Assembly (NCBI GenBank): GCA_007126655.1
Contig: SLAV01000288.1
Location: 1 to 58,080, forward strand
Direction: 5' to 3'
Length of the DNA stretch: 58,080 nucleotides
DNA from: Haloferula sp.
Lineage (GTDB): Bacteria; Verrucomicrobiota; Verrucomicrobiia; Verrucomicrobiales; Akkermansiaceae
The translations under genes were made by a program, and so were the position numbers. Shown one piece after another: positions 1-58,080 of the stretch (its first letter is position 1; the number at the start of each line of letters is the position of its first letter). The notes beneath the pieces are model-generated. The model was not told where the DNA came from. It worked only from the letters and a program-made list of their open reading frames with translations, and made no database searches.

Positions 1-366
1 CTCGAAGGTGGTGACGACGAGGGGCGTCGCGCCGTGGGCGCGGGGCATGGCGGAGGCGTAATAGGTGGCCTTGCCGGGGATGACCCACTCGGGCGCATGG
101 TTGTAAGCGACGAGGTAGGCTTCCGGGCGGCGGCATGCGGTCATGCCGAGGCCGGCGAGGGCGGTGGAGGCCCCCATGAGCTTGAGGAACGAGCGGCGGG
201 TGGTTTCGGCCTCTTCGGCGTTGGCCATTTCCGCGGCTCCGCGCGGAAACTCGCGATCGAGCCATTCGCGGAATTCGGGGGTGTCTTCAAGCTGGCCGGG
301 GCTGCGCCAGGAAACTGTGTTTTCGTCGGCCGGGACTTCGGGGTGGTGCCAGATGCGCTTGCTCAT
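1..366 (-). CDS. actB: ActB-like TAT-type molybdopterin oxidoreductase subunit, alternative complex III (N-terminus only)
   Basis: The frame is open from an ATG at 366 to the window edge, giving 122 N-terminal residues of a longer protein. It starts MSKRIWHHPEVPADE and has a twin-arginine motif (TTRRSFLKLMG, about residues 55-65) followed by a short hydrophobic stretch and a Cys. This is the normal start of the iron-sulfur/molybdopterin-family subunit ActB of alternative complex III, which oxidises quinol and passes electrons to cytochrome c or directly to an oxidase at the outer face of the membrane. The pentaheme ActA gene lies immediately upstream on the same strand, which supports the call. 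The catalytic and iron-sulfur regions are outside the window, so cofactor content cannot be judged. Confidence 0.85.
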   Translation of the reverse strand, partial: MSKRIWHHPEVPADENTVSWRSPGQLEDTPEFREWLDREFPRGAAEMANAEEAETTRRSFLKLMGASTALAGLGMTACRRPEAYLVAYNHAPEWVIPGKATYYASAMPRAHGATPLVVTTFE

Positions 367-390
367 GGGTGGCAGTCGGGAAAAGAGATT

Positions 391-420
391 GGGAAATTGG
401 GAAATCGGGAAATTGAGGGA
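391..420. repeat. Short tandem 8-mer repeat between actA and actB
   Basis: Three units of gggaaatt/gggaaatc/gggaaatt, followed by a degenerate gaggga, fill much of the 65-base gap between the two act genes. One of several short tandem repeats sitting in gene gaps of this window. Confidence 0.7.
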
Positions 421-431
421 TCCCGCGATCG

Positions 432-1130
432 TCAGTGGTGGCAGGTGGCGCAGCTTTCCTTGGGCTGGACGTCGAATTTCTCAACGAGCCGGAGGCCGAG
501 CTGGCGGGTGGTGGTGATCGAGTCGTCCTGAACGTAGCGGGCGACATCGGCATCGCCGTATTCGAAATTGAAGACCTCTTCGAGCGGGCGGATGTGATCT
601 TCCGGGGCGCGGTGGCATTCGAGGCACCATCCCATGGAGTGGCTTTCGGCCTGGTAAACGACCTCCATTTCGTGGACGTCGCCGTGGCAGCTCTGGCAGG
701 AGATGCCCCGGTTGACGTGGGCGGCGTGGTTGAAATAGACGTAATCCGGTGATTTGTGAATGCGCACCCATTCGATCGGCTTGCCGTCGTATCCGGGGAA
801 GGAAGGGTTCATGGCGCGGTGCAGCGGCTCGAGTTTCGGGCTGTCGCGCTGGACGTGTTCGTGGCAGTTCCAGCAGGTGTTTGCGGTGGGCACGTTCGAA
901 TGGCCGGAGACGTCCACGAACGAGTGGCAGTAGCGGCAGTCGATGCCGAGCTGGCCAACGTGGATGCTATGGGAGAATGGAATGGGTTGTGACGGCTGGT
1001 AGCCAACGACCTGCGCCTTGGGTGTGGCATAGTAGGCGAATGCGGCAACAACGCCGGCTGCGACGGACCCGGCGCAGACGGCGATTTTCAATGGGAGTAG
1101 ATTCGTCCAGCGGGGAAAAAAATTGGCCAT
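432..1130 (-). CDS. actA: Pentaheme cytochrome c, alternative complex III subunit ActA
   Basis: A 232-residue protein with one N-terminal membrane anchor (about residues 13-34) and five CxxCH heme motifs in order: CRYCH, CWNCH, CQSCH, CLECH and CATCH, the last at the extreme C-terminus. This heme count and layout match ActA, the periplasmic electron-transfer subunit of alternative complex III. The ATG at 1130 gives the family's usual start (MANFFPRWTN). A GTG at 1178 in the same frame would add 16 residues but lies inside a dyad-symmetric operator-like site, so it is rejected. No good Shine-Dalgarno sequence is visible. actB follows 65 bases downstream, so the two are probably one transcript controlled from the dyad at 1161-1182. 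Confidence 0.92.
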   Translation of the reverse strand: MANFFPRWTNLLPLKIAVCAGSVAAGVVAAFAYYATPKAQVVGYQPSQPIPFSHSIHVGQLGIDCRYCHSFVDVSGHSNVPTANTCWNCHEHVQRDSPKLEPLHRAMNPSFPGYDGKPIEWVRIHKSPDYVYFNHAAHVNRGISCQSCHGDVHEMEVVYQAESHSMGWCLECHRAPEDHIRPLEEVFNFEYGDADVARYVQDDSITTTRQLGLRLVEKFDVQPKESCATCHH

Positions 1131-1160
1131 GGCAAATGTAATGCGGAGCGGGAGACTGGA

Positions 1161-1182
1161 GCTTGTGAAAAATTTCACAAGC
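1161..1182 (-). promoter_or_regulatory. CRP/FNR-type operator dyad upstream of actA
   Basis: A 22-base perfect dyad with 10-base arms gcttgtgaaa/tttcacaagc and a 2-base centre. It contains TGTGA-N6-TCACA, the textbook binding consensus of the CRP branch of the CRP/FNR family. It lies 31-52 bases before the actA start codon, where a regulator could act on an act operon promoter. The match is read directly from the sequence; which regulator binds is inference. Confidence 0.6.
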
Positions 1183-1334
1183 CAAATTAGCGATTATTAC
1201 CGGTCGGATTTGGTGGTGCGGGGAGATTGCAAATCCGCCCTTGGTTGGCAACAGGAAAATGGCTTGGGAAGGGCTATTTCGATGGGTTTTTATTGATGCG
1301 ACAACGTCTCAATAACCCCGGCCTTTTTGGGTGA

Positions 1335-1649
1335 TCAGGTGTTCCAAGTGAGTCCCTGTTTTTTGCGCCAGGTGCGGTATGCCGCGGCCTGTTCTTTTTT
1401 GGTGAGTTGGAGGCGCGCGGGGTCTTCGGCGATGAAGCGGTCGAAATCGGAATTGGGTGTGGGATCGTTCGCGGGTGGGGATCCGGAAGCGGCTGTGGCA
1501 GTTCGGACTGGTTTCGCGCTGGATTGGGCGAGCTGGCGTGAGATGCGGGAGAGGACGGTCAGGATCCAGAGAAGCAGGAAGAGTGCGACGCAGAGGAGGA
1601 CGATGATGGTGATGGCGTGTGCGCCGGTGATGAGGTGTGTGTCGGTCAT
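1335..1649 (-). CDS. Small single-pass membrane protein of unknown function, coupled to xseA
   Basis: A 104-residue protein with one strong transmembrane helix near the N-terminus (about residues 12-32) and a polar, Pro/Ala/Ser-rich middle ending in a charged helix (about residues 70-100). Its ATG overlaps the xseA stop codon as ATGA, so it is translationally coupled. It is in the position where xseB (exonuclease VII small subunit) is often found, but it is longer, has a membrane segment and lacks the XseB pattern, so it is not called xseB. Function unknown. Confidence 0.7.
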   Translation of the reverse strand: MTDTHLITGAHAITIIVLLCVALFLLLWILTVLSRISRQLAQSSAKPVRTATAASGSPPANDPTPNSDFDRFIAEDPARLQLTKKEQAAAYRTWRKKQGLTWNT

Positions 1650-3046
1650 GATGATTCGGAGTTTGTTTTTTCCGCTTCCGGATCCCGGGAGACGTGGCTG
1701 TGTACGGCTCCGTCGATGAAGCGGGTGACGATTTCAGCGCTGGCGCGGGCGTCGGCGGCGGAGCGGAGAAGGCTGCCCTCGGGGGTGGTGGTGACGGAGA
1801 AGCCACGCTGGAAGGCGGATTCGGGGCCGAGGGTGCGCAGGATGTCGCGCAGCCGGGCTGCTGCGGCCCTGCGTGTATCGAAGCCGGCGGTGGCGGCGCG
1901 TTTGGCGCGTGAGTGGAGGTCGCGCGCGCGCTCGTGGGCGCGGTCGAGGATGCGCTCGGGGTGGAGCATGCGGTGGCGGGCGGAGATTTCGCTGAGGCGT
2001 GCCCGTTGGTCGCGAAGGCGGGTGCGGGTGGCGGCGGCAAGGCGTTGCTGGAGCGTGTCGAGCCGGATGATGGATTGGTCGAGCGGACGGGTGGCGTCGC
2101 GGGCGAGGAGGGTGTTGCGGATGGCGTTGAGTTCGAGGCGGGCGCGGGTGAGGGCGGTATCGGTGTGGCGGCGGGCGCGCTGGTGGAGGCGGGTGATTTT
2201 TTCCTTGAGTTCGCGGGCGTCGGGCACGGCGAGTTCGGCGGCGGCGCTGGGAGTTGGGGCGCGCTGGTCGGCGGCGAAGTCGGCGATGGTGAAATCGATT
2301 TCGTGGCCGACGGCGGAGATGACTGGGATCGGGCACGCGGCGATGGCGCGGGCGACGGTTTCCTCGTTGAAGCACCAAAGGTCTTCGAGCGAGCCACCAC
2401 CGCGGCCGACGATGAGGAGGTCGCACGCGGGGTGGCCGGATGCGGACGGGTCGGAAAATTCGCGGATGGCGCGGGCAATCTCGTGCTCGGCCCCGGCACC
2501 CTGGACGCGGACCGGGAAGAGGACGGGGCGGATCCAGGGGGCGCGGCGGGCGAGGACGTTGAGGATGTCCTGGATGGCGGCTCCGGTGGGCGAGGTGACG
2601 AGGCCGATGGTGGTGGGAAAACGGGGCAGCGGTATTTTCCGGGCGGGATCGAAGAGGCCTTCGGCATCGAGTTTGCGCTTGAGTGCCTCGAAGCGGGCCT
2701 GGAGGTCGCCACGGCCGGCGGGTTCGGCTTTTTTGACGATGATCTGGAGCTGGCCGCGGGCCTCGTAAACGGAGGTTTCGGCGAAGACGCGGACGAGGGC
2801 GCCGTCTTCGAGGGATTCGGCTCCCGGTCGCCGCCTGGCACCGAACATGGCGCACTGGATTTGGGCGCTGCCATCCTTGAGCGAGAAATACCAGTGGCCG
2901 CTGGCCTGCTTGCGGAGGTTGGAGACCTCACCCTCGACCCAGACCTCGCCGACGTTGATTTCGAGCGCGTTGCGGATTCGTCGCAGGAGCCGGGTGACGG
3001 AGATGGCGCGAGATTCGGGATTCCGGGTTTGCGCGCCGCCGTTCAT
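1646..3046 (-). CDS. xseA: Exodeoxyribonuclease VII large subunit
   Basis: A 466-residue protein with the complete XseA layout: an N-terminal OB-fold (about residues 15-110, with EVWVEGEVSN and GHWYFSLKDG), then the catalytic domain with the conserved stretch GRGGGSLEDLWCFNEE, AVGHEIDFTIADFAADQRAPTP split around it, and a long helical C-terminus. Exonuclease VII degrades single-stranded DNA from both ends and acts in repair. The ATG at 3046 is preferred over an in-frame TTG at 3082 because it puts the OB-fold at the usual distance from the N-terminus. No xseB is recognisable next to it. Confidence 0.95.
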   Translation of the reverse strand: MNGGAQTRNPESRAISVTRLLRRIRNALEINVGEVWVEGEVSNLRKQASGHWYFSLKDGSAQIQCAMFGARRRPGAESLEDGALVRVFAETSVYEARGQLQIIVKKAEPAGRGDLQARFEALKRKLDAEGLFDPARKIPLPRFPTTIGLVTSPTGAAIQDILNVLARRAPWIRPVLFPVRVQGAGAEHEIARAIREFSDPSASGHPACDLLIVGRGGGSLEDLWCFNEETVARAIAACPIPVISAVGHEIDFTIADFAADQRAPTPSAAAELAVPDARELKEKITRLHQRARRHTDTALTRARLELNAIRNTLLARDATRPLDQSIIRLDTLQQRLAAATRTRLRDQRARLSEISARHRMLHPERILDRAHERARDLHSRAKRAATAGFDTRRAAAARLRDILRTLGPESAFQRGFSVTTTPEGSLLRSAADARASAEIVTRFIDGAVHSHVSRDPEAEKTNSESS

Positions 3047-3190
3047 GGGAATGACTTTGCGGCAGGTTGGCGGGCGGATCAATGCGGAAGCCGGGGGCAG
3101 GCGGGTAATGGCCGTTCGCCCTGGGTCCGTCGGGCGTTGGTATTGAAAGAATTGATGCGATTATGGCGTCACATTCCGGTGTCAATCATC

Positions 3191-4312
3191 ATGAAATCGG
3201 CCCTTTATGTAGTCACCGCCCTTGTTTTGCCGCTGCTGGTTCCTGCGGGCGCGGATGCGGCTGATGTGACGGATTTATACCGGATCCGCGGTGCCGACAC
3301 CCCGGTCGGGGAATTGATTGAGGACGGATCGATCGTGGTGGGGCAGCGGATGGGGAGCGGCCCGGTGCCGGGTGCGCGGGTGGTGGTGAACCACAGGCGG
3401 CTCGAGGAGCTGACGGGGCGGCTGCCGGACATGGACCGGTCGCGGATCCGCGGAATCCAGCATTTTTCGGGGCACGGGAACCGGAGGAACATGGACATCT
3501 GGGGGCGCTGGTATCAGGAGGACGGCAACACGCAGGTTTTCCGGGTGCACGAGGGTGACTGGCAGTTTCGCGACCCCGATCCCGACGATGCGCGGCCGGG
3601 GCGCATCGAGGCATACACGAATTCGACGGCGATCGAGGAAGGGACGTGGCTGGAGTGGGAGGGGACGATCACGATCATCGAGCCGCACGCCGGGGTGATG
3701 TTCCAGTTGTTCCATGAAGGGCCGCAGTTGTGGTCGTTTCATCTCTTGATGGGTAGCAACGGGGATATCAATTTCCACCGTCGGAGGGACGAGCCGGGCA
3801 AGGAACGGCGGATCCTGGTGGCCGAGAACCGGGTGGGCAGGCCGATCCGGTTGAAGGTCCGCAGCAACGCGCGGGATTACGAGATTTACAAGAAAGAGCC
3901 GATGTCGGACGGAGCATGGGAGTTTGTGACGGATGGTTCCTACCAGCGCGGCAGGGACAACAAGGTGCAGTTCCGCTGGGGTTGGTATATGGGGCAGCGA
4001 CCGCGCGGCGGGCGGGTGCGGAATGACGCGATGTATTTTGTTTCCGGAACGACGGTCCGGACGTCTTCGGAGGGACCGCGGAGGGATCGGGCGGTGGCGG
4101 ACGAAGATGAGGGTGTGCAACCGGTGATGCGGACCTGGACGGATGTGGACGGTCGCGAGATCCGCGCGAGACTCAGGGGGCTGGATGACGAAACCGCGGA
4201 AATCATCCGGGAAGACGGGCGGGTGTTCCGGGTGCCCTTCGACAGGTTGTCGGATATGGATCTGGATTATCTGAAGCGTTACGAGGATGACGATGATCTG
4301 ATTGATTTTTGA
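3191..4312 (+). CDS. Secreted protein with C-terminal SHD1 domain
   Basis: A 373-residue exported protein. Residues 1-23 form a signal peptide ending in AGADA. The middle (about 80-290) is rich in Trp and beta-type segments and may be a jelly-roll/polysaccharide-lyase-like fold; that is a guess. The C-terminus (about 320-370) matches the SHD1 pattern (RTWTDVDGREIRARL, then VFRVPFDRLSDMD), common in exported proteins of Planctomycetota and Verrucomicrobiota. The upstream in-frame extension was rejected because it runs antisense through xseA; the ATG at 3191 starts directly at the signal peptide. It ends in an acidic tail (YEDDDDLIDF). It is divergent from xseA and separate from the ExbB cluster. 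Confidence 0.75.
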   Translation: MKSALYVVTALVLPLLVPAGADAADVTDLYRIRGADTPVGELIEDGSIVVGQRMGSGPVPGARVVVNHRRLEELTGRLPDMDRSRIRGIQHFSGHGNRRNMDIWGRWYQEDGNTQVFRVHEGDWQFRDPDPDDARPGRIEAYTNSTAIEEGTWLEWEGTITIIEPHAGVMFQLFHEGPQLWSFHLLMGSNGDINFHRRRDEPGKERRILVAENRVGRPIRLKVRSNARDYEIYKKEPMSDGAWEFVTDGSYQRGRDNKVQFRWGWYMGQRPRGGRVRNDAMYFVSGTTVRTSSEGPRRDRAVADEDEGVQPVMRTWTDVDGREIRARLRGLDDETAEIIREDGRVFRVPFDRLSDMDLDYLKRYEDDDDLIDF

Positions 4313-4414
4313 TACGCTGCCCCAACACGAAACGGTGCGGCGGCCGGGGTTGTGCGGGATATTGAGGCTGGCCAGGGGAGCGGGTGGGCGGATAGGGTCG
4401 CGGGCGTGACGTGG

Positions 4415-5110
4415 ATGGCATTGCTTGAGCCTGCGGGCCTTGTTGAACGGGGCGGCCCCCTGGTGTGGGTGCTGCTGGGAATTGGCTTCGTCGGCACCGT
4501 GGCGGTGGTGGAGCGGATGTTTTTCTTCCATCGCGCCAGGATCAACGTGGGCGACCTGCTGGTGGGCCTGGCGCACCATATCCGGCGGCGTTCGTTCGCG
4601 GAGGCGTTGCACCAGGCGGCCCGCGCGCCGGGGCCTGTGGGACGGGTGGCGCATGCGGCGCTGTTGCGATATTATCTGGGGCGCGGCGAGTTGCGGGATG
4701 TAACGCGGGAGGCGGCGCAACTCGAGGTGCCGCATATCGAGAAAAACCTGCGCGTGATTCTGGGATGCGCGCTGCTGGCTCCGCTGGTGGGGATGTTGGG
4801 CACGCTTTTGGGCATGCTTGAGACCTTTCAGCGCGTGAGCGAGCAGGCGGGATTCACCGGCCCGGCGGAGCTTTCGGGCGGCGTTTTCACCGCATTGATC
4901 ACTTCGGTGATCGGACTGACGGTGGCGACGCCACTGTATTTGTTTTATCTTTATTTCCTGGGTCGGGTGAAGCGGCTGATCCACCGCATCGAGCGGGTGG
5001 GCATCGAGATGGTGCATTTGATCGCGGACACGCGGGAAGAGGAGGAATACGCGCCGTTCCGGGATGAGACGAACGCGGGCCGGAAGCCCGCGAAAAAGCG
5101 GAAGACATGA
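4415..5110 (+). CDS. exbB: MotA/TolQ/ExbB-family proton channel protein
   Basis: A protein of about 231 residues with the ExbB/TolQ membrane layout: one helix near the N-terminus (LVWVLLGIGFVGTVAVVERM), a cytoplasmic loop, and two closely spaced helices carrying the family signature (LLAPLVGMLGTLLGMLETF and ALITSVIGLTVATPLYLFY). With ExbD it forms a proton channel in the inner membrane that energises outer-membrane transport. The start is uncertain: the ATG at 4415 gives a normal N-terminus, but in-frame GTG codons at 4352 and 4406 are possible and no site has a clear Shine-Dalgarno sequence. It overlaps exbD by ATGA. Confidence 0.9.
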   Translation: MALLEPAGLVERGGPLVWVLLGIGFVGTVAVVERMFFFHRARINVGDLLVGLAHHIRRRSFAEALHQAARAPGPVGRVAHAALLRYYLGRGELRDVTREAAQLEVPHIEKNLRVILGCALLAPLVGMLGTLLGMLETFQRVSEQAGFTGPAELSGGVFTALITSVIGLTVATPLYLFYLYFLGRVKRLIHRIERVGIEMVHLIADTREEEEYAPFRDETNAGRKPAKKRKT

Positions 5111-5565
5111 AGCTGGATAGCCATCTGCCCGAGCGTCCCGGCCTGCTTCACGCGATGCCGGTATTGGACATTTTCGCCCTGTTGCTTTTGTTTTTCCTGA
5201 TGGGGCCGTCATTCGTGCTGCAGTCGGGCGTGCGGGTGGAAGCGCCGCCGTCGCGTTTCCAACTGGAACGCTTCGAGGATGCGCTGGTGGTGACACTGGC
5301 GGCCGGCGCGGTGGATTCTCCGCCGACAATTTATCTCGGGAGGGAGCAGGTGACGCGGGACAGCTTGGTGGCGCGGCTGGAGGTTTTGCGTGAAGAGGGG
5401 CTCACGACCCGGGCGATGGTGCTTTTGAAGTCGGACGAGAGGACTCCGGTGAGGGTGGAGAGGGAGATCGCGGAGGTGATCCTTGAGACGGGCTTCCGGC
5501 TGGCGCTGGTGGGCAGCCGCCCGGACGGAGCCGGGATGCCGCCACAACCGCTTGAGGAGGAATGA
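5107..5565 (+). CDS. exbD: ExbD/TolR-family biopolymer transport protein
   Basis: A 152-residue protein with the ExbD plan: a short cytoplasmic N-terminus, one transmembrane helix (about residues 19-38) with an Asp at its start (MPVLDIFALLLLFF) where the family has its proton-relay aspartate, and a periplasmic domain with the usual strand-helix pattern. The gene overlaps both neighbours by four bases (ATGA), so translation of the ExbB, ExbD and TonB-like proteins is coupled. Confidence 0.9.
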   Translation: MKLDSHLPERPGLLHAMPVLDIFALLLLFFLMGPSFVLQSGVRVEAPPSRFQLERFEDALVVTLAAGAVDSPPTIYLGREQVTRDSLVARLEVLREEGLTTRAMVLLKSDERTPVRVEREIAEVILETGFRLALVGSRPDGAGMPPQPLEEE

Positions 5566-6356
5566 TGCCGAAGAAACGCACGGAATTCCATGGTGAAGCG
5601 GGGACCGGGCCGCTGTTGTTCGACTGGAGGGATCGGCGGACTCCGTTGACGGGGATGTTACGCGCGCTGGCCGTGGCGACGGTGGTTTTCGTGCTGCCAT
5701 GGATGGCGTTGCGGCTGCAAGTGGCCGCACCGCCGGTGGATGAGTCGCGCCGGGCCTCGATGATGTTGCTGGCGCCGGGTAACGATCCTTTGCAGTGGTC
5801 GGAGCTGGCTCGCGAGCGTGGCCCCGCGCCATCCCGGTTCGATCCGGCGGAGTGGAGCGCCTCGCGTGAAATGATGGATACGATACTGGCACGTGCGGCC
5901 GCGCGCGCGATTCCGGCGCATGAAACTGAATTCGAGGATTTTCCGGATGAGCCGCCGCCTGCCGGAGTGTCGATGGTGATGAAGGGATCGCGGCATCTGC
6001 CGCCGGTCGCGGCTCCGGTGTTCAAGGCGGTTGAGCCGACGGAGGTGCGCTCGCGACCCGTTCTTCATCCACTTTCCGGCAACGCGGAGCGACCGCCGGA
6101 GCGAAGCCCGGAGTTCCATGGAGAGGTGACCCCGGAGATGGCGTCGCATCCGTGGAGGTTCCTGCTGCAGGTGGGGGCCGACGGCGAGGTGAGGCATGCG
6201 GTGGCGCTGACTGGCCACAACACGCCGGGCCGCTCGGAGTTGACAGACTGGCTGCGGGCCCATCGGTTTGCTGCGTATGATGGTGACGGCGGCCGTTGGG
6301 TCGCCATGGCGGTGACCTTTCACAATCAACCGACCCATGGAACTGACGGTCCCTGA
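5562..6356 (+). CDS. TonB-like inner-membrane protein, third component of the ExbBD cluster
   Basis: A 264-residue protein with one transmembrane helix (about residues 32-52), a long polar and proline-containing region, and a compact C-terminal domain (about 195-260, PWRFLLQVGADGEV then ELTDWLRAHRF). The size, single anchor and position after exbD resemble a TonB or TolA partner, but no recognisable TonB C-terminal motif is present, so the assignment rests on gene order and topology. It overlaps exbD by four bases and the next gene by 20. Confidence 0.6.
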   Translation: MMPKKRTEFHGEAGTGPLLFDWRDRRTPLTGMLRALAVATVVFVLPWMALRLQVAAPPVDESRRASMMLLAPGNDPLQWSELARERGPAPSRFDPAEWSASREMMDTILARAAARAIPAHETEFEDFPDEPPPAGVSMVMKGSRHLPPVAAPVFKAVEPTEVRSRPVLHPLSGNAERPPERSPEFHGEVTPEMASHPWRFLLQVGADGEVRHAVALTGHNTPGRSELTDWLRAHRFAAYDGDGGRWVAMAVTFHNQPTHGTDGP

Positions 6357-6570
6357 TTTCGTGCTGGCGGTGTTGTTGTGCAGCGGGTGCGCGGTGCTGG
6401 CAATGGCATCGGTATCGAGATGGCTGCATGCGCGCGAGGAGGCGCGGGCGGCGGGTGACCGGTTGGTGTGCCGGCTGTGTCTGCATGCATTTGTTGATGA
6501 AGGCCGCCTGCCGCGCGGGCGGGTGATCGACTGCCCGGTCTGCGGAACGGCGAACGAGAAGGGCGGATGA
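6337..6570 (+). CDS. Small membrane protein with a zinc-ribbon-like C-terminus
   Basis: A 77-residue protein with one transmembrane helix (about residues 7-28) and two CxxC pairs (CRLC and CPVC) about 23 residues apart, the spacing of a zinc ribbon. It overlaps the 3' end of the TonB-like gene by 20 bases, so it is the last gene of that operon. Function unknown; the metal site is inferred from the cysteines. Confidence 0.65.
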   Translation: MELTVPDFVLAVLLCSGCAVLAMASVSRWLHAREEARAAGDRLVCRLCLHAFVDEGRLPRGRVIDCPVCGTANEKGG

Positions 6571-6601
6571 GGCGATTCCCGGCCCTGGCCGAACGCGATA
6601 C

Positions 6602-6634
6602 GAAAAAACCGCCGGGTGCGGACACCGGGCGGTC
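6602..6634 (-). terminator. Rho-independent terminator after rpsD
   Basis: On the minus strand a GC-rich stem (ACCGCC...GGCGGT, with one internal C-C mismatch and GG/CC above it) is followed directly by six T. It lies 42 bases past the rpsD stop codon and closes the ribosomal gene cluster. Confidence 0.75.
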
Positions 6635-6675
6635 TGGCGGAAACGAGTGGCTCTCGCTGAGAGCGCGGGCGCCGC

Positions 6676-7287
6676 TCAGCGTGAGTAGAGCTCGACAATG
6701 AGCTGCTCGTTGACGATGGGGTCGATGTCGCCGCGTTCCGGTATGCGGGTGACGGTGGCCTGCATCGAGTCGCGGTCCACATCGATCCAATCGACGCGGG
6801 GCATGGCCTGGGTGAGATCGAGCATGCGGGCGACGAGTTGCTTGGACGAGGGTTTGTCGAGGATCTTGATGACGTCGCCGGGTTTGGTTTGGAAGCTCGG
6901 GATGTCCACCTTGCGGCCGTTGACGGCGACGTGGCCGTGATTGACGAGCTGGCGGGCGGCCTGGCGGCTGTTGCCGAAGCCTGCGCGGTAGCAGACGTTG
7001 TCGAGGCGGGTCTCGAGGAGCTGGAGCATCGTTTCGCCGGTGACGCCACGGCGCCGGGCGGCCTCCTGGTAGTAGGCTCGGAATTGTTTTTCGAGGATGC
7101 CGTATTGGAAGCGGAGTTTTTGTTTCTCGCCGAGGGCGACCGCATATTCGGACTTTTTCTTGCGGCCGGCGCGGACGCCGTGCTGGCCGGGCGGGAAATT
7201 GCGACGCTCGAACGCCTTGGATGAGCCGAAGAGCGAGACGCCGAAGCGGCGGCTGAGCTTGGTGCGGGGACCGGTGTAACGTGCCAT
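6676..7287 (-). CDS. rpsD: 30S ribosomal protein S4
   Basis: A 203-residue S4 starting MARYTGPRTKLSRRFG, with the conserved RRNFPPGQHG segment, the S4 RNA-binding domain (about residues 92-155, ETRLDNVCYRAGF and GHVAVNGRKVD) and the usual C-terminus NEQLIVELYSR. S4 is a primary 16S rRNA binder and begins 30S assembly. The N-terminal zinc-binding cysteines of some S4 proteins are absent (a C-minus paralogue). The ATG at 7287 is fixed by homology. Third gene of the rpsM-rpsK-rpsD unit; no rpoA follows. Confidence 0.98.
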   Translation of the reverse strand: MARYTGPRTKLSRRFGVSLFGSSKAFERRNFPPGQHGVRAGRKKKSEYAVALGEKQKLRFQYGILEKQFRAYYQEAARRRGVTGETMLQLLETRLDNVCYRAGFGNSRQAARQLVNHGHVAVNGRKVDIPSFQTKPGDVIKILDKPSSKQLVARMLDLTQAMPRVDWIDVDRDSMQATVTRIPERGDIDPIVNEQLIVELYSR

Positions 7288-7324
7288 GATCGGTTTCTTA
7301 TGTGGAGTTGGGAAGATGGGAAAA

Positions 7325-7945
7325 TCAGACGCGGCGGGCCTTCTTCGGGCGGCAACCGTTGTGTGGGATGGGCGTGACATCGTTGATGGAGAGGATGTCG
7401 AGACCGAGGCCCTGGACGGCGCGGACGGCGGCTTCGCGACCGGAGCCGGGGCCCTTGACGCGCACGTCCACTTCCTTGAGACCGTGTCCCATGGCCTGGC
7501 GGCACGCGTCCTGGGAGACAACCTGTGAGGCGTATGCGGTGCTTTTGCGGGAACCCTTGAAGCCCATCTTGCCGGCGCTCGACCAGCCGATGGCATTGCC
7601 GTTGACGTCGGTGATGCTGACGAGCGTGTTGTTGAAGGTGGCGGTGACGTGGACGATGCCGCGCGTCACATGCTTCGAGCCCTTGGCCTTGTGGATCTTG
7701 ATTTCAGGCTCGCCACCGCCGATTTCGGCGAAGATGTCTTTTTTGGCCTCCTTTTTCGGGGCCTCGGCACCGGGTTCGGCGGCTGCTTCCGCCGGTTTTG
7801 CGTCGCCGGTTGCAGCGGGTGTTTCCGCCGGTTTGGCTTCGGGGGTTGCGGCGGGTGCGTCGGGTGCGGATTCGGCAGTTCCGGTTGCGGGAGTCGCGGC
7901 TTCGGGATCTGCCGCGTGGGTGTCTTGCTTGGCTTCGTCGGACAT
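7325..7945 (-). CDS. rpsK: 30S ribosomal protein S11 with a long N-terminal extension
   Basis: A 206-residue protein. Residues from about 80 onward are a normal S11 ([40 protein letters not shown], ending [16 protein letters not shown]). The first 75 or so residues are an Ala/Pro/Glu/Lys-rich, low-complexity tail not present in most bacteria, where S11 is about 129 residues. No other start codon lies closer to the S11 core in this frame, so the extension appears genuine. S11 sits on the platform of the small subunit near the mRNA exit. Confidence 0.97.
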
Positions 7946-7966
7946 GGATGGGAATGAGTGAGAGGG

Positions 7967-8335
7967 TTATTTCTTCACGCCGACCGTCTTGCGCTTGCCC
8001 TTGCGGGTGCGGGCGTTGGTGCGGGTGCGCTGGCCGTTGACGGGAAGGCCGCGCTTGTGGCGGATGCCGCGGTAGCAGTTGATGGAGGTGAGGCGCTTCA
8101 TCTGTGCCTGGCGTTCGCGGCGGAGGTCACCCTCGACGAGCATTTTTTCGGCCTGGATGACCTGGGCGATGCGCACCAACTGCTCCTCGCTGAGGCGGCC
8201 GGTGCGAATGTCCGGATCGACGCCTGCGTGTTCGAGAACTTTGGCGGCGGTCGAGCGGCCGATGCCGAACATGTAGGGGAGAGACGCTTCGATGCGTTTC
8301 TCGTTGGGGATTTCTATGCCTAGGATGCGTGCCAT
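7967..8335 (-). CDS. rpsM: 30S ribosomal protein S13
   Basis: A 122-residue S13 starting [14 protein letters not shown], with the helix-two-turn-helix ([18 protein letters not shown]) and the basic C-terminus [20 protein letters not shown]. It binds the head of the 30S subunit and contacts the P-site tRNA. It is the first gene of rpsM-rpsK-rpsD; the genes usually found just before it (infA, rpmJ) are absent. The longer open frame upstream to 8437 has no S13 similarity. Confidence 0.98.
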
Positions 8336-8491
8336 GGGTGTGGATGAATTTCGCGTGGACGCGCGGGCGGACGCCAGGAAGATGGCGCGGATTTCCCCGC
8401 GGGGCGGGTGGTTTACCAGAGATCGCGCTTCTGGCAAGCCGGAAATTGTCTTTTGCGCCGAATTTTGCGGGAATGGCAGTGGGGGCGGTGG

Positions 8492-9961
8492 TCATGCCGG
8501 AGTGTGGTCGCGAACGACGAGGGTGCGGATTTCCGTCATGTCCTCGATGGCGTATCGCACGCCTTCGCGACCGGTGCCGCTGTCCTTGACGCCGCCGTAG
8601 GGCAGGTTGTCCACGCGCCAGGAGGGGATCTCGTTGATGAGGACGCCGCCGACCTCCAGCTCGTCCCATGCACGGAAGGCATGGTCGATGCGCGGGGTGA
8701 AGATGCCGGCGTGGATGCCGAAGCGGCTGTCGTTGACGGTAGCGAGGGCGTCGCCGAAGTCGGAGAAGGTTTCGATGATGGCGACCGGGCCGAAGGCTTC
8801 CTCGCGACAGAGTTTGGCGTCGCGCGCGACGTTTTTGAGCACGGTGGCGGGCAGGATGGCACCGTCGCGCGTGCCGCCGCAGAGTGTGGAGGCACCGGTG
8901 GAGAGGGCTTCGTCGATCCACGATTCGAGGCGTTCGGCTTCCTTTTCGGAAATCATCGGGCCGATGAAGGTGTCTTCGTCCGCGGGGTCGCCGGATTTGA
9001 GGTTGCGGGCGGCGGTGATGAATTTCTCCTCGAACGCGGAGGCCAGCGATTCGTGGACGAGGATGCGTTGGACGGAGATGCAGCTCTGGCCCGACTGGTA
9101 GAACGCGCCGGTGATGACACGCGGGACGGCGTCGTCGAGGTCGGTGCCGGCATCGACAACGCAGGCGGCGTTGCCGCCGAGTTCCAGGGTGACTTTCTTT
9201 TTCCCGGCGCGTTCCTTGAGTTTCCAGCCGACATTCGGGGAGCCGGTGAAGCTGAGGAGCTTGATGCGGTCGTCCGTGGTGAGCGCGTCGGCGGCGTCGC
9301 GTGCGCAGGGGAGGATGGAGAAAGCACCTTCGGGCAGGTCGGTTTCGGCGAGGATTTCGCCGATGAGCAGCGCGCCGACGGGCGTGCGGCCGGCCGGTTT
9401 GAGGACGAACGGGCAACCGGCGGCGATGGCGGGTGCGATCTTGTGGGCGGCGAGATTGAGCGGGAAATTGAACGGCGAGATGAACGCGCACGGACCGACG
9501 GGCACGCGGCGGGTGAATCCGTGGTAGCCCCGCGAGCGCGGGCCGATCTGGAGGTTGAGCACCTCACCGGCCTCGCGCATGCATTCGTCGGAGGCGATTT
9601 GAAACGTCTCGATCAGGCGGGTGACTTCGCCGCGGCTGTCCTTGATCGGCTTGCCGGCCTCGATGCGGAGCGCGTCGGCAAGTTCGCCGGCCCGCTCACG
9701 GAAGCGGGCGATGCAGTGGTCGAGCACCGCGCGACGCTCGTCGGGCGCCATTTTGCGCAACGGACCGGTGGCTTTCGCGGCCATGGCGATCGCCTCGTCG
9801 ATCGCGGCGGCATCGGCCATGGCGACGCGGGTGGCGATGGATCCGCTGTATTTGTCGGTGACTTCAAGGTCCGTATTCGGCTGCTGGGGCCGGTTGGCGA
9901 GGTAATATGGGTAGGTCGGTTGCATGTTGGAAGTCGGGCTGTGAGCCGGGGTGCGGGACAT
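8492..9961 (-). CDS. NAD(P)-dependent aldehyde dehydrogenase
   Basis: A 489-residue member of the aldehyde dehydrogenase superfamily with the main catalytic features: the cofactor-binding segment FISPFNFPLNLAAHKIAPAI, the glutamate motif TLELGGNAACVV, the catalytic Cys in FYQSGQSCISVQRI, and the terminal region GGVKDSGTGREG. It oxidises an aldehyde to an acid; the substrate is not readable. The ATG at 9961 overlaps the stop of the upstream phosphatase gene as TGATG, suggesting coupling; an ATG at 9925 (MQPTYPYYL) gives a more typical N-terminus, so the start is uncertain by 12 residues. Confidence 0.92.
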   Translation of the reverse strand: MSRTPAHSPTSNMQPTYPYYLANRPQQPNTDLEVTDKYSGSIATRVAMADAAAIDEAIAMAAKATGPLRKMAPDERRAVLDHCIARFRERAGELADALRIEAGKPIKDSRGEVTRLIETFQIASDECMREAGEVLNLQIGPRSRGYHGFTRRVPVGPCAFISPFNFPLNLAAHKIAPAIAAGCPFVLKPAGRTPVGALLIGEILAETDLPEGAFSILPCARDAADALTTDDRIKLLSFTGSPNVGWKLKERAGKKKVTLELGGNAACVVDAGTDLDDAVPRVITGAFYQSGQSCISVQRILVHESLASAFEEKFITAARNLKSGDPADEDTFIGPMISEKEAERLESWIDEALSTGASTLCGGTRDGAILPATVLKNVARDAKLCREEAFGPVAIIETFSDFGDALATVNDSRFGIHAGIFTPRIDHAFRAWDELEVGGVLINEIPSWRVDNLPYGGVKDSGTGREGVRYAIEDMTEIRTLVVRDHTPA

Positions 9962-11730
9962 CAATTCTGCAATTGCGAGGATTTGACCTCCAGCTTTCCT
10001 TTGACCTCGCCGTCCACATTGATGATTTCGTAGAGGACCGATGGATCGGCGGTCTTGGTGTCGAAGGTCAACGATCCGAAGGAATTGCTCTCGTTGTATC
10101 CGATCAAACTGACGTCGATGAGCGGGTGTGTGTGGATGTTTGTGAACTGGGCCGAGCTGAATTCATACAAGTCGTATCCCTCTTCACGCTCGATGCGATA
10201 TGCGTCGGAACGATGCCTGTCTCCGGATAGCAGAACCACCCCGGAAACATCGTATTCATCGATCCAGGAAAAGATTTTGTCGCGCTCCTGGCGGTAGCCA
10301 TACCACCCGTCGTATCTCCGGATGCCGGTGCCTTTTGCGGCGTATTTCCATGGCACCGGCGAGGCGAGCACTTTGAACGTCGCTTCCGACCGCGTGAGTG
10401 TCTCCTTGAGCCATGCCAGTTGATGCGGGCCGAGCATCGAGGGGTTTTCCAGTCCCTCGCCCCCCGACCATCGGCCGCCATCCTCGCGGTAGTAGCGCCC
10501 GTCGAGCATGATGAAATGCACGTCGGCGATTTGGCAATCAAACCACACGCCCGGCCGCTCCGGACTGTCACCATAGGCGGGGTTGACAAAGTTTTGTTGG
10601 AATATTTCGAGGACCATCGGTTTCCAGTAAGGGATACCGACCTCCGGGCCGCCCTCGCTGTCATCCATTGCGAAATCGTGGTCATCCCAGATGGCATAGA
10701 CCGGACGCGAGCCGACCATCCTGCGATAAGACGGAACCGAATAGCGCTGGTAATAACAGTATTGCTGCTGGTCGGGACTTTCCGGGTCGTCGATGTAAAC
10801 ATTGTCGCCCAGCATCAATACAGCTTTCGGGTCAAGTTTGGTCACGGTATCCCAAACGCGCTCACGCTCCAGGCCGTCAAATCCGGCGCAGCCACCGAAT
10901 ACGACCCGGAATGTGGACGACTCGTTCGCGGTCGGATAAGTTCGAAACCGCTGGTGTGGGGCCCTGACGACCGTCTGATCCCCGCCCAGCTTCACCGCGT
11001 AGTGGTATTCGGTATCGGCCTGCAACCCCGAGATGTCCACTTCGGCGGTGAAGTCATCCCCGGCGGACGATGGGACCGGTCCGAAAACCTTCGGGTCGGT
11101 CATCTCTGGCGAGCGACTGACCGCGACGCTCACCTGTGTCTGATCCACCGTCCGCACCCAGACGCTGACGCCGCTGTCGGTCATGCGTCCGAGCATCGGG
11201 CCGTGCACGAGGTCGTTCTCGTGCCCGGCAAGCAATTGCCTGAAGGCCTCGTGCGAATGGAGAGGCTCGAACAAACGCCGCGGCCCGGCGATAAACCGTG
11301 TGGGCGGCAGCTCCGTTTCGCCGATGGCTTTTCGCATGGTTTCGGCGGCGTCATCAAGCTCGCCGAGGCGGGTCTGTGCCAGCGTCTTGATGAAGAGCAT
11401 CTCCTCATCGTGGCGGCCGGGGTGCTCCCGCAGGTATCGTGTGGCAAATTCCAAGGCTTCCTCTTCGCGGTCGGTCTGGATCAAGCGCAGGCCATATTGG
11501 CCGAGGCGTTTGATGTCGCCCGGGCGGGGTTCCCGGGCCATGTAGTCGCGGGATTTGCCGGGGTGGCTTCCGCCGGCCGTGGGGTATTCCGGAAACGGGT
11601 ATCCATATGGGAAATTCCAGGCATCCCCGGGATCAATGGCGATGGGTGCCTCCTGTCCGGCATCCGCCGCAGAGGGTGCAATCAGTAAAAAGGTTGCGGC
11701 CGAGATCAGGGTGAGTGGTTTGAATCGCAT
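9961..11730 (-). CDS. Secreted PhoD-like (alkaline phosphatase D family) metallophosphatase
   Basis: A 589-residue exported protein. The signal peptide (residues 1-24, MRFKPLTLISA... ending ADAG) sets the start at 11730. A TPR-like helical segment (about 70-150) precedes the PhoD N-terminal domain (about 175-270, GPMLGRMTDSGVSVWVRT) and the metallophosphatase core with VVFGGCAGFD, MLGDNVYID, YAIWDDHDFAMDDS and LLSGDRHRS, which hold the metal ligands. Such enzymes hydrolyse phosphomonoesters or diesters outside the cytoplasmic membrane. The TPR-like insert before the PhoD module is unusual. It overlaps the aldehyde dehydrogenase start by one base. Confidence 0.9.
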   Translation of the reverse strand: MRFKPLTLISAATFLLIAPSAADAGQEAPIAIDPGDAWNFPYGYPFPEYPTAGGSHPGKSRDYMAREPRPGDIKRLGQYGLRLIQTDREEEALEFATRYLREHPGRHDEEMLFIKTLAQTRLGELDDAAETMRKAIGETELPPTRFIAGPRRLFEPLHSHEAFRQLLAGHENDLVHGPMLGRMTDSGVSVWVRTVDQTQVSVAVSRSPEMTDPKVFGPVPSSAGDDFTAEVDISGLQADTEYHYAVKLGGDQTVVRAPHQRFRTYPTANESSTFRVVFGGCAGFDGLERERVWDTVTKLDPKAVLMLGDNVYIDDPESPDQQQYCYYQRYSVPSYRRMVGSRPVYAIWDDHDFAMDDSEGGPEVGIPYWKPMVLEIFQQNFVNPAYGDSPERPGVWFDCQIADVHFIMLDGRYYREDGGRWSGGEGLENPSMLGPHQLAWLKETLTRSEATFKVLASPVPWKYAAKGTGIRRYDGWYGYRQERDKIFSWIDEYDVSGVVLLSGDRHRSDAYRIEREEGYDLYEFSSAQFTNIHTHPLIDVSLIGYNESNSFGSLTFDTKTADPSVLYEIINVDGEVKGKLEVKSSQLQN

Positions 11731-12059
11731 GTTGGGAGTTCTCTTTTCAATCAATGTGTGTTGTGGTTTGCCGATGAGTGGTGATCCGGAACGACACACC
11801 GGTGACGGGCTGATGCGAACCGGATTTCCGTATTTATCTGTAAAGGTGATCTGTAATCCACCAGTGGTCATTGCCAAGGATTTTCGTTGAATCGGGCTCA
11901 TTTCCGGATGATTCTGGCGGTTCGGCCGCTTCATTTGCCGACGGCCGTTCCATGATCATCGGGGGAGCACCACAAAGGCCTCGGAATGTCCGGATTTCCG
12001 ACCTGTTCCGCCGCAATATCGAACATTGCAAATGATTGCGAATTATTCCAAAATCCGGC
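11731..12059. other. Divergent intergenic region
   Basis: 329 bases between the divergent phosphatase and isomerase genes. It must contain both promoters. No convincing -35/-10 pair, repeat, hairpin or small gene was found. Confidence 0.6.
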
Positions 12060-12956
12060 ATGAGACGCAGACAATTGCTCAAAACCCTTTCGCTTGCCGG
12101 CCTTGGCCTTTCCGTATCAACCGGTCGCCAGTTCGCTGCGGACGCGAAGACCGCGCGCGAGATCGCCGTGTTCACCCGGTTCCTCGAACACCTGCCGGCC
12201 GATGCACTCGGGGAGGCCATCGCGCAGCTGGGGGTGGCGGGGCTTGAAGCTCCCCTTCGGCCCGGCGGGCACATCGAACCGGATGATCTTGCCGAACAGC
12301 TGCCCGCGTTCGCCGCGGAACTCGCCCGGCACGACCTGAGGGTGGTCATCGCGGCGTCCGGCATCAACCGGGCCGATGCCGCCGCTGAAGCACAACTGCG
12401 CGCCGCCGCCGCCGCCGGCATCCGTCAATACCGCATGGGATACCTGCACTACGACCTGTCGAGGCCGTTCAAACCCCAGATCGCGGACTTCACCGCCCGG
12501 CTCAACGATCTCGCCGCGCTCAACCGCGAGATCGGCATTCAGGGGCTTTACCAGAACCACCGCGGCCGCAGATTCGTCGGCGGCCCGGTCTGGGACATTG
12601 TGGGCATGCTCGAGGACATCGATCCGGCCGACATCGGCGTGGCTTTCGATTTCGCGCATGCCACCGTTGAGGGGCAGAACGCCTGGGAAATGCACTTCCA
12701 CCGCGCACTGCCGCACATTGGTGCCGTTTACTTCAAGGACTACCGGTATCAGAACGGCAACTGGCAGGCCTGCCCGCTCGGTCGGGGGGCGGTTGATCCG
12801 CGCTCCGCCAAGCTGGTGGATGAATTGCTGCCGGCAACGGTTCCGATCTCGCTCCATGTGGAGTATGTGCGTGGCGGCGACGACATTGCGGAAACGCTGC
12901 CCGCAGCCATGCGTGAGAATCTTGCCACGCTCCACTCATGGTTCGAGGCAGAGTGA
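12060..12956 (+). CDS. Sugar phosphate isomerase/epimerase-like TIM-barrel protein, exported
   Basis: A 298-residue protein of the xylose-isomerase-like TIM barrel group. The N-terminus (MRRRQLLKTLSLAGLG) is a TAT-type signal, so it is probably exported. Later landmarks fit the family: GLYQNHRGRR, the metal-site strand IGVAFDFAHATVEG, and IGAVYFKDYRY. Members isomerise or epimerise sugars and related polyols with a divalent metal; the substrate is unknown. It converges on the FAD oxidoreductase gene with a 13-base gap. Confidence 0.82.
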   Translation: MRRRQLLKTLSLAGLGLSVSTGRQFAADAKTAREIAVFTRFLEHLPADALGEAIAQLGVAGLEAPLRPGGHIEPDDLAEQLPAFAAELARHDLRVVIAASGINRADAAAEAQLRAAAAAGIRQYRMGYLHYDLSRPFKPQIADFTARLNDLAALNREIGIQGLYQNHRGRRFVGGPVWDIVGMLEDIDPADIGVAFDFAHATVEGQNAWEMHFHRALPHIGAVYFKDYRYQNGNWQACPLGRGAVDPRSAKLVDELLPATVPISLHVEYVRGGDDIAETLPAAMRENLATLHSWFEAE

Positions 12957-12969
12957 CGGTGCGGCGGCT

Positions 12970-14667
12970 CTACAGGCTCTGCCCGTCCGCCAGCAAGCGT
13001 TCCCTCAACTCGTCATAATCGACTTCCTGGACGGGCAGCCCGCCGTCGATTGCGAGCACCGCGGCGGTGGCGGCACTTTGGCCGAGGACCATGCCGACGG
13101 GCTCCATGCGGATCGAGCCGAAGGCGATGTGTGAGGCCGAGACGCACCATGGCACGAACAAATTCTCACATTCGCCAACCGCGGGAACAATGGATTTGTA
13201 GGAGATGGGATACACTCTGCCACCAATGTATCTCTGCACGTCGCCCTCGTTTCTGAGATTTCCCTCATAAACCACCCGTTGCACATTGTGCGAGTCCATG
13301 GTGTAGGCGCCCATGCCGACGGAGTCTTCGACCTGCGGGTGGTCCTCGTTATGCAGGATCTGGTTTTCCGTCATGACGAAGTCCGAGATCATGCGGCGGG
13401 CCTCCCTCACGTAGATGTTGTAGGGCCAGTGGTCGTTATCGACAAACTCATCCTTGGGAAGTCCCCATCCGACGTAGTCCTCCTTGACCTCATCCGGCAC
13501 CCGCGGGTGGTTCTGCAGGGTCCAGATCAGGCCGAGCTGCCAGTCGCGATGCCTTGCGGCGACCTCCTCGCGCTCGTCGTGGGAGAGCGTTGTCCAGTCC
13601 CAGTAGTCGGGATGATCCGGCGGCAGGTCGCTGTAGTTCCCACCGATCAGGTTCATCGAGACGCCGCCGTGATTGTTCGAATCGGTTTTCATGTTCGGCA
13701 TGGGGGAGAACTTGAACAGGACCACTCTTCTGCCCCCGTCGTATCGTTGGCCGAAATAACCCGCCTCGAGGGCGCGGAAAAGGATCTCGTAGTCATTTTC
13801 ATCGTAGCCTTCCGGCTGGGAGATCGGCACCATGTTGTCCGGCGCGTTGGTCAGGCAGACCCGGTAGCAATAAGATTGCAGGCGGTGGTCGCCTTTGCCG
13901 ACATCCGCCTCATCGTAGGGATTCACCCCGGGAAGCAGTCCGCTGTCGGGGTCGCCCGGGACCATATAGGGGTCCACCGCTTCGGTGATGTTGTTCTGGT
14001 GGACGGGCAGGGTGATGCCATTGACGGTTTCGTCATACTTTGAATTGGCTTCCCGACCCACCGTGAAAGTCACCCCCGCCGCAGCCATCAAGTCGCCCTC
14101 ATAAGAACCGTCGATGAACATCTTTCCGCGGATGCGGCGCCCGTCCTCAAGATGCATTTTGATGATGCGTTGCCCATCCATGGTCGTGCCGGATTCGAGG
14201 TCGAGCCGTCCATGGACGACAGTGACGCCGGCCTCGGCCACCATTTCGTCGAAGATCCGCTCCGCGACCCTGGGTTCGAAAACCGAACCCAGTTGCGCCT
14301 CATGATCGAAAGTCGGGGCCCCCTGGCCCCTCTCGCGAAAGTCCTCGCGGTTTTGCAGCACCCATGCCTCGTCGTCCTGGTAGTGAAGATAAACCCGGTG
14401 ATAAAACTCACGGGATATGCCGCCAAGAATCCTGGTGTTGCCGATATCGGTCCAACCGAGTCCGCTGCTGGTCATTCCCCCGAGGTGTCCATACTGGGAG
14501 ACCAAGATGACCGACTTGTCCATCCGGGCCGCTTGCACGGCCGCGGCCACTCCGACGGCCGCGTCGCCGTAAACCACGACATCGGCTTCCAGAATGCCGG
14601 ATTGGTCGCCACGGCACCAGGAAGTGGTGAAAAGAACCAAGCTGAAAAAGGCGGTAATTCGATTCAT
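12970..14667 (-). CDS. Secreted FAD-dependent oxidoreductase
   Basis: A 565-residue protein with a signal peptide (residues 1-20) and an FAD-binding Rossmann motif right after it (ADVVVYGDAAVGVAAAVQAAR). The motif SQYGHLGGMTSSGLGWTD is typical of the FAD-dependent oxidoreductases widespread in secreted form in Planctomycetota and Verrucomicrobiota, often beside sugar-degradation genes. The C-terminus (VGECENLFVPWCVSASHIAF) closes the FAD domain. The ATG at 14667 is chosen because it starts the signal peptide. The substrate is not known. Confidence 0.85.
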   Translation of the reverse strand: MNRITAFFSLVLFTTSWCRGDQSGILEADVVVYGDAAVGVAAAVQAARMDKSVILVSQYGHLGGMTSSGLGWTDIGNTRILGGISREFYHRVYLHYQDDEAWVLQNREDFRERGQGAPTFDHEAQLGSVFEPRVAERIFDEMVAEAGVTVVHGRLDLESGTTMDGQRIIKMHLEDGRRIRGKMFIDGSYEGDLMAAAGVTFTVGREANSKYDETVNGITLPVHQNNITEAVDPYMVPGDPDSGLLPGVNPYDEADVGKGDHRLQSYCYRVCLTNAPDNMVPISQPEGYDENDYEILFRALEAGYFGQRYDGGRRVVLFKFSPMPNMKTDSNNHGGVSMNLIGGNYSDLPPDHPDYWDWTTLSHDEREEVAARHRDWQLGLIWTLQNHPRVPDEVKEDYVGWGLPKDEFVDNDHWPYNIYVREARRMISDFVMTENQILHNEDHPQVEDSVGMGAYTMDSHNVQRVVYEGNLRNEGDVQRYIGGRVYPISYKSIVPAVGECENLFVPWCVSASHIAFGSIRMEPVGMVLGQSAATAAVLAIDGGLPVQEVDYDELRERLLADGQSL

Positions 14668-14900
14668 GCGGGTTTTTAAGCCAATTGCCCGGAACTCTGC
14701 AAGGGTCGTTTTGTTTTTGACTCGGGTTCGCGGGAGCCGGGACAGAGATCGGGGACCGGGGGAATGCTTGAGCAAGGTGTGTTCGATTGAGCTTCCGGGC
14801 CCGCCCGGCGGCGGGTGCCATCCGGCGTCCTGTCGCCTTGCCTTTTGAAATCAAATCCCACTCGCCATGCCGGCCTCCAGCGTCCAACCTCGTCCGCATC

Positions 14901-15380
14901 ATGAATCCGTTGCTCGACCTTCTCCGTCAGAACGCCCGCCTCGACTCCGCCGCTCTGGCGGATCGCCTCGCGTCCACCGGGACCGACGTCGCCGCCGACA
15001 TCCGGGCTCTCGAAGATAACAACACCATTCTCGGTTACCACGCCGTCATCGATCGCGAGCGTGCCGGTGATACCACGGTTTCCGCATTCATTGAAGTGAG
15101 GCTCACGCCCGAGCGCGGCGGCGGCTTCGACCGGCTCGCCACCCGCATCGCCCGCTTCGACCAGGTCGTCGCCTGCTACCTCGCAAGCGGCGGCTACGAC
15201 CTGCTGGTCGTGGTCGAGGCGGCCGACCTCCGCGAGGTCGCCCGCTTCGTCTCGGAGAAGCTCTCCACCCTGGAGGGTGTGCTTTCCACCGCCACCCACT
15301 TCCGACTAAAGACGTACAAGGAGAACGGTTTCATCTTCCAGGGCGAGGAATCCGGCGAGCGTCTCCCGGTCACGCCATGA
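14901..15380 (+). CDS. Lrp/AsnC-family transcriptional regulator
   Basis: A 159-residue protein with an N-terminal winged helix (MNPLLDLLRQNARLDSAALA, about residues 1-50) and a C-terminal AsnC-type ligand-binding domain (about 60-145, VSAFIEVRLTPE and ACYLASGGYDLLVVVE). Lrp-type proteins sense amino acids or related small molecules and act as dimers or octamers on nearby or global promoters. The helix-turn-helix is somewhat divergent. The ATG at 14901 is the first that begins the domain cleanly. It converges with pdxH. Confidence 0.88.
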   Translation: MNPLLDLLRQNARLDSAALADRLASTGTDVAADIRALEDNNTILGYHAVIDRERAGDTTVSAFIEVRLTPERGGGFDRLATRIARFDQVVACYLASGGYDLLVVVEAADLREVARFVSEKLSTLEGVLSTATHFRLKTYKENGFIFQGEESGERLPVTP

Positions 15381-15389
15381 TGCTGGAAT

Positions 15390-16031
15390 TCACGGTGCCA
15401 GCCGCTCGATGTTCCAGCCGTCCCGATCAGCCTGTCGCGTGTAGAGGAACCGGTCGTGCAGCCGGGCCGGGCCGCCCTGCCAGAATTCGATCATTTCCGG
15501 CACCACCCGGTAACCGCCCCAGAACGACGGCAGCGGCACCTCGCCGTCCTGGAATTTCCGCCGGATTTCCGCGAGCTTCTGTTGCAGGAATTTCCGGGAG
15601 GTGATCACCTCGCTCTGGTTCGACACCCACGCCCCGATCCGCGAATCCCGCGGGCGGCTCATGAAATAGCGCATCGACTCCGCCGCCGTGGTCTTCTCCG
15701 CCCGCCCCTGGATGATCACCTGGCGCTCCAGCGTCACCCAGGGGAAAAGCAGCGACACCCGTGGGTTTGCCGAGATCTGGCGCGACTTGCGGCTCTCGTA
15801 ATTGGTGAAAAAAACGAACCCGCCGTCATCGAAGTATTTCAGCAGCACCGTCCGCTGGAACGGCATGCCGGCCTCGTCCACCGTGGCCAGCGTCATCGCG
15901 TTCGACTCCGCCACGCCGAGTTCCGTCGCCTGGCCGAACCATTTCCCGAACTCCGCCACCGGATCCTCCGCGAGGTCCGCCCGCCTGAGCCCCCGCTCGC
16001 TGTATTCCTTCCGGAATTCCGACAAATCCAT
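15390..16031 (-). CDS. pdxH: Pyridoxine/pyridoxamine 5'-phosphate oxidase
   Basis: A 213-residue FMN enzyme with the full PdxH pattern: an N-terminal helix (MDLSEFRKEYSERGL), NAMTLATVDEAGMPFQRTVL, FFTNYESRKSRQISANPRVS, FPWVTLERQV, the SWVSNQS-like segment GAWVSNQSEVI, and the C-terminal WNIERLAP. It makes pyridoxal 5'-phosphate from the pyridoxine or pyridoxamine form. The length is normal and the conserved FMN and substrate segments are intact. Confidence 0.95.
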   Translation of the reverse strand: MDLSEFRKEYSERGLRRADLAEDPVAEFGKWFGQATELGVAESNAMTLATVDEAGMPFQRTVLLKYFDDGGFVFFTNYESRKSRQISANPRVSLLFPWVTLERQVIIQGRAEKTTAAESMRYFMSRPRDSRIGAWVSNQSEVITSRKFLQQKLAEIRRKFQDGEVPLPSFWGGYRVVPEMIEFWQGGPARLHDRFLYTRQADRDGWNIERLAP

Positions 16032-16187
16032 GGAGCGCAATTAGCCCGGCCCGCCCTCCGGCGCAAGGCCAAGCTGCCATCCGGCAAAGCGCGTGCCGGG
16101 GTGGATTGTCTCGCGATTGAATAAAAAAGTTGCAACCAATGCCGTTTCGCCGACGTTTCATACCGAATACAAAACGCCCGCACACCC

Positions 16188-17459
16188 ATGACACTTACGC
16201 CAGTCACCTTGTCCGCCGCCGTCCTCTCCTGCGCCGCCGTCGGCTTTTTCGTCGGCCGCATTACGTCACCCGACGATCCGGGTGCGGCGTCCGGCGGGGA
16301 ATCATCCGCCATGCTCGACACCCGCGCGTCGCGTGGCGGCCAGCCTGTCGCAGGCCGCGGCGGCGACATTCCGGCCCGCCCGCGTCCCGGTCGAGAAGCC
16401 ACCAGCATGCGCGCGTCCTCATCCGATCCGGCGGATCGCAATGAACGTCTCGAAGCGATTGTCCGCGGCGAAACCCCGCTGGAACGCAGCCGCGCCCTGC
16501 TTGTGTTCATAGACCGCCTGGGACCGGATGAACTTGAGGATGCCGTGGCCCATTTCCGCAGCCTCGGCATCACCGAGGACCGCATGGGTGAATACGGCAT
16601 GCTTCTCAACGCCTGGGCGAGCGTCGATCCCATTGGGGCGCTTGAATACACCCAAGCCAACACCCGCGGCGATTTCGCGCGGAACACCATCCTCGCTTCC
16701 TGGGCCACCGCCGATCCCGAGGCCGCCGTCCGCTGGGCGAACGCGAACCACGAGGGCGACGGCCCGAACCCGCACATGGCCGGCGTCATCCGCGGCATCG
16801 CCGCCTCCGATACCCGGCGCGCGACCGATCTGCTCACCGCCATGCCCCGCAGCCGCGAACGCGGCCAGGCGCTTGATGGAATCCTCCCGCATCTTCTCGC
16901 CGAGGGGCCGCACGTGGCACGCGACTGGATCAACGGCATCGACGACGAATCACTGCGCAACGGAGCGCTCGAGCGCTCCGCCACCCGTCTCGCCGCCGCC
17001 GATCCCGCCATGGCCGCCGACATGCTGCTCGCCAATCCCGGCCGCGCCGCCGACCGCCGCATGAACAACGTCTATCGCGAGTGGGCGAACCAGGATCAGG
17101 GCGCGGCACTCGCCTCATTGAACGAACTGCCACAGGGCGACCACCGCTCCAACGCCCTGCGCGGCATCGTCTCCAGCGCCGCCCGGGAGGATCCGCAGGC
17201 CGCCGTCGCCCTGCTCGACAGGTATCAGGGCGACGTGAACGACCGCGTCATTCGCACTGCCGCATGGAGTACCTTCCGCGAGGATCCCGGCACCTCGGCC
17301 AATCTCATTTCCCGCTACAGCGATCCCAATACCCAGGAGCGCATGTACCAGCGCACGCTCGGTGCCTGGCTCGACCGCGATTCCGAGGCCGCGCGCGACT
17401 GGATCAACCGTAATCCAGTCCCGGACAGCGTGATCGAGCAACTTGCCGACCGTCTCTGA
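16188..17459 (+). CDS. Membrane-anchored helical repeat protein of unknown function
   Basis: A 423-residue protein with an N-terminal signal/anchor (about residues 1-24), a low-complexity linker to about 80, and a run of alpha-helical repeats of about 30-35 residues with the recurring pattern WA..DP..A (NAWASVDPIGALEY, ASWATADPEAAVRWA, REWANQDQGAALA). Proteins of this type occur in many copies in Verrucomicrobiota. No enzymatic motif is visible; a binding or scaffold role outside the membrane is a guess. Confidence 0.7.
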   Translation: MTLTPVTLSAAVLSCAAVGFFVGRITSPDDPGAASGGESSAMLDTRASRGGQPVAGRGGDIPARPRPGREATSMRASSSDPADRNERLEAIVRGETPLERSRALLVFIDRLGPDELEDAVAHFRSLGITEDRMGEYGMLLNAWASVDPIGALEYTQANTRGDFARNTILASWATADPEAAVRWANANHEGDGPNPHMAGVIRGIAASDTRRATDLLTAMPRSRERGQALDGILPHLLAEGPHVARDWINGIDDESLRNGALERSATRLAAADPAMAADMLLANPGRAADRRMNNVYREWANQDQGAALASLNELPQGDHRSNALRGIVSSAAREDPQAAVALLDRYQGDVNDRVIRTAAWSTFREDPGTSANLISRYSDPNTQERMYQRTLGAWLDRDSEAARDWINRNPVPDSVIEQLADRL

Positions 17460-17559
17460 AACACCGGGAAATTTCCTCTCCGGAATCCGTCCTGCCGGGC
17501 GTCCGCTCCCGCTCCATGCCGCGTTGACATCGGTGCGCGCACGCGACACCGTCCCGCGC

Positions 17560-18267
17560 ATGGACACCATCAAGCTGCTTCTCGGAGCCACCATCGCGCT
17601 GCTCATCGCCGCGGTCGCGCTCTCGATCAACCAAACCCGCCAGGCCAGAGCCAGCGCGCCCGAAGACCGCATCGAACAGCTCAACCGCAAGATCGAGGAA
17701 CTGCACATGGAGCAGAAACGTCTCGATCTGGAACGCAAGGTCCGCGAACAACGCGCCAGGGAGCTGGAAATCACCGCCAGCCGGCAACCCGCGCCCGAAC
17801 CGGAGGATGCCGACGCCACCCGCGAAAGCGACGAGATCGCCGCGATGCAGGCCAGGCTTGCCGAGAGCGAGGCCGCGCTGCGCGCGATCGAGGAGGAGAA
17901 GGCCCGCGCCGAGCGTGATGCGGAGGTTTACAGGGAGGAGGCCGGCCTCGCCGGTCAGCGCGAGATCGAAAGTAGCGACCGCGACATGCGACGCGCCCGC
18001 ATGATCCGCGACGCCCTGCTCGTCGCCCGCATCATGGAATACGTGGATGACGACGAGTTCGGCGGCTTCTGCACCATCGAGATCCTCATGCCGGAAAACA
18101 TCAGTTCCGGTGAAACCCTCGCCATCCGCCGCAACACCGGCATCATCGGCCACCTCCGCGTCACCACCATCGAGGGCCGGGAAGCCGTGGCCACGCCGCT
18201 GCCCGGCTTCGGCCCCGTCGATCCGCAACCCGGCGACGAACTCATCATTCCCCCGCCGTTCGATTGA
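17560..18267 (+). CDS. Coiled-coil membrane-anchored protein of unknown function
   Basis: A 235-residue protein with one N-terminal transmembrane helix (about residues 5-23), a long charged coiled coil (about 35-150, heavy in Glu/Arg/Ala) and a small beta-type C-terminal domain (about 160-235) ending GDELIIPPPFD. The topology suggests a periplasmic coiled coil. The ATG at 17560 starts directly before the membrane segment. It lies between the repeat protein and rimO on the same strand. Confidence 0.7.
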   Translation: MDTIKLLLGATIALLIAAVALSINQTRQARASAPEDRIEQLNRKIEELHMEQKRLDLERKVREQRARELEITASRQPAPEPEDADATRESDEIAAMQARLAESEAALRAIEEEKARAERDAEVYREEAGLAGQREIESSDRDMRRARMIRDALLVARIMEYVDDDEFGGFCTIEILMPENISSGETLAIRRNTGIIGHLRVTTIEGREAVATPLPGFGPVDPQPGDELIIPPPFD

Positions 18268-18298
18268 TTTGAAATTTCAAATCCCAAATCTCAAATCC
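18266..18298. repeat. 18-bp perfect palindrome plus heptamer repeats before rimO
   Basis: gatttgaaatttcaaatc (18266-18283) is a perfect palindrome; it overlaps the stop codon of the upstream gene and runs into three 7-base units caaatcc/caaatct/caaatcc (18278-18298). The block ends 8 bases before the rimO start and occupies its leader. Confidence 0.75.
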
Positions 18299-18306
18299 AT
18301 ATCGCC

Positions 18307-19710
18307 ATGTCCACCACCGTAGGTCTCGTCTCGCTCGGCTGCGCGAAAAACCTGATCGACTCCGAGGTCATGGTCGGCCACCTCGCGCAGGCCGGCATGG
18401 CGCTCACCCCCGATCCCGAACTCGCCGACGTCCTCATCGTCAACACCTGCTCGTTCATCGACATGGCGAAGCAGGAATCCATCGACGCCGTCTTCGGCGC
18501 CGTCAACGCGCGCAACGAGGATCCCGACCGCGCCAAGCAAAAGATCATCGTCGCCGGTTGCCTGTCCCAGCGTTTCGCGAAGGAACTGCCCGGCCTCATG
18601 CCCGAGGTGGACGCCTTCATCGGCCTCGACCAGATCACCAGGGTCGCCCCGATCATCGAGAACCTGATGGGAAAACCGAACGCCGCCGGGGTCGGAAAAA
18701 CCGAGGGCCCCGCCGCCACCGACGACCCGCGCGACTTCGTCACCCTCAAGCCGCGCTACGTGCCGGACTACACGACCCCGCGCTTCCGCCTCACACCGCC
18801 GCATTTCGCTTACGTCAAGATCGCCGAGGGCTGCAACCACACCTGCACCTTCTGCATCATCCCGAAAATCCGCGGCCAGCATCGCTCGCGCACCCAGGAA
18901 TCCGTCGTCCGCGAAGTGGAGGAACTCGTCAAAAGCGGTGTGAAGGAAATCAACCTCATCTCGCAGGACACCACCTACTTCGGCATGGACCGGTGGGAGG
19001 GAAAGCGCCCGAACCCGTCCTCCCCCGTCGATTCCTCACGCGGCGAATCCCTCACCACCCTGCTCCGCGAGATCAACAAAATCGAGGGCGACTTCTGGGT
19101 GCGCCTGCTCTACACCCACCCCGCCCACTGGTCCGACGAACTCATCCAGACCATCGCCGAGTGCGACAAGGTGGCCAAATACGTCGATATCCCGCTCCAG
19201 CACATCTCCGACCGCATGCTCACCGCGATGAAGCGCGTGACGAGCGGCGACTACATCCGCGACCTGCTCCGCCGCATGCGCGCCGGCATCCCCGGCCTCG
19301 GCATCCGCACCACCTTCATCGTCGGCTTCCCCGGCGAGACCGAAGAGGATTTCGACGAACTGCTCGAATTCATCGATGAATTCCGCTTCGAGCGCGCCGG
19401 CGTGTTCCAATACTCGAAGGAGGAGGGCACCCGCGCGATGAAAATGCCCGGCCACCTCCACCACATGACGCGCAAGTCCCGCTGGTCCCGCGCCATGGCC
19501 GCGTTGCAGAAGATCGCCGGCGAGACCAACCAGGCCCAGATCGGCAAGGACGTCCGCGTCCTCGTCGAACAACCCGGCGTCGCCCGAACCCAGTGGGACG
19601 CCCCCGAGATCGACGGCTCGGTGATGGTCGATGAGTCACTCCCGGTCGGCGAATTCGCCGACATCACCATCGGCGACTGGCGCGGCTACGACCTCGTTGC
19701 CGCGCGGTGA
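18307..19710 (+). CDS. rimO: Ribosomal protein S12 methylthiotransferase RimO
   Basis: A 467-residue radical SAM enzyme with three domains: an N-terminal UPF0004 domain whose cysteines C12, C48 and C85 bind the auxiliary iron-sulfur cluster, a radical SAM core with CNHTCTFC (C176, C180, C183), and a C-terminal TRAM domain (about 395-465). The start MSTTVGLVSLGCAKNLIDSE is the classic RimO start and separates it from MiaB. It adds a methylthio group to an aspartate of ribosomal protein S12. Confidence 0.97.
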   Translation: MSTTVGLVSLGCAKNLIDSEVMVGHLAQAGMALTPDPELADVLIVNTCSFIDMAKQESIDAVFGAVNARNEDPDRAKQKIIVAGCLSQRFAKELPGLMPEVDAFIGLDQITRVAPIIENLMGKPNAAGVGKTEGPAATDDPRDFVTLKPRYVPDYTTPRFRLTPPHFAYVKIAEGCNHTCTFCIIPKIRGQHRSRTQESVVREVEELVKSGVKEINLISQDTTYFGMDRWEGKRPNPSSPVDSSRGESLTTLLREINKIEGDFWVRLLYTHPAHWSDELIQTIAECDKVAKYVDIPLQHISDRMLTAMKRVTSGDYIRDLLRRMRAGIPGLGIRTTFIVGFPGETEEDFDELLEFIDEFRFERAGVFQYSKEEGTRAMKMPGHLHHMTRKSRWSRAMAALQKIAGETNQAQIGKDVRVLVEQPGVARTQWDAPEIDGSVMVDESLPVGEFADITIGDWRGYDLVAAR

Positions 19711-19734
19711 GGCCCGGCGCGGCTTCCGGAGAAT

Positions 19735-20265
19735 TCAGGTCGGCTGCTCGCCGCGGGCCATCACCACCTTGCCGGTGCGGACCGTCTCGATGATCGAGAA
19801 CTGCGAGAACATCGTGACCGCCGCGTTGATCTTCGGCGAGTCGCCGCTGATCATCACGATCATCGACACCGGCGTCAGGTCCACCGTCTTGCCGCCGAAG
19901 TGCTCGGTGATCTGCAGGGACTGCGACCGCTCCTCGGGTGAGCAGCGGAGCTTGATGAGGATCATCTCCTTGGTCACCGAATTCTCCGTGTGGTGCTCGA
20001 AGCAGTGGATCACATCCACCAGCTTGTTCACCTGCAGGATGATCTGTTGCAGACCGTCGGGATCGCCGGAGATGCCGATGGTCATTCGCGAGAAATTCGC
20101 GTTCCGTCCCTCCGAGACGACGAGCGAGTCGATGTTGAACCCGCGCCGCGAGAAAACCTGGCAGATGCGCATCAGCACACCGGGCTGGTTGTTCACGAGC
20201 ACCGAGAGGGTGGACGAGTCATCGCGCGCCGCGACGACGGCTTCTTTCACAATGGTGGTGGACAT
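19735..20265 (-). CDS. ilvN: Acetolactate synthase small (regulatory) subunit
   Basis: A 176-residue protein with an N-terminal ACT domain (about residues 17-90, LSVLVNNQPGVLMRICQVFS then GFNIDSLVV) and the small-subunit C-terminal domain (SMIVMISGDSPKINA). It binds valine and activates and feedback-controls the catalytic subunit IlvB, encoded directly upstream. Ordered ilvB-ilvN with a 67-base gap containing a short tandem repeat. Confidence 0.95.
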   Translation of the reverse strand: MSTTIVKEAVVAARDDSSTLSVLVNNQPGVLMRICQVFSRRGFNIDSLVVSEGRNANFSRMTIGISGDPDGLQQIILQVNKLVDVIHCFEHHTENSVTKEMILIKLRCSPEERSQSLQITEHFGGKTVDLTPVSMIVMISGDSPKINAAVTMFSQFSIIETVRTGKVVMARGEQPT

Positions 20266-20275
20266 GGGAGACGTG

Positions 20276-20294
20276 GAACTTTGAACTTTGAACG
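20276..20294. repeat. Heptamer repeat between ilvB and ilvN
   Basis: gaacttt-gaacttt-gaacg, period 7, in the 67-base gap before the ilvN start codon. Confidence 0.65.
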
Positions 20295-20332
20295 TTTCGC
20301 TTCGAGCATCGATTGTTGAACTTCGACGTTCG

Positions 20333-22060
20333 TCACGTCGAGCCGACGGGTTTTTCCATGCGGTGTTTCGGGGCCTCGATGATCATGTCCTCGAGCGCCG
20401 CGCCCGCCGGGATCATCGGGAAGACGTTGTCCGACTTCACGCACTCGGCGTGGATCAGAATGGGGCCGTCGTTGTAATCGAGCGCCTTCCTGAGCTGCTT
20501 CGTCACGTCCGCCGGGCGCTTGATGAAGACCGAGGGGATGCCGTATGCGGCGGCGAGCTTGCAGAAATCCGGATTCCCGAGCAGGTCCACGCCGCTCTCG
20601 CGGTTCTCGAAGAACAATTCCTGCCACTGCCGCACCATGCCCAGGTAGTGGTTGTTGAGCACCACGATCTTCATCGGCAGCTTGTGGATCTGCGCGGTGG
20701 CCAGCTCGAACAGGGTCATCTGGAAGCCGCCGTCCCCGCAGATCGCGATGCACGTCTTGTCCGGATGGGCGAGCTGCGCGCCGATGGCCGCCGGAAAGCC
20801 GAAGCCCATCGTGCCCGCGCCGCCGGAGGAGAGCCAGTGGTAGGACTCGTCGTTCTTGTAAAACTGCGCCGCCCACATCTGGTGCTGGCCGACGTCGGTG
20901 GAGACGATCGCCTTGCCTTCGGTGAGCTGATAGAGTTCGTCGATCACCTGCTGCATCCGCAGGCCGCCCTGCTTCTTGTAACCGAGCGGGAACTTCTTCT
21001 TGTATCCGTCGAGCCGGGCGAGCCACTCGCCGGTGTCGAGCGGGCCGGCGCATTCGTTCAGCTCGCCGAGCGCCGCCTTCGCGTCGCCGGTGATCATCAC
21101 GTCCGGGCGGATCATTTTCCCGGCTTCGGCGGGGTCGATGTCGATGTGGACGATCCTCGCCTCCTGGCAGAACCGGTCGGCCTGGCCGATGATGCGGTCG
21201 TCGAAGCGCGAGCCGACGTTGATCAGCAGGTCGCACTCGATCATCGCCTTGTTCGCGTAGGCCGTGCCGTGCATGCCGAGCATGCCCAGCGAGAGCGGGT
21301 GGGTTTCGGGAAACACGCCCTTGCCGAGCAGCGTGCTCGTCACCGGCGCACCGAGCGTTTCGGCCAGGTGCATCAGCTCCTTGTCGGCGCGCGAGATCAT
21401 GCAGCCCTGTCCGGCGAGGATCACCGGGCGGCGCGCCTGCGCGATCAACCGCGCCGCCTCGCGGACGCGCTGCGCGTCGATCTTCAGCGATACGGTGGGA
21501 TCGTAGCCGGGCAGGTCCAGCGGCGGATCCATGTCGCCGTGGAACGCGCCCGACGAGATGTCCTTGGGCACGTCGATCAACACCGGCCCGGGCCGGCCCG
21601 TCGTGGCGATGTGATGCGCCTCGCGGGTGATTCGGGCGATACTGTCGGTGTCCTTCACCAGATAGTTGTGCTTCACCACCGGCATGGTGATGCCGAAGAT
21701 GTCGGCCTCCTGGAACGCGTCCTTGCCGAGCATCCAGGTCACCGTCTGGCCGGAGATCACGAGCATCGGCACGGAGTCCATCATCGCGGTCATCAGCCCG
21801 GTCACCGTGTTGCCGGCACCCGGGCCGGAGGTCACCAGCACCGCCGCCGGCCTGCCGGTCGCGCGGGCGTAGCCGTCGGCCATGTGCACCGCGCCCTGCT
21901 CGTGGCGGACCAGGATGAACTTGATGTCCGTCTTGACCGTTTCCAGTGCGTCGAATATGGGAATCGCCGCGCCGCCGGAATATCCGAAGATGTATTCGAT
22001 CCCGAGGTCTTCGAGAGTGAGGATGAGCGCCTGAGCGCCGTCGAGTTGCTGCTTGACCAT
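20333..22060 (-). CDS. ilvB: Acetolactate synthase large (catalytic) subunit
   Basis: A 575-residue thiamine diphosphate enzyme with the three expected domains. The N-terminal domain carries the catalytic glutamate ([20 protein letters not shown]), the middle domain binds FAD, and the C-terminal domain has the ThDP/Mg motif starting [15 protein letters not shown] and ending in [16 protein letters not shown]. It condenses two pyruvates, or pyruvate and 2-oxobutyrate, in the first step of branched-chain amino acid synthesis. The start at 22060 gives a normal N-terminus. Confidence 0.97.
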
Positions 22061-22122
22061 AAAATTGCGGGTTGGGCGGGAAACTTGGGTATCTCGGGCG
22101 CGAATTGCAATCGAAAATTCGC

Positions 22123-22204
22123 GATTTCACGATAAAATCGACTTTTTCACATCAGTGCGACTGCGAAAACGGCGGTTTTCAGGAAAACATCATGATTTCA
22201 CGAT
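22123..22204. repeat. Direct repeat gatttcacgat in the ilvB/rlmN divergent region
   Basis: The 11-mer gatttcacgat occurs at 22123-22133 and 22194-22204, about 70 bases apart, in the spacer between divergent ilvB and rlmN. It may be a paired regulator site; nothing more can be said from sequence. Confidence 0.4.
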
Positions 22205-22305
22205 TCGTTTGCCATGGAAATACGGTTGTATCGGGCGCGCCCGGATGGATCACGCACCGGTGATTCCCCTTGATCATCGGCGTCGTTCCGGGTGGTGATC
22301 ACGGC

Positions 22306-23391
22306 GTGAACCCGCCCGCGCCAGCCACCGTGCACGACCTGAGCTTCGCCGAAATGGAATCGGCGCTGGTGGCCGACGGCGTGCGCGCGCATCACGCCAA
22401 GGCGCTGTGGCGGGCGGTTCACCGCGAAGCCCTCGTCGATCCCGCCGGCTTCGATCCGCTGCTCCCGCCCGCGCGGCGCTGGCTGGAGGCCAACGTCGGC
22501 CCCGGCCGCCGCCTCGGCATCGACGCCCCGGAGCAAATTGAGGAAATCCGCAGCAGCGACGGACTCACCCGCAAATTCCTGCTCCGCCTCGGCGACGGCC
22601 AGGTGATCGAAACCGTGCTGATGGGATACGAGGGCCGCTTCACCGCCTGCCTCAGCACCCAGGCTGGCTGCGCCATGGGCTGCGTCTTTTGCGCCACCGG
22701 GCAGATGGGGTTCGTGCGCCACCTGCGCCCCGGCGAGATCGTCGCCCAGGTGCTCCACGTCCGCCGCGCCCTCGCCGCCAGCCACCCCGGCCGCGCCCTG
22801 CGCAACCTCGTCCTCATGGGCATGGGCGAGCCGATGCACAACTACGACGCCGTCATCAAGGCGATGCACACCGTCAGCGACCGCCGCGGATCGAACATCG
22901 GCCCGTCCCGCATCGCCATCAGCACCGTCGGCGTGATTCCCGCGATCCTCCGCATGGCGGAGGAGAAACAACCGTTCCGCCTCGCGGTGAGCCTGCACGG
23001 ATCCACGGAAGAGGAGCGCCGCGCGCTCGTCCCGGTGAGCGCCAGGTGGCCGCTCGAAGACCTCGTCGATGCCTGCCGCGAATACGGCCGGATCACCGGG
23101 CGGCGCATCTTCTTCGGCTGGACGCTGATCGCGGGGAAAAACGACTCGCCCGCGACCGCCCGCCGCCTCGCCGCCCTGCTCCGAGGCATCGACGCCCACG
23201 TCAATCTCATCCCGTTGAATGCCACCGCGGGATACGACGGCGCGGCCAGCCCGGCTGGACTCGAATTCCAGCGCGTCCTGCTCGACGCCGGGTTCCCGTG
23301 CACGTTCCGCCAGCGCCGCGGCATCGACGTCGCCGCCGGTTGCGGCATGCTCAAGGCGGAGAACCAGCGCCGCGCCGTTGCCCGCGCGTGA
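22306..23391 (+). CDS. rlmN: Dual-specificity rRNA/tRNA adenine-C2 methyltransferase RlmN
   Basis: A radical SAM methyltransferase of about 361 residues with CAMGCVFC (C122, C126, C129 from the chosen start), the motif LVLMGMGEPMHNYDAV, and a C-terminal catalytic Cys in AAGCGML. It methylates C2 of A2503 in 23S rRNA and A37 in some tRNAs. No ATG lies before the conserved region: the GTG at 22306 gives a normal N-terminus, while a TTG at 22270 would add 12 residues. Confidence 0.95.
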   Translation: MNPPAPATVHDLSFAEMESALVADGVRAHHAKALWRAVHREALVDPAGFDPLLPPARRWLEANVGPGRRLGIDAPEQIEEIRSSDGLTRKFLLRLGDGQVIETVLMGYEGRFTACLSTQAGCAMGCVFCATGQMGFVRHLRPGEIVAQVLHVRRALAASHPGRALRNLVLMGMGEPMHNYDAVIKAMHTVSDRRGSNIGPSRIAISTVGVIPAILRMAEEKQPFRLAVSLHGSTEEERRALVPVSARWPLEDLVDACREYGRITGRRIFFGWTLIAGKNDSPATARRLAALLRGIDAHVNLIPLNATAGYDGAASPAGLEFQRVLLDAGFPCTFRQRRGIDVAAGCGMLKAENQRRAVARA

Positions 23392-23438
23392 CCCGCACCG
23401 CCCGGGCGGTCATCATTTCACGGACCACGCGCGGCCCC

Positions 23439-24032
23439 TCACTTCGCCACGATCCTGAGGTGGATTTCGACGAGATCGTTCACCAGGTGCATGCCGAGGT
23501 TGCGGAAAAAGCGGGCGGACCCGTAGATCACGTTCCACATCGTCCGGTCGATGGCCAGCACCGCCTGGGCCGCCGGAAGCCCGTCGCCGGTGAAGCCGGC
23601 CACGGCGTCGAACCCGAGCGGCAGGGTGGTCCCCTTGAGCGTGAGTTCGCCCTCGATCCGCAGGTTCGGCAATCCGGCGGTCGCATCGCCGATGCGCCTG
23701 GCGCTCCCGATCACGAACCGCGCCTCGGGGTGGATGCCGGTGTCGAAGAAATCATGGCTCCGCAGGTGGTCCACGAGCACGTCGTGGAGCGGGTCGCCCG
23801 CGAGGTTCGTGCAGGCGATCTTGTCCATGTCGAAGACGAATTCGCCGCCAACCGGGAGGCCGTCGCGGAATTCGAGAACGTCCCCGTAGCCCGCGCGGGC
23901 CAGTTTTTCCGCGGCCATCCGCGCGTCGTGCGTGTCTGGCCCGCAGCCATAAACGCAGAACGACCGCCCGTCTTCCGGTCCGGCGATCTCACGCATGCGG
24001 TCTATGAAGGAGATTTCATAGACGCAGTTTGA
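23439..24032 (-). pseudogene. Truncated rhodanese-YceI protein gene
   Basis: The C-terminal two thirds are a YceI-type lipocalin-like domain (FDMDKIACTNLAGDPLHD, then LRIEGELTLKGTTLPLGFD, ending LVEIHLRIVAK). The N-terminal part is the second half of a rhodanese domain (CVYEISFIDRMREIAG, FCVYGCGPDTHDARMAAEKL). The frame loses similarity upstream of about 24032, where IS66-derived DNA begins, so the first half of the rhodanese domain is gone. The rhodanese C-terminus and the first strands of YceI also appear missing at LEFRDGLPVGGEF. A 185-residue product could start at the ATG at 23996, but it would lack a complete rhodanese fold. Confidence 0.7.
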
Positions 24033-24090
24033 TCGACAAATTTGAAGACCACCTTCCGCACTACCTGTCACCTCAGCCTTGAAGCAGCGG

Positions 24091-24477
24091 ATGATCGAGC
24101 TTCGCCGTGGCCTTTTGCCATCGGAAAACGCGGCCAAAGCGCTCGACTACACCCTCACCCGCTGGGACCAATGGACGCAGCGGGTGATGAGCGGTGAGAT
24201 GGAGTTGGACAACAATCTGGTGTAAAATCTCATCTGCCCGCTCAAGCTCGGAGCCAAGAACTGGCTCTTCAACGGCAACCTCGAAGCCGGCCACAACAAT
24301 GCCTTGATCTACAACCTTCTGGGCAACTGCCGCGCCCATGGCCTGAATGCCGAGGACTACCTTGAGGAAGTGATCAAGCGGTTGCCCCCGGAAGCCACTG
24401 ACGAACAAGCTACGGCGCTGACACCTGCCGCCATGGCCGCCTCACGCAAGAGCGATGCGAGCGAAGATGCGGCATGA
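24091..24477 (+). pseudogene. IS66 transposase C-terminal fragment with a nonsense codon
   Basis: The frame reads MIELRRGLLPSENAAKALDY, then MELDNNLV, a TAA stop at 24223-24225, then NLICPLKLGAKNWLFNGN and a normal IS66 tail up to the TGA at 24475-24477. IS66 transposases have DNNxxE followed by a basic R-P-lGrKNWLF stretch here; the stop replaces the glutamate codon, which one base change (GAA to TAA) explains. The first several hundred residues of the normal protein are missing, so the gene is dead. Confidence 0.85.
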
Positions 24478-24522
24478 TCGATAGCCCGGCTCCCAAAGGC
24501 ACCCGGCAAAACCCACGGCCAA

Positions 24523-24546
24523 GAGGGGGGATTTTGTGACGCTTAC
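24523..24546 (-). repeat. Right terminal inverted repeat of the IS66 remnant
   Basis: Read inward from the end the sequence begins GTAAGCGTCACAAAATCCCC. The 5'-GTAA tip is the mark of IS66-family ends. Non-IS sequence resumes at 24547. The matching left repeat was not found in the window. Confidence 0.7.
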
Positions 24547-24656
24547 TCTTTTTCGATGTCCGTCAGCGCCGCGACGGGTTCAGAACGGGCGGCGAAGCGC
24601 ACGGCCTGCTCGCGAAGCGTCGAGGTGCGGTTTTCGACTCGGCCCGCCACTTTCAT
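24543..24656 (-). pseudogene. 5' stub of an unknown gene interrupted by the IS66 end
   Basis: An ATG at 24656 overlaps the stop of the preceding gene as TGATG and opens a frame of 37 residues (MKVAGRVENRTSTLREQAVR...). Its stop codon TAA lies inside the IS66 terminal repeat, so the last native codons end at about 24547 and the frame is cut by the element. The predicted stub is helical and charged. Identity unknown. Confidence 0.45.
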
Positions 24657-25675
24657 CAATTCTCAGGCGCTCTGCCAAGCGAGTGAGCGTTTTCGCGTCT
24701 TCGGAAGCCCGCCCACAAGGGGTTTCGGTCTGCCGGTGTTGCGCGATCATCGAGAAAGGTGTCTTCGGCCCCGATTGCCTTCGCAAGCGCCATGTCGTCC
24801 GCGAGCAGATGTCCATTCAAACCGAGTTTTTCCCGCAGGTGGCGGGCCAGTTCGTAACCGTTTTGCCATGGCGTTCCCTGGTTGGGCGGCGCGCTGACGG
24901 CATTTTCCAGGATTGAAATGGTCAGCGGTGGCAAGGATGTGGCCGCCAATTCCAAGGCCTCGTTGAGATTCTGGAGATGTTCGGCAAAATTCTCGAAGTC
25001 AATCGCCGCGATGAACTCGCCGGATAACTCGCGGGGAATCCGGGCCGCGAAATCCACCATTTGTTCCCGGGAATCGTCATTGAGAGAAAAAGGATCTTCT
25101 CCAAGCGATGCCGCGAATTTGCAGAATTGCTCTTCATCGGAATCCATCAACTGAATGGCGTTCCATTCATCCTGAAGTGGGGTGCCAGTGATGCCCTCGG
25201 ATTCAAGTCGTCCGATTACGGCAACCAAAAAGTCCGCAATCTCATCTTTTACGGATTCAGCAGGCAATGAGTTGGAACCGGATTCGAGGAATTCAATGCT
25301 GGCGGCAGGAATTCGCTTTGCCGCCCAAGCCAGATCCATCATGCGCCCGGACGGGCGAAGCAGAAGATTGGGAAGCGAGAAACCTTCACTCGCCGAATGC
25401 AGGTTGTGGCGGTGACCGTAAGTCCTTGCGCGTACCGTATGGGGGGCCTCGTTCTCATGGAGCAATGGCCACCAATTCATCGCAATCCACTCCGCGACCG
25501 GATAAAGCGGGCCGTAAACCGAATTACGAAGACTCTTGGTCTTGCAATCAATCAGACGCGTGATCGGAATATCGCCGACTAGAATTTCCATTCGAGCCCA
25601 TGTGGCCCTCAGTTCCTCGCCTCGGGCTTTCATAGGGTCTTCCCATTCGAAATTGATTTTGAAGTGACGATTCAT
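24656..25675 (-). CDS. Uncharacterised protein, larger partner of a two-gene module
   Basis: A 339-residue protein starting MNRHFKINFEWEDPM with the segment LIDCKTKSLRNSVYGPLYPVAEWIAMNWW and a later LESGSNSLPAESVKDEI. From memory this N-terminal region resembles proteins annotated as having a C-terminal ImmA/IrrE-like peptidase domain, but no HExxH is present and the last 40 residues look unlike that domain, so the C-terminus may be lost or replaced. The ATG at 25675 overlaps the stop of the upstream gene as ATGA, favouring it over an in-frame start at 25690. Base composition is lower in GC than its neighbours, consistent with transfer. Confidence 0.6.
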   Translation of the reverse strand: MNRHFKINFEWEDPMKARGEELRATWARMEILVGDIPITRLIDCKTKSLRNSVYGPLYPVAEWIAMNWWPLLHENEAPHTVRARTYGHRHNLHSASEGFSLPNLLLRPSGRMMDLAWAAKRIPAASIEFLESGSNSLPAESVKDEIADFLVAVIGRLESEGITGTPLQDEWNAIQLMDSDEEQFCKFAASLGEDPFSLNDDSREQMVDFAARIPRELSGEFIAAIDFENFAEHLQNLNEALELAATSLPPLTISILENAVSAPPNQGTPWQNGYELARHLREKLGLNGHLLADDMALAKAIGAEDTFLDDRATPADRNPLWAGFRRRENAHSLGRAPEN

Positions 25676-26154
25676 AGGTTCCTTGGCCATTCGTGCGTTT
25701 CAAGGGCATAGGCTTTGTATTCACCGCTTCCTTCGTTTGTGAGTCTGGCCTCAAAGACGACATCACCCTCGCGATGCCATACATAGCGTGGGTAGTCACC
25801 GGTCCATACGCCGGTCCTGCCGTTTCTGATGGCTGATATCAGCCATTCGTTGATTTCAGGGAGCCTGTCGGCAAAAGACCGGTCGCAGATCGTGGCATCC
25901 GCGCGAGGTCTCGGGTGTCCCGCGAAAGAGGGCGTGTCTTTGTGTTCGGGGTTGCCGACGTATCGAGCATTCTCTGCGGCCGCATGCAAGTCGCACCCCT
26001 CGGGTGGAGGGATGATCGTCCTCTTTTGAGGGCGGAATCGTTTGGACGCACGCATTGCAGGGAAAGCGTGCCCAAAAAGGCGCGCATTCTCAAATCCATT
26101 TTTAGCCTGCTCGACGGTGGCATCTTTTGAATGTCGGATGCCTTGACCTGCCAT
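25672..26154 (-). CDS. Uncharacterised small protein, upstream partner of the two-gene module
   Basis: About 160 residues from the ATG at 26154. The C-terminal 110 residues are compact and conserved-looking: KRTIIPPPEGCDLHAAAENA, YVGNPEHKDTPSFAGHPRPR, ADATICD, then PRYVWHREGDVVFEARL and YKAYALETHEWP. I recall similar short proteins next to the larger partner in other bacteria, but no function is known to me. The start is uncertain because the frame stays open to 26307 and there is no clear Shine-Dalgarno sequence. It overlaps the next gene by four bases, so the two are translated together. Confidence 0.6.
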   Translation of the reverse strand: MAGQGIRHSKDATVEQAKNGFENARLFGHAFPAMRASKRFRPQKRTIIPPPEGCDLHAAAENARYVGNPEHKDTPSFAGHPRPRADATICDRSFADRLPEINEWLISAIRNGRTGVWTGDYPRYVWHREGDVVFEARLTNEGSGEYKAYALETHEWPRNL

Positions 26155-26992
26155 CGAAACGCTTGCCACCCGCAAGCAATCAACCAGCTTCCCAGCCGGA
26201 CTCAGTCCCCGCGTCCTCAAGGCCACGGGGCTGCCAGCCTCTTGCCGCCACCTCGAAAACACCACAGTCCGGAGCGTCGGGGTGTCCGGTGCTTTGCGGC
26301 CCGGCACTCGGGCGCGCAGGGCGTTTGGCTTGAGAGTTCATGGAAAGGGGCGGCCCGTTGAGAACGGGTTCGACCGCAAATCGCTTGCAATCAAGATCAC
26401 TCCCGGCCCCCGACGGCCGGTTCTTCTTCTCATCGCAGGAATGATCGCCAATGGCGCGTCGCGCTTGAGTGCGGGATTTCAATCCGACGAGCCCCACGGC
26501 TTCTCCGCCAGCCCGGGCAAACCATGTGGCAGCCATCGGATTTTCAACTTTCCTGAGGACAACTTTTGTCCCGATCGAGACAAAAGTTGTCCTCACGGAA
26601 GGAACGGCGGCGCTTGGGTCATCACGCAATTCTGGTCTCGGCCGGGAGGAGAATTGAAATCCCCGGGGATGTGCTGCCAGAGGCGGCTTCCCTCCTCGCG
26701 CCCGGCACCGGGCAGGGTGATCGTCGTCAGGCATGGCGTGGGCGATCCGCCAATCGGCGGGAAGCCCGGCGGTGCGGATGCGGAGCGGTGTGGCGTCGGC
26801 CGGGGCACGGTGGGTGGTCGTGCGGTTTTGATGGCGAGGTTAACCGGGTATTTTTGTGCCCCTTTGTTTCGCGCGAAATTTTTCCCAATCTTTCCAAGCT
26901 CCGCATAAGCTCAAGCCAAACGCCCTAATCGGGCGCGATTTGGCGTGTGATGCCGCTTGCGATCCGGGGGCGGGGTGTGGCATGGTGTTGGC
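26155..26992. other. 838-base gene-free stretch
   Basis: No reading frame here on either strand shows recognisable protein similarity or plausible starts. It contains a short hairpin (cccgttgagaacggg, 26354-26368) and a perfect inverted repeat at 26555-26594. It separates the damaged accessory patch from the glycosidase gene and may be remnant mobile DNA. Confidence 0.6.
26555..26594. repeat. Perfect 16-bp inverted repeat with 8-base loop
   Basis: gaggacaacttttgtc (26555-26570) and its exact reverse complement gacaaaagttgtcctc (26579-26594) flank ccgatcga. There is no T-run, so it is not an ordinary terminator. It could be a small non-autonomous element, paired IS ends or a structured RNA. 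Confidence 0.8.
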
Positions 26993-28417
26993 ATGCGAAT
27001 GCTTTTTTCCGCCGCTCTTGCCGCGGTCGCCCTGGCCGCCACGGCGGGGGCGCGCGAATACCGCCCGTCGGACGAAAAGCCGCCGCGCGTGGCCCAGGAA
27101 TTCCGGGCGGCGTGGGTGGCCACGATCTACAACATCGACTGGCCGAGCCGCCCGGGGCTGAGCGCCTCCGCCCAGCAGGCGGAGATGCGGGCGATCCTCG
27201 ACCGGCTGGTGGCCCTGCGAATGAACGCGGTGATCCTCCAGGTGCGGGCGCAGTGCGACGCGGCGTATCAATCGCGCCGCGAGCCGTGGTCGTCCTCGTT
27301 CACCGGCACGATGGGGCGTTCGCCGGGTTATGATCCGCTCGCCTTCGCGATCCGCGAGGCGCACGCGCGCGGCCTGGAGGTGCACGCGTGGTTCAATCCG
27401 TTCCGCGCGCTTTCCAACAATTCGCGGCAGACGGCGCGGAACCACGTCACCCGCACCTCGCCGGGCCTCACCAAGCGCTTCGGCAACATGACGTGGCTCG
27501 ATCCCGCCAACCCCGCCGCCCGCCGCCACGCGCTCGACGTGATCCTCGACGTGGTCCGCCGCTACGACATCGACGGCGTGCACATCGACGACTACTTCTA
27601 CCCGTATCCCTCGGGCAACGCGCGCTTCCCGGACGGGCTCACCCCGGCGCAGCGGCGCGCCCACATCGACACGTTCGTCCGCGATTTCTATCAATCGGTG
27701 AAACGCGAGAAAAGCTGGGTGCGCGTGGGCATCAGCCCGTTCGGCATCTGGCGGCCCGGCGTGCCGGCGGGCATCGAGGCGGGCATCGACAGCTACGAGC
27801 ACCTAGCCGGCGACTCGCGCAAGTGGCTGCGCAACGGGTGGGTCGATTACCTCGCGCCACAGCTCTACTGGCGCATTCAGCCTGAGCGGCAGAGTTTCCC
27901 GAAGCTGCTCGAATGGTGGCGCGGGCAGGGGTCGCGACCGGTGTGGCCCGGCATCGCCACCTCGCGGATCCAGTCGCGCGAGGATCCCGGGCGTCCGGCC
28001 GCGGAGATCACCAACCAGATCGACCTCACGCGCCGCATCGGGCGCAATTGGCACGGCCACATCCACTGGAGCGCGGAGGCGCTGATGAACGACCGGGGCG
28101 GCATCAACCGCCGCCTCGCGTCCAGCTACACCCAGCACGCGGCGGTGCCGCCGATGCCTTGGGTGAACCGCCGCAACCCGTCCGCGCCATCGCTGACCGC
28201 CACCCTGAGCGGGAGCAACACCGAGATCCGCTGGCGCGCCGACAACCGGGCGGCGAGGGTTGCCGTGCAGGTGCGGAACGGCAACCAGTGGAACACCGTG
28301 CGCATCCTTCCCGCCTCAGCCGGGCGCCACACCGTTCCGCGCGCGGACGCCGTGGCCATCACCGCGATCTGCCGCACCGGAAACATGAGCCGGCCGGTGG
28401 TGGTGAGCCTGCGTTGA
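26993..28417 (+). CDS. Secreted GH10-like (GHL10/DUF187, YngK-type) glycoside hydrolase
   Basis: A 474-residue protein with a signal peptide (residues 1-20) and the family pattern EFRAAWVATIYNIDWPSRPG near the N-terminus, a TIM-barrel core with VHAWFNPFRAL, DIDGVHIDDYFYPYP, VRVGISPFGIWRP and YLAPQLYWRIQ, and a C-terminal beta-sandwich-like part (about 385-474). Members act on cell-envelope or exported polysaccharides; the substrate is not established. The ATG at 26993 begins the signal peptide. Confidence 0.9.
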   Translation: MRMLFSAALAAVALAATAGAREYRPSDEKPPRVAQEFRAAWVATIYNIDWPSRPGLSASAQQAEMRAILDRLVALRMNAVILQVRAQCDAAYQSRREPWSSSFTGTMGRSPGYDPLAFAIREAHARGLEVHAWFNPFRALSNNSRQTARNHVTRTSPGLTKRFGNMTWLDPANPAARRHALDVILDVVRRYDIDGVHIDDYFYPYPSGNARFPDGLTPAQRRAHIDTFVRDFYQSVKREKSWVRVGISPFGIWRPGVPAGIEAGIDSYEHLAGDSRKWLRNGWVDYLAPQLYWRIQPERQSFPKLLEWWRGQGSRPVWPGIATSRIQSREDPGRPAAEITNQIDLTRRIGRNWHGHIHWSAEALMNDRGGINRRLASSYTQHAAVPPMPWVNRRNPSAPSLTATLSGSNTEIRWRADNRAARVAVQVRNGNQWNTVRILPASAGRHTVPRADAVAITAICRTGNMSRPVVVSLR

Positions 28418-28453
28418 GGAAACCCGCGTCCGGAACCCGCCGTCCCAGCCGCC

Positions 28454-29086
28454 ATGTCGCCAGAAGTCGCCGCGCTCGCGGGGTTCGCCCTGGTCATGGC
28501 GCTCGGCCAGTTCAGCCCCGGGCCGGACATGCTGTGGCTCACGCGCGTGTCCCTGCGCGACGGGGCGCGCGACGGCGTGGTCACCGCGCTGGGCATCGCG
28601 ACCGGGCTGGCGGTGCACGCCACACTGGCGCTCACCGGCCTCGCCCTTTTTCTTCACCGCCATCCGGCGCTTCAAATCGCCTTCACGGTGGCGGCGGCCG
28701 GCTATCTCGGCTGGCTCGCCGCGCGGATCCTGCGCGATCCGGCGGGCGGCGGGGCCGGAAAAACCGGCGGCGGCCCACGCGGGAGGCCGTTTTTGCGCGG
28801 GTTGTTCTGCAATCTCGCCAACCCGAAGGTCGCGCTGTTTCTGGCGGCGATCTGCACGCCGTTTCTCGAATCCTCGCCCGCACCCTGGTTCGCGGTTGCG
28901 CTCTGGGCGGTGATCGTCGTGCAGGGAGGCGTGCTGTGGTCGTTGTGGGCGCTGCTGCTGCAGACCCCGCGCGCCCGCGCCATCTATCAACGTCACGCGC
29001 GCCGCGCCGACGTCGTCTTCGCATCCGTGCTCGCGGCGCTCGCAGCGTGGCTCGTGATCCGCCTGGTGGCCGCCGGACTCGGTTGA
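28454..29086 (+). CDS. LysE/RhtB-family amino acid exporter
   Basis: A 210-residue inner-membrane protein with about six hydrophobic segments and the family's start (FALVMALGQFSPGPDMLWLT) and FCNLANPKVALFLAAI. LysE-type transporters export amino acids or related small molecules. It lies 36 bases after the glycosidase gene, so cotranscription is possible, though the functions are unrelated. Confidence 0.9.
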   Translation: MSPEVAALAGFALVMALGQFSPGPDMLWLTRVSLRDGARDGVVTALGIATGLAVHATLALTGLALFLHRHPALQIAFTVAAAGYLGWLAARILRDPAGGGAGKTGGGPRGRPFLRGLFCNLANPKVALFLAAICTPFLESSPAPWFAVALWAVIVVQGGVLWSLWALLLQTPRARAIYQRHARRADVVFASVLAALAAWLVIRLVAAGLG

Positions 29087-29113
29087 CCGGCGGCTTCCGG
29101 CCGTTCGTGCGCC

Positions 29114-29884
29114 TCAGTGGCAGGGCATGCCGCAGTGGCGGCGGAAGATGCCGCGTGCCGCTTCAGCCTGCTCCGGGGTGGCGGCCGGCGTGTCCTTGAG
29201 TTGATAGACGCGGCCGAGGGCCTCCCATTTGTGGATGCCCATCTGGTGGAAGGGAAGCACCTCGATGCGTTCGACGGAATTTCCGAGCGTGGCGACGAAT
29301 TCGGCGACGCCCTCGATGTTGTCGGGCGCGTCGGTGAGGCCGGGCACGAGCACGAAGCGGATCCACATCGGCTGTGCGGCGTCGGCGAGCCGTCTGGCGA
29401 AGGCGCGCGCGGGCCCGCGTTCCACGCCGGTGGTGCGGAGGTGGGTGGCGGGGTCGGACGACTTGATGTCGAGCAGCCAGAGGTCGGTGAGTTCGAGCAA
29501 TTCGTCATCGACTTGGTCGCCCAGGTGGCCGGAGGTGTCGATGGCGGTGTGCAGGCCGAGTTCGCGCGCGCCGCGCAGGAGTTCCTTGCAGAACTCCGGC
29601 TGGGCCAGCGGTTCGCCGCCGCTGATGGTAATGCCCTGCAGGAAATGCCGTTGCCGGCGGATCTCGTCGAGCAACATGTCGGCGGTTTTCGGGTCGCCGT
29701 GGGTGGGACTCGCGGTGTCCGGGTTGTGGCAGTAAAGGCAGCGCAACGGGCAGCCGCTCAGGAAGACGACGTATCGCACGCCGGGACCGTCGATCATGCC
29801 GCCGCTTTCCACCGAGTGGACGCGTCCGGTCAACGGAGAGTTCCCTTGTGTCGCGGGCCGGGTGATGGTTTCGGATTCAATCAT
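29114..29884 (-). CDS. pflA: PflA-type glycyl radical enzyme activase
   Basis: A 256-residue radical SAM protein with CPLRCLYCHNPDT (the CxxxCxxC cluster), ITISGGEPLAQPEF, and IKSSDPATHLRTTG, the pattern of pyruvate formate-lyase activating enzyme. It lacks the extra ferredoxin-type cluster insert of other glycyl radical activases, which favours PflA. Its target, a glycyl radical enzyme, is not encoded in this window. The ATG at 29884 is supported by the N-terminal GRVHSVESGGMIDGPGVR pattern. Confidence 0.9.
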   Translation of the reverse strand: MIESETITRPATQGNSPLTGRVHSVESGGMIDGPGVRYVVFLSGCPLRCLYCHNPDTASPTHGDPKTADMLLDEIRRQRHFLQGITISGGEPLAQPEFCKELLRGARELGLHTAIDTSGHLGDQVDDELLELTDLWLLDIKSSDPATHLRTTGVERGPARAFARRLADAAQPMWIRFVLVPGLTDAPDNIEGVAEFVATLGNSVERIEVLPFHQMGIHKWEALGRVYQLKDTPAATPEQAEAARGIFRRHCGMPCH

Positions 29885-30029
29885 GTCCGCACCCAACCAA
29901 GCACGGATCCTCGATGGATGACAGGCCCGATTTGATTTCCACGGTTTTCCGGTCACGCCGCGCCAGCCATGAACCTCCCGGTCATCAGGAATCGGTTTGC
30001 ATGAAATGGCGTGTCCTGTCATGAGGGTC

Positions 30030-30060
30030 GGCGGAATTTCCTCGCCGCCTTTCTTTTTTC
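30030..30060 (+). promoter_or_regulatory. Hairpin plus T-run directly before a start codon
   Basis: GGCGG (30030-30034) and CCGCC (30045-30049) form a short stem followed by a T-rich run (tttcttttttc) that ends one base before the nucleotidyltransferase ATG. It looks like a small intrinsic terminator or attenuator in the leader; a five-base stem is weak. Confidence 0.35.
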
Positions 30061-30061
30061 C

Positions 30062-30973
30062 ATGAAACCGACCCTCCTCATACTCGCCGCAGGCATGGGC
30101 AGCCGATATGGCGGCCTCAAACAAATCGACCCGATGGGGCCGAATGGCGAGGCGGTGCTCGATTATTCCGTGTTCGACGCGATCCGCGCGGGATTCGGGC
30201 GTGTGGTATTCATCATCCGCGAGGATTTCGCCGAGGCGTTCAGGAACGGCGTCGGCTCGCGTTTCGCCAGGCGGATCGAGGTGGACTACGCGTTCCAGCG
30301 CCTCGACGACCTGCCCGCCGGCTTTTCCGTGCCTCAAGGCCGGGTGAAACCCTGGGGCACCGCGCATGCCGTGCGCGCCGCCCGCGATTTGGTGCGGGAG
30401 CCGTTCGCGGTGATCAACGCGGATGATTTCTACGGGCGCGACGCATACCGCCGCGCCGCCGCCTTCCTGGCCGCCCCGCCCGCCACCAACCGCGTCGCCC
30501 ACTATGCGATGGTCGGCTATCCGCTGGTGAACACGCTCTCCGACCATGGCGACGTGAACCGCGGCATCTGCACGCGCGACGACAATGGCCTGCTCACCTA
30601 CGTCGAGGAATTCGTGGCAATCGGGCGCGGGGACGACGGTGTGATCGGCGGGGACGCGCTCGACGGCAGACGCCGCGTGATCGACGATTCCACACCGGTG
30701 TCGATGAATTTCTGGGCGTTCACGCCGGAGCTTTTCGACCTGCTGGAGGACGAGTTCGCGGTGTTTCTGGCGGATTACGGCGGCCGGGAAAAATCCGAGT
30801 TCTACATTCCGACGCTCGTCGATTCGCTGATCCGGAGCGGCCGGGCCGACTGCCGCGTTTTGGACACCGACAGCCAGTGGTTCGGCGTGACGTATCCCAA
30901 CGACAAACCGCATGTGGTCGCCTCGATCCGCCGGTTGATCGACGCCGGCGAGTATCCGGAGGCGCTCGCCTGA
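30062..30973 (+). CDS. Sugar-phosphate nucleotidyltransferase-like protein
   Basis: A 303-residue protein with the nucleotidyltransferase start LILAAGMGSRYGGLKQIDPM, the metal-binding VINADDFYG and the sugar-site segment HYAMVGYPLVNTLS. Such enzymes join a nucleoside triphosphate to a sugar 1-phosphate. The sequence is closer to the variant found alone than to RfbA or GalU, so the sugar is not assigned. The ATG at 30062 begins at the first strand. Confidence 0.85.
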   Translation: MKPTLLILAAGMGSRYGGLKQIDPMGPNGEAVLDYSVFDAIRAGFGRVVFIIREDFAEAFRNGVGSRFARRIEVDYAFQRLDDLPAGFSVPQGRVKPWGTAHAVRAARDLVREPFAVINADDFYGRDAYRRAAAFLAAPPATNRVAHYAMVGYPLVNTLSDHGDVNRGICTRDDNGLLTYVEEFVAIGRGDDGVIGGDALDGRRRVIDDSTPVSMNFWAFTPELFDLLEDEFAVFLADYGGREKSEFYIPTLVDSLIRSGRADCRVLDTDSQWFGVTYPNDKPHVVASIRRLIDAGEYPEALA

Positions 30974-30986
30974 AATGCCTGCCGTC

Positions 30987-31484
30987 TCAGAACGCGTCGC
31001 GCACGTGGTTGATGGCCGGCCTGCGCCCTTCCTCCAGCCAGACTTCGATGACGTCGAACCGCCACGGCATGTCGCGGTGGCCGAGCTTGCGGATCCAGGC
31101 GTTGGCACCGCGTTCGATGAGGCGCTGCTTGTCGGGGGTGACCGCGTCGAGCGGGCGGACGCTGCCGTGGCGTCCGCGGGTCTTCACCTCGACGAACAGG
31201 AGCAACCGCCCCCGCGCGGCGATGAGATCGACCTCGCCGCCGCCTTTTCTTTTGAAATTCCGCGCGAGAATGCGGTGGCCGGTGGCCTGCAGGAAGCGTG
31301 CGGCGATTCGCTCGCCGTGGCTCCCGATCCACTGGCGGTCGCGCGGGTTGCCGGTTTCGTCCCGCAGCCGGCTTGGATCGTTGAGCAGGCGGCTCCACCG
31401 CCGGATGCACCAGCCGCGCAGGCCGCGGCTTTTCCATGGGCGGGGGATTTCCGCGGGATCGGGGACGGGGTGGTGTTTCATCAT
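30987..31484 (-). CDS. yraN: YraN/UPF0102-family endonuclease-like protein
   Basis: A protein of about 165 residues whose C-terminal 115 carry the UPF0102 pattern: GSHGERIAARFLQATGHRIL, the nuclease-like GGGEVDLIAARG and LLLFVEVKTRGRHGS, which hold the D/E-x-K residues of a restriction-endonuclease-like fold. The N-terminus is about 50 residues longer than usual and Arg-rich. Two ATGs (31484 and 31481) are adjacent. The role is unclear; the fold suggests DNA processing. Confidence 0.88.
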   Translation of the reverse strand: MMKHHPVPDPAEIPRPWKSRGLRGWCIRRWSRLLNDPSRLRDETGNPRDRQWIGSHGERIAARFLQATGHRILARNFKRKGGGEVDLIAARGRLLLFVEVKTRGRHGSVRPLDAVTPDKQRLIERGANAWIRKLGHRDMPWRFDVIEVWLEEGRRPAINHVRDAF

Positions 31485-31554
31485 CGCGCTCGCCGCCGGT
31501 GATTGAACCGGCCGGTGGCCCCGGATGCAAACCCGATGGATGAACGTGAAATAC

Positions 31555-31588
31555 AAAACCGCCGCCGCGAGAACCCGCGGCGGCGGTA
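31555..31588 (-). terminator. Rho-independent terminator after the Gln-rich protein gene
   Basis: On the minus strand a strong GC stem (about 10-12 pairs, ccgccgccgcgg paired with gcggcggcgg) with a small loop is followed by TTTTGTATTT. It lies 75 bases past the stop at 31663 and before yraN. Confidence 0.75.
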
Positions 31589-31662
31589 GTGTGATAAGGT
31601 GCTTCCAATGGCCCGCTCGGGAATGCTGATGACTTCAGCGGACACCCGGGGCCATGGGTGGA

Positions 31663-32310
31663 TCAGTTGCCCGGCTGCTGCTGCGGGGCGCCACCTTGTT
31701 GCTGGGCCTGCATCAGGGCACTGAGCTGGGTGAAGACTTCCTCACGCTCACGCTCGAGTGCGGGCACCTCGGGATTGATCTCGGTCATCGCCTCGGTGCG
31801 GGCTTCGATCAGCTCGTTCTGCTTGGCTTGGAATTCCGGATCGTTGCGGACTTTTTCCTCGGCCTCGCGCATTTCGGAAATCGCCTGCTGGAATTCCATG
31901 GTGAGCTGCTGGCGCTCCTCGTCTTCCAGGCCCTGCGCGTTCTGGAGTTGCATCTGCATTTGCTGGAGCTGCTGCTGCTCTTCCTGGCTGGGATATCCCT
32001 CTTCCTCGAGCCGGCTCTCAAACATCTCGATGAATGCGGTGCGCTCCTCGACGAGTTCAGGATTGTCCTGCTCCGCCTGGGCGGCGATTTGCTGGAGTTC
32101 GGCCTCGATTTCCTGGGCACGGGCCTGGAGGCGCTGTGCCTCACCCATTTCCTGGGTCTGTGCTCCCGGTTGTGCACCTTGCTGGGGTGCCTGTTGCGGC
32201 GCCTGTTGCGCGGGAGCCTGCTGGGCTTGGAGGGCCATGGTGCCTGCAATCAATGCGGCTCCGGTGAAAATCGCGGTCGTGGTCTGTCGTGTGGTTGGTT
32301 TACGCTTCAT
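31663..32310 (-). CDS. Secreted Gln/Glu-rich coiled-coil protein
   Basis: A 215-residue protein with a signal peptide (residues 1-28), a Gln/Ala/Pro repeat segment (about 30-52), a long coiled coil (about 55-195, dominated by Glu, Gln, Ala and Met), and a Gln/Pro-rich tail. The overall look is of small periplasmic helical chaperones or scaffold proteins such as the Skp or Spy types, but no signature confirms this. It stands alone between two terminators or promoters. Confidence 0.7.
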   Translation of the reverse strand: MKRKPTTRQTTTAIFTGAALIAGTMALQAQQAPAQQAPQQAPQQGAQPGAQTQEMGEAQRLQARAQEIEAELQQIAAQAEQDNPELVEERTAFIEMFESRLEEEGYPSQEEQQQLQQMQMQLQNAQGLEDEERQQLTMEFQQAISEMREAEEKVRNDPEFQAKQNELIEARTEAMTEINPEVPALEREREEVFTQLSALMQAQQQGGAPQQQPGN

Positions 32311-32559
32311 TGTGTCGTTATGGTTGGATTCTCCGCCTGCCGCTGCTGCGGTAACTATGTCCTTCGAGCGCGGGGCGAATTCTCACGGGTTCTAATGCAT
32401 CGGCTGTGCCAAGTCGTGCCGAACGATCAGTGAAAAATTCATAAAGTGCAGACTGCGAGTGATTTACATGAATGGAATTTCGGCGGAATTTTTTCACACC
32501 GGTCGGGATTGTCAGATTGAACGGGTTAATTTTGACACATGTGCTACCTTCGCCACCTC

Positions 32560-34124
32560 ATGAGCGAAACACAAGAACCGCATGATCGGGAGGCTCAAAG
32601 CCGGACCCGGGATCCCGCCGGGTCCTCAGGCGGGGGGGGACGGAGGAGCGGCCTCGGGTTGCGTTGGATTCTGTTGATTTACGTGGTGCTTCCTCTGGCC
32701 GGGGTGATGGCGGTGGCGGGATACCTGATTTTGCAGACGTGGGAGCGCAACGTGGAGCAGCGGATGCAGAGCGACCTGGAGATGGTTGCGCGGGCGGTGC
32801 GGCTGCCGTTGAGCCACGCGATGGAGCGCGAGCGTGAGGGCGGCATTGAGCAGGCGCTCCAGGCTGCGCTTTCCACCGACTCGGTTTACAGCGCGTATGC
32901 CTTCGACATGGAGGGCGAACGGATCGCCTCCGCGGGCGGTCCGGCGTTCTCCGGCGAGCTTGGCACCGAGGATCGCGACATGGTGAGCGAGCTGGCCGCC
33001 GAGGGGAGAAGGGCGGGGGAGTTCGGTGAGATCGGCGACCGCCGGGTGTATTCGTATTTCCTGCCGTTGAGCGATTCGCGGAACCGCGCCAGCGGGCTGC
33101 TGCAATTGACGCGGCGCGAGCAGGACTTCCGCGACGACCGCGCGCGGGCGCGCCGGGTCGGCATCATCGGGTTCGTGACCGCCACGCTGGTGATGGCGCT
33201 GCTGGTGCTGGTGGGGCAATACGGCGCGATGGAGCGGCATTTCAGGAATTTGATCGCCGGCATGCGCCGCGTCGCCGGTGGCGACGCCGGCCACCGGCTG
33301 GTGCCCGCCGGGCCGGCCGAGATCGCCTCGATTTCGGAGAGTTTCAACGAGATGCTCGACAGCATCCAGAACGCCGAGCGGGAGATCGAGCGGAACCGCC
33401 TCGCCCGCATCGCCATGGAGCAACGCCTGCGGATGCAGGAAAAGCTCGCCGCCGTCGGCCAGCTCGCCGCCGGGGTGGCGCACGAGCTGGGCACGCCATT
33501 GGGCACGGTGAGCGGCGCGGCCCAGCGCGGGTTGCGCGGTCTGCCTGGGGATTCGCCGCAGGCGGCCACCCTGGAGAAGATCCGCCACGAGGTGCACCGG
33601 ATGGAGGTGATCATCCGGCAGCTGCTTGATTTCAGCCACAGCCGCGAACTGCGGATCCGCACGGTGCGGCCGGAGAAGCTGGCCGCCTCGGCGGTGTCGG
33701 CGGTGCGCGAGGAAGCCGGGCGGCATGGCGCGGAGCTGGAAATCGCCGGCCCGGGCGACCCGCCGGAGATCCAGGCCGACCCGATCGCGCTCGAACAGGT
33801 ACTGGTGAACCTGCTGCGCAACGCCGTGCAATCCTCCCCCGGCGTGCGCGTGAGCCTCGGCTGGGAGGCGGGCGGCGACGGCTTCACCTTCATCATCGAG
33901 GACGACGGGCCGGGCATTCCGGACGACATCCGCCCGCGGCTTTTCGAGCCGTTTTTCACCACCAAGAACGTGGGGTCCGGCACCGGACTCGGGCTCGCGG
34001 TGGTCCACGGCATCATCGACGACCACGGCGGCCACGTCCGCATCCGCGCGGGCGAATCCGGCGGCACCCGCGTCGAAGTCTTCCTGCCGCGCGAACCGGC
34101 CCCAACCACCGGATCCGATCCCTC

Positions 34125-34128
<4 letters not shown>
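32560..34128 (+). CDS. Membrane sensor histidine kinase
   Basis: A 522-residue kinase. A polar N-terminus with a Gly run precedes TM1 (about residues 36-59); a periplasmic sensor domain (about 60-200) and TM2 (about 202-223) follow; then HAMP (about 224-280), the phospho-acceptor motif VAHELGTPLGTVSG with His at about 308, and the ATPase domain with the N box (NLLRNAVQSSP), DDGPGIPDD and GSGTGLGLAVV. It phosphorylates the sigma-54 response regulator encoded next, overlapping by ATGA. An upstream ATG at 32539 would add 7 residues. A run of eight G near the start is noted separately. Confidence 0.93.
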
Positions 34129-35528
<1,400 letters not shown>

Positions 35529-35646
35529 GCGCCGGGTCCCGCTGACGCTTCATCGCGCACCATCATCGGGAAATCCGAATTCCCAATCCGGCCACACCCG
35601 CGATATGTCTTGGCAAGGCGGGCCGTGGGGATAGGATCCCCATACC

Positions 35647-36918
35647 ATGAGAATGTTGATCCCGTTCACCGTCGCGATGTCCGTGGCGTTTGCCGACAGC
35701 CTCCCTTTGGAAGATCCCGACCGCGGGGTTCGGGAAAATCGCGGCGGGCATGAGCACCGCGAAATCGACGATGAAAGCCTCAAGGAGAAATTCGCCGGAA
35801 TGCTTGCGGATTCCGCCAGGGAGATGGATCCCGACGCCCGGCGGAAATTCCTGGATGAGTGGCGGGATTTGATCGCCAGCGCGCTGGTGACCCTGCCCGC
35901 GGATGATCCGGGCGGGAGCGGGCCCGCGGATGCGGAGCCAACCGGGGACTGGCGGGCCGACGACGGGTCGCTGGAGCGCGCGCGGGCCTACCACGCGGAG
36001 CATGGCGGGCTTTCCATGCTCGTGATGCACCGCGGCGAGGTGGTCCTCGAGGCATACGACAATGGCGGCGATGCCGGGACGCCGCAATGGCTGGCCAGCG
36101 GCACCAAGAGCTTCGTGGGCGTGCTGGCCGCAGCGGCGGTCGAGGACGGCCTGATCGAATGGGACCAGCCGGCCGCCGATATCCTCGATGAATGGCGCGA
36201 CGACCCGGCGAAAAAAAACATCACCCTGCGGCAACTGCTGAATCTCACCAGCGGCCTGCGCGCCAACCCGCCCGGCGGCGCGCTGATCGGGCATTCGCTG
36301 GCCGACGCGCTGGAGGCGCCGGTCGTCAGCCGCCCCGGCGCGCGCTACGCATACGGGGCGAACCATTTCCACGCCTTCGCGGCGGCGCTGGACCGGGTGC
36401 TGGAGAACGAGCGCGGGATCGGCATCGAGCAATATCTCAACGAGCGCGTTCTCGAACCGCTCGGCATCGGCATGGGTTGGCGCGTGCGCCTGGAGGAAGG
36501 CATGCCGCAACTGGCCGGCGGCGGGACCATGACGGCCCGGGACTGGGCCGTCTTCGGCGAGTTCATGCGCAACCGGGGCCGGCATGACGGGCGGCAACTC
36601 ATCGCCGCGGAACATCTTGCGGAATGCCTTGAGGGCACGGATGCGAATCCCGCCTACGGCCTAACCTGGTGGCTCAACGCCGAGGTGCCCGATCCGGTCC
36701 TCAGGAGAATCCCGCTGCTGCGCCGGGAACTCGGCGGTGTGCTGGAATCGGACCAACTGCCGGAGGATCTCCATCTGGCCGCGGGCGCCGGCAAGCAGCG
36801 GCTGTATGTGATCCCGTCGCTCGAACTGGTCATCGTCCGCCAGGGCAGGCCGCGGGAGCGGGGATTCCGGGACGAGGAATTTCTGATGATGCTGTTGTTC
36901 CCCGATGGCGGAGGCTGA
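35647..36918 (+). CDS. Secreted beta-lactamase-family serine hydrolase
   Basis: A 423-residue protein with a signal peptide (about residues 1-17), a charged linker, and a penicillin-binding/class C type domain from about 110. It has the SxxK motif SGTK (S151-K154), a tyrosine motif YGAN (235-238) in place of YxN, and LRQLLNLTSGL. Such proteins are often esterases, amidases or D-aminopeptidases rather than true beta-lactamases. The substrate is unknown. It stands alone. Confidence 0.85.
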   Translation: MRMLIPFTVAMSVAFADSLPLEDPDRGVRENRGGHEHREIDDESLKEKFAGMLADSAREMDPDARRKFLDEWRDLIASALVTLPADDPGGSGPADAEPTGDWRADDGSLERARAYHAEHGGLSMLVMHRGEVVLEAYDNGGDAGTPQWLASGTKSFVGVLAAAAVEDGLIEWDQPAADILDEWRDDPAKKNITLRQLLNLTSGLRANPPGGALIGHSLADALEAPVVSRPGARYAYGANHFHAFAAALDRVLENERGIGIEQYLNERVLEPLGIGMGWRVRLEEGMPQLAGGGTMTARDWAVFGEFMRNRGRHDGRQLIAAEHLAECLEGTDANPAYGLTWWLNAEVPDPVLRRIPLLRRELGGVLESDQLPEDLHLAAGAGKQRLYVIPSLELVIVRQGRPRERGFRDEEFLMMLLFPDGGG

Positions 36919-36930
36919 CGAGCCTTGGCC

Positions 36931-37305
36931 TCAGTCGAGGAACCGGATTTTCCCCGGCATCGCCCCGCTTTCGGCTTCGGCCATCCTGCGGTGTTGTTCG
37001 TCGCTGCACGCGGAATCGATGGGCGCGTCGGGCGTCTCGTCGGTCGGCTCGATGAGACCCTGTTCGGCGAGCCATTGCTCGACCTCCTCGCCGCTCACGT
37101 CGGCGAGCATCGTGCCGTTCACCTCCACGCACGGCGAGAGCGGCTGGCCGCTGCGCTGTTCCATCTCCCAGCGGAACGCCGGGTTCTTGATGATGTCCTT
37201 CTCCTCGAAGGCGAGGTCGTATTTGCGCATCACGGCGCGCACGCCCTCGCTCCAGCCACAGAATGTCTTGAGATAGGCGGTGATGACGGGTGGATCGTTT
37301 TGCAT
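36931..37305 (-). CDS. Monothiol-type glutaredoxin with C-terminal extension
   Basis: A 124-residue protein with an active-site motif CGWS (about residues 16-19, KTFCGWSEGVR), the form seen in monothiol glutaredoxins (CGFS), and a cis-proline segment LSPCVEVNG. A 40-residue tail follows the thioredoxin fold and ends in a charged stretch with one Cys (SACSDEQH). The redox partner is unknown; a role in iron-sulfur or thiol handling is inferred from the CGFS family. Confidence 0.8.
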   Translation of the reverse strand: MQNDPPVITAYLKTFCGWSEGVRAVMRKYDLAFEEKDIIKNPAFRWEMEQRSGQPLSPCVEVNGTMLADVSGEEVEQWLAEQGLIEPTDETPDAPIDSACSDEQHRRMAEAESGAMPGKIRFLD

Positions 37306-37613
37306 GGGAAGTCGGGGTGGTTGGTTCGCGGGCTTATCCTATCCCGAATCCCGAATCCGGCAAGCCCGGCCTTGTCCGGGGCGCGGGATTCCAGGGTGTC
37401 ACCGGCCTCGCCCGCTTCCGGGATCGGGATTTCGATGGCAACGCCCGGGCCTTCGGCCTCGCTTTCGCCATCGGCCCGGACGGCGCACTTGCCAAGCCGT
37501 TCCGGGATTCGGATGGCTTGAACCTCGGATTCCCCTTCGGCCCGCAGGCCGCGCCTTCGACCGCCTGTCTTGCCATCGAGCCCGCGATCCTCGCGAGTCC
37601 GTCCGATCCTCTC
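37306..37613. other. Intergenic region with a heptamer repeat
   Basis: 308 bases between the glutaredoxin start and the end of the lipoprotein gene. It holds the heptamer repeat tcccgaa-tcccgaa-tccgg (37342-37360). Frames across it show no protein similarity. Confidence 0.55.
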
Positions 37614-40082
37614 TCACTGGGTGAGTGAGCGGAGGGGGGCGATGAGATGGTCGGGCCAGGGCATGGCGTCGTAGGTTTCGGGGTCGGCCCATGAGGGGTC
37701 GAGGGCAATGAGGTCCTGGAAGTGGGCGTTGGCCGCGGGGAGGTCGCCGTCAAGCGCTGCGGCGATGGTTAAGAGAAGGGTGGCGTGCTCGATGCTGTCC
37801 CCGCCGTATCCGGTGGCCTCGCCTTTGAGGAGGAAGGCGCGGGCTTGACCGGAGTTGCCGGTGAGCAGCGCGATCCAGGCGGCGCGCATGGCAAAGTCGG
37901 TGTCGTGGCCGAAGCGGTGCACGCCGGTGATGAGGATTTCGATGGCTTGGCGCGGGTTGTCGTTTTCGAAGGCGGTGTAGGCGGCCTCGGTGTAATCCTC
38001 GGCGAGGTGCTCGCTGGCCGGGTATTCGGAGATGATGTGGATCCAGCGGGAGTGGGCTTCTGCGAATTTTCCGAGTCCGGTGAGTGCGAGGGCCTCGACG
38101 CGCAGGCATGGGACGGCGAGTGCGCCGTGGTTGCGGGCGATGGTTGCGAGGGTGAAGGCATGTTCGGCTTCGCCGGCGATCGTGATCAGGGTTTCGGCGG
38201 CATCGAGGCAGGCGATGGCAAAGCGGGTGCGGCCGAGGGTCTCCATGGTGGAGGGGTCGAGCAGGCGGGTGATAATGCGCTGGCGGGTGACTTCCCCGGC
38301 ATTGGGATCGATGGTGAGGGCGGAGATGATGGATCGGTATGCGCTTATCAGGGCGTTGACTGCGAATTGGAAGTCGGGTTGTTCCCAACCGTGCCAGTCT
38401 TCGCGCTGGCGGATGGCTGCGATGTCGGGGAAGCCGTGTTCGTGGTAGGGGGCAAAGGCGGCGGCGGTGCGATTGTGATTCAGGTGGATGTGGGAGGTGG
38501 CGAGGGCGTCGAGCGTGGGAGGCAGATCGGGTTGGGTTTCGAGAATTTCAATGAGTGTGGCGGTGTTGTTTTCCTTGAAGGCGGTGGCAAGTATCTGGGC
38601 CGGGCTGGTGGGGTCGGGTGTGTCGGTGGGGAGCGCGGCTTGGAGGCGTTGGGTGAGGGGGTTGTCGGGACAGGATGTCCCGACGACGGACTGGGACAGG
38701 ATGTCCCAGCCACGCTGCCGGGGCGGGGTGTCCCGGTCACGCTGCCGGGACGGAATGTGCAGCACATTGAGCGATGCGGTGGCGGGGTCGTATGCGTGCC
38801 GGGCGAGGAGTGTGAGGGATTCGGTGGTGGGGTGTTCGGGCGGCGACGCGGGTTGGTGGAGGGCGATGCGCCCGTCGGCATCCGCGGTGGCGAGGAGCCG
38901 CGTGTCGGGGTCGGCGGCGAAGGCGACGGGTGCGGAGGTGGTGGCGAGCGGGGCTTTGGGCTGGCCGGGGAAGATGACGGCGGTGGGGGTGAATTCGACG
39001 GCCGCGGGCCGGATGTGGCGGAGCAGGCCGCTGGCGAGGCCGGGGAGGGTGGAGTGGGCTTGGCGGGTGGCCCAGGCGTCGATGTCGAGGTCGCCGTGCA
39101 CGGGGTTTTCGGTGAGGTCGAATTCCATGGCGACGGGCGGATCGTGGGGGCCGGGATGGCGGATGATGAGCGCGGTGTCGCCGCGCCCGATGAAGTGGGC
39201 GTGGAGGATTTCGAGGGGTTCTTCGTCGAAGGGGTGGATCGCGATGGATTCGACGGGGGAGAGGGGAATGTCGATGCGGGTGCCTTGCCGGTCGAGCAGG
39301 CGCAGACGGGAGGATGCGAGATGGGCGGCGAGGATGGGGGCGGGTGGGAGTTTTTCGTTTTCAATCATGCGGATTGCTTCGCCGGTTTGGGTGTCGCGGA
39401 TGAACCATGCGCCATCGCCGGGGTGGGCGAGCAGGACCGAGTCGGCGGAGAACGTGATGGCGGATTCGGGGGTGATGCCGGCGGGGATGGCGCCGAGGTC
39501 GGTGATGGGTTCGAGTGATTGGGCGTCGATGAGGAGCGAGACGTCGCCGCGCGTGACCACGGCGTGGGTCGCGGTGGGCGAGAGCACGAAGTGGCGGAGC
39601 GGGTCGCGGGTTGGGAAGAGCACCGCGCGGATTTCGCGGGCTTCGAGATCCCAGCGGACCACGGTGTCGAAAGGGGGCTGGGTGAGGCCGGCCCAGAGGG
39701 AGCCGCCATGGAGCGCGATGTGGCGGATTTCCGCACTGCTGTGGTCGATGATGCCGTCGGGCTGATGCCAATGGGTGGATTCGAGCAGGCGGAGGGTTTC
39801 GGGGTGGTCGGGCTGGGTGGCGAGGATGGCCAGGGCGAGATCCGGGCGGTTGGCTTCGAGGTGGGTGTGGGCGAGCGCGATCTCGGCGGGAAGCAGTTGG
39901 TGAGGCGGCTCGGGGGCTTCCTGATGGCCGGGCTCGGGATCCACACGATGGAGCGGGGTGGATTCCTGCGGGTCGTGGGGCTCGGATTCTTCCCGCGAAC
40001 AGGCCGCCAGGAGGGCCACGCCGCACAGGATGGGCAGGAGCAGGCGGGGCGTGGATGAGCCTCGGGATTGCGCGTGCGACAT
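37614..40082 (-). CDS. Large lipoprotein with WD40-like and TPR-like parts
   Basis: An 822-residue protein with a lipobox LLAAC (Cys at residue 28), an Asp/Glu/Pro linker, and a region (about 90-440) with beta-propeller-like repeats (WDLEAREIRAVLF, ITFSADSVLLAHPGDGAW, LATADADGRIALHQ). The C-terminal half (about 500-820) is helical and TPR-like. The start at 40082 places the lipobox at the usual distance. At about residues 445-480 the protein holds a stretch rich in Arg, Gln and Pro that is encoded by a palindromic repeat element rather than native sequence. Function unknown; a surface scaffold is likely. Confidence 0.75.
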   Translation of the reverse strand: MSHAQSRGSSTPRLLLPILCGVALLAACSREESEPHDPQESTPLHRVDPEPGHQEAPEPPHQLLPAEIALAHTHLEANRPDLALAILATQPDHPETLRLLESTHWHQPDGIIDHSSAEIRHIALHGGSLWAGLTQPPFDTVVRWDLEAREIRAVLFPTRDPLRHFVLSPTATHAVVTRGDVSLLIDAQSLEPITDLGAIPAGITPESAITFSADSVLLAHPGDGAWFIRDTQTGEAIRMIENEKLPPAPILAAHLASSRLRLLDRQGTRIDIPLSPVESIAIHPFDEEPLEILHAHFIGRGDTALIIRHPGPHDPPVAMEFDLTENPVHGDLDIDAWATRQAHSTLPGLASGLLRHIRPAAVEFTPTAVIFPGQPKAPLATTSAPVAFAADPDTRLLATADADGRIALHQPASPPEHPTTESLTLLARHAYDPATASLNVLHIPSRQRDRDTPPRQRGWDILSQSVVGTSCPDNPLTQRLQAALPTDTPDPTSPAQILATAFKENNTATLIEILETQPDLPPTLDALATSHIHLNHNRTAAAFAPYHEHGFPDIAAIRQREDWHGWEQPDFQFAVNALISAYRSIISALTIDPNAGEVTRQRIITRLLDPSTMETLGRTRFAIACLDAAETLITIAGEAEHAFTLATIARNHGALAVPCLRVEALALTGLGKFAEAHSRWIHIISEYPASEHLAEDYTEAAYTAFENDNPRQAIEILITGVHRFGHDTDFAMRAAWIALLTGNSGQARAFLLKGEATGYGGDSIEHATLLLTIAAALDGDLPAANAHFQDLIALDPSWADPETYDAMPWPDHLIAPLRSLTQ
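38661..38756. repeat. Palindromic repeat element inserted in frame in the lipoprotein gene
   Basis: Two near-identical palindromes, gtcgggacaggatgtcccga+c (38664-38684) and ctgggacaggatgtcccag (38691-38709), are followed by two copies of a gctgccggg-type half unit. The block keeps the reading frame open. It looks like a small interspersed palindromic repeat that entered a coding region. Confidence 0.7.
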
Positions 40083-40359
40083 CCACACACCGGGCTGCAG
40101 GGGACCAGCTCGCAGGCAGGATCGCATGCGGCTGTTCAGCAGCTGGTGGAATGGGTCGGGCATGTGGAATCGGCTGTCGGATGGCGGTTGGGCCGGAACT
40201 CTTTCCGCGGTCACCGGATTCCGGCGAAGTTCCGGCGGAAACGTATCAGACCGGGTGTTGTGGCATCCAGTCCGGTTTCGGGTTGCGGCGGATTTCAGGC
40301 AGCATGTGGCATCGCACCGGTGATTGACAGGACGAAACCCGCCGGAATGTAATGCGGGA

Positions 40360-42363
40360 ATGAGTCGCCGCCGGCATCGGGCTTCCGGGGATTCCGGCCG
40401 GGAATCGCGTGATTTCTCCGTCGAGATGGACGGGGATTGGAGTTCAGGTGGCGTCTTCGGTGGATTTCTGGCCCTGTCGTTGGTGGGCGTGTTTTGCGTT
40501 TCGGGTCCGTTCTCTGGCTATCATGCCTGGATGCTGGGCGGGGTTGGCTTGCTGATGGTGTGGTGTCCGCCACGGTTCGCCCTGCCGCGGTCGTGGTGGT
40601 GGTTGGCATTGGGGTTCATGTTGGCCGGCTGCGCGGCGTTCCTTCCGGTTGATTGGTTCGGGATTCCTGAATGGCGCCGGGAACTGGAGGTGCTGGGTCT
40701 GGAGACCGGCTCGCGAGTGGTCATCCAGCAGTGGATTGCAGCGGAAGGGCTGCTGATCTTCTGGATCACTTTGCTGGGCGGGTTCTGGCTCTGTGGGCAC
40801 CGCGGGTCGCCGTTGCAGATCCGGTTCTGGGCCCTTGCCTTCGTGGTGGGTGTGGCATGCTATGCGGTGGTGTCGCGGGTGGTGATCGAGATGCCGGATT
40901 TACACAGAATGACCGGCGGGGGGAATTACGGATTTTTTCCGAACCGGAACCACACCGCGACTTTGCTCGCGATGGGAGCGGTTTGCGGGCTGGGTTGCGC
41001 GTTGCAGGCGATGCGGGACAAGCGCTTCGTGGTGCTGGTGGTCGCGCTGTGTGCCAGTGCGGTTTGCCTGTGGGCGATCGCCGCGTGGTCGATCAGCCGG
41101 GCGGGCGTGGCGTTGGCCGCGGCGGGCGTGCTGATATGGATCTTCATGCTGGGCCGCCGCTATCTGGGTCGTCACGGATTGTGGGCCGTCGGGCTGGTCG
41201 TCGTCGCCGCGGTCGGGTTGTTTCTGGTGACCGGCACCCAGGTGAGGGAGCGGGTGGGGACGACGGTGGAGCGCACCGGCTCGGTGCTGCTCGACGGCCG
41301 CCAGCGCGAACAGGATCCCGAGGCCCTCCGGTCCGCACTCGATTCAGGAATCTTCCTGGATTTCCGGATTCCGGCCTTCCTCGATACCTTGCAATTGATT
41401 CGCTCGCATCCATGGACGGGAGTGGGCGCCCGTCAATACATCCATGTGATGCCCCAATACCGGGATCTGACGATCGTCGCGAACGACTCCTACCTGGTCC
41501 ACCCGGAAAGCGACTGGCTGTGGATGGCCGCCGAAATCGGCATTCCGGGGACGGTCGCGTTGTCGATCCTGGTGGCGCTTGCCGCGTGGAAATCCTATCG
41601 CGGAATTCGCCGCGGACGCGATCGTGCGATCCGTGCCTCATGCCTGGCGGCGGCGCTATTGCTGCCGCTGCATGGACTCTTCGATGTTCCCGGTCACCGC
41701 ATCGCGTTGGCCTGGTGTGCGGTTTTTCTCTACGTCCTCTCGCTGCATCCGCCGGGGGATGATCAGGATGAAGCGCCAAAGCTCCAGCAGACAGGGTTCG
41801 CGGTCATCGGCATGCTGTTGCTATTGGGTTCGGGGTTGCTGGCCCGCGCGCAGTGGTTCGGCGGCATGCCCCCCCCCAGCCAGCAACCCCGGGTGGCCGT
41901 GGAGCGTGCGAATGAGCTTTACCGGCAGGACCGGGCGCTTGAACGGGCCGCGACGGCGGCCGGGCGCGAACATCGGCCGCCTGCCGACGAGGACAAGCTG
42001 CTGGAAGCGATCCGGATTCTCGAAGCGGCAAGGGCCCGGGCTCCGATGGATCGCGACCTGATCCTGCACGAGGCGCGGACGGCGCTGTATTTTGATCATG
42101 AGCACGACCGCGTTGACCACTTGTTCGCGCTCAAGCGTGGACTCAATCCGATCCGGGTGCGGCATGTCCTGATTCAAGCCGAGGCTTGGTCCGGCAGGGA
42201 TCCGGAACGCACCGGTGCCTTGTGGCGGGAGGCAATGGAGCGCGCAAAGAGGGTCGATCAACTGGATCCGGACAACATGTGGTCCAGCCTGCGAACGATG
42301 GAACGAATCGAACGGATGGCGGCGGGCCAGCCGGAACTGGAGGATCAGATTCCCGGCCGGTGA
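40360..42363 (+). CDS. O-antigen ligase/polymerase-like membrane protein with C-terminal helical domain
   Basis: A 667-residue protein with about ten to twelve transmembrane helices and the Wzy_C/ligase motif region: NYGFFPNRNHTATLL, the Ser/Arg-rich SISRAGVALAAAG and a large loop with FRIPAFLDTLQLIRSHPWTG and HPESDWLWMAAEIG. The C-terminal 170 residues are soluble, helical and TPR-like. Such proteins join or polymerise glycan chains on the outer face of the inner membrane and occur in exosortase-linked polysaccharide loci. The ATG at 40360 is chosen over a TTG at 40324. A run of nine C between the membrane and helical parts is noted separately. Confidence 0.85.
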   Translation: MSRRRHRASGDSGRESRDFSVEMDGDWSSGGVFGGFLALSLVGVFCVSGPFSGYHAWMLGGVGLLMVWCPPRFALPRSWWWLALGFMLAGCAAFLPVDWFGIPEWRRELEVLGLETGSRVVIQQWIAAEGLLIFWITLLGGFWLCGHRGSPLQIRFWALAFVVGVACYAVVSRVVIEMPDLHRMTGGGNYGFFPNRNHTATLLAMGAVCGLGCALQAMRDKRFVVLVVALCASAVCLWAIAAWSISRAGVALAAAGVLIWIFMLGRRYLGRHGLWAVGLVVVAAVGLFLVTGTQVRERVGTTVERTGSVLLDGRQREQDPEALRSALDSGIFLDFRIPAFLDTLQLIRSHPWTGVGARQYIHVMPQYRDLTIVANDSYLVHPESDWLWMAAEIGIPGTVALSILVALAAWKSYRGIRRGRDRAIRASCLAAALLLPLHGLFDVPGHRIALAWCAVFLYVLSLHPPGDDQDEAPKLQQTGFAVIGMLLLLGSGLLARAQWFGGMPPPSQQPRVAVERANELYRQDRALERAATAAGREHRPPADEDKLLEAIRILEAARARAPMDRDLILHEARTALYFDHEHDRVDHLFALKRGLNPIRVRHVLIQAEAWSGRDPERTGALWREAMERAKRVDQLDPDNMWSSLRTMERIERMAAGQPELEDQIPGR

Positions 42364-42378
42364 TGAAGATTCCGCCTG

Positions 42379-42408
42379 AAAAAATCCGGCTGATTTTTTC
42401 TTTTTTTT
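42379..42408 (+). terminator. A/T-rich hairpin and T-run after the ligase gene
   Basis: aaaaaatc-cggct-gatttttt forms an eight-pair stem 15 bases past the stop codon, followed by a run of T (cttttttttg). The stem is A/T-rich, so efficiency may be low. Confidence 0.5.
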
Positions 42409-42411
42409 GAT

Positions 42412-42440
42412 TTGACGCAATGTCCGCGGGTCGGCATGAT
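42412..42440 (+). promoter_or_regulatory. Candidate sigma-70 promoter of the DP-repeat protein gene
   Basis: TTGACG (42412-42417), a 17-base spacer and CATGAT (42435-42440) fit a housekeeping promoter with five and four matches to consensus. Initiation about seven bases downstream would fall at the ATG at 42448, giving a leaderless message. Confidence 0.4.
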
Positions 42441-42447
42441 CTCTCCC

Positions 42448-42816
42448 ATGAAGATTTCGTATAGAAAATGCATCGCCGCGTCCGCAGGTTTGATGTTTGT
42501 CCTCGGGGTCACGATTCCGGTTGACGCCATGAGGGCAACTACGACCTCCAATGCCGAAAAATCAGACGGGTTGAAGATCGAAGAAGATAATCCGAAGACC
42601 GGGGAGCGCGAAGATTTGCTTGGTCCGGTGATTCCAGGATTGCCCGGACCTGTGATCCCCAATTTCGATCCGGTCGATCCGGTTGATCCAGGAATACCGA
42701 TCATTCTAGGTGGACGCGATCCCGACCCCGTGGATCCGGTGGTCCCCGGAGTGCCAGTTCGCGATCCCGACCCGGTGGATCCTGTCACGCCAGGTGTCCC
42801 GATCAGCCCGGATTGA
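42448..42816 (+). CDS. Secreted Asp/Pro/Val-repeat protein
   Basis: A 122-residue protein with a signal peptide (about residues 1-27) and a C-terminal half made of short repeats of the form DPVDPV and DPVxPGVP, acidic and proline-rich. It has no PEP-CTERM signal. It sits between the ligase and the PEP-CTERM protein genes, so a role in the surface polysaccharide system is inferred from position only. An alternative ATG at 42436 would add four residues but overlaps the candidate -10 box. Confidence 0.65.
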   Translation: MKISYRKCIAASAGLMFVLGVTIPVDAMRATTTSNAEKSDGLKIEEDNPKTGEREDLLGPVIPGLPGPVIPNFDPVDPVDPGIPIILGGRDPDPVDPVVPGVPVRDPDPVDPVTPGVPISPD

Positions 42817-42893
42817 TCCTGTCGCACCGACATGCGTCCCTTAACGTCTCTTGATTTTTATCCATTCATTATCCACCCCCACTCACCCAACCA

Positions 42894-43715
42894 ATGAAAA
42901 AACTATTCGCTCACATCCTGATTCCAGGAATCATCGCCACGACCGCTCACGCCGCGGTTTTCATATCGGATTTCGACTCCGCCCCCTACGCACCCGGCAT
43001 CGGCCTCGATGGTGTTGATGGATGGACATTGACCGGATCGTCGGCAACCAATGTCGCGTTCATCGGCAACTCTCCCTTCCCTCCTCCCAGCAGTGGTGGT
43101 AGCGCCATTCACCTCGGTTTGAACCCTCTGGATGCGGGCGAATCGAGTGCATACCTATACCAATCCCCATCCAGCGGATTGGTGAACAATCCGGGAGGGT
43201 TCACATCTTTTGGTGCGGAATTCACATTGACCGACAGTTCCGATTCATTTCCCAACCGTGACAGCTTCGCATTCACGTTCCGTGGTGAGAACGATGCGAA
43301 TCTGTTTACCGTTGGATTGACTCCGCAAAGCCAGTCCGTCCAACCCAGTCAGAATACCCGTTTGGACACGCTTTCCTGGAGCAGCGATTACGCAGGAGGA
43401 GGTGCGAACATCGGTACCACACAGCAAGGGGTGGGTTATAACATGAATATCCTGTTCACCCCATCGGGAACAAACGATGTGGACTTCAGCATCAAGTTCT
43501 CCGGCATTCAATTCGCCAGCGGAACATTGGCCGGTGCGGCGAATGAAATCGTCGAAACCTGGGGATTCGAATGGATCTTGTTCGACCAGAACGATCCGGA
43601 CAATGCGGGGACCAACCGTTTGGTGGTGGATGACGTGTCATTCATCCCCGAGCCATCAGCTGCGATGCTCATGATGTTGACGGGTCTCGCCTTCCTGGTA
43701 CGCAGGTCCCGGTGA
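42894..43715 (+). CDS. PEP-CTERM protein, substrate of the exosortase
   Basis: A 273-residue exported protein. The signal peptide is residues 1-19. The body is rich in Ser, Asn and Gly with beta-type segments. The last 24 residues are a complete PEP-CTERM sorting signal: IPEPS, a hydrophobic helix (AAMLMMLTGLAFLV) and a basic tail (RRSR). Exosortases cut such proteins near the PEP motif and pass them to the surface. The exosortase is encoded at 48127-49026. No Shine-Dalgarno sequence precedes the ATG, and a strong terminator follows. It is lower in GC than neighbouring genes. Confidence 0.93.
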   Translation: MKKLFAHILIPGIIATTAHAAVFISDFDSAPYAPGIGLDGVDGWTLTGSSATNVAFIGNSPFPPPSSGGSAIHLGLNPLDAGESSAYLYQSPSSGLVNNPGGFTSFGAEFTLTDSSDSFPNRDSFAFTFRGENDANLFTVGLTPQSQSVQPSQNTRLDTLSWSSDYAGGGANIGTTQQGVGYNMNILFTPSGTNDVDFSIKFSGIQFASGTLAGAANEIVETWGFEWILFDQNDPDNAGTNRLVVDDVSFIPEPSAAMLMMLTGLAFLVRRSR

Positions 43716-43747
43716 ATGGTGATTCCTCCACTCAATCAGAAGATCAC

Positions 43748-43789
43748 AAGACCGCTTTCAGCCATATTCGCGAAAGCGGTCTTTTTTTT
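43748..43789 (+). terminator. Rho-independent terminator after the PEP-CTERM gene
   Basis: aagaccgctttc and gaaagcggtctt form a perfect 12-pair stem around a 12-base loop, followed by a run of T to 43789. It ends the PEP-CTERM transcript and means the next gene needs its own promoter. Confidence 0.95.
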
Positions 43790-43870
43790 GGAGATGAATC
43801 ATTTTCAAGTGAAGGTTCCTGCTTCAAGATTCGATCCGGAAAAATTCCGAACTCCAGATTTCCTGTAGCC

Positions 43871-45589
43871 ATGCACCGTTCAACCATCCTCAAAAGCAGC
43901 GTATCACCTGAACCCGGCTGCCACCCGATAGGTCCGCGTCATCTGGATTCATTTCCTCGAACCAATTCCGGTGTCGTATCCGGCGCAACCGGTCAATCAC
44001 CTGTTGGCGCGGGCCTGGACAGATATCAGCCGCGCTATCTATCGGTCAGTCATGGATTGCTTTTGGCCCTGTGCACAGGGTCGGCATTGACATTGTCGCA
44101 GACCAACGCGCCGCTTGTGACCCCCGAGATCATCCCATTTGAGGATGCCGGGGATGAAAACCAGGTTGAGGAGGCGGAGCTGGGCTTTGGTCTTGAATCT
44201 CCGGAGCTTGCCGATGATGCCTCCCCCGGTGAACCCCTTGACCATGCCTTGCCCGGCATTGACCCTTTGGAATCATTGGCCATACCTGATGACGAGTTTG
44301 GAACGATTCCCTTCGAGGGTGATGAACAGCCGCAACCGGACCAGGAGATGGAAGCCCCGGATTCCGATGAGGCGTGGGCGGTTGAGGAGACCGCCACCGT
44401 GCAGGATGTGTGGGATGATCCCGGTGGTTTGTGGTTTTCCTATGAGCCCGGGCTTACGGCGGGGTGGCCGACTGGATTTGACGATTTCTGGGGCGGCGGA
44501 TTCGCGGGCATGGAGGGCACCATGCTCGGTGCCGTGCGAGAAGGTCTATCCATGGGCGTGTCGCTGGGCGGCAGCTATGATACGAATGTTTCCCAGAGGA
44601 TTGCCTCATTGGGCGGCGGCAGCCAGGGGGACTTTATTACGACTCTAGGCGGAAATGTGAGTTACCGGTCGATCGCGCCGGTATGGACCTTCGGATTCCG
44701 CTATTCGGGTTCCTATCGTTGGTATGCCGACCGCTCGGCTCTCAACGGCTACAACCAGAATGCCGGATCCTCGCTTCACTATAATAGCGGCCCGCTATCG
44801 GCAACGCTCAACCTGGGTTTGAATTTCGGCAGCGGGGCAAACCGGTTATCCGGGACCGTGCTCGATGAGATCCGATACAATTACGGGGTGAACGCACGCT
44901 ATCGCATCAGTCCGAAGACGTCGGTCGCGGGGAATTTTTCCCAGCGATTCACCGATGCATCCGGCGGAATCGACACCAATTCATTCAATGCCGGACTATC
45001 CGCCTACTGGCATTATTCGCCACTGCTGGATTTCGGCCCCGGCATCCGCTACACCCGTCGCGTGGGTGACAGTGGTCCGCGCCGGACTTCGATCGGCCCC
45101 ACCTTGTCGGCGAATTACCAGCTTTCGCAAAAAGTGAGGCTGAACTCAAGGGTCGGCGTGGATTTCGCTTCCTACAGCGATGGTGGATCGACGGATCCGT
45201 CGTTCTCGACTTCGGTTGGGATGAGTTACCAAATCAACGAATTCTCGTCCATGAGCCTGAACCTGCTGCGTGATGTGCAGGCATCCCAGCGGCGCGCGGG
45301 CGAGTTTGAGGAAATGACCGCGGTGCGTCTTGGCTACAACCGGCGCATCCAGCGGGTATCCTGGAGCGTCGGCACGGGCTTCGAAAACCGCAAGAGCAGG
45401 AATGCCACACCGGGGCTCGCCAGGCGGTCGGACCGCAATTACTTTACGGCCGACACCTCGCTCGGGACGCAGGTGTTCACCGAGAGAACGCGTGCAAGCG
45501 TGTTCGCGCGTTATCGCAATCAAAGCGGTGGAATTGACGAATCCTGGGGCTCGCTCAACATCGGGTTCAACATCAGCCACTCGTTCTGA
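43871..45589 (+). CDS. Outer-membrane beta-barrel protein of the polysaccharide locus
   Basis: Up to 572 residues. A hydrophobic export segment lies at about residues 57-76, unusually far from the ATG at 43871, so the true start may be further in, possibly at a non-ATG codon. An acidic, Pro-rich region (about 85-200) is followed by a C-terminal barrel (about 230-572) of alternating strands (GVSLGGSYDTNVSQR, TFGFRYSGSYRWYAD, VAGNFSQRFTDASG) ending in Phe (FNISHSF), the usual outer-membrane barrel signal. Such barrels in exosortase loci are thought to help export polysaccharide. Confidence 0.8.
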   Translation: MHRSTILKSSVSPEPGCHPIGPRHLDSFPRTNSGVVSGATGQSPVGAGLDRYQPRYLSVSHGLLLALCTGSALTLSQTNAPLVTPEIIPFEDAGDENQVEEAELGFGLESPELADDASPGEPLDHALPGIDPLESLAIPDDEFGTIPFEGDEQPQPDQEMEAPDSDEAWAVEETATVQDVWDDPGGLWFSYEPGLTAGWPTGFDDFWGGGFAGMEGTMLGAVREGLSMGVSLGGSYDTNVSQRIASLGGGSQGDFITTLGGNVSYRSIAPVWTFGFRYSGSYRWYADRSALNGYNQNAGSSLHYNSGPLSATLNLGLNFGSGANRLSGTVLDEIRYNYGVNARYRISPKTSVAGNFSQRFTDASGGIDTNSFNAGLSAYWHYSPLLDFGPGIRYTRRVGDSGPRRTSIGPTLSANYQLSQKVRLNSRVGVDFASYSDGGSTDPSFSTSVGMSYQINEFSSMSLNLLRDVQASQRRAGEFEEMTAVRLGYNRRIQRVSWSVGTGFENRKSRNATPGLARRSDRNYFTADTSLGTQVFTERTRASVFARYRNQSGGIDESWGSLNIGFNISHSF

Positions 45590-45661
45590 GTGGCAGATCC
45601 CCCGGGTAACCCGAACCATTCGCGGAAGGTGTCATCGGGAAAAACGGATCATGCGGGCGGG

Positions 45662-46336
45662 ATGAAGCCGGAAATCACGGATTCCGGACAGGTGCGCCGC
45701 ATCGTGTTCATCTTGTGTGACGGGTCGAAGTTTTCCGGTAAACTGCCCGATGTGTTGGGCAGGTCCGGCATGGACGTGCGGCGGATCGGACAACCGGACG
45801 ATCTCCGCGGTTTGCGCGCACCACAATCGCCTGCCTGCCTGCTTTGCATGGGTGGGGGGGACGGGGCGGGCGCTCTGGCGGATGCGGTGATCGCGGGGAT
45901 CGGCGAGCGGCATCTGCCCCTGCCCGTCGTGTTTCTCGCGGAGCGCTGGGACTTGCGAACGGCGGTTCGCCTGATGAAGAGCGGCGCGAGCGACGTGGTC
46001 TCATACGCGGATCGTGGCGTGGACGTGGCGTCCATCATCGAGCGCGCGATTCATGAGGCGCTCGCCGGGTGGGCGCGCGCCCGCGCGGTTGCGGATGCGA
46101 AGGCACGCATGGCGAGCCTTTCCGACCGCGAGCGCCAGATCATCGGTCTTGCCCTTCAGGGTCTGCTCAACAAGGAGATTGCCGACGAATTGGGTCTCGC
46201 GCTGGTGACCATCAAGATCTATCGGGCGAAGGCGATGAGGAAAATCGGTGCGGGCAACGCGACCGAAATGGGCCACATCGCGGCCCTGGCCGGATTGTGT
46301 TCCGGGCATGCGGGCGTCACGTCTCACTCTGGATGA
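45662..46336 (+). CDS. LuxR-type regulator with a degenerate receiver domain
   Basis: A 224-residue FixJ/NarL-type protein. The C-terminus (about 150-210) is a LuxR helix-turn-helix (LSDRERQIIGLALQGLLNKE, then ALVTIKIYRAKAMRKIG). The N-terminal 115 residues align with a receiver fold but the acidic pair is CDG, the phospho-acceptor position reads Met (CLLCMGGG) and the conserved Lys is missing, so it cannot be phosphorylated in the normal way. The ATG at 45662 is used; a GTG at 45590 directly after the barrel gene's stop is also possible. Its 3' end overlaps the TPR-like gene on the other strand by 20 bases. Confidence 0.85.
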   Translation: MKPEITDSGQVRRIVFILCDGSKFSGKLPDVLGRSGMDVRRIGQPDDLRGLRAPQSPACLLCMGGGDGAGALADAVIAGIGERHLPLPVVFLAERWDLRTAVRLMKSGASDVVSYADRGVDVASIIERAIHEALAGWARARAVADAKARMASLSDRERQIIGLALQGLLNKEIADELGLALVTIKIYRAKAMRKIGAGNATEMGHIAALAGLCSGHAGVTSHSG

Positions 46337-48071
46337 GCGAGGTGAATTTGCGGCGTTCGAAGGATTGCAGCTCGTCCCAGGGGAAGTTGGCGAGGGCGGG
46401 GTGGTCGGCGGTGATTTCACCGGTCAGCAGGCGGGTGACGAGAAAGACGATCCGGAACGGCGGCGAAAGCGATTCGACCTCATGATCAAACGGCCGTAAA
46501 ACGCGGGATGCCTGTTCGGGATTTCCGGCGCAGAGGTGGGCTGAGGCGAGGGTGGTGTGGATCGGCAATTCGTCGGGAAAAGACTTGGCCAGCCTTTCGA
46601 GTGGCTCGATCACGATGGCGGGATCCATGGCGTCGGTGAGCGCCGATATGTAGGCGAACTGGGTCAGCAGGACCGGGTTGGCCGGCTCGAAGTTGAGGTA
46701 GATTGCGCAGATTTCGAACAGGGTGTGGTCGCGGTTGCTATTGGCGAGTGTCTGATAGACGTGCTTGATGTCCTCGTAGAGTGGCAGCGGGCCGTTGCCG
46801 TTGCGAATCGCCTCGGTCATGGCCTCAACGGCGATCTCCCGGAGGCCGGCACGCATTGCGATGCGATGCATTTCGATCAGCGCGCGGTTGGTGGGATCGG
46901 AACGGGCTTCCGCAATGGCGGAGCGCCAGGATTCACCGCGCGTGGCGGAGTCCCCGAGCTTTGCCGCGGCAACCGCGCGATGTGTCAGCGAGAGGTGTGG
47001 CGGCAGATGCATCGCGGCGGCATCTTCGTCGAGCAGTTCGATCAGTGTTTCCCAGGCGTTGGCCTGCCAGGCCGCATCGAGCAAAACCGGCATCAGATCC
47101 GGGTCGGATTCGATGCGGGCGGGTGGAAACGCTTCGAAGAGCGCCTCATGCAGGCCCGCGTCACGCAGGAAATTGGCCAGATCGACGGGCGCGCGATCGC
47201 GCCATTTTTCCACCAGTGTGTTGATTTCCGGCGCGGCTCGTTGGGGTGTGTTGGCGAGGTCGATCCTGGCTGCCGCGAATGTGAGGCGCGCAGGGTCGGC
47301 CTGGCCCGGGGCATCCATCAGCTGTTGGATCGCCTGCGAGAGCAGGTCGTCACGCAGGTTGGGAATCGGGATGGATTCGAGCACATCGAGCCATTTCGAA
47401 GTGTCGGTGGTGTTGCCGTTCGCCTCCGCGAGGGAGCGGGCGATCATTCGCCGGGCTTCGGCGAATCCTTCTTCGCGTCCACTGGCGACGAGCAGCCGTG
47501 CGAGGCGGGTGCGAAGGCGGTCGTCGCGCGCGTCTTCCGGGACGGCGAGGAGCACCTGCGCGCTTTCGCCGAACCGTTGCTCGGTCATCAGGCGGTCGGA
47601 AAAGGCGATGGCGAATTCCGGGCGGGTGCGTTCGTCTTCGTCGAGCCTGGAGGCCCATGCCTGGCCGGCAAGGCCGAGGGGCATGGAGGCGGCGATCTGC
47701 ACGAAGCCGGTGTGGCGGTCTTCCTGGGTGGCATCCGGATGTGAGAGCAGGCTGTTCGCGATCTGGCCGTGGCGGGGGTCGGTGAGGTGCCGGGTCGCCC
47801 GTTCGAGGATGCGCAGCGCCTCAAGGCTCCTGCCACCGGAACGCAGCACGGTGAGCGAGAGGTCGCGGGCTTCCAGCATGCGGTCGGCTTCGTCGGCGCG
47901 GTGTGCGGCGACGAGGATGCGCTCCATCCGCCATTCCCTGAAGAGGCGGTAACCCGGGCCGATGACGATCAGGGTGGCGATCGCGAGGATCATGAGCATG
48001 GCGGCGAGCCGGATCAATGGATGCAGATTCATCCATTGGCTGTGAAGGCTGGAGAGTTTGCTACGGGGCAT
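46317..48071 (-). CDS. Membrane-anchored TPR-like protein of the exosortase locus
   Basis: A 584-residue protein with one transmembrane helix (about residues 18-42) and helical repeats throughout the rest, compatible with TPR or similar units. TPR proteins of this kind are regular members of exosortase loci. It follows the exosortase gene by 55 bases on the same strand. No catalytic motif was seen. An internal ATG 13 codons downstream is also possible. Confidence 0.75.
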   Translation of the reverse strand: MPRSKLSSLHSQWMNLHPLIRLAAMLMILAIATLIVIGPGYRLFREWRMERILVAAHRADEADRMLEARDLSLTVLRSGGRSLEALRILERATRHLTDPRHGQIANSLLSHPDATQEDRHTGFVQIAASMPLGLAGQAWASRLDEDERTRPEFAIAFSDRLMTEQRFGESAQVLLAVPEDARDDRLRTRLARLLVASGREEGFAEARRMIARSLAEANGNTTDTSKWLDVLESIPIPNLRDDLLSQAIQQLMDAPGQADPARLTFAAARIDLANTPQRAAPEINTLVEKWRDRAPVDLANFLRDAGLHEALFEAFPPARIESDPDLMPVLLDAAWQANAWETLIELLDEDAAAMHLPPHLSLTHRAVAAAKLGDSATRGESWRSAIAEARSDPTNRALIEMHRIAMRAGLREIAVEAMTEAIRNGNGPLPLYEDIKHVYQTLANSNRDHTLFEICAIYLNFEPANPVLLTQFAYISALTDAMDPAIVIEPLERLAKSFPDELPIHTTLASAHLCAGNPEQASRVLRPFDHEVESLSPPFRIVFLVTRLLTGEITADHPALANFPWDELQSFERRKFTSLIQSET

Positions 48072-48126
48072 GTCTTGATTCGGATACGCGGCTGGGGGGC
48101 GACTGTTGCGGAAATGGTGTTGGGTT

Positions 48127-49026
48127 TCAGGTGTTGTTGTTCCGGTCCACCCGCACGCGGCGCAGGCGGCGGCGGGGTTTTGCATCACCGAGCCAGCCGG
48201 AGACGAGGAAGAAAAACGCCGCGCTGACGAGGAATGCGAGCACGCCGAGCCAGTCGTGGGCGCGGTCGAAGGCTTCCACGCCGTGGTCGAAACGGATCGT
48301 TGCCAGCGCCCAGGTGCGCACGGTGTTGACCAGGAAGGCCGCGCCGCAGGCGATGACCAGAAGGAGCGCCACCCTGGAGGCACGCATGCGCTGGAGTTCG
48401 GCGAAAAACCAGGTGGCCATGACGAAGCTCTGGAACGACCTCACGCCACTGCAGCCATCGGTCACCTCGACGGAAAAACCGTGCAGGATGATGCGCACAC
48501 CCTCGATTTCGACCGGCCGGCCGGACAATTGGAACCACTCGACCGCGGCGTGCATCACGGCGTGGGTGAGTTTTTCGACGAGGTGGTGCTCGATGGCGGT
48601 CGGCCACGGGATGGCGGACATGGCCAACAGCGTGATCCAGCAGAACGAGGCGGAGGTTTTCCAGCCGTGGGTGGCGGTGACGATGGCATGTCCGCAGGCG
48701 GCCGCTGTGACGGCGAGGAGGGCCATCGGGATTCGCCATGCGGGGTCGGCCTGGCCGAGGATGCGCAATGCGAGGAGCCATGGCACCAGGGCGATGGCCG
48801 CCACGAGGATCCACCGCCAGGGAAGGGGGGCGGCGGGGGATTCCAATGTGCGCCAGCGCCGTGCGAGCAGCCACAGCGCGGCGGGCGGGACGAACCAGCC
48901 GTAATCGTAGTATTCGCCATGACGCCAGCCGTATGAGGCGGCGATCATCGCGGGAACCCAGAGCGCGGCGACCAGCACGGGTGCGGTCCAGGCGGATTCC
49001 CGGCGCGGATTGGGTGGCGTGGGCAT
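48127..49026 (-). CDS. xrt: Exosortase
   Basis: A 299-residue inner-membrane protein with about eight helices and the full exosortase catalytic set: Cys192 in VEVTDGCSGVRSF, Arg237 in FLVNTVRTWAL, and His257 in RAHDWLG. It is a transpeptidase-like enzyme that recognises PEP-CTERM signals and is thought to join the cleaved protein to a surface glycan. The substrate is encoded at 42894-43715. The ATG at 49026 is preferred; a GTG at 49083 would add 19 residues. The sequence alone does not settle the exosortase subtype. Confidence 0.95.
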   Translation of the reverse strand: MPTPPNPRRESAWTAPVLVAALWVPAMIAASYGWRHGEYYDYGWFVPPAALWLLARRWRTLESPAAPLPWRWILVAAIALVPWLLALRILGQADPAWRIPMALLAVTAAACGHAIVTATHGWKTSASFCWITLLAMSAIPWPTAIEHHLVEKLTHAVMHAAVEWFQLSGRPVEIEGVRIILHGFSVEVTDGCSGVRSFQSFVMATWFFAELQRMRASRVALLLVIACGAAFLVNTVRTWALATIRFDHGVEAFDRAHDWLGVLAFLVSAAFFFLVSGWLGDAKPRRRLRRVRVDRNNNT

Positions 49027-49095
49027 GCGGAAAGTGCCGGAATGTTGCGGTGATGGATGGAAAACCAAGAAAGCACCGGTCACAAGTGCGGGCTT

Positions 49096-51054
49096 TTACC
49101 TGGCGAAGAGTTCCAGATCCTTGGGCGTGGAACCGTCCGGAGGTTGTTTATCCTGGTCCCCGGGCGGCGTTTCGACGGGTATCGATTGCAAACCGACGTT
49201 CCAGTGATGGATTTTCAGTTGATGCCGGGTGGCATAAGCCGTCAGCGTATCGAGCAGCTCGCGGGAAGGGTGATTGATGGCGACGATGATGCCGCGCAGC
49301 CCCCGGGTTTCGACCAGTTGCGGGATTTCAGAGATGCCGCCGAGGATTCGGAACGAACGCAGGCGGCGGCCGTGGAGTGCTTTTGATTCATCCAGAAAGC
49401 CGAGGATGCGCATGTCGGGATAGTCGCCGTGGGAGCTGGATTTGAGATGATCGAGGAAAAGCGTGCCGAAGTCGCCGGCTCCGAGCACCGCCACCGGGCC
49501 AAAGCCATCGGCGGCATCGTTTTCCGGCTGGCGCGGATTGCCGTGATAGGCTTCAAGCGCGTATTCGCGGCACACGTCGAGGAAGCCGCGCGGGATGCAG
49601 ATGGCGATGGATGCGAACACATGGGCGAGCAACGCCATGCGCAGGTTCGACCATTGCGTGTCACCCGCGGCAAGACTGAACAGGGTGAAAGTGGCCAGCG
49701 CGGCGATCAACAACCAGAAAAAGAGGCCGATCAGCTGGCGCATCGTCGCGCGGACCCAGAGCGTGAGGTGCACGCGTGCGAATAGCGTCGCAAGGCCGCC
49801 AAAGATGGTGAAAATGGCCGCGAACTGGAGCGGCGGAATGCCGGACGGGCGGGTCAGGAAATTGGTTTCGATGAGCACGGCGCACGACGCGGCGCAGACG
49901 AGCGCCAACAGGTCGTAGGCGAACAGGGAGACGGCCAGCATGCGGCTCCGGACCGGGAGCTTGATCGCCATGTGGATGACGCTGCCGGTTTGCACCAGCT
50001 CGACCCGTGCGAAGTGGCGGATGCCGACCAGGGCGACGATGATCAGGCCGATCAGTGAGAATACGAGCACCCGGTCCCCGAACATCATCGGCAGGAAGGC
50101 GAGCATCGCGAGCAGGATGGCGATTCCCTGGAGGATGAGCGCGACCTTGCGTTGCGATCCTTTCGAGTCGAGCAGGCGGTGGTGGAGGTGGTCGCGGTCG
50201 GCGTCGAAGATGCCGCTGGCGTCGTCCTCGCCGCGGAGTTTGCGGACGATCCGGCGCGCGCCGCGCCGCCAGATGGCGAGGAGCACATCGAGCAGCGGGA
50301 CGCCGGCCACGGCGATGGGAAGCAGGATCATGCCGGCGACGGCGCGGCGTCCGACGGCATCGGTGGCGGCGGTTGCGAGGAAGAGGCCGATGAGCATCGA
50401 GCCGGCGTCGCCAAGGAAGATGCGCGCCGGGTTGAAGTTGTATCTGAGGAAGCCGAGGATCGCACCACCCATGACGAGGAGGAGCAATGCGGCGTCGGTG
50501 CGTTCGTTGGAGAGGGCGATGCCGGCCAGGCCGAGGGTGGCGACCGCGGCCAGGCCGCCGCACAGACCGTCGAGTCCGTCGATGAGGTTGAACGCGTTGA
50601 TGAGCACCACCGCCCAGATGACGAAGGCGACCTTGTCGAGGCCGTCGGGCCATGAATCGGGAAACAGCCAGTTGTCGATCGGGTGGAGGGTCAGGAAAAA
50701 AATCGGAGCGAGGGCGTGCGCGCCCAATTTGATGAACGGCGTCAGCCCGTGGCGGTCATCGAGGATGCCGGCGATCATCAGCACGCCGGAGCTGGCGGTG
50801 AATGCGCCGAGCCACTTCCATGACAAGTTGCCACCTGGATCGATGAGGCCGGTGGCCAGGCCGGCGGAGATGACGATCAGGAAACTCAGCCAGATGGCGA
50901 TGCCGCCGGCGCGGGGGATCGGCGTTTGATGGATGCGGCGCGCGCCGGGCTGGTCCATCAGGCCGACCTTCGGTGCCAGGTGAATCATCATCCGGTTGAG
51001 GGCCACCGAGACGCATACGGCCAGGAGGGTGGCGATCACGAATTGAAAAAACAT
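49096..51054 (-). CDS. WecA-like HexNAc-1-phosphate transferase fused to a nucleotide-binding module
   Basis: A 652-residue protein of two parts. Residues 1-350 are a polyprenyl-phosphate sugar-1-phosphate transferase (WecA/MraY family) with the DD motif (about 99-100), AFNLIDGLDGLCGG, ARIFLGDAGSM and DRDHLHHRLLD. Residues about 370-500 hold further helices, and 515-620 form a Rossmann-like domain with VLGAGDFG (523-530) resembling the N-terminal part of WbpM/FlaA1-type sugar-nucleotide dehydratases, whose catalytic domain is absent. The first part would start lipid-linked glycan synthesis; the role of the second is unknown. Confidence 0.85.
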   Translation of the reverse strand: MFFQFVIATLLAVCVSVALNRMMIHLAPKVGLMDQPGARRIHQTPIPRAGGIAIWLSFLIVISAGLATGLIDPGGNLSWKWLGAFTASSGVLMIAGILDDRHGLTPFIKLGAHALAPIFFLTLHPIDNWLFPDSWPDGLDKVAFVIWAVVLINAFNLIDGLDGLCGGLAAVATLGLAGIALSNERTDAALLLLVMGGAILGFLRYNFNPARIFLGDAGSMLIGLFLATAATDAVGRRAVAGMILLPIAVAGVPLLDVLLAIWRRGARRIVRKLRGEDDASGIFDADRDHLHHRLLDSKGSQRKVALILQGIAILLAMLAFLPMMFGDRVLVFSLIGLIIVALVGIRHFARVELVQTGSVIHMAIKLPVRSRMLAVSLFAYDLLALVCAASCAVLIETNFLTRPSGIPPLQFAAIFTIFGGLATLFARVHLTLWVRATMRQLIGLFFWLLIAALATFTLFSLAAGDTQWSNLRMALLAHVFASIAICIPRGFLDVCREYALEAYHGNPRQPENDAADGFGPVAVLGAGDFGTLFLDHLKSSSHGDYPDMRILGFLDESKALHGRRLRSFRILGGISEIPQLVETRGLRGIIVAINHPSRELLDTLTAYATRHQLKIHHWNVGLQSIPVETPPGDQDKQPPDGSTPKDLELFAR

Positions 51055-51182
51055 GGGGGAATGCGGAGAGGATCAGGATGGCCGTGCGGTGATGTGAACG
51101 GGGTCACACCCGGGGCAGACTGGCATTGGAACGCCGGAAATTGGAAGCACAAATCCTGCCAACGGCCGGGACAATTCCCGGT

Positions 51183-51224
51183 AAAAAAAATCCGCCATGC
51201 ACCCGGGTGGGGTGGCAGGCGGAT
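51183..51224 (-). terminator. Rho-independent terminator after the GT4 gene
   Basis: On the minus strand atccgcc and ggcggat form the base of a long stem with complementary inner segments, followed by eight T. It lies 48 bases past the GT4 stop codon, so the upstream glycosyltransferase transcript ends here and wecA starts a new one. Confidence 0.8.
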
Positions 51225-51271
51225 GAGGAAATTGATGTTGCGCGGTGCAGGCACGCAGGTCGCGGCGGTCT

Positions 51272-52558
51272 TCAGCGCGGTGCGGCGAGAAGCGTCGCGG
51301 CGCGCGCGGCGTTGGGGCCGCGTTGGAAATGTGCGGCGGCGAATTCGGCGGCGGCGCCTCCGCGCGATTCGCGGACGTCCGGGTCTCGGGCCTCGTCGAT
51401 GGCCCGGGCGAGCGCGCGGGTGTCGCCGGGGGCGACCACCCAGCCGCCGCCGCTTTCGTCGATCCAGCGGCTGATTGCCGAGTGGCTGTCGCCGATGAAG
51501 ATCACCGGCCGTCCCGCGGTGAAGATGCCCTGGAGTTTGCTGGGCAGCATGGTTCCCGTCCATTTCGCATCCAGCGAGGCGAGATGGACGTCGGCGCTCA
51601 TGAGGTGGGTGTGGAGGATCTCCGCCGGGGCGTAATCGTGAAGTTCGACCGGGGCGTCCGGTCGTTCCGCCAGGAATGCCTCGATTTCGTCGCGCCGTTT
51701 CCCCGCGCCGAAGAAGACGAAGCGGGCCGGCGGCGGATGCCGCGCGGGAGTGCCGCGGATGACCTCGAGGATTTCGGAGAACCGGTGTCCGAGTCCCATG
51801 TTTCCAGAATACATCACGATCATCTGGTCGTCCGTCCAGCCCATTTCGCGGCGTCGCGCGGCGATCCGGGCCGCATTGTCTTCCTCGCGCCTTTGCTTGC
51901 GGGGTTCGGTGCTCCACAGGGGGATCCAGGCGGGTTCCGGGGCGGTGCCCCGTGTTTGCCGCGCGAGAGTCGCGGCCATGTCGGGGCCGAGGGTGAGCCG
52001 GGCGGCGGCGCGGTTGCCGCCGATGCCCCAGCCGGCAAGCCCTGCCAGCAACCGGTGCGGGATGCCGCTGTCGCGGAGCATGCCGTGCGCGACCATCACG
52101 TCGGGGTACACGTCCATCACCCAGTGGGCGTGGTCGCAGCCGAGCGGTTTCGACATCGCCCGCGCCAGCACCGCGAGGTATGGCGGGGTGGTGAGCGCGA
52201 CGATGCGGCCGGGCCGCGGGCGGATCACCGCGAGCCGGAATGCCACACCGAGGTAGTAGGACGCGTAATCCGCAAGCTTGCCGAGGAACGTGCCCCTGCC
52301 GAACCGTGTCGCGCGGATGCGGATGACGCGGCAGCCGGTGTCATTTCCGGTGGCGGGATCGGAGCGGTCCGCGGAATGGGCGTCACTGGGCCGGTCGCGC
52401 GCGGGCCTGGCTCCCGCCGCCTCCGCATATCCGCCCGCGGCGCAGATCACCGTGACCCGGTGGCCCTGCGACCGCAATTCCTCCACCACCGCCGCCAGCA
52501 TCACGCCGGTCGGCGCGGCATCGGGGGGATGATATTGGTTGAGGAAGACCAGGTGCAT
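51272..52558 (-). CDS. GT4-family glycosyltransferase (WcaI/WbuB-like)
   Basis: A 428-residue glycosyltransferase of the GT-B fold with a start typical of WbuB-like enzymes (MHLVFLNQYHPPDAAPTG), VMDVYPDVMVAHGM, the donor-site region VMYSGNMGLGHRF, and SKLQGIFTAGRPVIFIGD with an acidic residue-rich nucleotide site. It transfers a sugar from a nucleotide donor to a growing glycan. A low-complexity insert (about residues 45-75) is unusual. Confidence 0.88.
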   Translation of the reverse strand: MHLVFLNQYHPPDAAPTGVMLAAVVEELRSQGHRVTVICAAGGYAEAAGARPARDRPSDAHSADRSDPATGNDTGCRVIRIRATRFGRGTFLGKLADYASYYLGVAFRLAVIRPRPGRIVALTTPPYLAVLARAMSKPLGCDHAHWVMDVYPDVMVAHGMLRDSGIPHRLLAGLAGWGIGGNRAAARLTLGPDMAATLARQTRGTAPEPAWIPLWSTEPRKQRREEDNAARIAARRREMGWTDDQMIVMYSGNMGLGHRFSEILEVIRGTPARHPPPARFVFFGAGKRRDEIEAFLAERPDAPVELHDYAPAEILHTHLMSADVHLASLDAKWTGTMLPSKLQGIFTAGRPVIFIGDSHSAISRWIDESGGGWVVAPGDTRALARAIDEARDPDVRESRGGAAAEFAAAHFQRGPNAARAATLLAAPR

Positions 52559-52725
52559 TGGACGGGTGGGTGGTTACGGGTCACGCAAGACATGCGGACG
52601 GATGTCACTTGGACGGAATGCCAGCCTTCGCGCGGTGGCGCGCGAAGGAACACGCGGGGGCGCGTGTGGTCCCCCACCACCCACCGCACCCTGTCTCACC
52701 GCAGGTGGGCGTGTCGGAGCCGGGG

Positions 52726-53538
52726 TTATCGGGACGCCCTGCGCGCTTCACGGATTTTGACGGTGATGAGGAAGTCGTAGAATGCCTGGAGCATGCAGTA
52801 GGCGAAGCCGGGATAGCCGTCGAGGAATCCGCGTTTGGCGATGTAGAGGTAGAGGAATTTGGCGATCCAGCGGCCCGGCAACCGGGCGTGGATGCGCTTC
52901 ATCGCGCGCCGTCGTGCGATCCCGCCGCGCGGCAGATCGCGGAGGGGAATCGGGCCGGTGGTCAGCGCGGACGACTCCCGGGCCTCCTCGTCGGAATACC
53001 GGTTGTGTTTGGCGACCCACTCGGCGATGCCCTTGGAGAAGTTGAAGTGGTCGTATGCGGTGTGGATGTGGCCGACGCCGCGTTTGGCTTGATCCTCGCG
53101 CTGGCCGTGTCCGGCTTTGGCAAATCGTAATTCGCCGATTTTGAGGAACCGCACCTGGGGGTGGGGGTATTGGGTGGCGTGGCGGATCCAGCGTCCGAGG
53201 AAGATGATGCGGTTGGGCACAAAATAGGCGCTGTGTTGATCCCGCACCATGACCCGTTCACATTCCGTCCGCAATTCGTCGTTGAAGCGTTCATCCGCGT
53301 CGAGATGAAAGACCCACGGGTGTTTGAAGGCGATGTGGTCGAGCGCGTGGTTGCGCTGGGCTCCGAAGTCGTCGAACGCGCGCTCGAAAACCCGCGCGCC
53401 TTGCGTTTCCGCGATGTCGCGGGTGGCGTCGGTGCTGTGGGAGTCGAGCACGACGACGTCGTCGCACCATGCGACCGACCGGAGGCATTCGGGCAGGTTG
53501 TTTTCCTCGTCTTTGGTGAGGATGAGGATGGAGAACAT
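52726..53538 (-). CDS. GT2-family glycosyltransferase (WaaE/KdtX-like)
   Basis: A 270-residue enzyme with the GT2 start MFSILILTKDEENNLPECL, the segment VVVLDSHSTDATRDIA and the metal-binding DxD in FHLDADERF. The C-terminal half has HFNFSKGIAEWVAKHNRYS and a membrane-associated helix near the end (GFAYCMLQAFYDFLI), as in WaaE-type transferases. It probably extends the lipid-linked glycan. The ATG at 53538 is the natural start; the longer frame upstream has no similarity. Confidence 0.9.
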   Translation of the reverse strand: MFSILILTKDEENNLPECLRSVAWCDDVVVLDSHSTDATRDIAETQGARVFERAFDDFGAQRNHALDHIAFKHPWVFHLDADERFNDELRTECERVMVRDQHSAYFVPNRIIFLGRWIRHATQYPHPQVRFLKIGELRFAKAGHGQREDQAKRGVGHIHTAYDHFNFSKGIAEWVAKHNRYSDEEARESSALTTGPIPLRDLPRGGIARRRAMKRIHARLPGRWIAKFLYLYIAKRGFLDGYPGFAYCMLQAFYDFLITVKIREARRASR

Positions 53539-53594
53539 GAGGCGGACCGGGAAAACGGATGTGGCGGATGCAGCGGATGCTCCGGAGGCGCGGG

Positions 53595-54431
53595 TCAGCC
53601 GGCGGCACCGGCGTTGGCGCGGATGTGCGACGGGTCGAACATCGAGCACAGGACGACGCTGCGGGGGAAATCCTCCCAGAGTTTGCGCAGGGTCGCGGTC
53701 GGATCGAGTCCGCCGCGGTGGCGCATGGGCGAGAAGATGACATTCGGCGAGCCGGCGCGGGCCGATCGCGCGTTTTCGTAGTGTCCGGCGCCAGGGGACG
53801 CGTCGAACTGGAGGACATCGAAGGCGTCGATGATGGATTCGAGGGCGGGGAGTTGGCGCCAGCCGAATGCCAGGCCCCATGCGCGGATTTTGCCTTCGTC
53901 CTTGAGCCGGGCGGCGGTTTCGGAGAGTTCGTCGATGTGCGGGATTCCCGCGGTCGGCTCGTGGACGAAGAACAGGTCGAGGTGGTCGGTCTTGAGCGCG
54001 CGGAGGCTATGTTCGAGGTTGCCGCGCATTTCGGCGGCCGTGAGCGGCACGCGTTCGTGGAACGGGTCTTTGCGAGCCGGGGATTGCGGCGCGGGAGTGG
54101 TGGATTGACCGGGTGGGCCGCCACGGCGGGGGCGGATCGTGCGGACGAGTGGTTTGAGCGGGCGCAGCAGCGAGGCTTTCCAAGTCGCGCGGATGCCGAA
54201 TTTGCTGGCGATCACGACTTCGTCGCGGCGGCCGTGGAGGAACCGGCCGAGGAATTTTTCGGCCTCGCCGTATCCGTATGAGCGCGCGACGTCGAAGTGG
54301 GTGATGCCATGGTCGAGGGCGGTGCCGAGCGCGCGCTCCGCTTGTCCGGCACCGACCGCACCCAGGATGGGCGCGCAGCCGAACCCGAGGATTGACGATT
54401 GCACGCCTTGGGCGAGTTGGACGGTTTTCAT
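53595..54431 (-). CDS. Aldo/keto reductase
   Basis: A 278-residue NADPH-dependent oxidoreductase of the TIM-barrel aldo/keto reductase family with the catalytic tetrad visible: Asp and Tyr in THFDVARSYGYGEAE, Lys in IASKFG and His in LFFVHEP. An Arg/Pro-rich insertion (about residues 98-130) is unusual. It lies within the polysaccharide cluster and probably modifies a sugar or sugar-derived carbonyl; this is inferred from position. Confidence 0.88.
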   Translation of the reverse strand: MKTVQLAQGVQSSILGFGCAPILGAVGAGQAERALGTALDHGITHFDVARSYGYGEAEKFLGRFLHGRRDEVVIASKFGIRATWKASLLRPLKPLVRTIRPRRGGPPGQSTTPAPQSPARKDPFHERVPLTAAEMRGNLEHSLRALKTDHLDLFFVHEPTAGIPHIDELSETAARLKDEGKIRAWGLAFGWRQLPALESIIDAFDVLQFDASPGAGHYENARSARAGSPNVIFSPMRHRGGLDPTATLRKLWEDFPRSVVLCSMFDPSHIRANAGAAG

Positions 54432-54473
54432 GTGGGAGATGGTGGGGGTGGATGCGGGATCCGGAGGCAGTTG

Positions 54474-56156
54474 CTACGGTGCGCCGGGAACCGCAGGCTC
54501 CTGCGGGGAGGATGCGAGGTGGCGGGCCAGGCGGATCGCGAACATGCCGAGGAAGAAGGTGGGGTTGGCCTGGCTGGAGGTCGGGAATACCGAGCTGCTG
54601 CAGACGTGGAGGTTTTCGGTTCCCCACACGCGGAGGTTGCGATCGACGACTCCGGATTCGGGGGATGCCGCGATCCGTGTGGTGCCGCTCTGGTGGATGC
54701 CGTCGCGCGACATCCGGCGGATGGCGTCGGCGCGTTGGTTTTCAGGGAACCAGTATTCGAGTTCCCCGCATCCGCATTCGCGCAGCCAGGCGTCGAGGAT
54801 TTCGTGGACACGGATCACGGATTGGACGTCCCCGTCGGTGAGGCGGTAGTGGATTTCGAGGGTTTCGCCATCGTCGGCGAGCCGCATCCGGTTGTCCGGG
54901 TCGGGCAGCTGCTCCGCGTGAAAGTGGAGGGCGTATCGATTTTGCGGGTTGTGGAGGAAAATGCCGGGCAGTTTGCGTTTGAGGCAGTATCTCCAGAAGA
55001 AGGTGGTGGCGGGAATGACGATGGACGAGGGGATGTCGCGGATCACGTTGAGGATGTGTGCCGGGACGCGGTGGACCCTGCCCTTGGTGACCGAGTTGGC
55101 GATGGCGGGTGGTGCGAGCCGTTTGCCGAGCACCGGGGTGACCATCGCGAGATACATCAGGGACATCGCGCCGTTGCGGTGCGCCGGCTCGTGGTAGAGC
55201 GGGTTGTCGAGCCAGATCGCGGTGTTCAGCAGGTTTTCGCGGCAGAGCGCTTCGGTGCGCAGTTGGAACCGGCGGCGGAAATAGGATCCGTCCGGATCGC
55301 GGTGGAATCCGTGGTCGGTCGCCCGCGGGACGCCGGAGAAGCGGACGCTGGCGATTTTCCCCGAGACGTGGCCCTGGTAATATCGGCCGAGCGCTGCGGG
55401 AGGACCGCCGATGGTATCGAAGATGCGGGTGTTGCGCAGGAGGATGCGGGTGGTCTCCTGGGTGCCCGCGGCGATGACGAACGATGCCGCGCGGACGGGC
55501 ACGGTCGTGCCGGACGGCGCGTGGCGGAATTCGATGGAAGTGACGCGCCCGTGCGCATCGGAGTGGATGTCGCGGGCTTCGAGGTTGAGTCCGAGGGTGA
55601 GGTTCGGCGTGTTTTCGATTTCCCTGCGGTAGCGGCTGCCGAAGCGGGTCGGCATGCTCCAGCGTTCCACGACGCTGTCGAGCACGTCGCCCTCGCGGAA
55701 TCCGTCGGCGATGCGGTGTTCCCGCAGGTGCGGCATGTCGGTGGTGCGGAACGGGCCGGTTCCGCATTCGAAGTATGCGGCCGAGTCTTCGCGATACCGG
55801 CACACTTCTTCGAAGAGCGCCGTGTCCCAGGTACAGTGGTCGCGGACGACCGGGCGTTCGATGAAGTCCACCTCGTCATACATCACGCAGCGTCCGCCCC
55901 AGGTGATGGACGATCCGCCGAGTCCCTTGTTGGTGCACTCGTATGGGTCGTGGTGGTTGGCGGGATTGAGGTTGTGGATGGAATCGTCGAGCGAATTGCG
56001 CGCGGCCTCCTTGTGTCCGCCGAATTCGGTGAGCAGGACGTGCCGCGAGGGGTTGTTTCTGGCGAATTCGATGGCGGCGATCATGCCGGCGGGTCCGCTG
56101 CCGATCACGCAGAGATCGTAGCGGTCCGAGAGGGCGGATGGATGGGGCGCGATCAT
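54474..56156 (-). CDS. GMC-family FAD oxidoreductase
   Basis: A 560-residue flavoprotein with the FAD-binding motif IGSGPAGMIAAIEFARNN, the GMC-type GLGGSSITWGGRC, and a C-terminal domain with MSRDGIHQSGTTRIA, VWGTENLHVCSSSVFPTSS and ANPTFFLGMFAI. It oxidises alcohols or polyols; in polysaccharide clusters such enzymes probably act on sugar units. The ATG at 56156 overlaps the stop of the acetyltransferase gene (ATGA), so the two are coupled. The longer open frame upstream has no similarity. Confidence 0.9.
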   Translation of the reverse strand: MIAPHPSALSDRYDLCVIGSGPAGMIAAIEFARNNPSRHVLLTEFGGHKEAARNSLDDSIHNLNPANHHDPYECTNKGLGGSSITWGGRCVMYDEVDFIERPVVRDHCTWDTALFEEVCRYREDSAAYFECGTGPFRTTDMPHLREHRIADGFREGDVLDSVVERWSMPTRFGSRYRREIENTPNLTLGLNLEARDIHSDAHGRVTSIEFRHAPSGTTVPVRAASFVIAAGTQETTRILLRNTRIFDTIGGPPAALGRYYQGHVSGKIASVRFSGVPRATDHGFHRDPDGSYFRRRFQLRTEALCRENLLNTAIWLDNPLYHEPAHRNGAMSLMYLAMVTPVLGKRLAPPAIANSVTKGRVHRVPAHILNVIRDIPSSIVIPATTFFWRYCLKRKLPGIFLHNPQNRYALHFHAEQLPDPDNRMRLADDGETLEIHYRLTDGDVQSVIRVHEILDAWLRECGCGELEYWFPENQRADAIRRMSRDGIHQSGTTRIAASPESGVVDRNLRVWGTENLHVCSSSVFPTSSQANPTFFLGMFAIRLARHLASSPQEPAVPGAP

Positions 56157-56701
56157 CGTGGGGCGGCGAGGTCGGGTTTGGCCGCGGCGTCGCGCGGTTT
56201 GATTGCGCGCGCCGGATTTCCCGCGTAAACCGTCCAGTCTTGGAGATCGCGGGTGGCGACGGAGGCGGCGCCGAGCACGGCTCCCTCGCCGGCGCGGACG
56301 CCGGGTAGCATCACCGCACGCGAGCAGATCCACGCGTAGGGGCCGATCTCGATGCGCTTCGACACCAGCGGGAATTCCGGATCCTGGAAGTCATGGGTCG
56401 CCCCGCACAGGAATGCCTCCTCTGAGATGATCGCGTGGTGACCGATGAACACGCCGCCGACATTGTAGAGGTTCACGTTGGAGGCGATTGTGGCGACGTC
56501 GCCGGTTTCAAGCAGCCAGGGCGCCCAGATTTTCGCGGTGGGATAGATGAAGTTGTTTTTCCCGAGTCTGGCTCCGAAGCGGCGCAGGATGAAGCAGCGC
56601 CAGCGGTGCATCGGGTTGGGCGTCGGCCGGCACAGGAGCGCCCAGCAGAAATGAAAAAGGGCCCTGCGAACCTTGTTTCGCATGCCCTGCATTGGACGCA
56701 T
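56153..56701 (-). CDS. Hexapeptide-repeat acetyltransferase (WcaF-like)
   Basis: A 182-residue protein with left-handed beta-helix repeats (TAKIWAPWLLETGDVATIAS, IEIGPYAWICSRAVMLPGVR, GEGAVLGAASVATRDLQDW) and the family end VYAGNPARAIKPR. It O-acetylates a sugar, probably on the polysaccharide. The ATG at 56701 overlaps the ydcF-like stop as TGATG; ATGs at 56692 and 56683 are also possible. Coupled to the GMC oxidoreductase by a four-base overlap. Confidence 0.9.
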   Translation of the reverse strand: MRPMQGMRNKVRRALFHFCWALLCRPTPNPMHRWRCFILRRFGARLGKNNFIYPTAKIWAPWLLETGDVATIASNVNLYNVGGVFIGHHAIISEEAFLCGATHDFQDPEFPLVSKRIEIGPYAWICSRAVMLPGVRAGEGAVLGAASVATRDLQDWTVYAGNPARAIKPRDAAAKPDLAAPR

Positions 56702-57315
56702 CAGCGGATCGGGGTGCCCGGGGTCGTGTTGGCCGTGGAGAGGCATGTGCGTCGGTTGCGGAAGCTGTTGATGCGGTGGCGGAGCAGGTAATAGATCGCG
56801 GCCGCGCGCTCGCGTCGGCGGAACTCTGCCTGCCAATCCGAGAAAGGTCGAGCACTCGCTTCGGTCGCGACCACAAAGTCGCGGTCCGGGTGGGTGGTGC
56901 GGAAAACCGCAAGGGCTCGCGGTGCGTGGAAATCATTGGTGACCAGCACGATCTGGCCCTCCGCTTTCCCGATCCACGGGGCGGTCAACCGCGCGTTTTC
57001 AAGGGTCGATGTCGCATTCGGCTCGACGACGATGCGCGCGGGGTCGAGACCGCCGCGACGCAGTGCCGCCTGCTGGTATCCGCCGTCGCCGGTGACGACG
57101 ACCGGAGGGTCGGGGAAACGCTCCGCCAGTTGCAGCGCGACGGTGGCGCGCGCCAGGTTGCCGCCGCCCAGCACCACCACGAGTTCCGGATCGTCCGGCT
57201 TGCCGATCGGCCCGGTTGCCGGCCAGTCGCCCCACCAGATCCAGGCTGCCGCAAGCCCTGCAAACACCAGCATGGCGATGGTGCATGCGACGAGAATGCG
57301 GAGGATCAAGCGCAT
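56701..57315 (-). CDS. YdcF/DUF218-family envelope protein
   Basis: A 204-residue protein with one N-terminal transmembrane helix (about residues 5-27) and a DUF218 domain: ELVVVLGGGNLARATVALQL, VVVTGDGGYQQAALRRGG, NATSTLENARLT and LVTNDFHAPRALAVFRTT. DUF218 proteins are linked to cell-envelope and polysaccharide metabolism. It is the first gene of the minus-strand cluster, whose genes run on with one- and four-base overlaps. Confidence 0.88.
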   Translation of the reverse strand: MRLILRILVACTIAMLVFAGLAAAWIWWGDWPATGPIGKPDDPELVVVLGGGNLARATVALQLAERFPDPPVVVTGDGGYQQAALRRGGLDPARIVVEPNATSTLENARLTAPWIGKAEGQIVLVTNDFHAPRALAVFRTTHPDRDFVVATEASARPFSDWQAEFRRRERAAAIYYLLRHRINSFRNRRTCLSTANTTPGTPIR

Positions 57316-57499
57316 GAATTTTTCATTGTGACGGTGTTTGGCATTCTGATGAATGCGCCATGGCTTCGCCGATTTTGTTCATTGAGTCGCGTGCTGCCTC
57401 GGCGGAAGCGGGGGATGAAGTCGGACCAGGGGACGGGAGGGGGAAGAAAAGTGGAAAGATGGGGGAAGAAAAGTGGAAATTAAGAAAGCTGAAAGCAGA

Positions 57500-57775
57500 T
57501 CAAGAGACAGGGGGCAGGGGACAGGCCTTCGGGCGGATCAGGAACGGTTCAGGGCTGCGGATCATGCTGCCGAGCATTTTTCCCACTTCAACGTTCAGCG
57601 AAACCAAGTGCGCATGCTCCTCTGAGGTAATATAGCCACAGTCCAGTGCAAAATCCAAGGAGGTGTTCGTCTCGCCATTCTCGCCGTCACAGTCGGTCAG
57701 TTTGCTCACGAAATGAGCTTCATAACGCCGCTTTGCCCCCTCCGAGGGCGTAGCTCCGTATGGTGTTTGAAAATG
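57500..57775 (-). pseudogene. Fragment of a four-helix-bundle (S23 rRNA-type) protein gene
   Basis: From 57775 to the stop at 57500 the frame reads PSEGAKRRYEAHFVSKL, then ETNTSLDFALDCGYIT and VEVGKMLGSMIRS, which are the middle and last helices of the four-helix-bundle proteins found in 23S rRNA intervening sequences and as stand-alone genes. The first helix and any start codon are missing: a stop codon TAG lies directly upstream at 57776-57778. A GTG at 57709 could start a 69-residue product, but it would be an incomplete bundle. Confidence 0.6.
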
Positions 57776-57981
57776 CTATTGTGCAAGCCACTTTTCCCTG
57801 CGGCCCTTGGATGCCTTCAATTGCCGCTCTGCACTCTGACCTCCTACCTCCGTCCAGGGCGTTGCCCTTCGCTACCATCGTGCACCCCGTTGGGGTTGAT
57901 GCATCTCGATGGCCTTGGCATCCACCAAGCACAAAGCACGCCGCGCAGCGGCAACAAAGCACAAAGCATGAAGGACCATCC

Positions 57982-58072
57982 GACCTCCGACCTCCGACCT
58001 CCGACCTCCGACCTCTGACCTCTGACCTCTGACCTCTGACCTCTGTCACCAGTCTCCTGTCTCCTGTCTCCT
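57982..58072. repeat. Long heptamer tandem repeats near the window end
   Basis: Four units of gacctcc (57982-58009) and five of gacctct (58010-58044) are followed by three units of gtctcct (58052-58072), all with period 7. Open frames through the block only reflect the repeat. Confidence 0.9.
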
Positions 58073-58080
58073 AATCCCAC

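Follow-up and report, generated by a model that had tools for sequence, protein, structure and literature searches.

A 58,080-nucleotide stretch of DNA from Haloferula sp., family Akkermansiaceae (the window, which is contig C254 of a genome of 390 contigs, 4.1 Mb, 95% complete) carries an exopolysaccharide locus that, judged by gene order, is a mosaic: three gene sets abut here that are kept apart in relatives. Module A consists of a Wzy_C ligase, a short Pro-rich secreted protein, a ConA-like PEP-CTERM protein and an 18-strand outer-membrane barrel; module B of a WecA fusion, an exosortase and a TPR protein; and module C of a DUF218 protein, an acetyltransferase, a GMC oxidoreductase, an aldo/keto reductase (AKR) and glycosyltransferases of families GT2 and GT4. 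Each module is conserved elsewhere in the family, and it seems probable to us that the three serve to make, decorate, export and retain a polymer. The layout is an unusual one of parts that are each of a known kind, a lineage-specific meeting of conserved modules for making exopolysaccharide, exporting it and sorting proteins. Of the new points, the conserved unit of ligase, PEP-CTERM protein and barrel is the most useful.

Gene content and layout

The features of the cluster are as follows; start positions were chosen by eye, by shortening the longest ORFs.

40324..42363, +, Wzy_C-family O-antigen ligase/polymerase-like membrane protein with C-terminal repeats (PF04932, 62.9 bits, cut-off 31.7), module A
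42451..42816, +, short secreted Asp-Pro-rich repeat protein (sequence and translation), module A
42894..43715, +, PEP-CTERM protein with ConA-like jelly-roll domain (TIGR02595, 17.5 bits, cut-off 16), module A
43751..43789, +, terminator-like hairpin followed by a T-run, after the PEP-CTERM gene
43868..45589, +, 18-stranded outer-membrane beta-barrel with an acidic Pro-rich N-terminal stretch, module A
45590..46336, +, LuxR/FixJ-like regulator with a degenerate receiver (GerE, 54.4 bits; FixJ-like alignment)
46317..48071, -, TPR-like membrane-anchored protein, conserved partner of the exosortase, module B
48127..49026, -, exosortase of an additional paralogue clade, without EpsI beside it (PF09721, 119.8 bits, cut-off 25.7), module B
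49096..51054, -, WecA-like initiating sugar-phosphate transferase fused to a nucleotide-sugar-binding-like domain (PF00953, 111 bits), module B
51272..52558, -, WcaI-like glycosyltransferase, GT4, module C
52726..53538, -, GT2-family glycosyltransferase (PF00535, 46.5 bits), module C
53595..54431, -, aldo/keto reductase (PF00248, 89.8 bits; catalytic Asp, Tyr, Lys and His motifs present), module C
54474..56156, -, GMC oxidoreductase (PF05199, 71 bits; FAD motif and C-terminal His and Asn motifs), module C
56153..56695, -, WcaF-like hexapeptide acetyltransferase (PRK10502, 162 bits, below the cut-off of 192), module C
56701..57315, -, DUF218 (YdcF-like) membrane-anchored protein (PF02698, 69.7 bits), module C

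Every gene named in a preliminary description of this DNA is present, and the DUF218 gene is an additional member. A comparison of gene order, which that description had proposed, found that the complete layout of the window is not the standard one in relatives. The window holds no flippase, a point against the preferred reading of the locus given below.

A conserved ligase, PEP-CTERM and barrel unit

Homologues of the window ligase occur in 30 of the 195 family genomes. The DNA after each of them was read, and at the 27 loci with enough sequence to evaluate, a PEP-CTERM gene was the next clear same-strand gene in 11 (L101, L102, L104, L105, L113, L116, L127, L128, L129, L131 and L133; counted by eye, short secreted ORFs set aside) and did not follow in the other 16. 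A separate scan of named genomes placed a PEP-CTERM gene downstream of the ligase in 16 of 67, one of which (L204) was a false pattern match. The 15 true cases, which are not independent events because the 27-locus and 67-locus sets overlap and the genomes are related, compare with about 2 expected, given a background rate of 0.034 in each 2.4 kb of strand. All of them fall among the closer ligase homologues, and no PEP-CTERM gene follows the ligase at the scanned loci named Spartobacteria, Chthoniobacterales or Opitutales.

The short Asp-Pro-rich gene reported earlier beside the PEP-CTERM gene is indeed there, as one of several short secreted proteins that follow the ligase in relatives: L105, L107, L108 and L133 have other short secreted low-complexity or Pro-rich ORFs in the same place.

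The PEP-CTERM protein itself has the expected layout of a signal peptide-like start, PEP motif, helix and basic end, and narrowly misses the PF07589 cut-off (20.2 against 20.7 bits). Its AlphaFold model (pLDDT 79.7) predicts a ConA-like jelly roll and a C-terminal helix. The best structural match by VIA-align is the sialidase BT_1020 (Z 18.3, rmsd 3.1, 184 residues); sialidases of Akkermansia come next, and then GH16 enzymes and lectins. Since the GH16 catalytic motif ExDxxE is absent from the protein, our guess from the modelled fold is that the domain may be a binder and not a hydrolase. When the protein without its tail was used as query, homologues were found in only five other genomes, in four of them directly after a ligase homologue.

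The position of the barrel after the PEP-CTERM gene is likewise conserved in relatives. The barrel model has exactly 18 predicted strands, with most barrel residues at pLDDT 70-90, and its best fold match is AlgE (Z 20.6, rmsd 4.4, 306 residues), with other 18-strand porins tied. The match to the PEP-CTERM-associated outer membrane protein family TIGR03016 (E 5e-8) scores 32.2, below the cut-off of 90.85. The fold matches of both barrel and jelly roll are common to many unrelated functions, and a common modelled fold alone is no proof of function for either protein. A first Foldseek list for the barrel was topped by unrelated receptors.

At L105, L113 and L116 the ligase and PEP-CTERM gene are followed by the barrel and a short Wza, and at these loci as well as L103 the barrel gene is paired with a short OPX (Wza) gene. 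In the present genome the matching Wza (56-61% identity to the Wza of those relatives' loci) sits on contig C340, so the usual operon seems to be divided between C254 and C340. The genome's second Wza, on C126, has only distant similarity to the barrel-linked Wza of relatives. From the gene order of relatives we infer that the barrel would act jointly with the Wza and Wzc of C340.

At least three genera (g1, g7 and g11) have the ligase/PEP-CTERM module, and the same order recurs in genomes without an exosortase of the window's group, which argues that the PEP-CTERM gene belongs with the ligase and barrel and not with the adjoining exosortase. As far as gene order tells, the pairing that relatives keep is one of ligase and lectin-like surface protein, not of exosortase and neighbour.

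This adjacency of just two genes in at least three genera, also where the rest of the cluster is lacking, raises the question of whether the Wzy_C protein is a protein O-ligase that transfers glycan onto the product of its neighbour gene, the ConA-like PEP-CTERM protein, either ahead of sorting or in the course of it. Wzy_C proteins do include ligases. However, no PEP-CTERM gene follows 16 of the 27 ligase homologues, the barrel and Wza that are often next fit a polymerase in an export operon equally well, and the window has no match, at E up to 10, to TIGR03097 (PEP_O_lig_1), the exosortase-associated O-ligase family, of which the only match in this genome is an ORF on contig C296 below the cut-off. 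We regard the acceptor role as unlikely. A broader form of the idea, that ligase, ConA-like PEP-CTERM protein and export barrel are one device, a so far undescribed Akkermansiaceae unit in which the ligase would join exopolysaccharide to the sorted protein, is in our judgement unlikely; if true, the exosortase system would be a route to covalent anchoring of polymer on a surface protein. A literature search found no paper naming both PEP-CTERM and O-glycosylation ligase. We retain as the preferred reading a mosaic locus for polymer production and retention, in which the Wzy_C protein may polymerise or transfer glycan.

Exosortases and PEP-CTERM tails of the genome

The genome encodes three exosortases. 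Besides that of the window, there is one on C340, whose locus also contains Wza, Wzc, EpsI-like proteins and TPR, and another on C299 beside an EpsI-like gene; the latter represents the general type of the family. Among the 195 family genomes, 166 have an exosortase and 185 have PEP-CTERM tails.

The locus had been described as having a single local PEP-CTERM substrate, with a genome-wide HMM count suggested as a check. Inside the window the protein is indeed the only one, but the genome as a whole holds 28-43 such tails: PF07589 gave 51 matches at E<=10, 43 at E<0.05 and 28 over the cut-off, a few matches lying in short frames and being possibly due to chance. The other tails read IPEPSTALLGGIGMLCLLRRRR and similar, and the local tail, IPEPSAAMLMMLTGLAFLVRRSR, is of the same class. 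The idea that the exosortase clade of the window drives PEP-CTERM number was rejected, the seven carriers having counts of 38, 6, 8, 21, 32, 13 and 12, no higher than elsewhere.

The window exosortase exceeds the TIGR04178 cut-off (58.8 against 23) and stays below those of all named classes (XrtA, XrtB, XrtC, XrtD, XrtV and others), the best being XrtA (80.2 against 208), with XrtV at 76.3 against 313. C211, R256 and H276 (numbered on the long ORF 48127-49083) are invariant across 26 aligned exosortases, so that protease/transpeptidase chemistry is likely kept. Orthologues with 45-57% identity occur in 7 other genomes of the 195. The window-type clade has tree support of 100/99. It is nested in a larger group, supported at 100/100, to which the C340 copy belongs and the general type does not. 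The most likely starts of the TPR and exosortase genes are 48071 and 49026, respectively.

The preliminary description had further suggested that there was perhaps a dedicated exosortase-substrate pair. In such a pair the window exosortase would process only the PEP-CTERM protein encoded 4.4 kb away. The two genes are neighbours in the window, and the PEP-CTERM homologues first found by sequence were all in genomes with exosortases of the same larger group. The same description held, however, that the pair would fail if exosortase and local genes did not co-occur, and for the PEP-CTERM gene this is what the relatives show. None of the seven orthologous exosortase loci has an adjoining PEP-CTERM gene, and only L075 has any in the stretch read. 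Homologues of the local protein follow the ligase in G155, G125, G026, G013 and G137, of which the first four gave nothing in a search with the window exosortase, while the match in G137 is weak and of the general type; since several ligase/PEP-CTERM genomes thus lack the larger exosortase group, the protein is not tied to the window exosortase. With a local tail like the others of its genome, some 28-43 tails of one class and three exosortases, a dedicated pair is unsupported and very improbable, and the locus speaks against expecting an exosortase to go with whichever PEP-CTERM gene is closest.

What does stay with the exosortase is the TPR gene, which lies directly downstream of it at all seven orthologous loci (30-45% identity) and whose product in the window matches no NCBIfam model. 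No EpsI (DUF3485-like) motif was found near the window exosortase or in the stretch read at the seven orthologous loci. Loci of the sister clades carry EpsI; in G108, for example, WecA, exosortase, EpsI, TPR, barrel, Wza and Wzc stand in a row. In the WecA fusion of the window, residues 380-616 resemble the N-terminal domain of EPS_sugtrans. The initiating transferase at the exosortase loci is the WecA fusion in G164, G117, G158 and the window; a Bac_transf enzyme replaces it in G061 (by Pfam) and in G172, G088 and G074 (same length and ending). This constancy of exosortase and TPR protein amid varying neighbours, together with the lack of EpsI in the clade and PEP-CTERM numbers that are no higher where the clade is present, would fit an enzyme that acts on the polysaccharide machinery or on a few unlinked substrates, its closeness to module A being accidental. 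We consider this improbable, as the invariant catalytic Cys, Arg and His argue that the usual chemistry is retained; under the mosaic reading, the local exosortase with its TPR partner would add to the processing enzymes of the genome and would not serve the neighbouring gene alone.

A predicted sugar-tailoring cassette

Homologues of the GMC oxidoreductase with 64-65% identity were found only in G143 and G060 among the 195 genomes, and an AKR homologue adjoins in both. G143 has DUF218, acetyltransferase, GMC, AKR, GT2 and GT4 genes in an order identical to that of the window, where the acetyltransferase gene overlaps the GMC start by 4 bases. Parts of module C are found in G060, G126 and G068, two of these with an inserted GalE-like gene, and in G068 the set continues into a TPR-like gene and an exosortase. 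The DUF218 gene is in the same place in L215 and L076. Because the GMC/AKR pair is kept with GT2 and GT4 in other genera, it is a real cassette and no local oddity; the earlier proposal of an unusual modified glycan is supported in part, the chemistry being a prediction. By analogy with the DprE1/DprE2 epimerase, whose protein families differ from GMC and AKR, the side-by-side oxidase and reductase suggest that one carbon is first oxidised and then reduced.

Proposed function of the locus

The likely role of the cluster is that an exopolysaccharide is made, decorated, exported and kept at the surface by a lectin-like protein. We infer the following biochemical steps. The WecA-like protein would start the glycan on a lipid carrier, and the GT4 and GT2 enzymes would extend it. 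The WcaF-like enzyme may O-acetylate the glycan, and the GMC/AKR pair may oxidise and then reduce one sugar position, in effect a two-enzyme epimerisation. Periplasmic polymerisation or transfer would fall to the Wzy_C protein, and passage through the outer membrane to the AlgE/EpsX-like barrel with the short Wza and the Wzc, both encoded on C340. PEP-CTERM proteins, including the local ConA-like one, would be processed by the exosortases of the genome and hold the polymer on the cell.

Comparison with known systems

The EpsH exosortase system was first seen in Verrucomicrobium spinosum, which has 65 PEP-CTERM proteins (Haft et al. 2006, PMC1569441). The present locus resembles PEP-CTERM/EpsH systems in having an exosortase amid exopolysaccharide genes, many PEP-CTERM proteins per genome and a TPR protein; it differs in that EpsI is lacking beside the exosortase, the TPR protein has no NCBIfam match and the exosortase belongs to an extra clade below the cut-offs of the named classes. 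Compared with the exosortase-A-associated O-ligase family TIGR03097, a Wzy_C-type ligase is likewise found in a PEP-CTERM organism, but the window ligase has no match to that family.

Myxococcus EpsX is an 18-strand barrel with AlgE as its closest structural match and works with a short OPX protein (PMC9601211). By predicted fold, the window barrel is like those of the EpsX/EpsY and WzpX/WzaX systems (PMC9601211, PMC9603273), and a short Wza follows the barrel gene in relatives of the window; in contrast to short-OPX export in Myxococcus, barrel and Wza are here on separate contigs, and Wzy_C and PEP-CTERM genes precede the barrel. In Aquincola, PepA turns soluble polymer into bound polymer (PMC9850573). 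Like the PepA/PrsT floc system, the locus has PEP-CTERM and TPR genes close together in an exopolysaccharide context, but the PEP-CTERM protein is a different one and has no canonical sigma-54 site near its gene.

How PEP-CTERM proteins relate to exopolysaccharide, and to what exosortases attach them, have been standing questions for a long time. Ligase, lectin-like PEP-CTERM protein and barrel, found together across genera, offer a small defined set for testing a protein-polymer link, and Luteolibacter pohnpeiensis and L. marinus are among the cultured relatives in which this could be done.

Regulatory elements

Scans of the window for sigma-70 promoters and terminators gave no excess over shuffled sequences. 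The whole window has just two near-canonical sigma-54 sites (16098 and 32411), and neither of them lies upstream of the PEP-CTERM gene. Control of the sigma-54/PrsK-PrsR kind was rejected on the lack of a site before that gene and on the NtrC-like regulator at 34125, which reaches 363.6 with the PEP-CTERM regulator model, against 502.6. The hairpin at 43751..43789, which a consensus terminator scan (loop limit 8) did not list, was read directly from the sequence. The regulator at 45590-46336 has no Pfam receiver match and does have a GerE domain, and its earlier labelling as a pseudo-receiver protein is fair.

Variation around the exosortase and ligase genes

In loci L074, L077, L079 and L080, a Bac_transf enzyme takes the place of the WecA fusion and adjoins the same exosortase-TPR pair, an exchange of the first sugar step. 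In locus L102, two homologues of the window ligase (Wzy_C) stand in tandem, and the PEP-CTERM gene comes after the downstream copy.

L102 9813-14318 (contig C66 of family genome G120): two ligase homologues in tandem

The window genome has a second set of Wza, Wzc-like and barrel genes, and its short Wza bears only distant likeness to the Wza of C340, the contig of this genome that carries an exosortase with a short Wza and Wzc.

L222 6406-10639 (contig C126): short Wza, Wzc-like protein and barrel

Flanking genes and intergenic DNA

With the profile for PEP-CTERM response regulators, the NtrC-like activator reached 363.6 bits, under the cut-off of 502.6.

32539-35528: AtoS/AtoC-like pair of sensor kinase and NtrC-like sigma-54 activator
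37614-40214: large protein with TPR and a lipoprotein-like signal (LLAACS), transcribed divergently from the ligase gene
57500-57709: 23S rRNA intervening-sequence/bAvd-like protein, C-terminal piece alone, at the contig end

Near exosortase loci of the window genome and one relative, there are stretches of intergenic DNA of low complexity and repeat-like character, reading SLVPGPWSLVPG or KHQAPSTKHQAQ and similar.

L035 1-773 and 5700-5940: low-complexity, repeat-like
L078 5755-6213: likewise
Window 57713-58018: likewise
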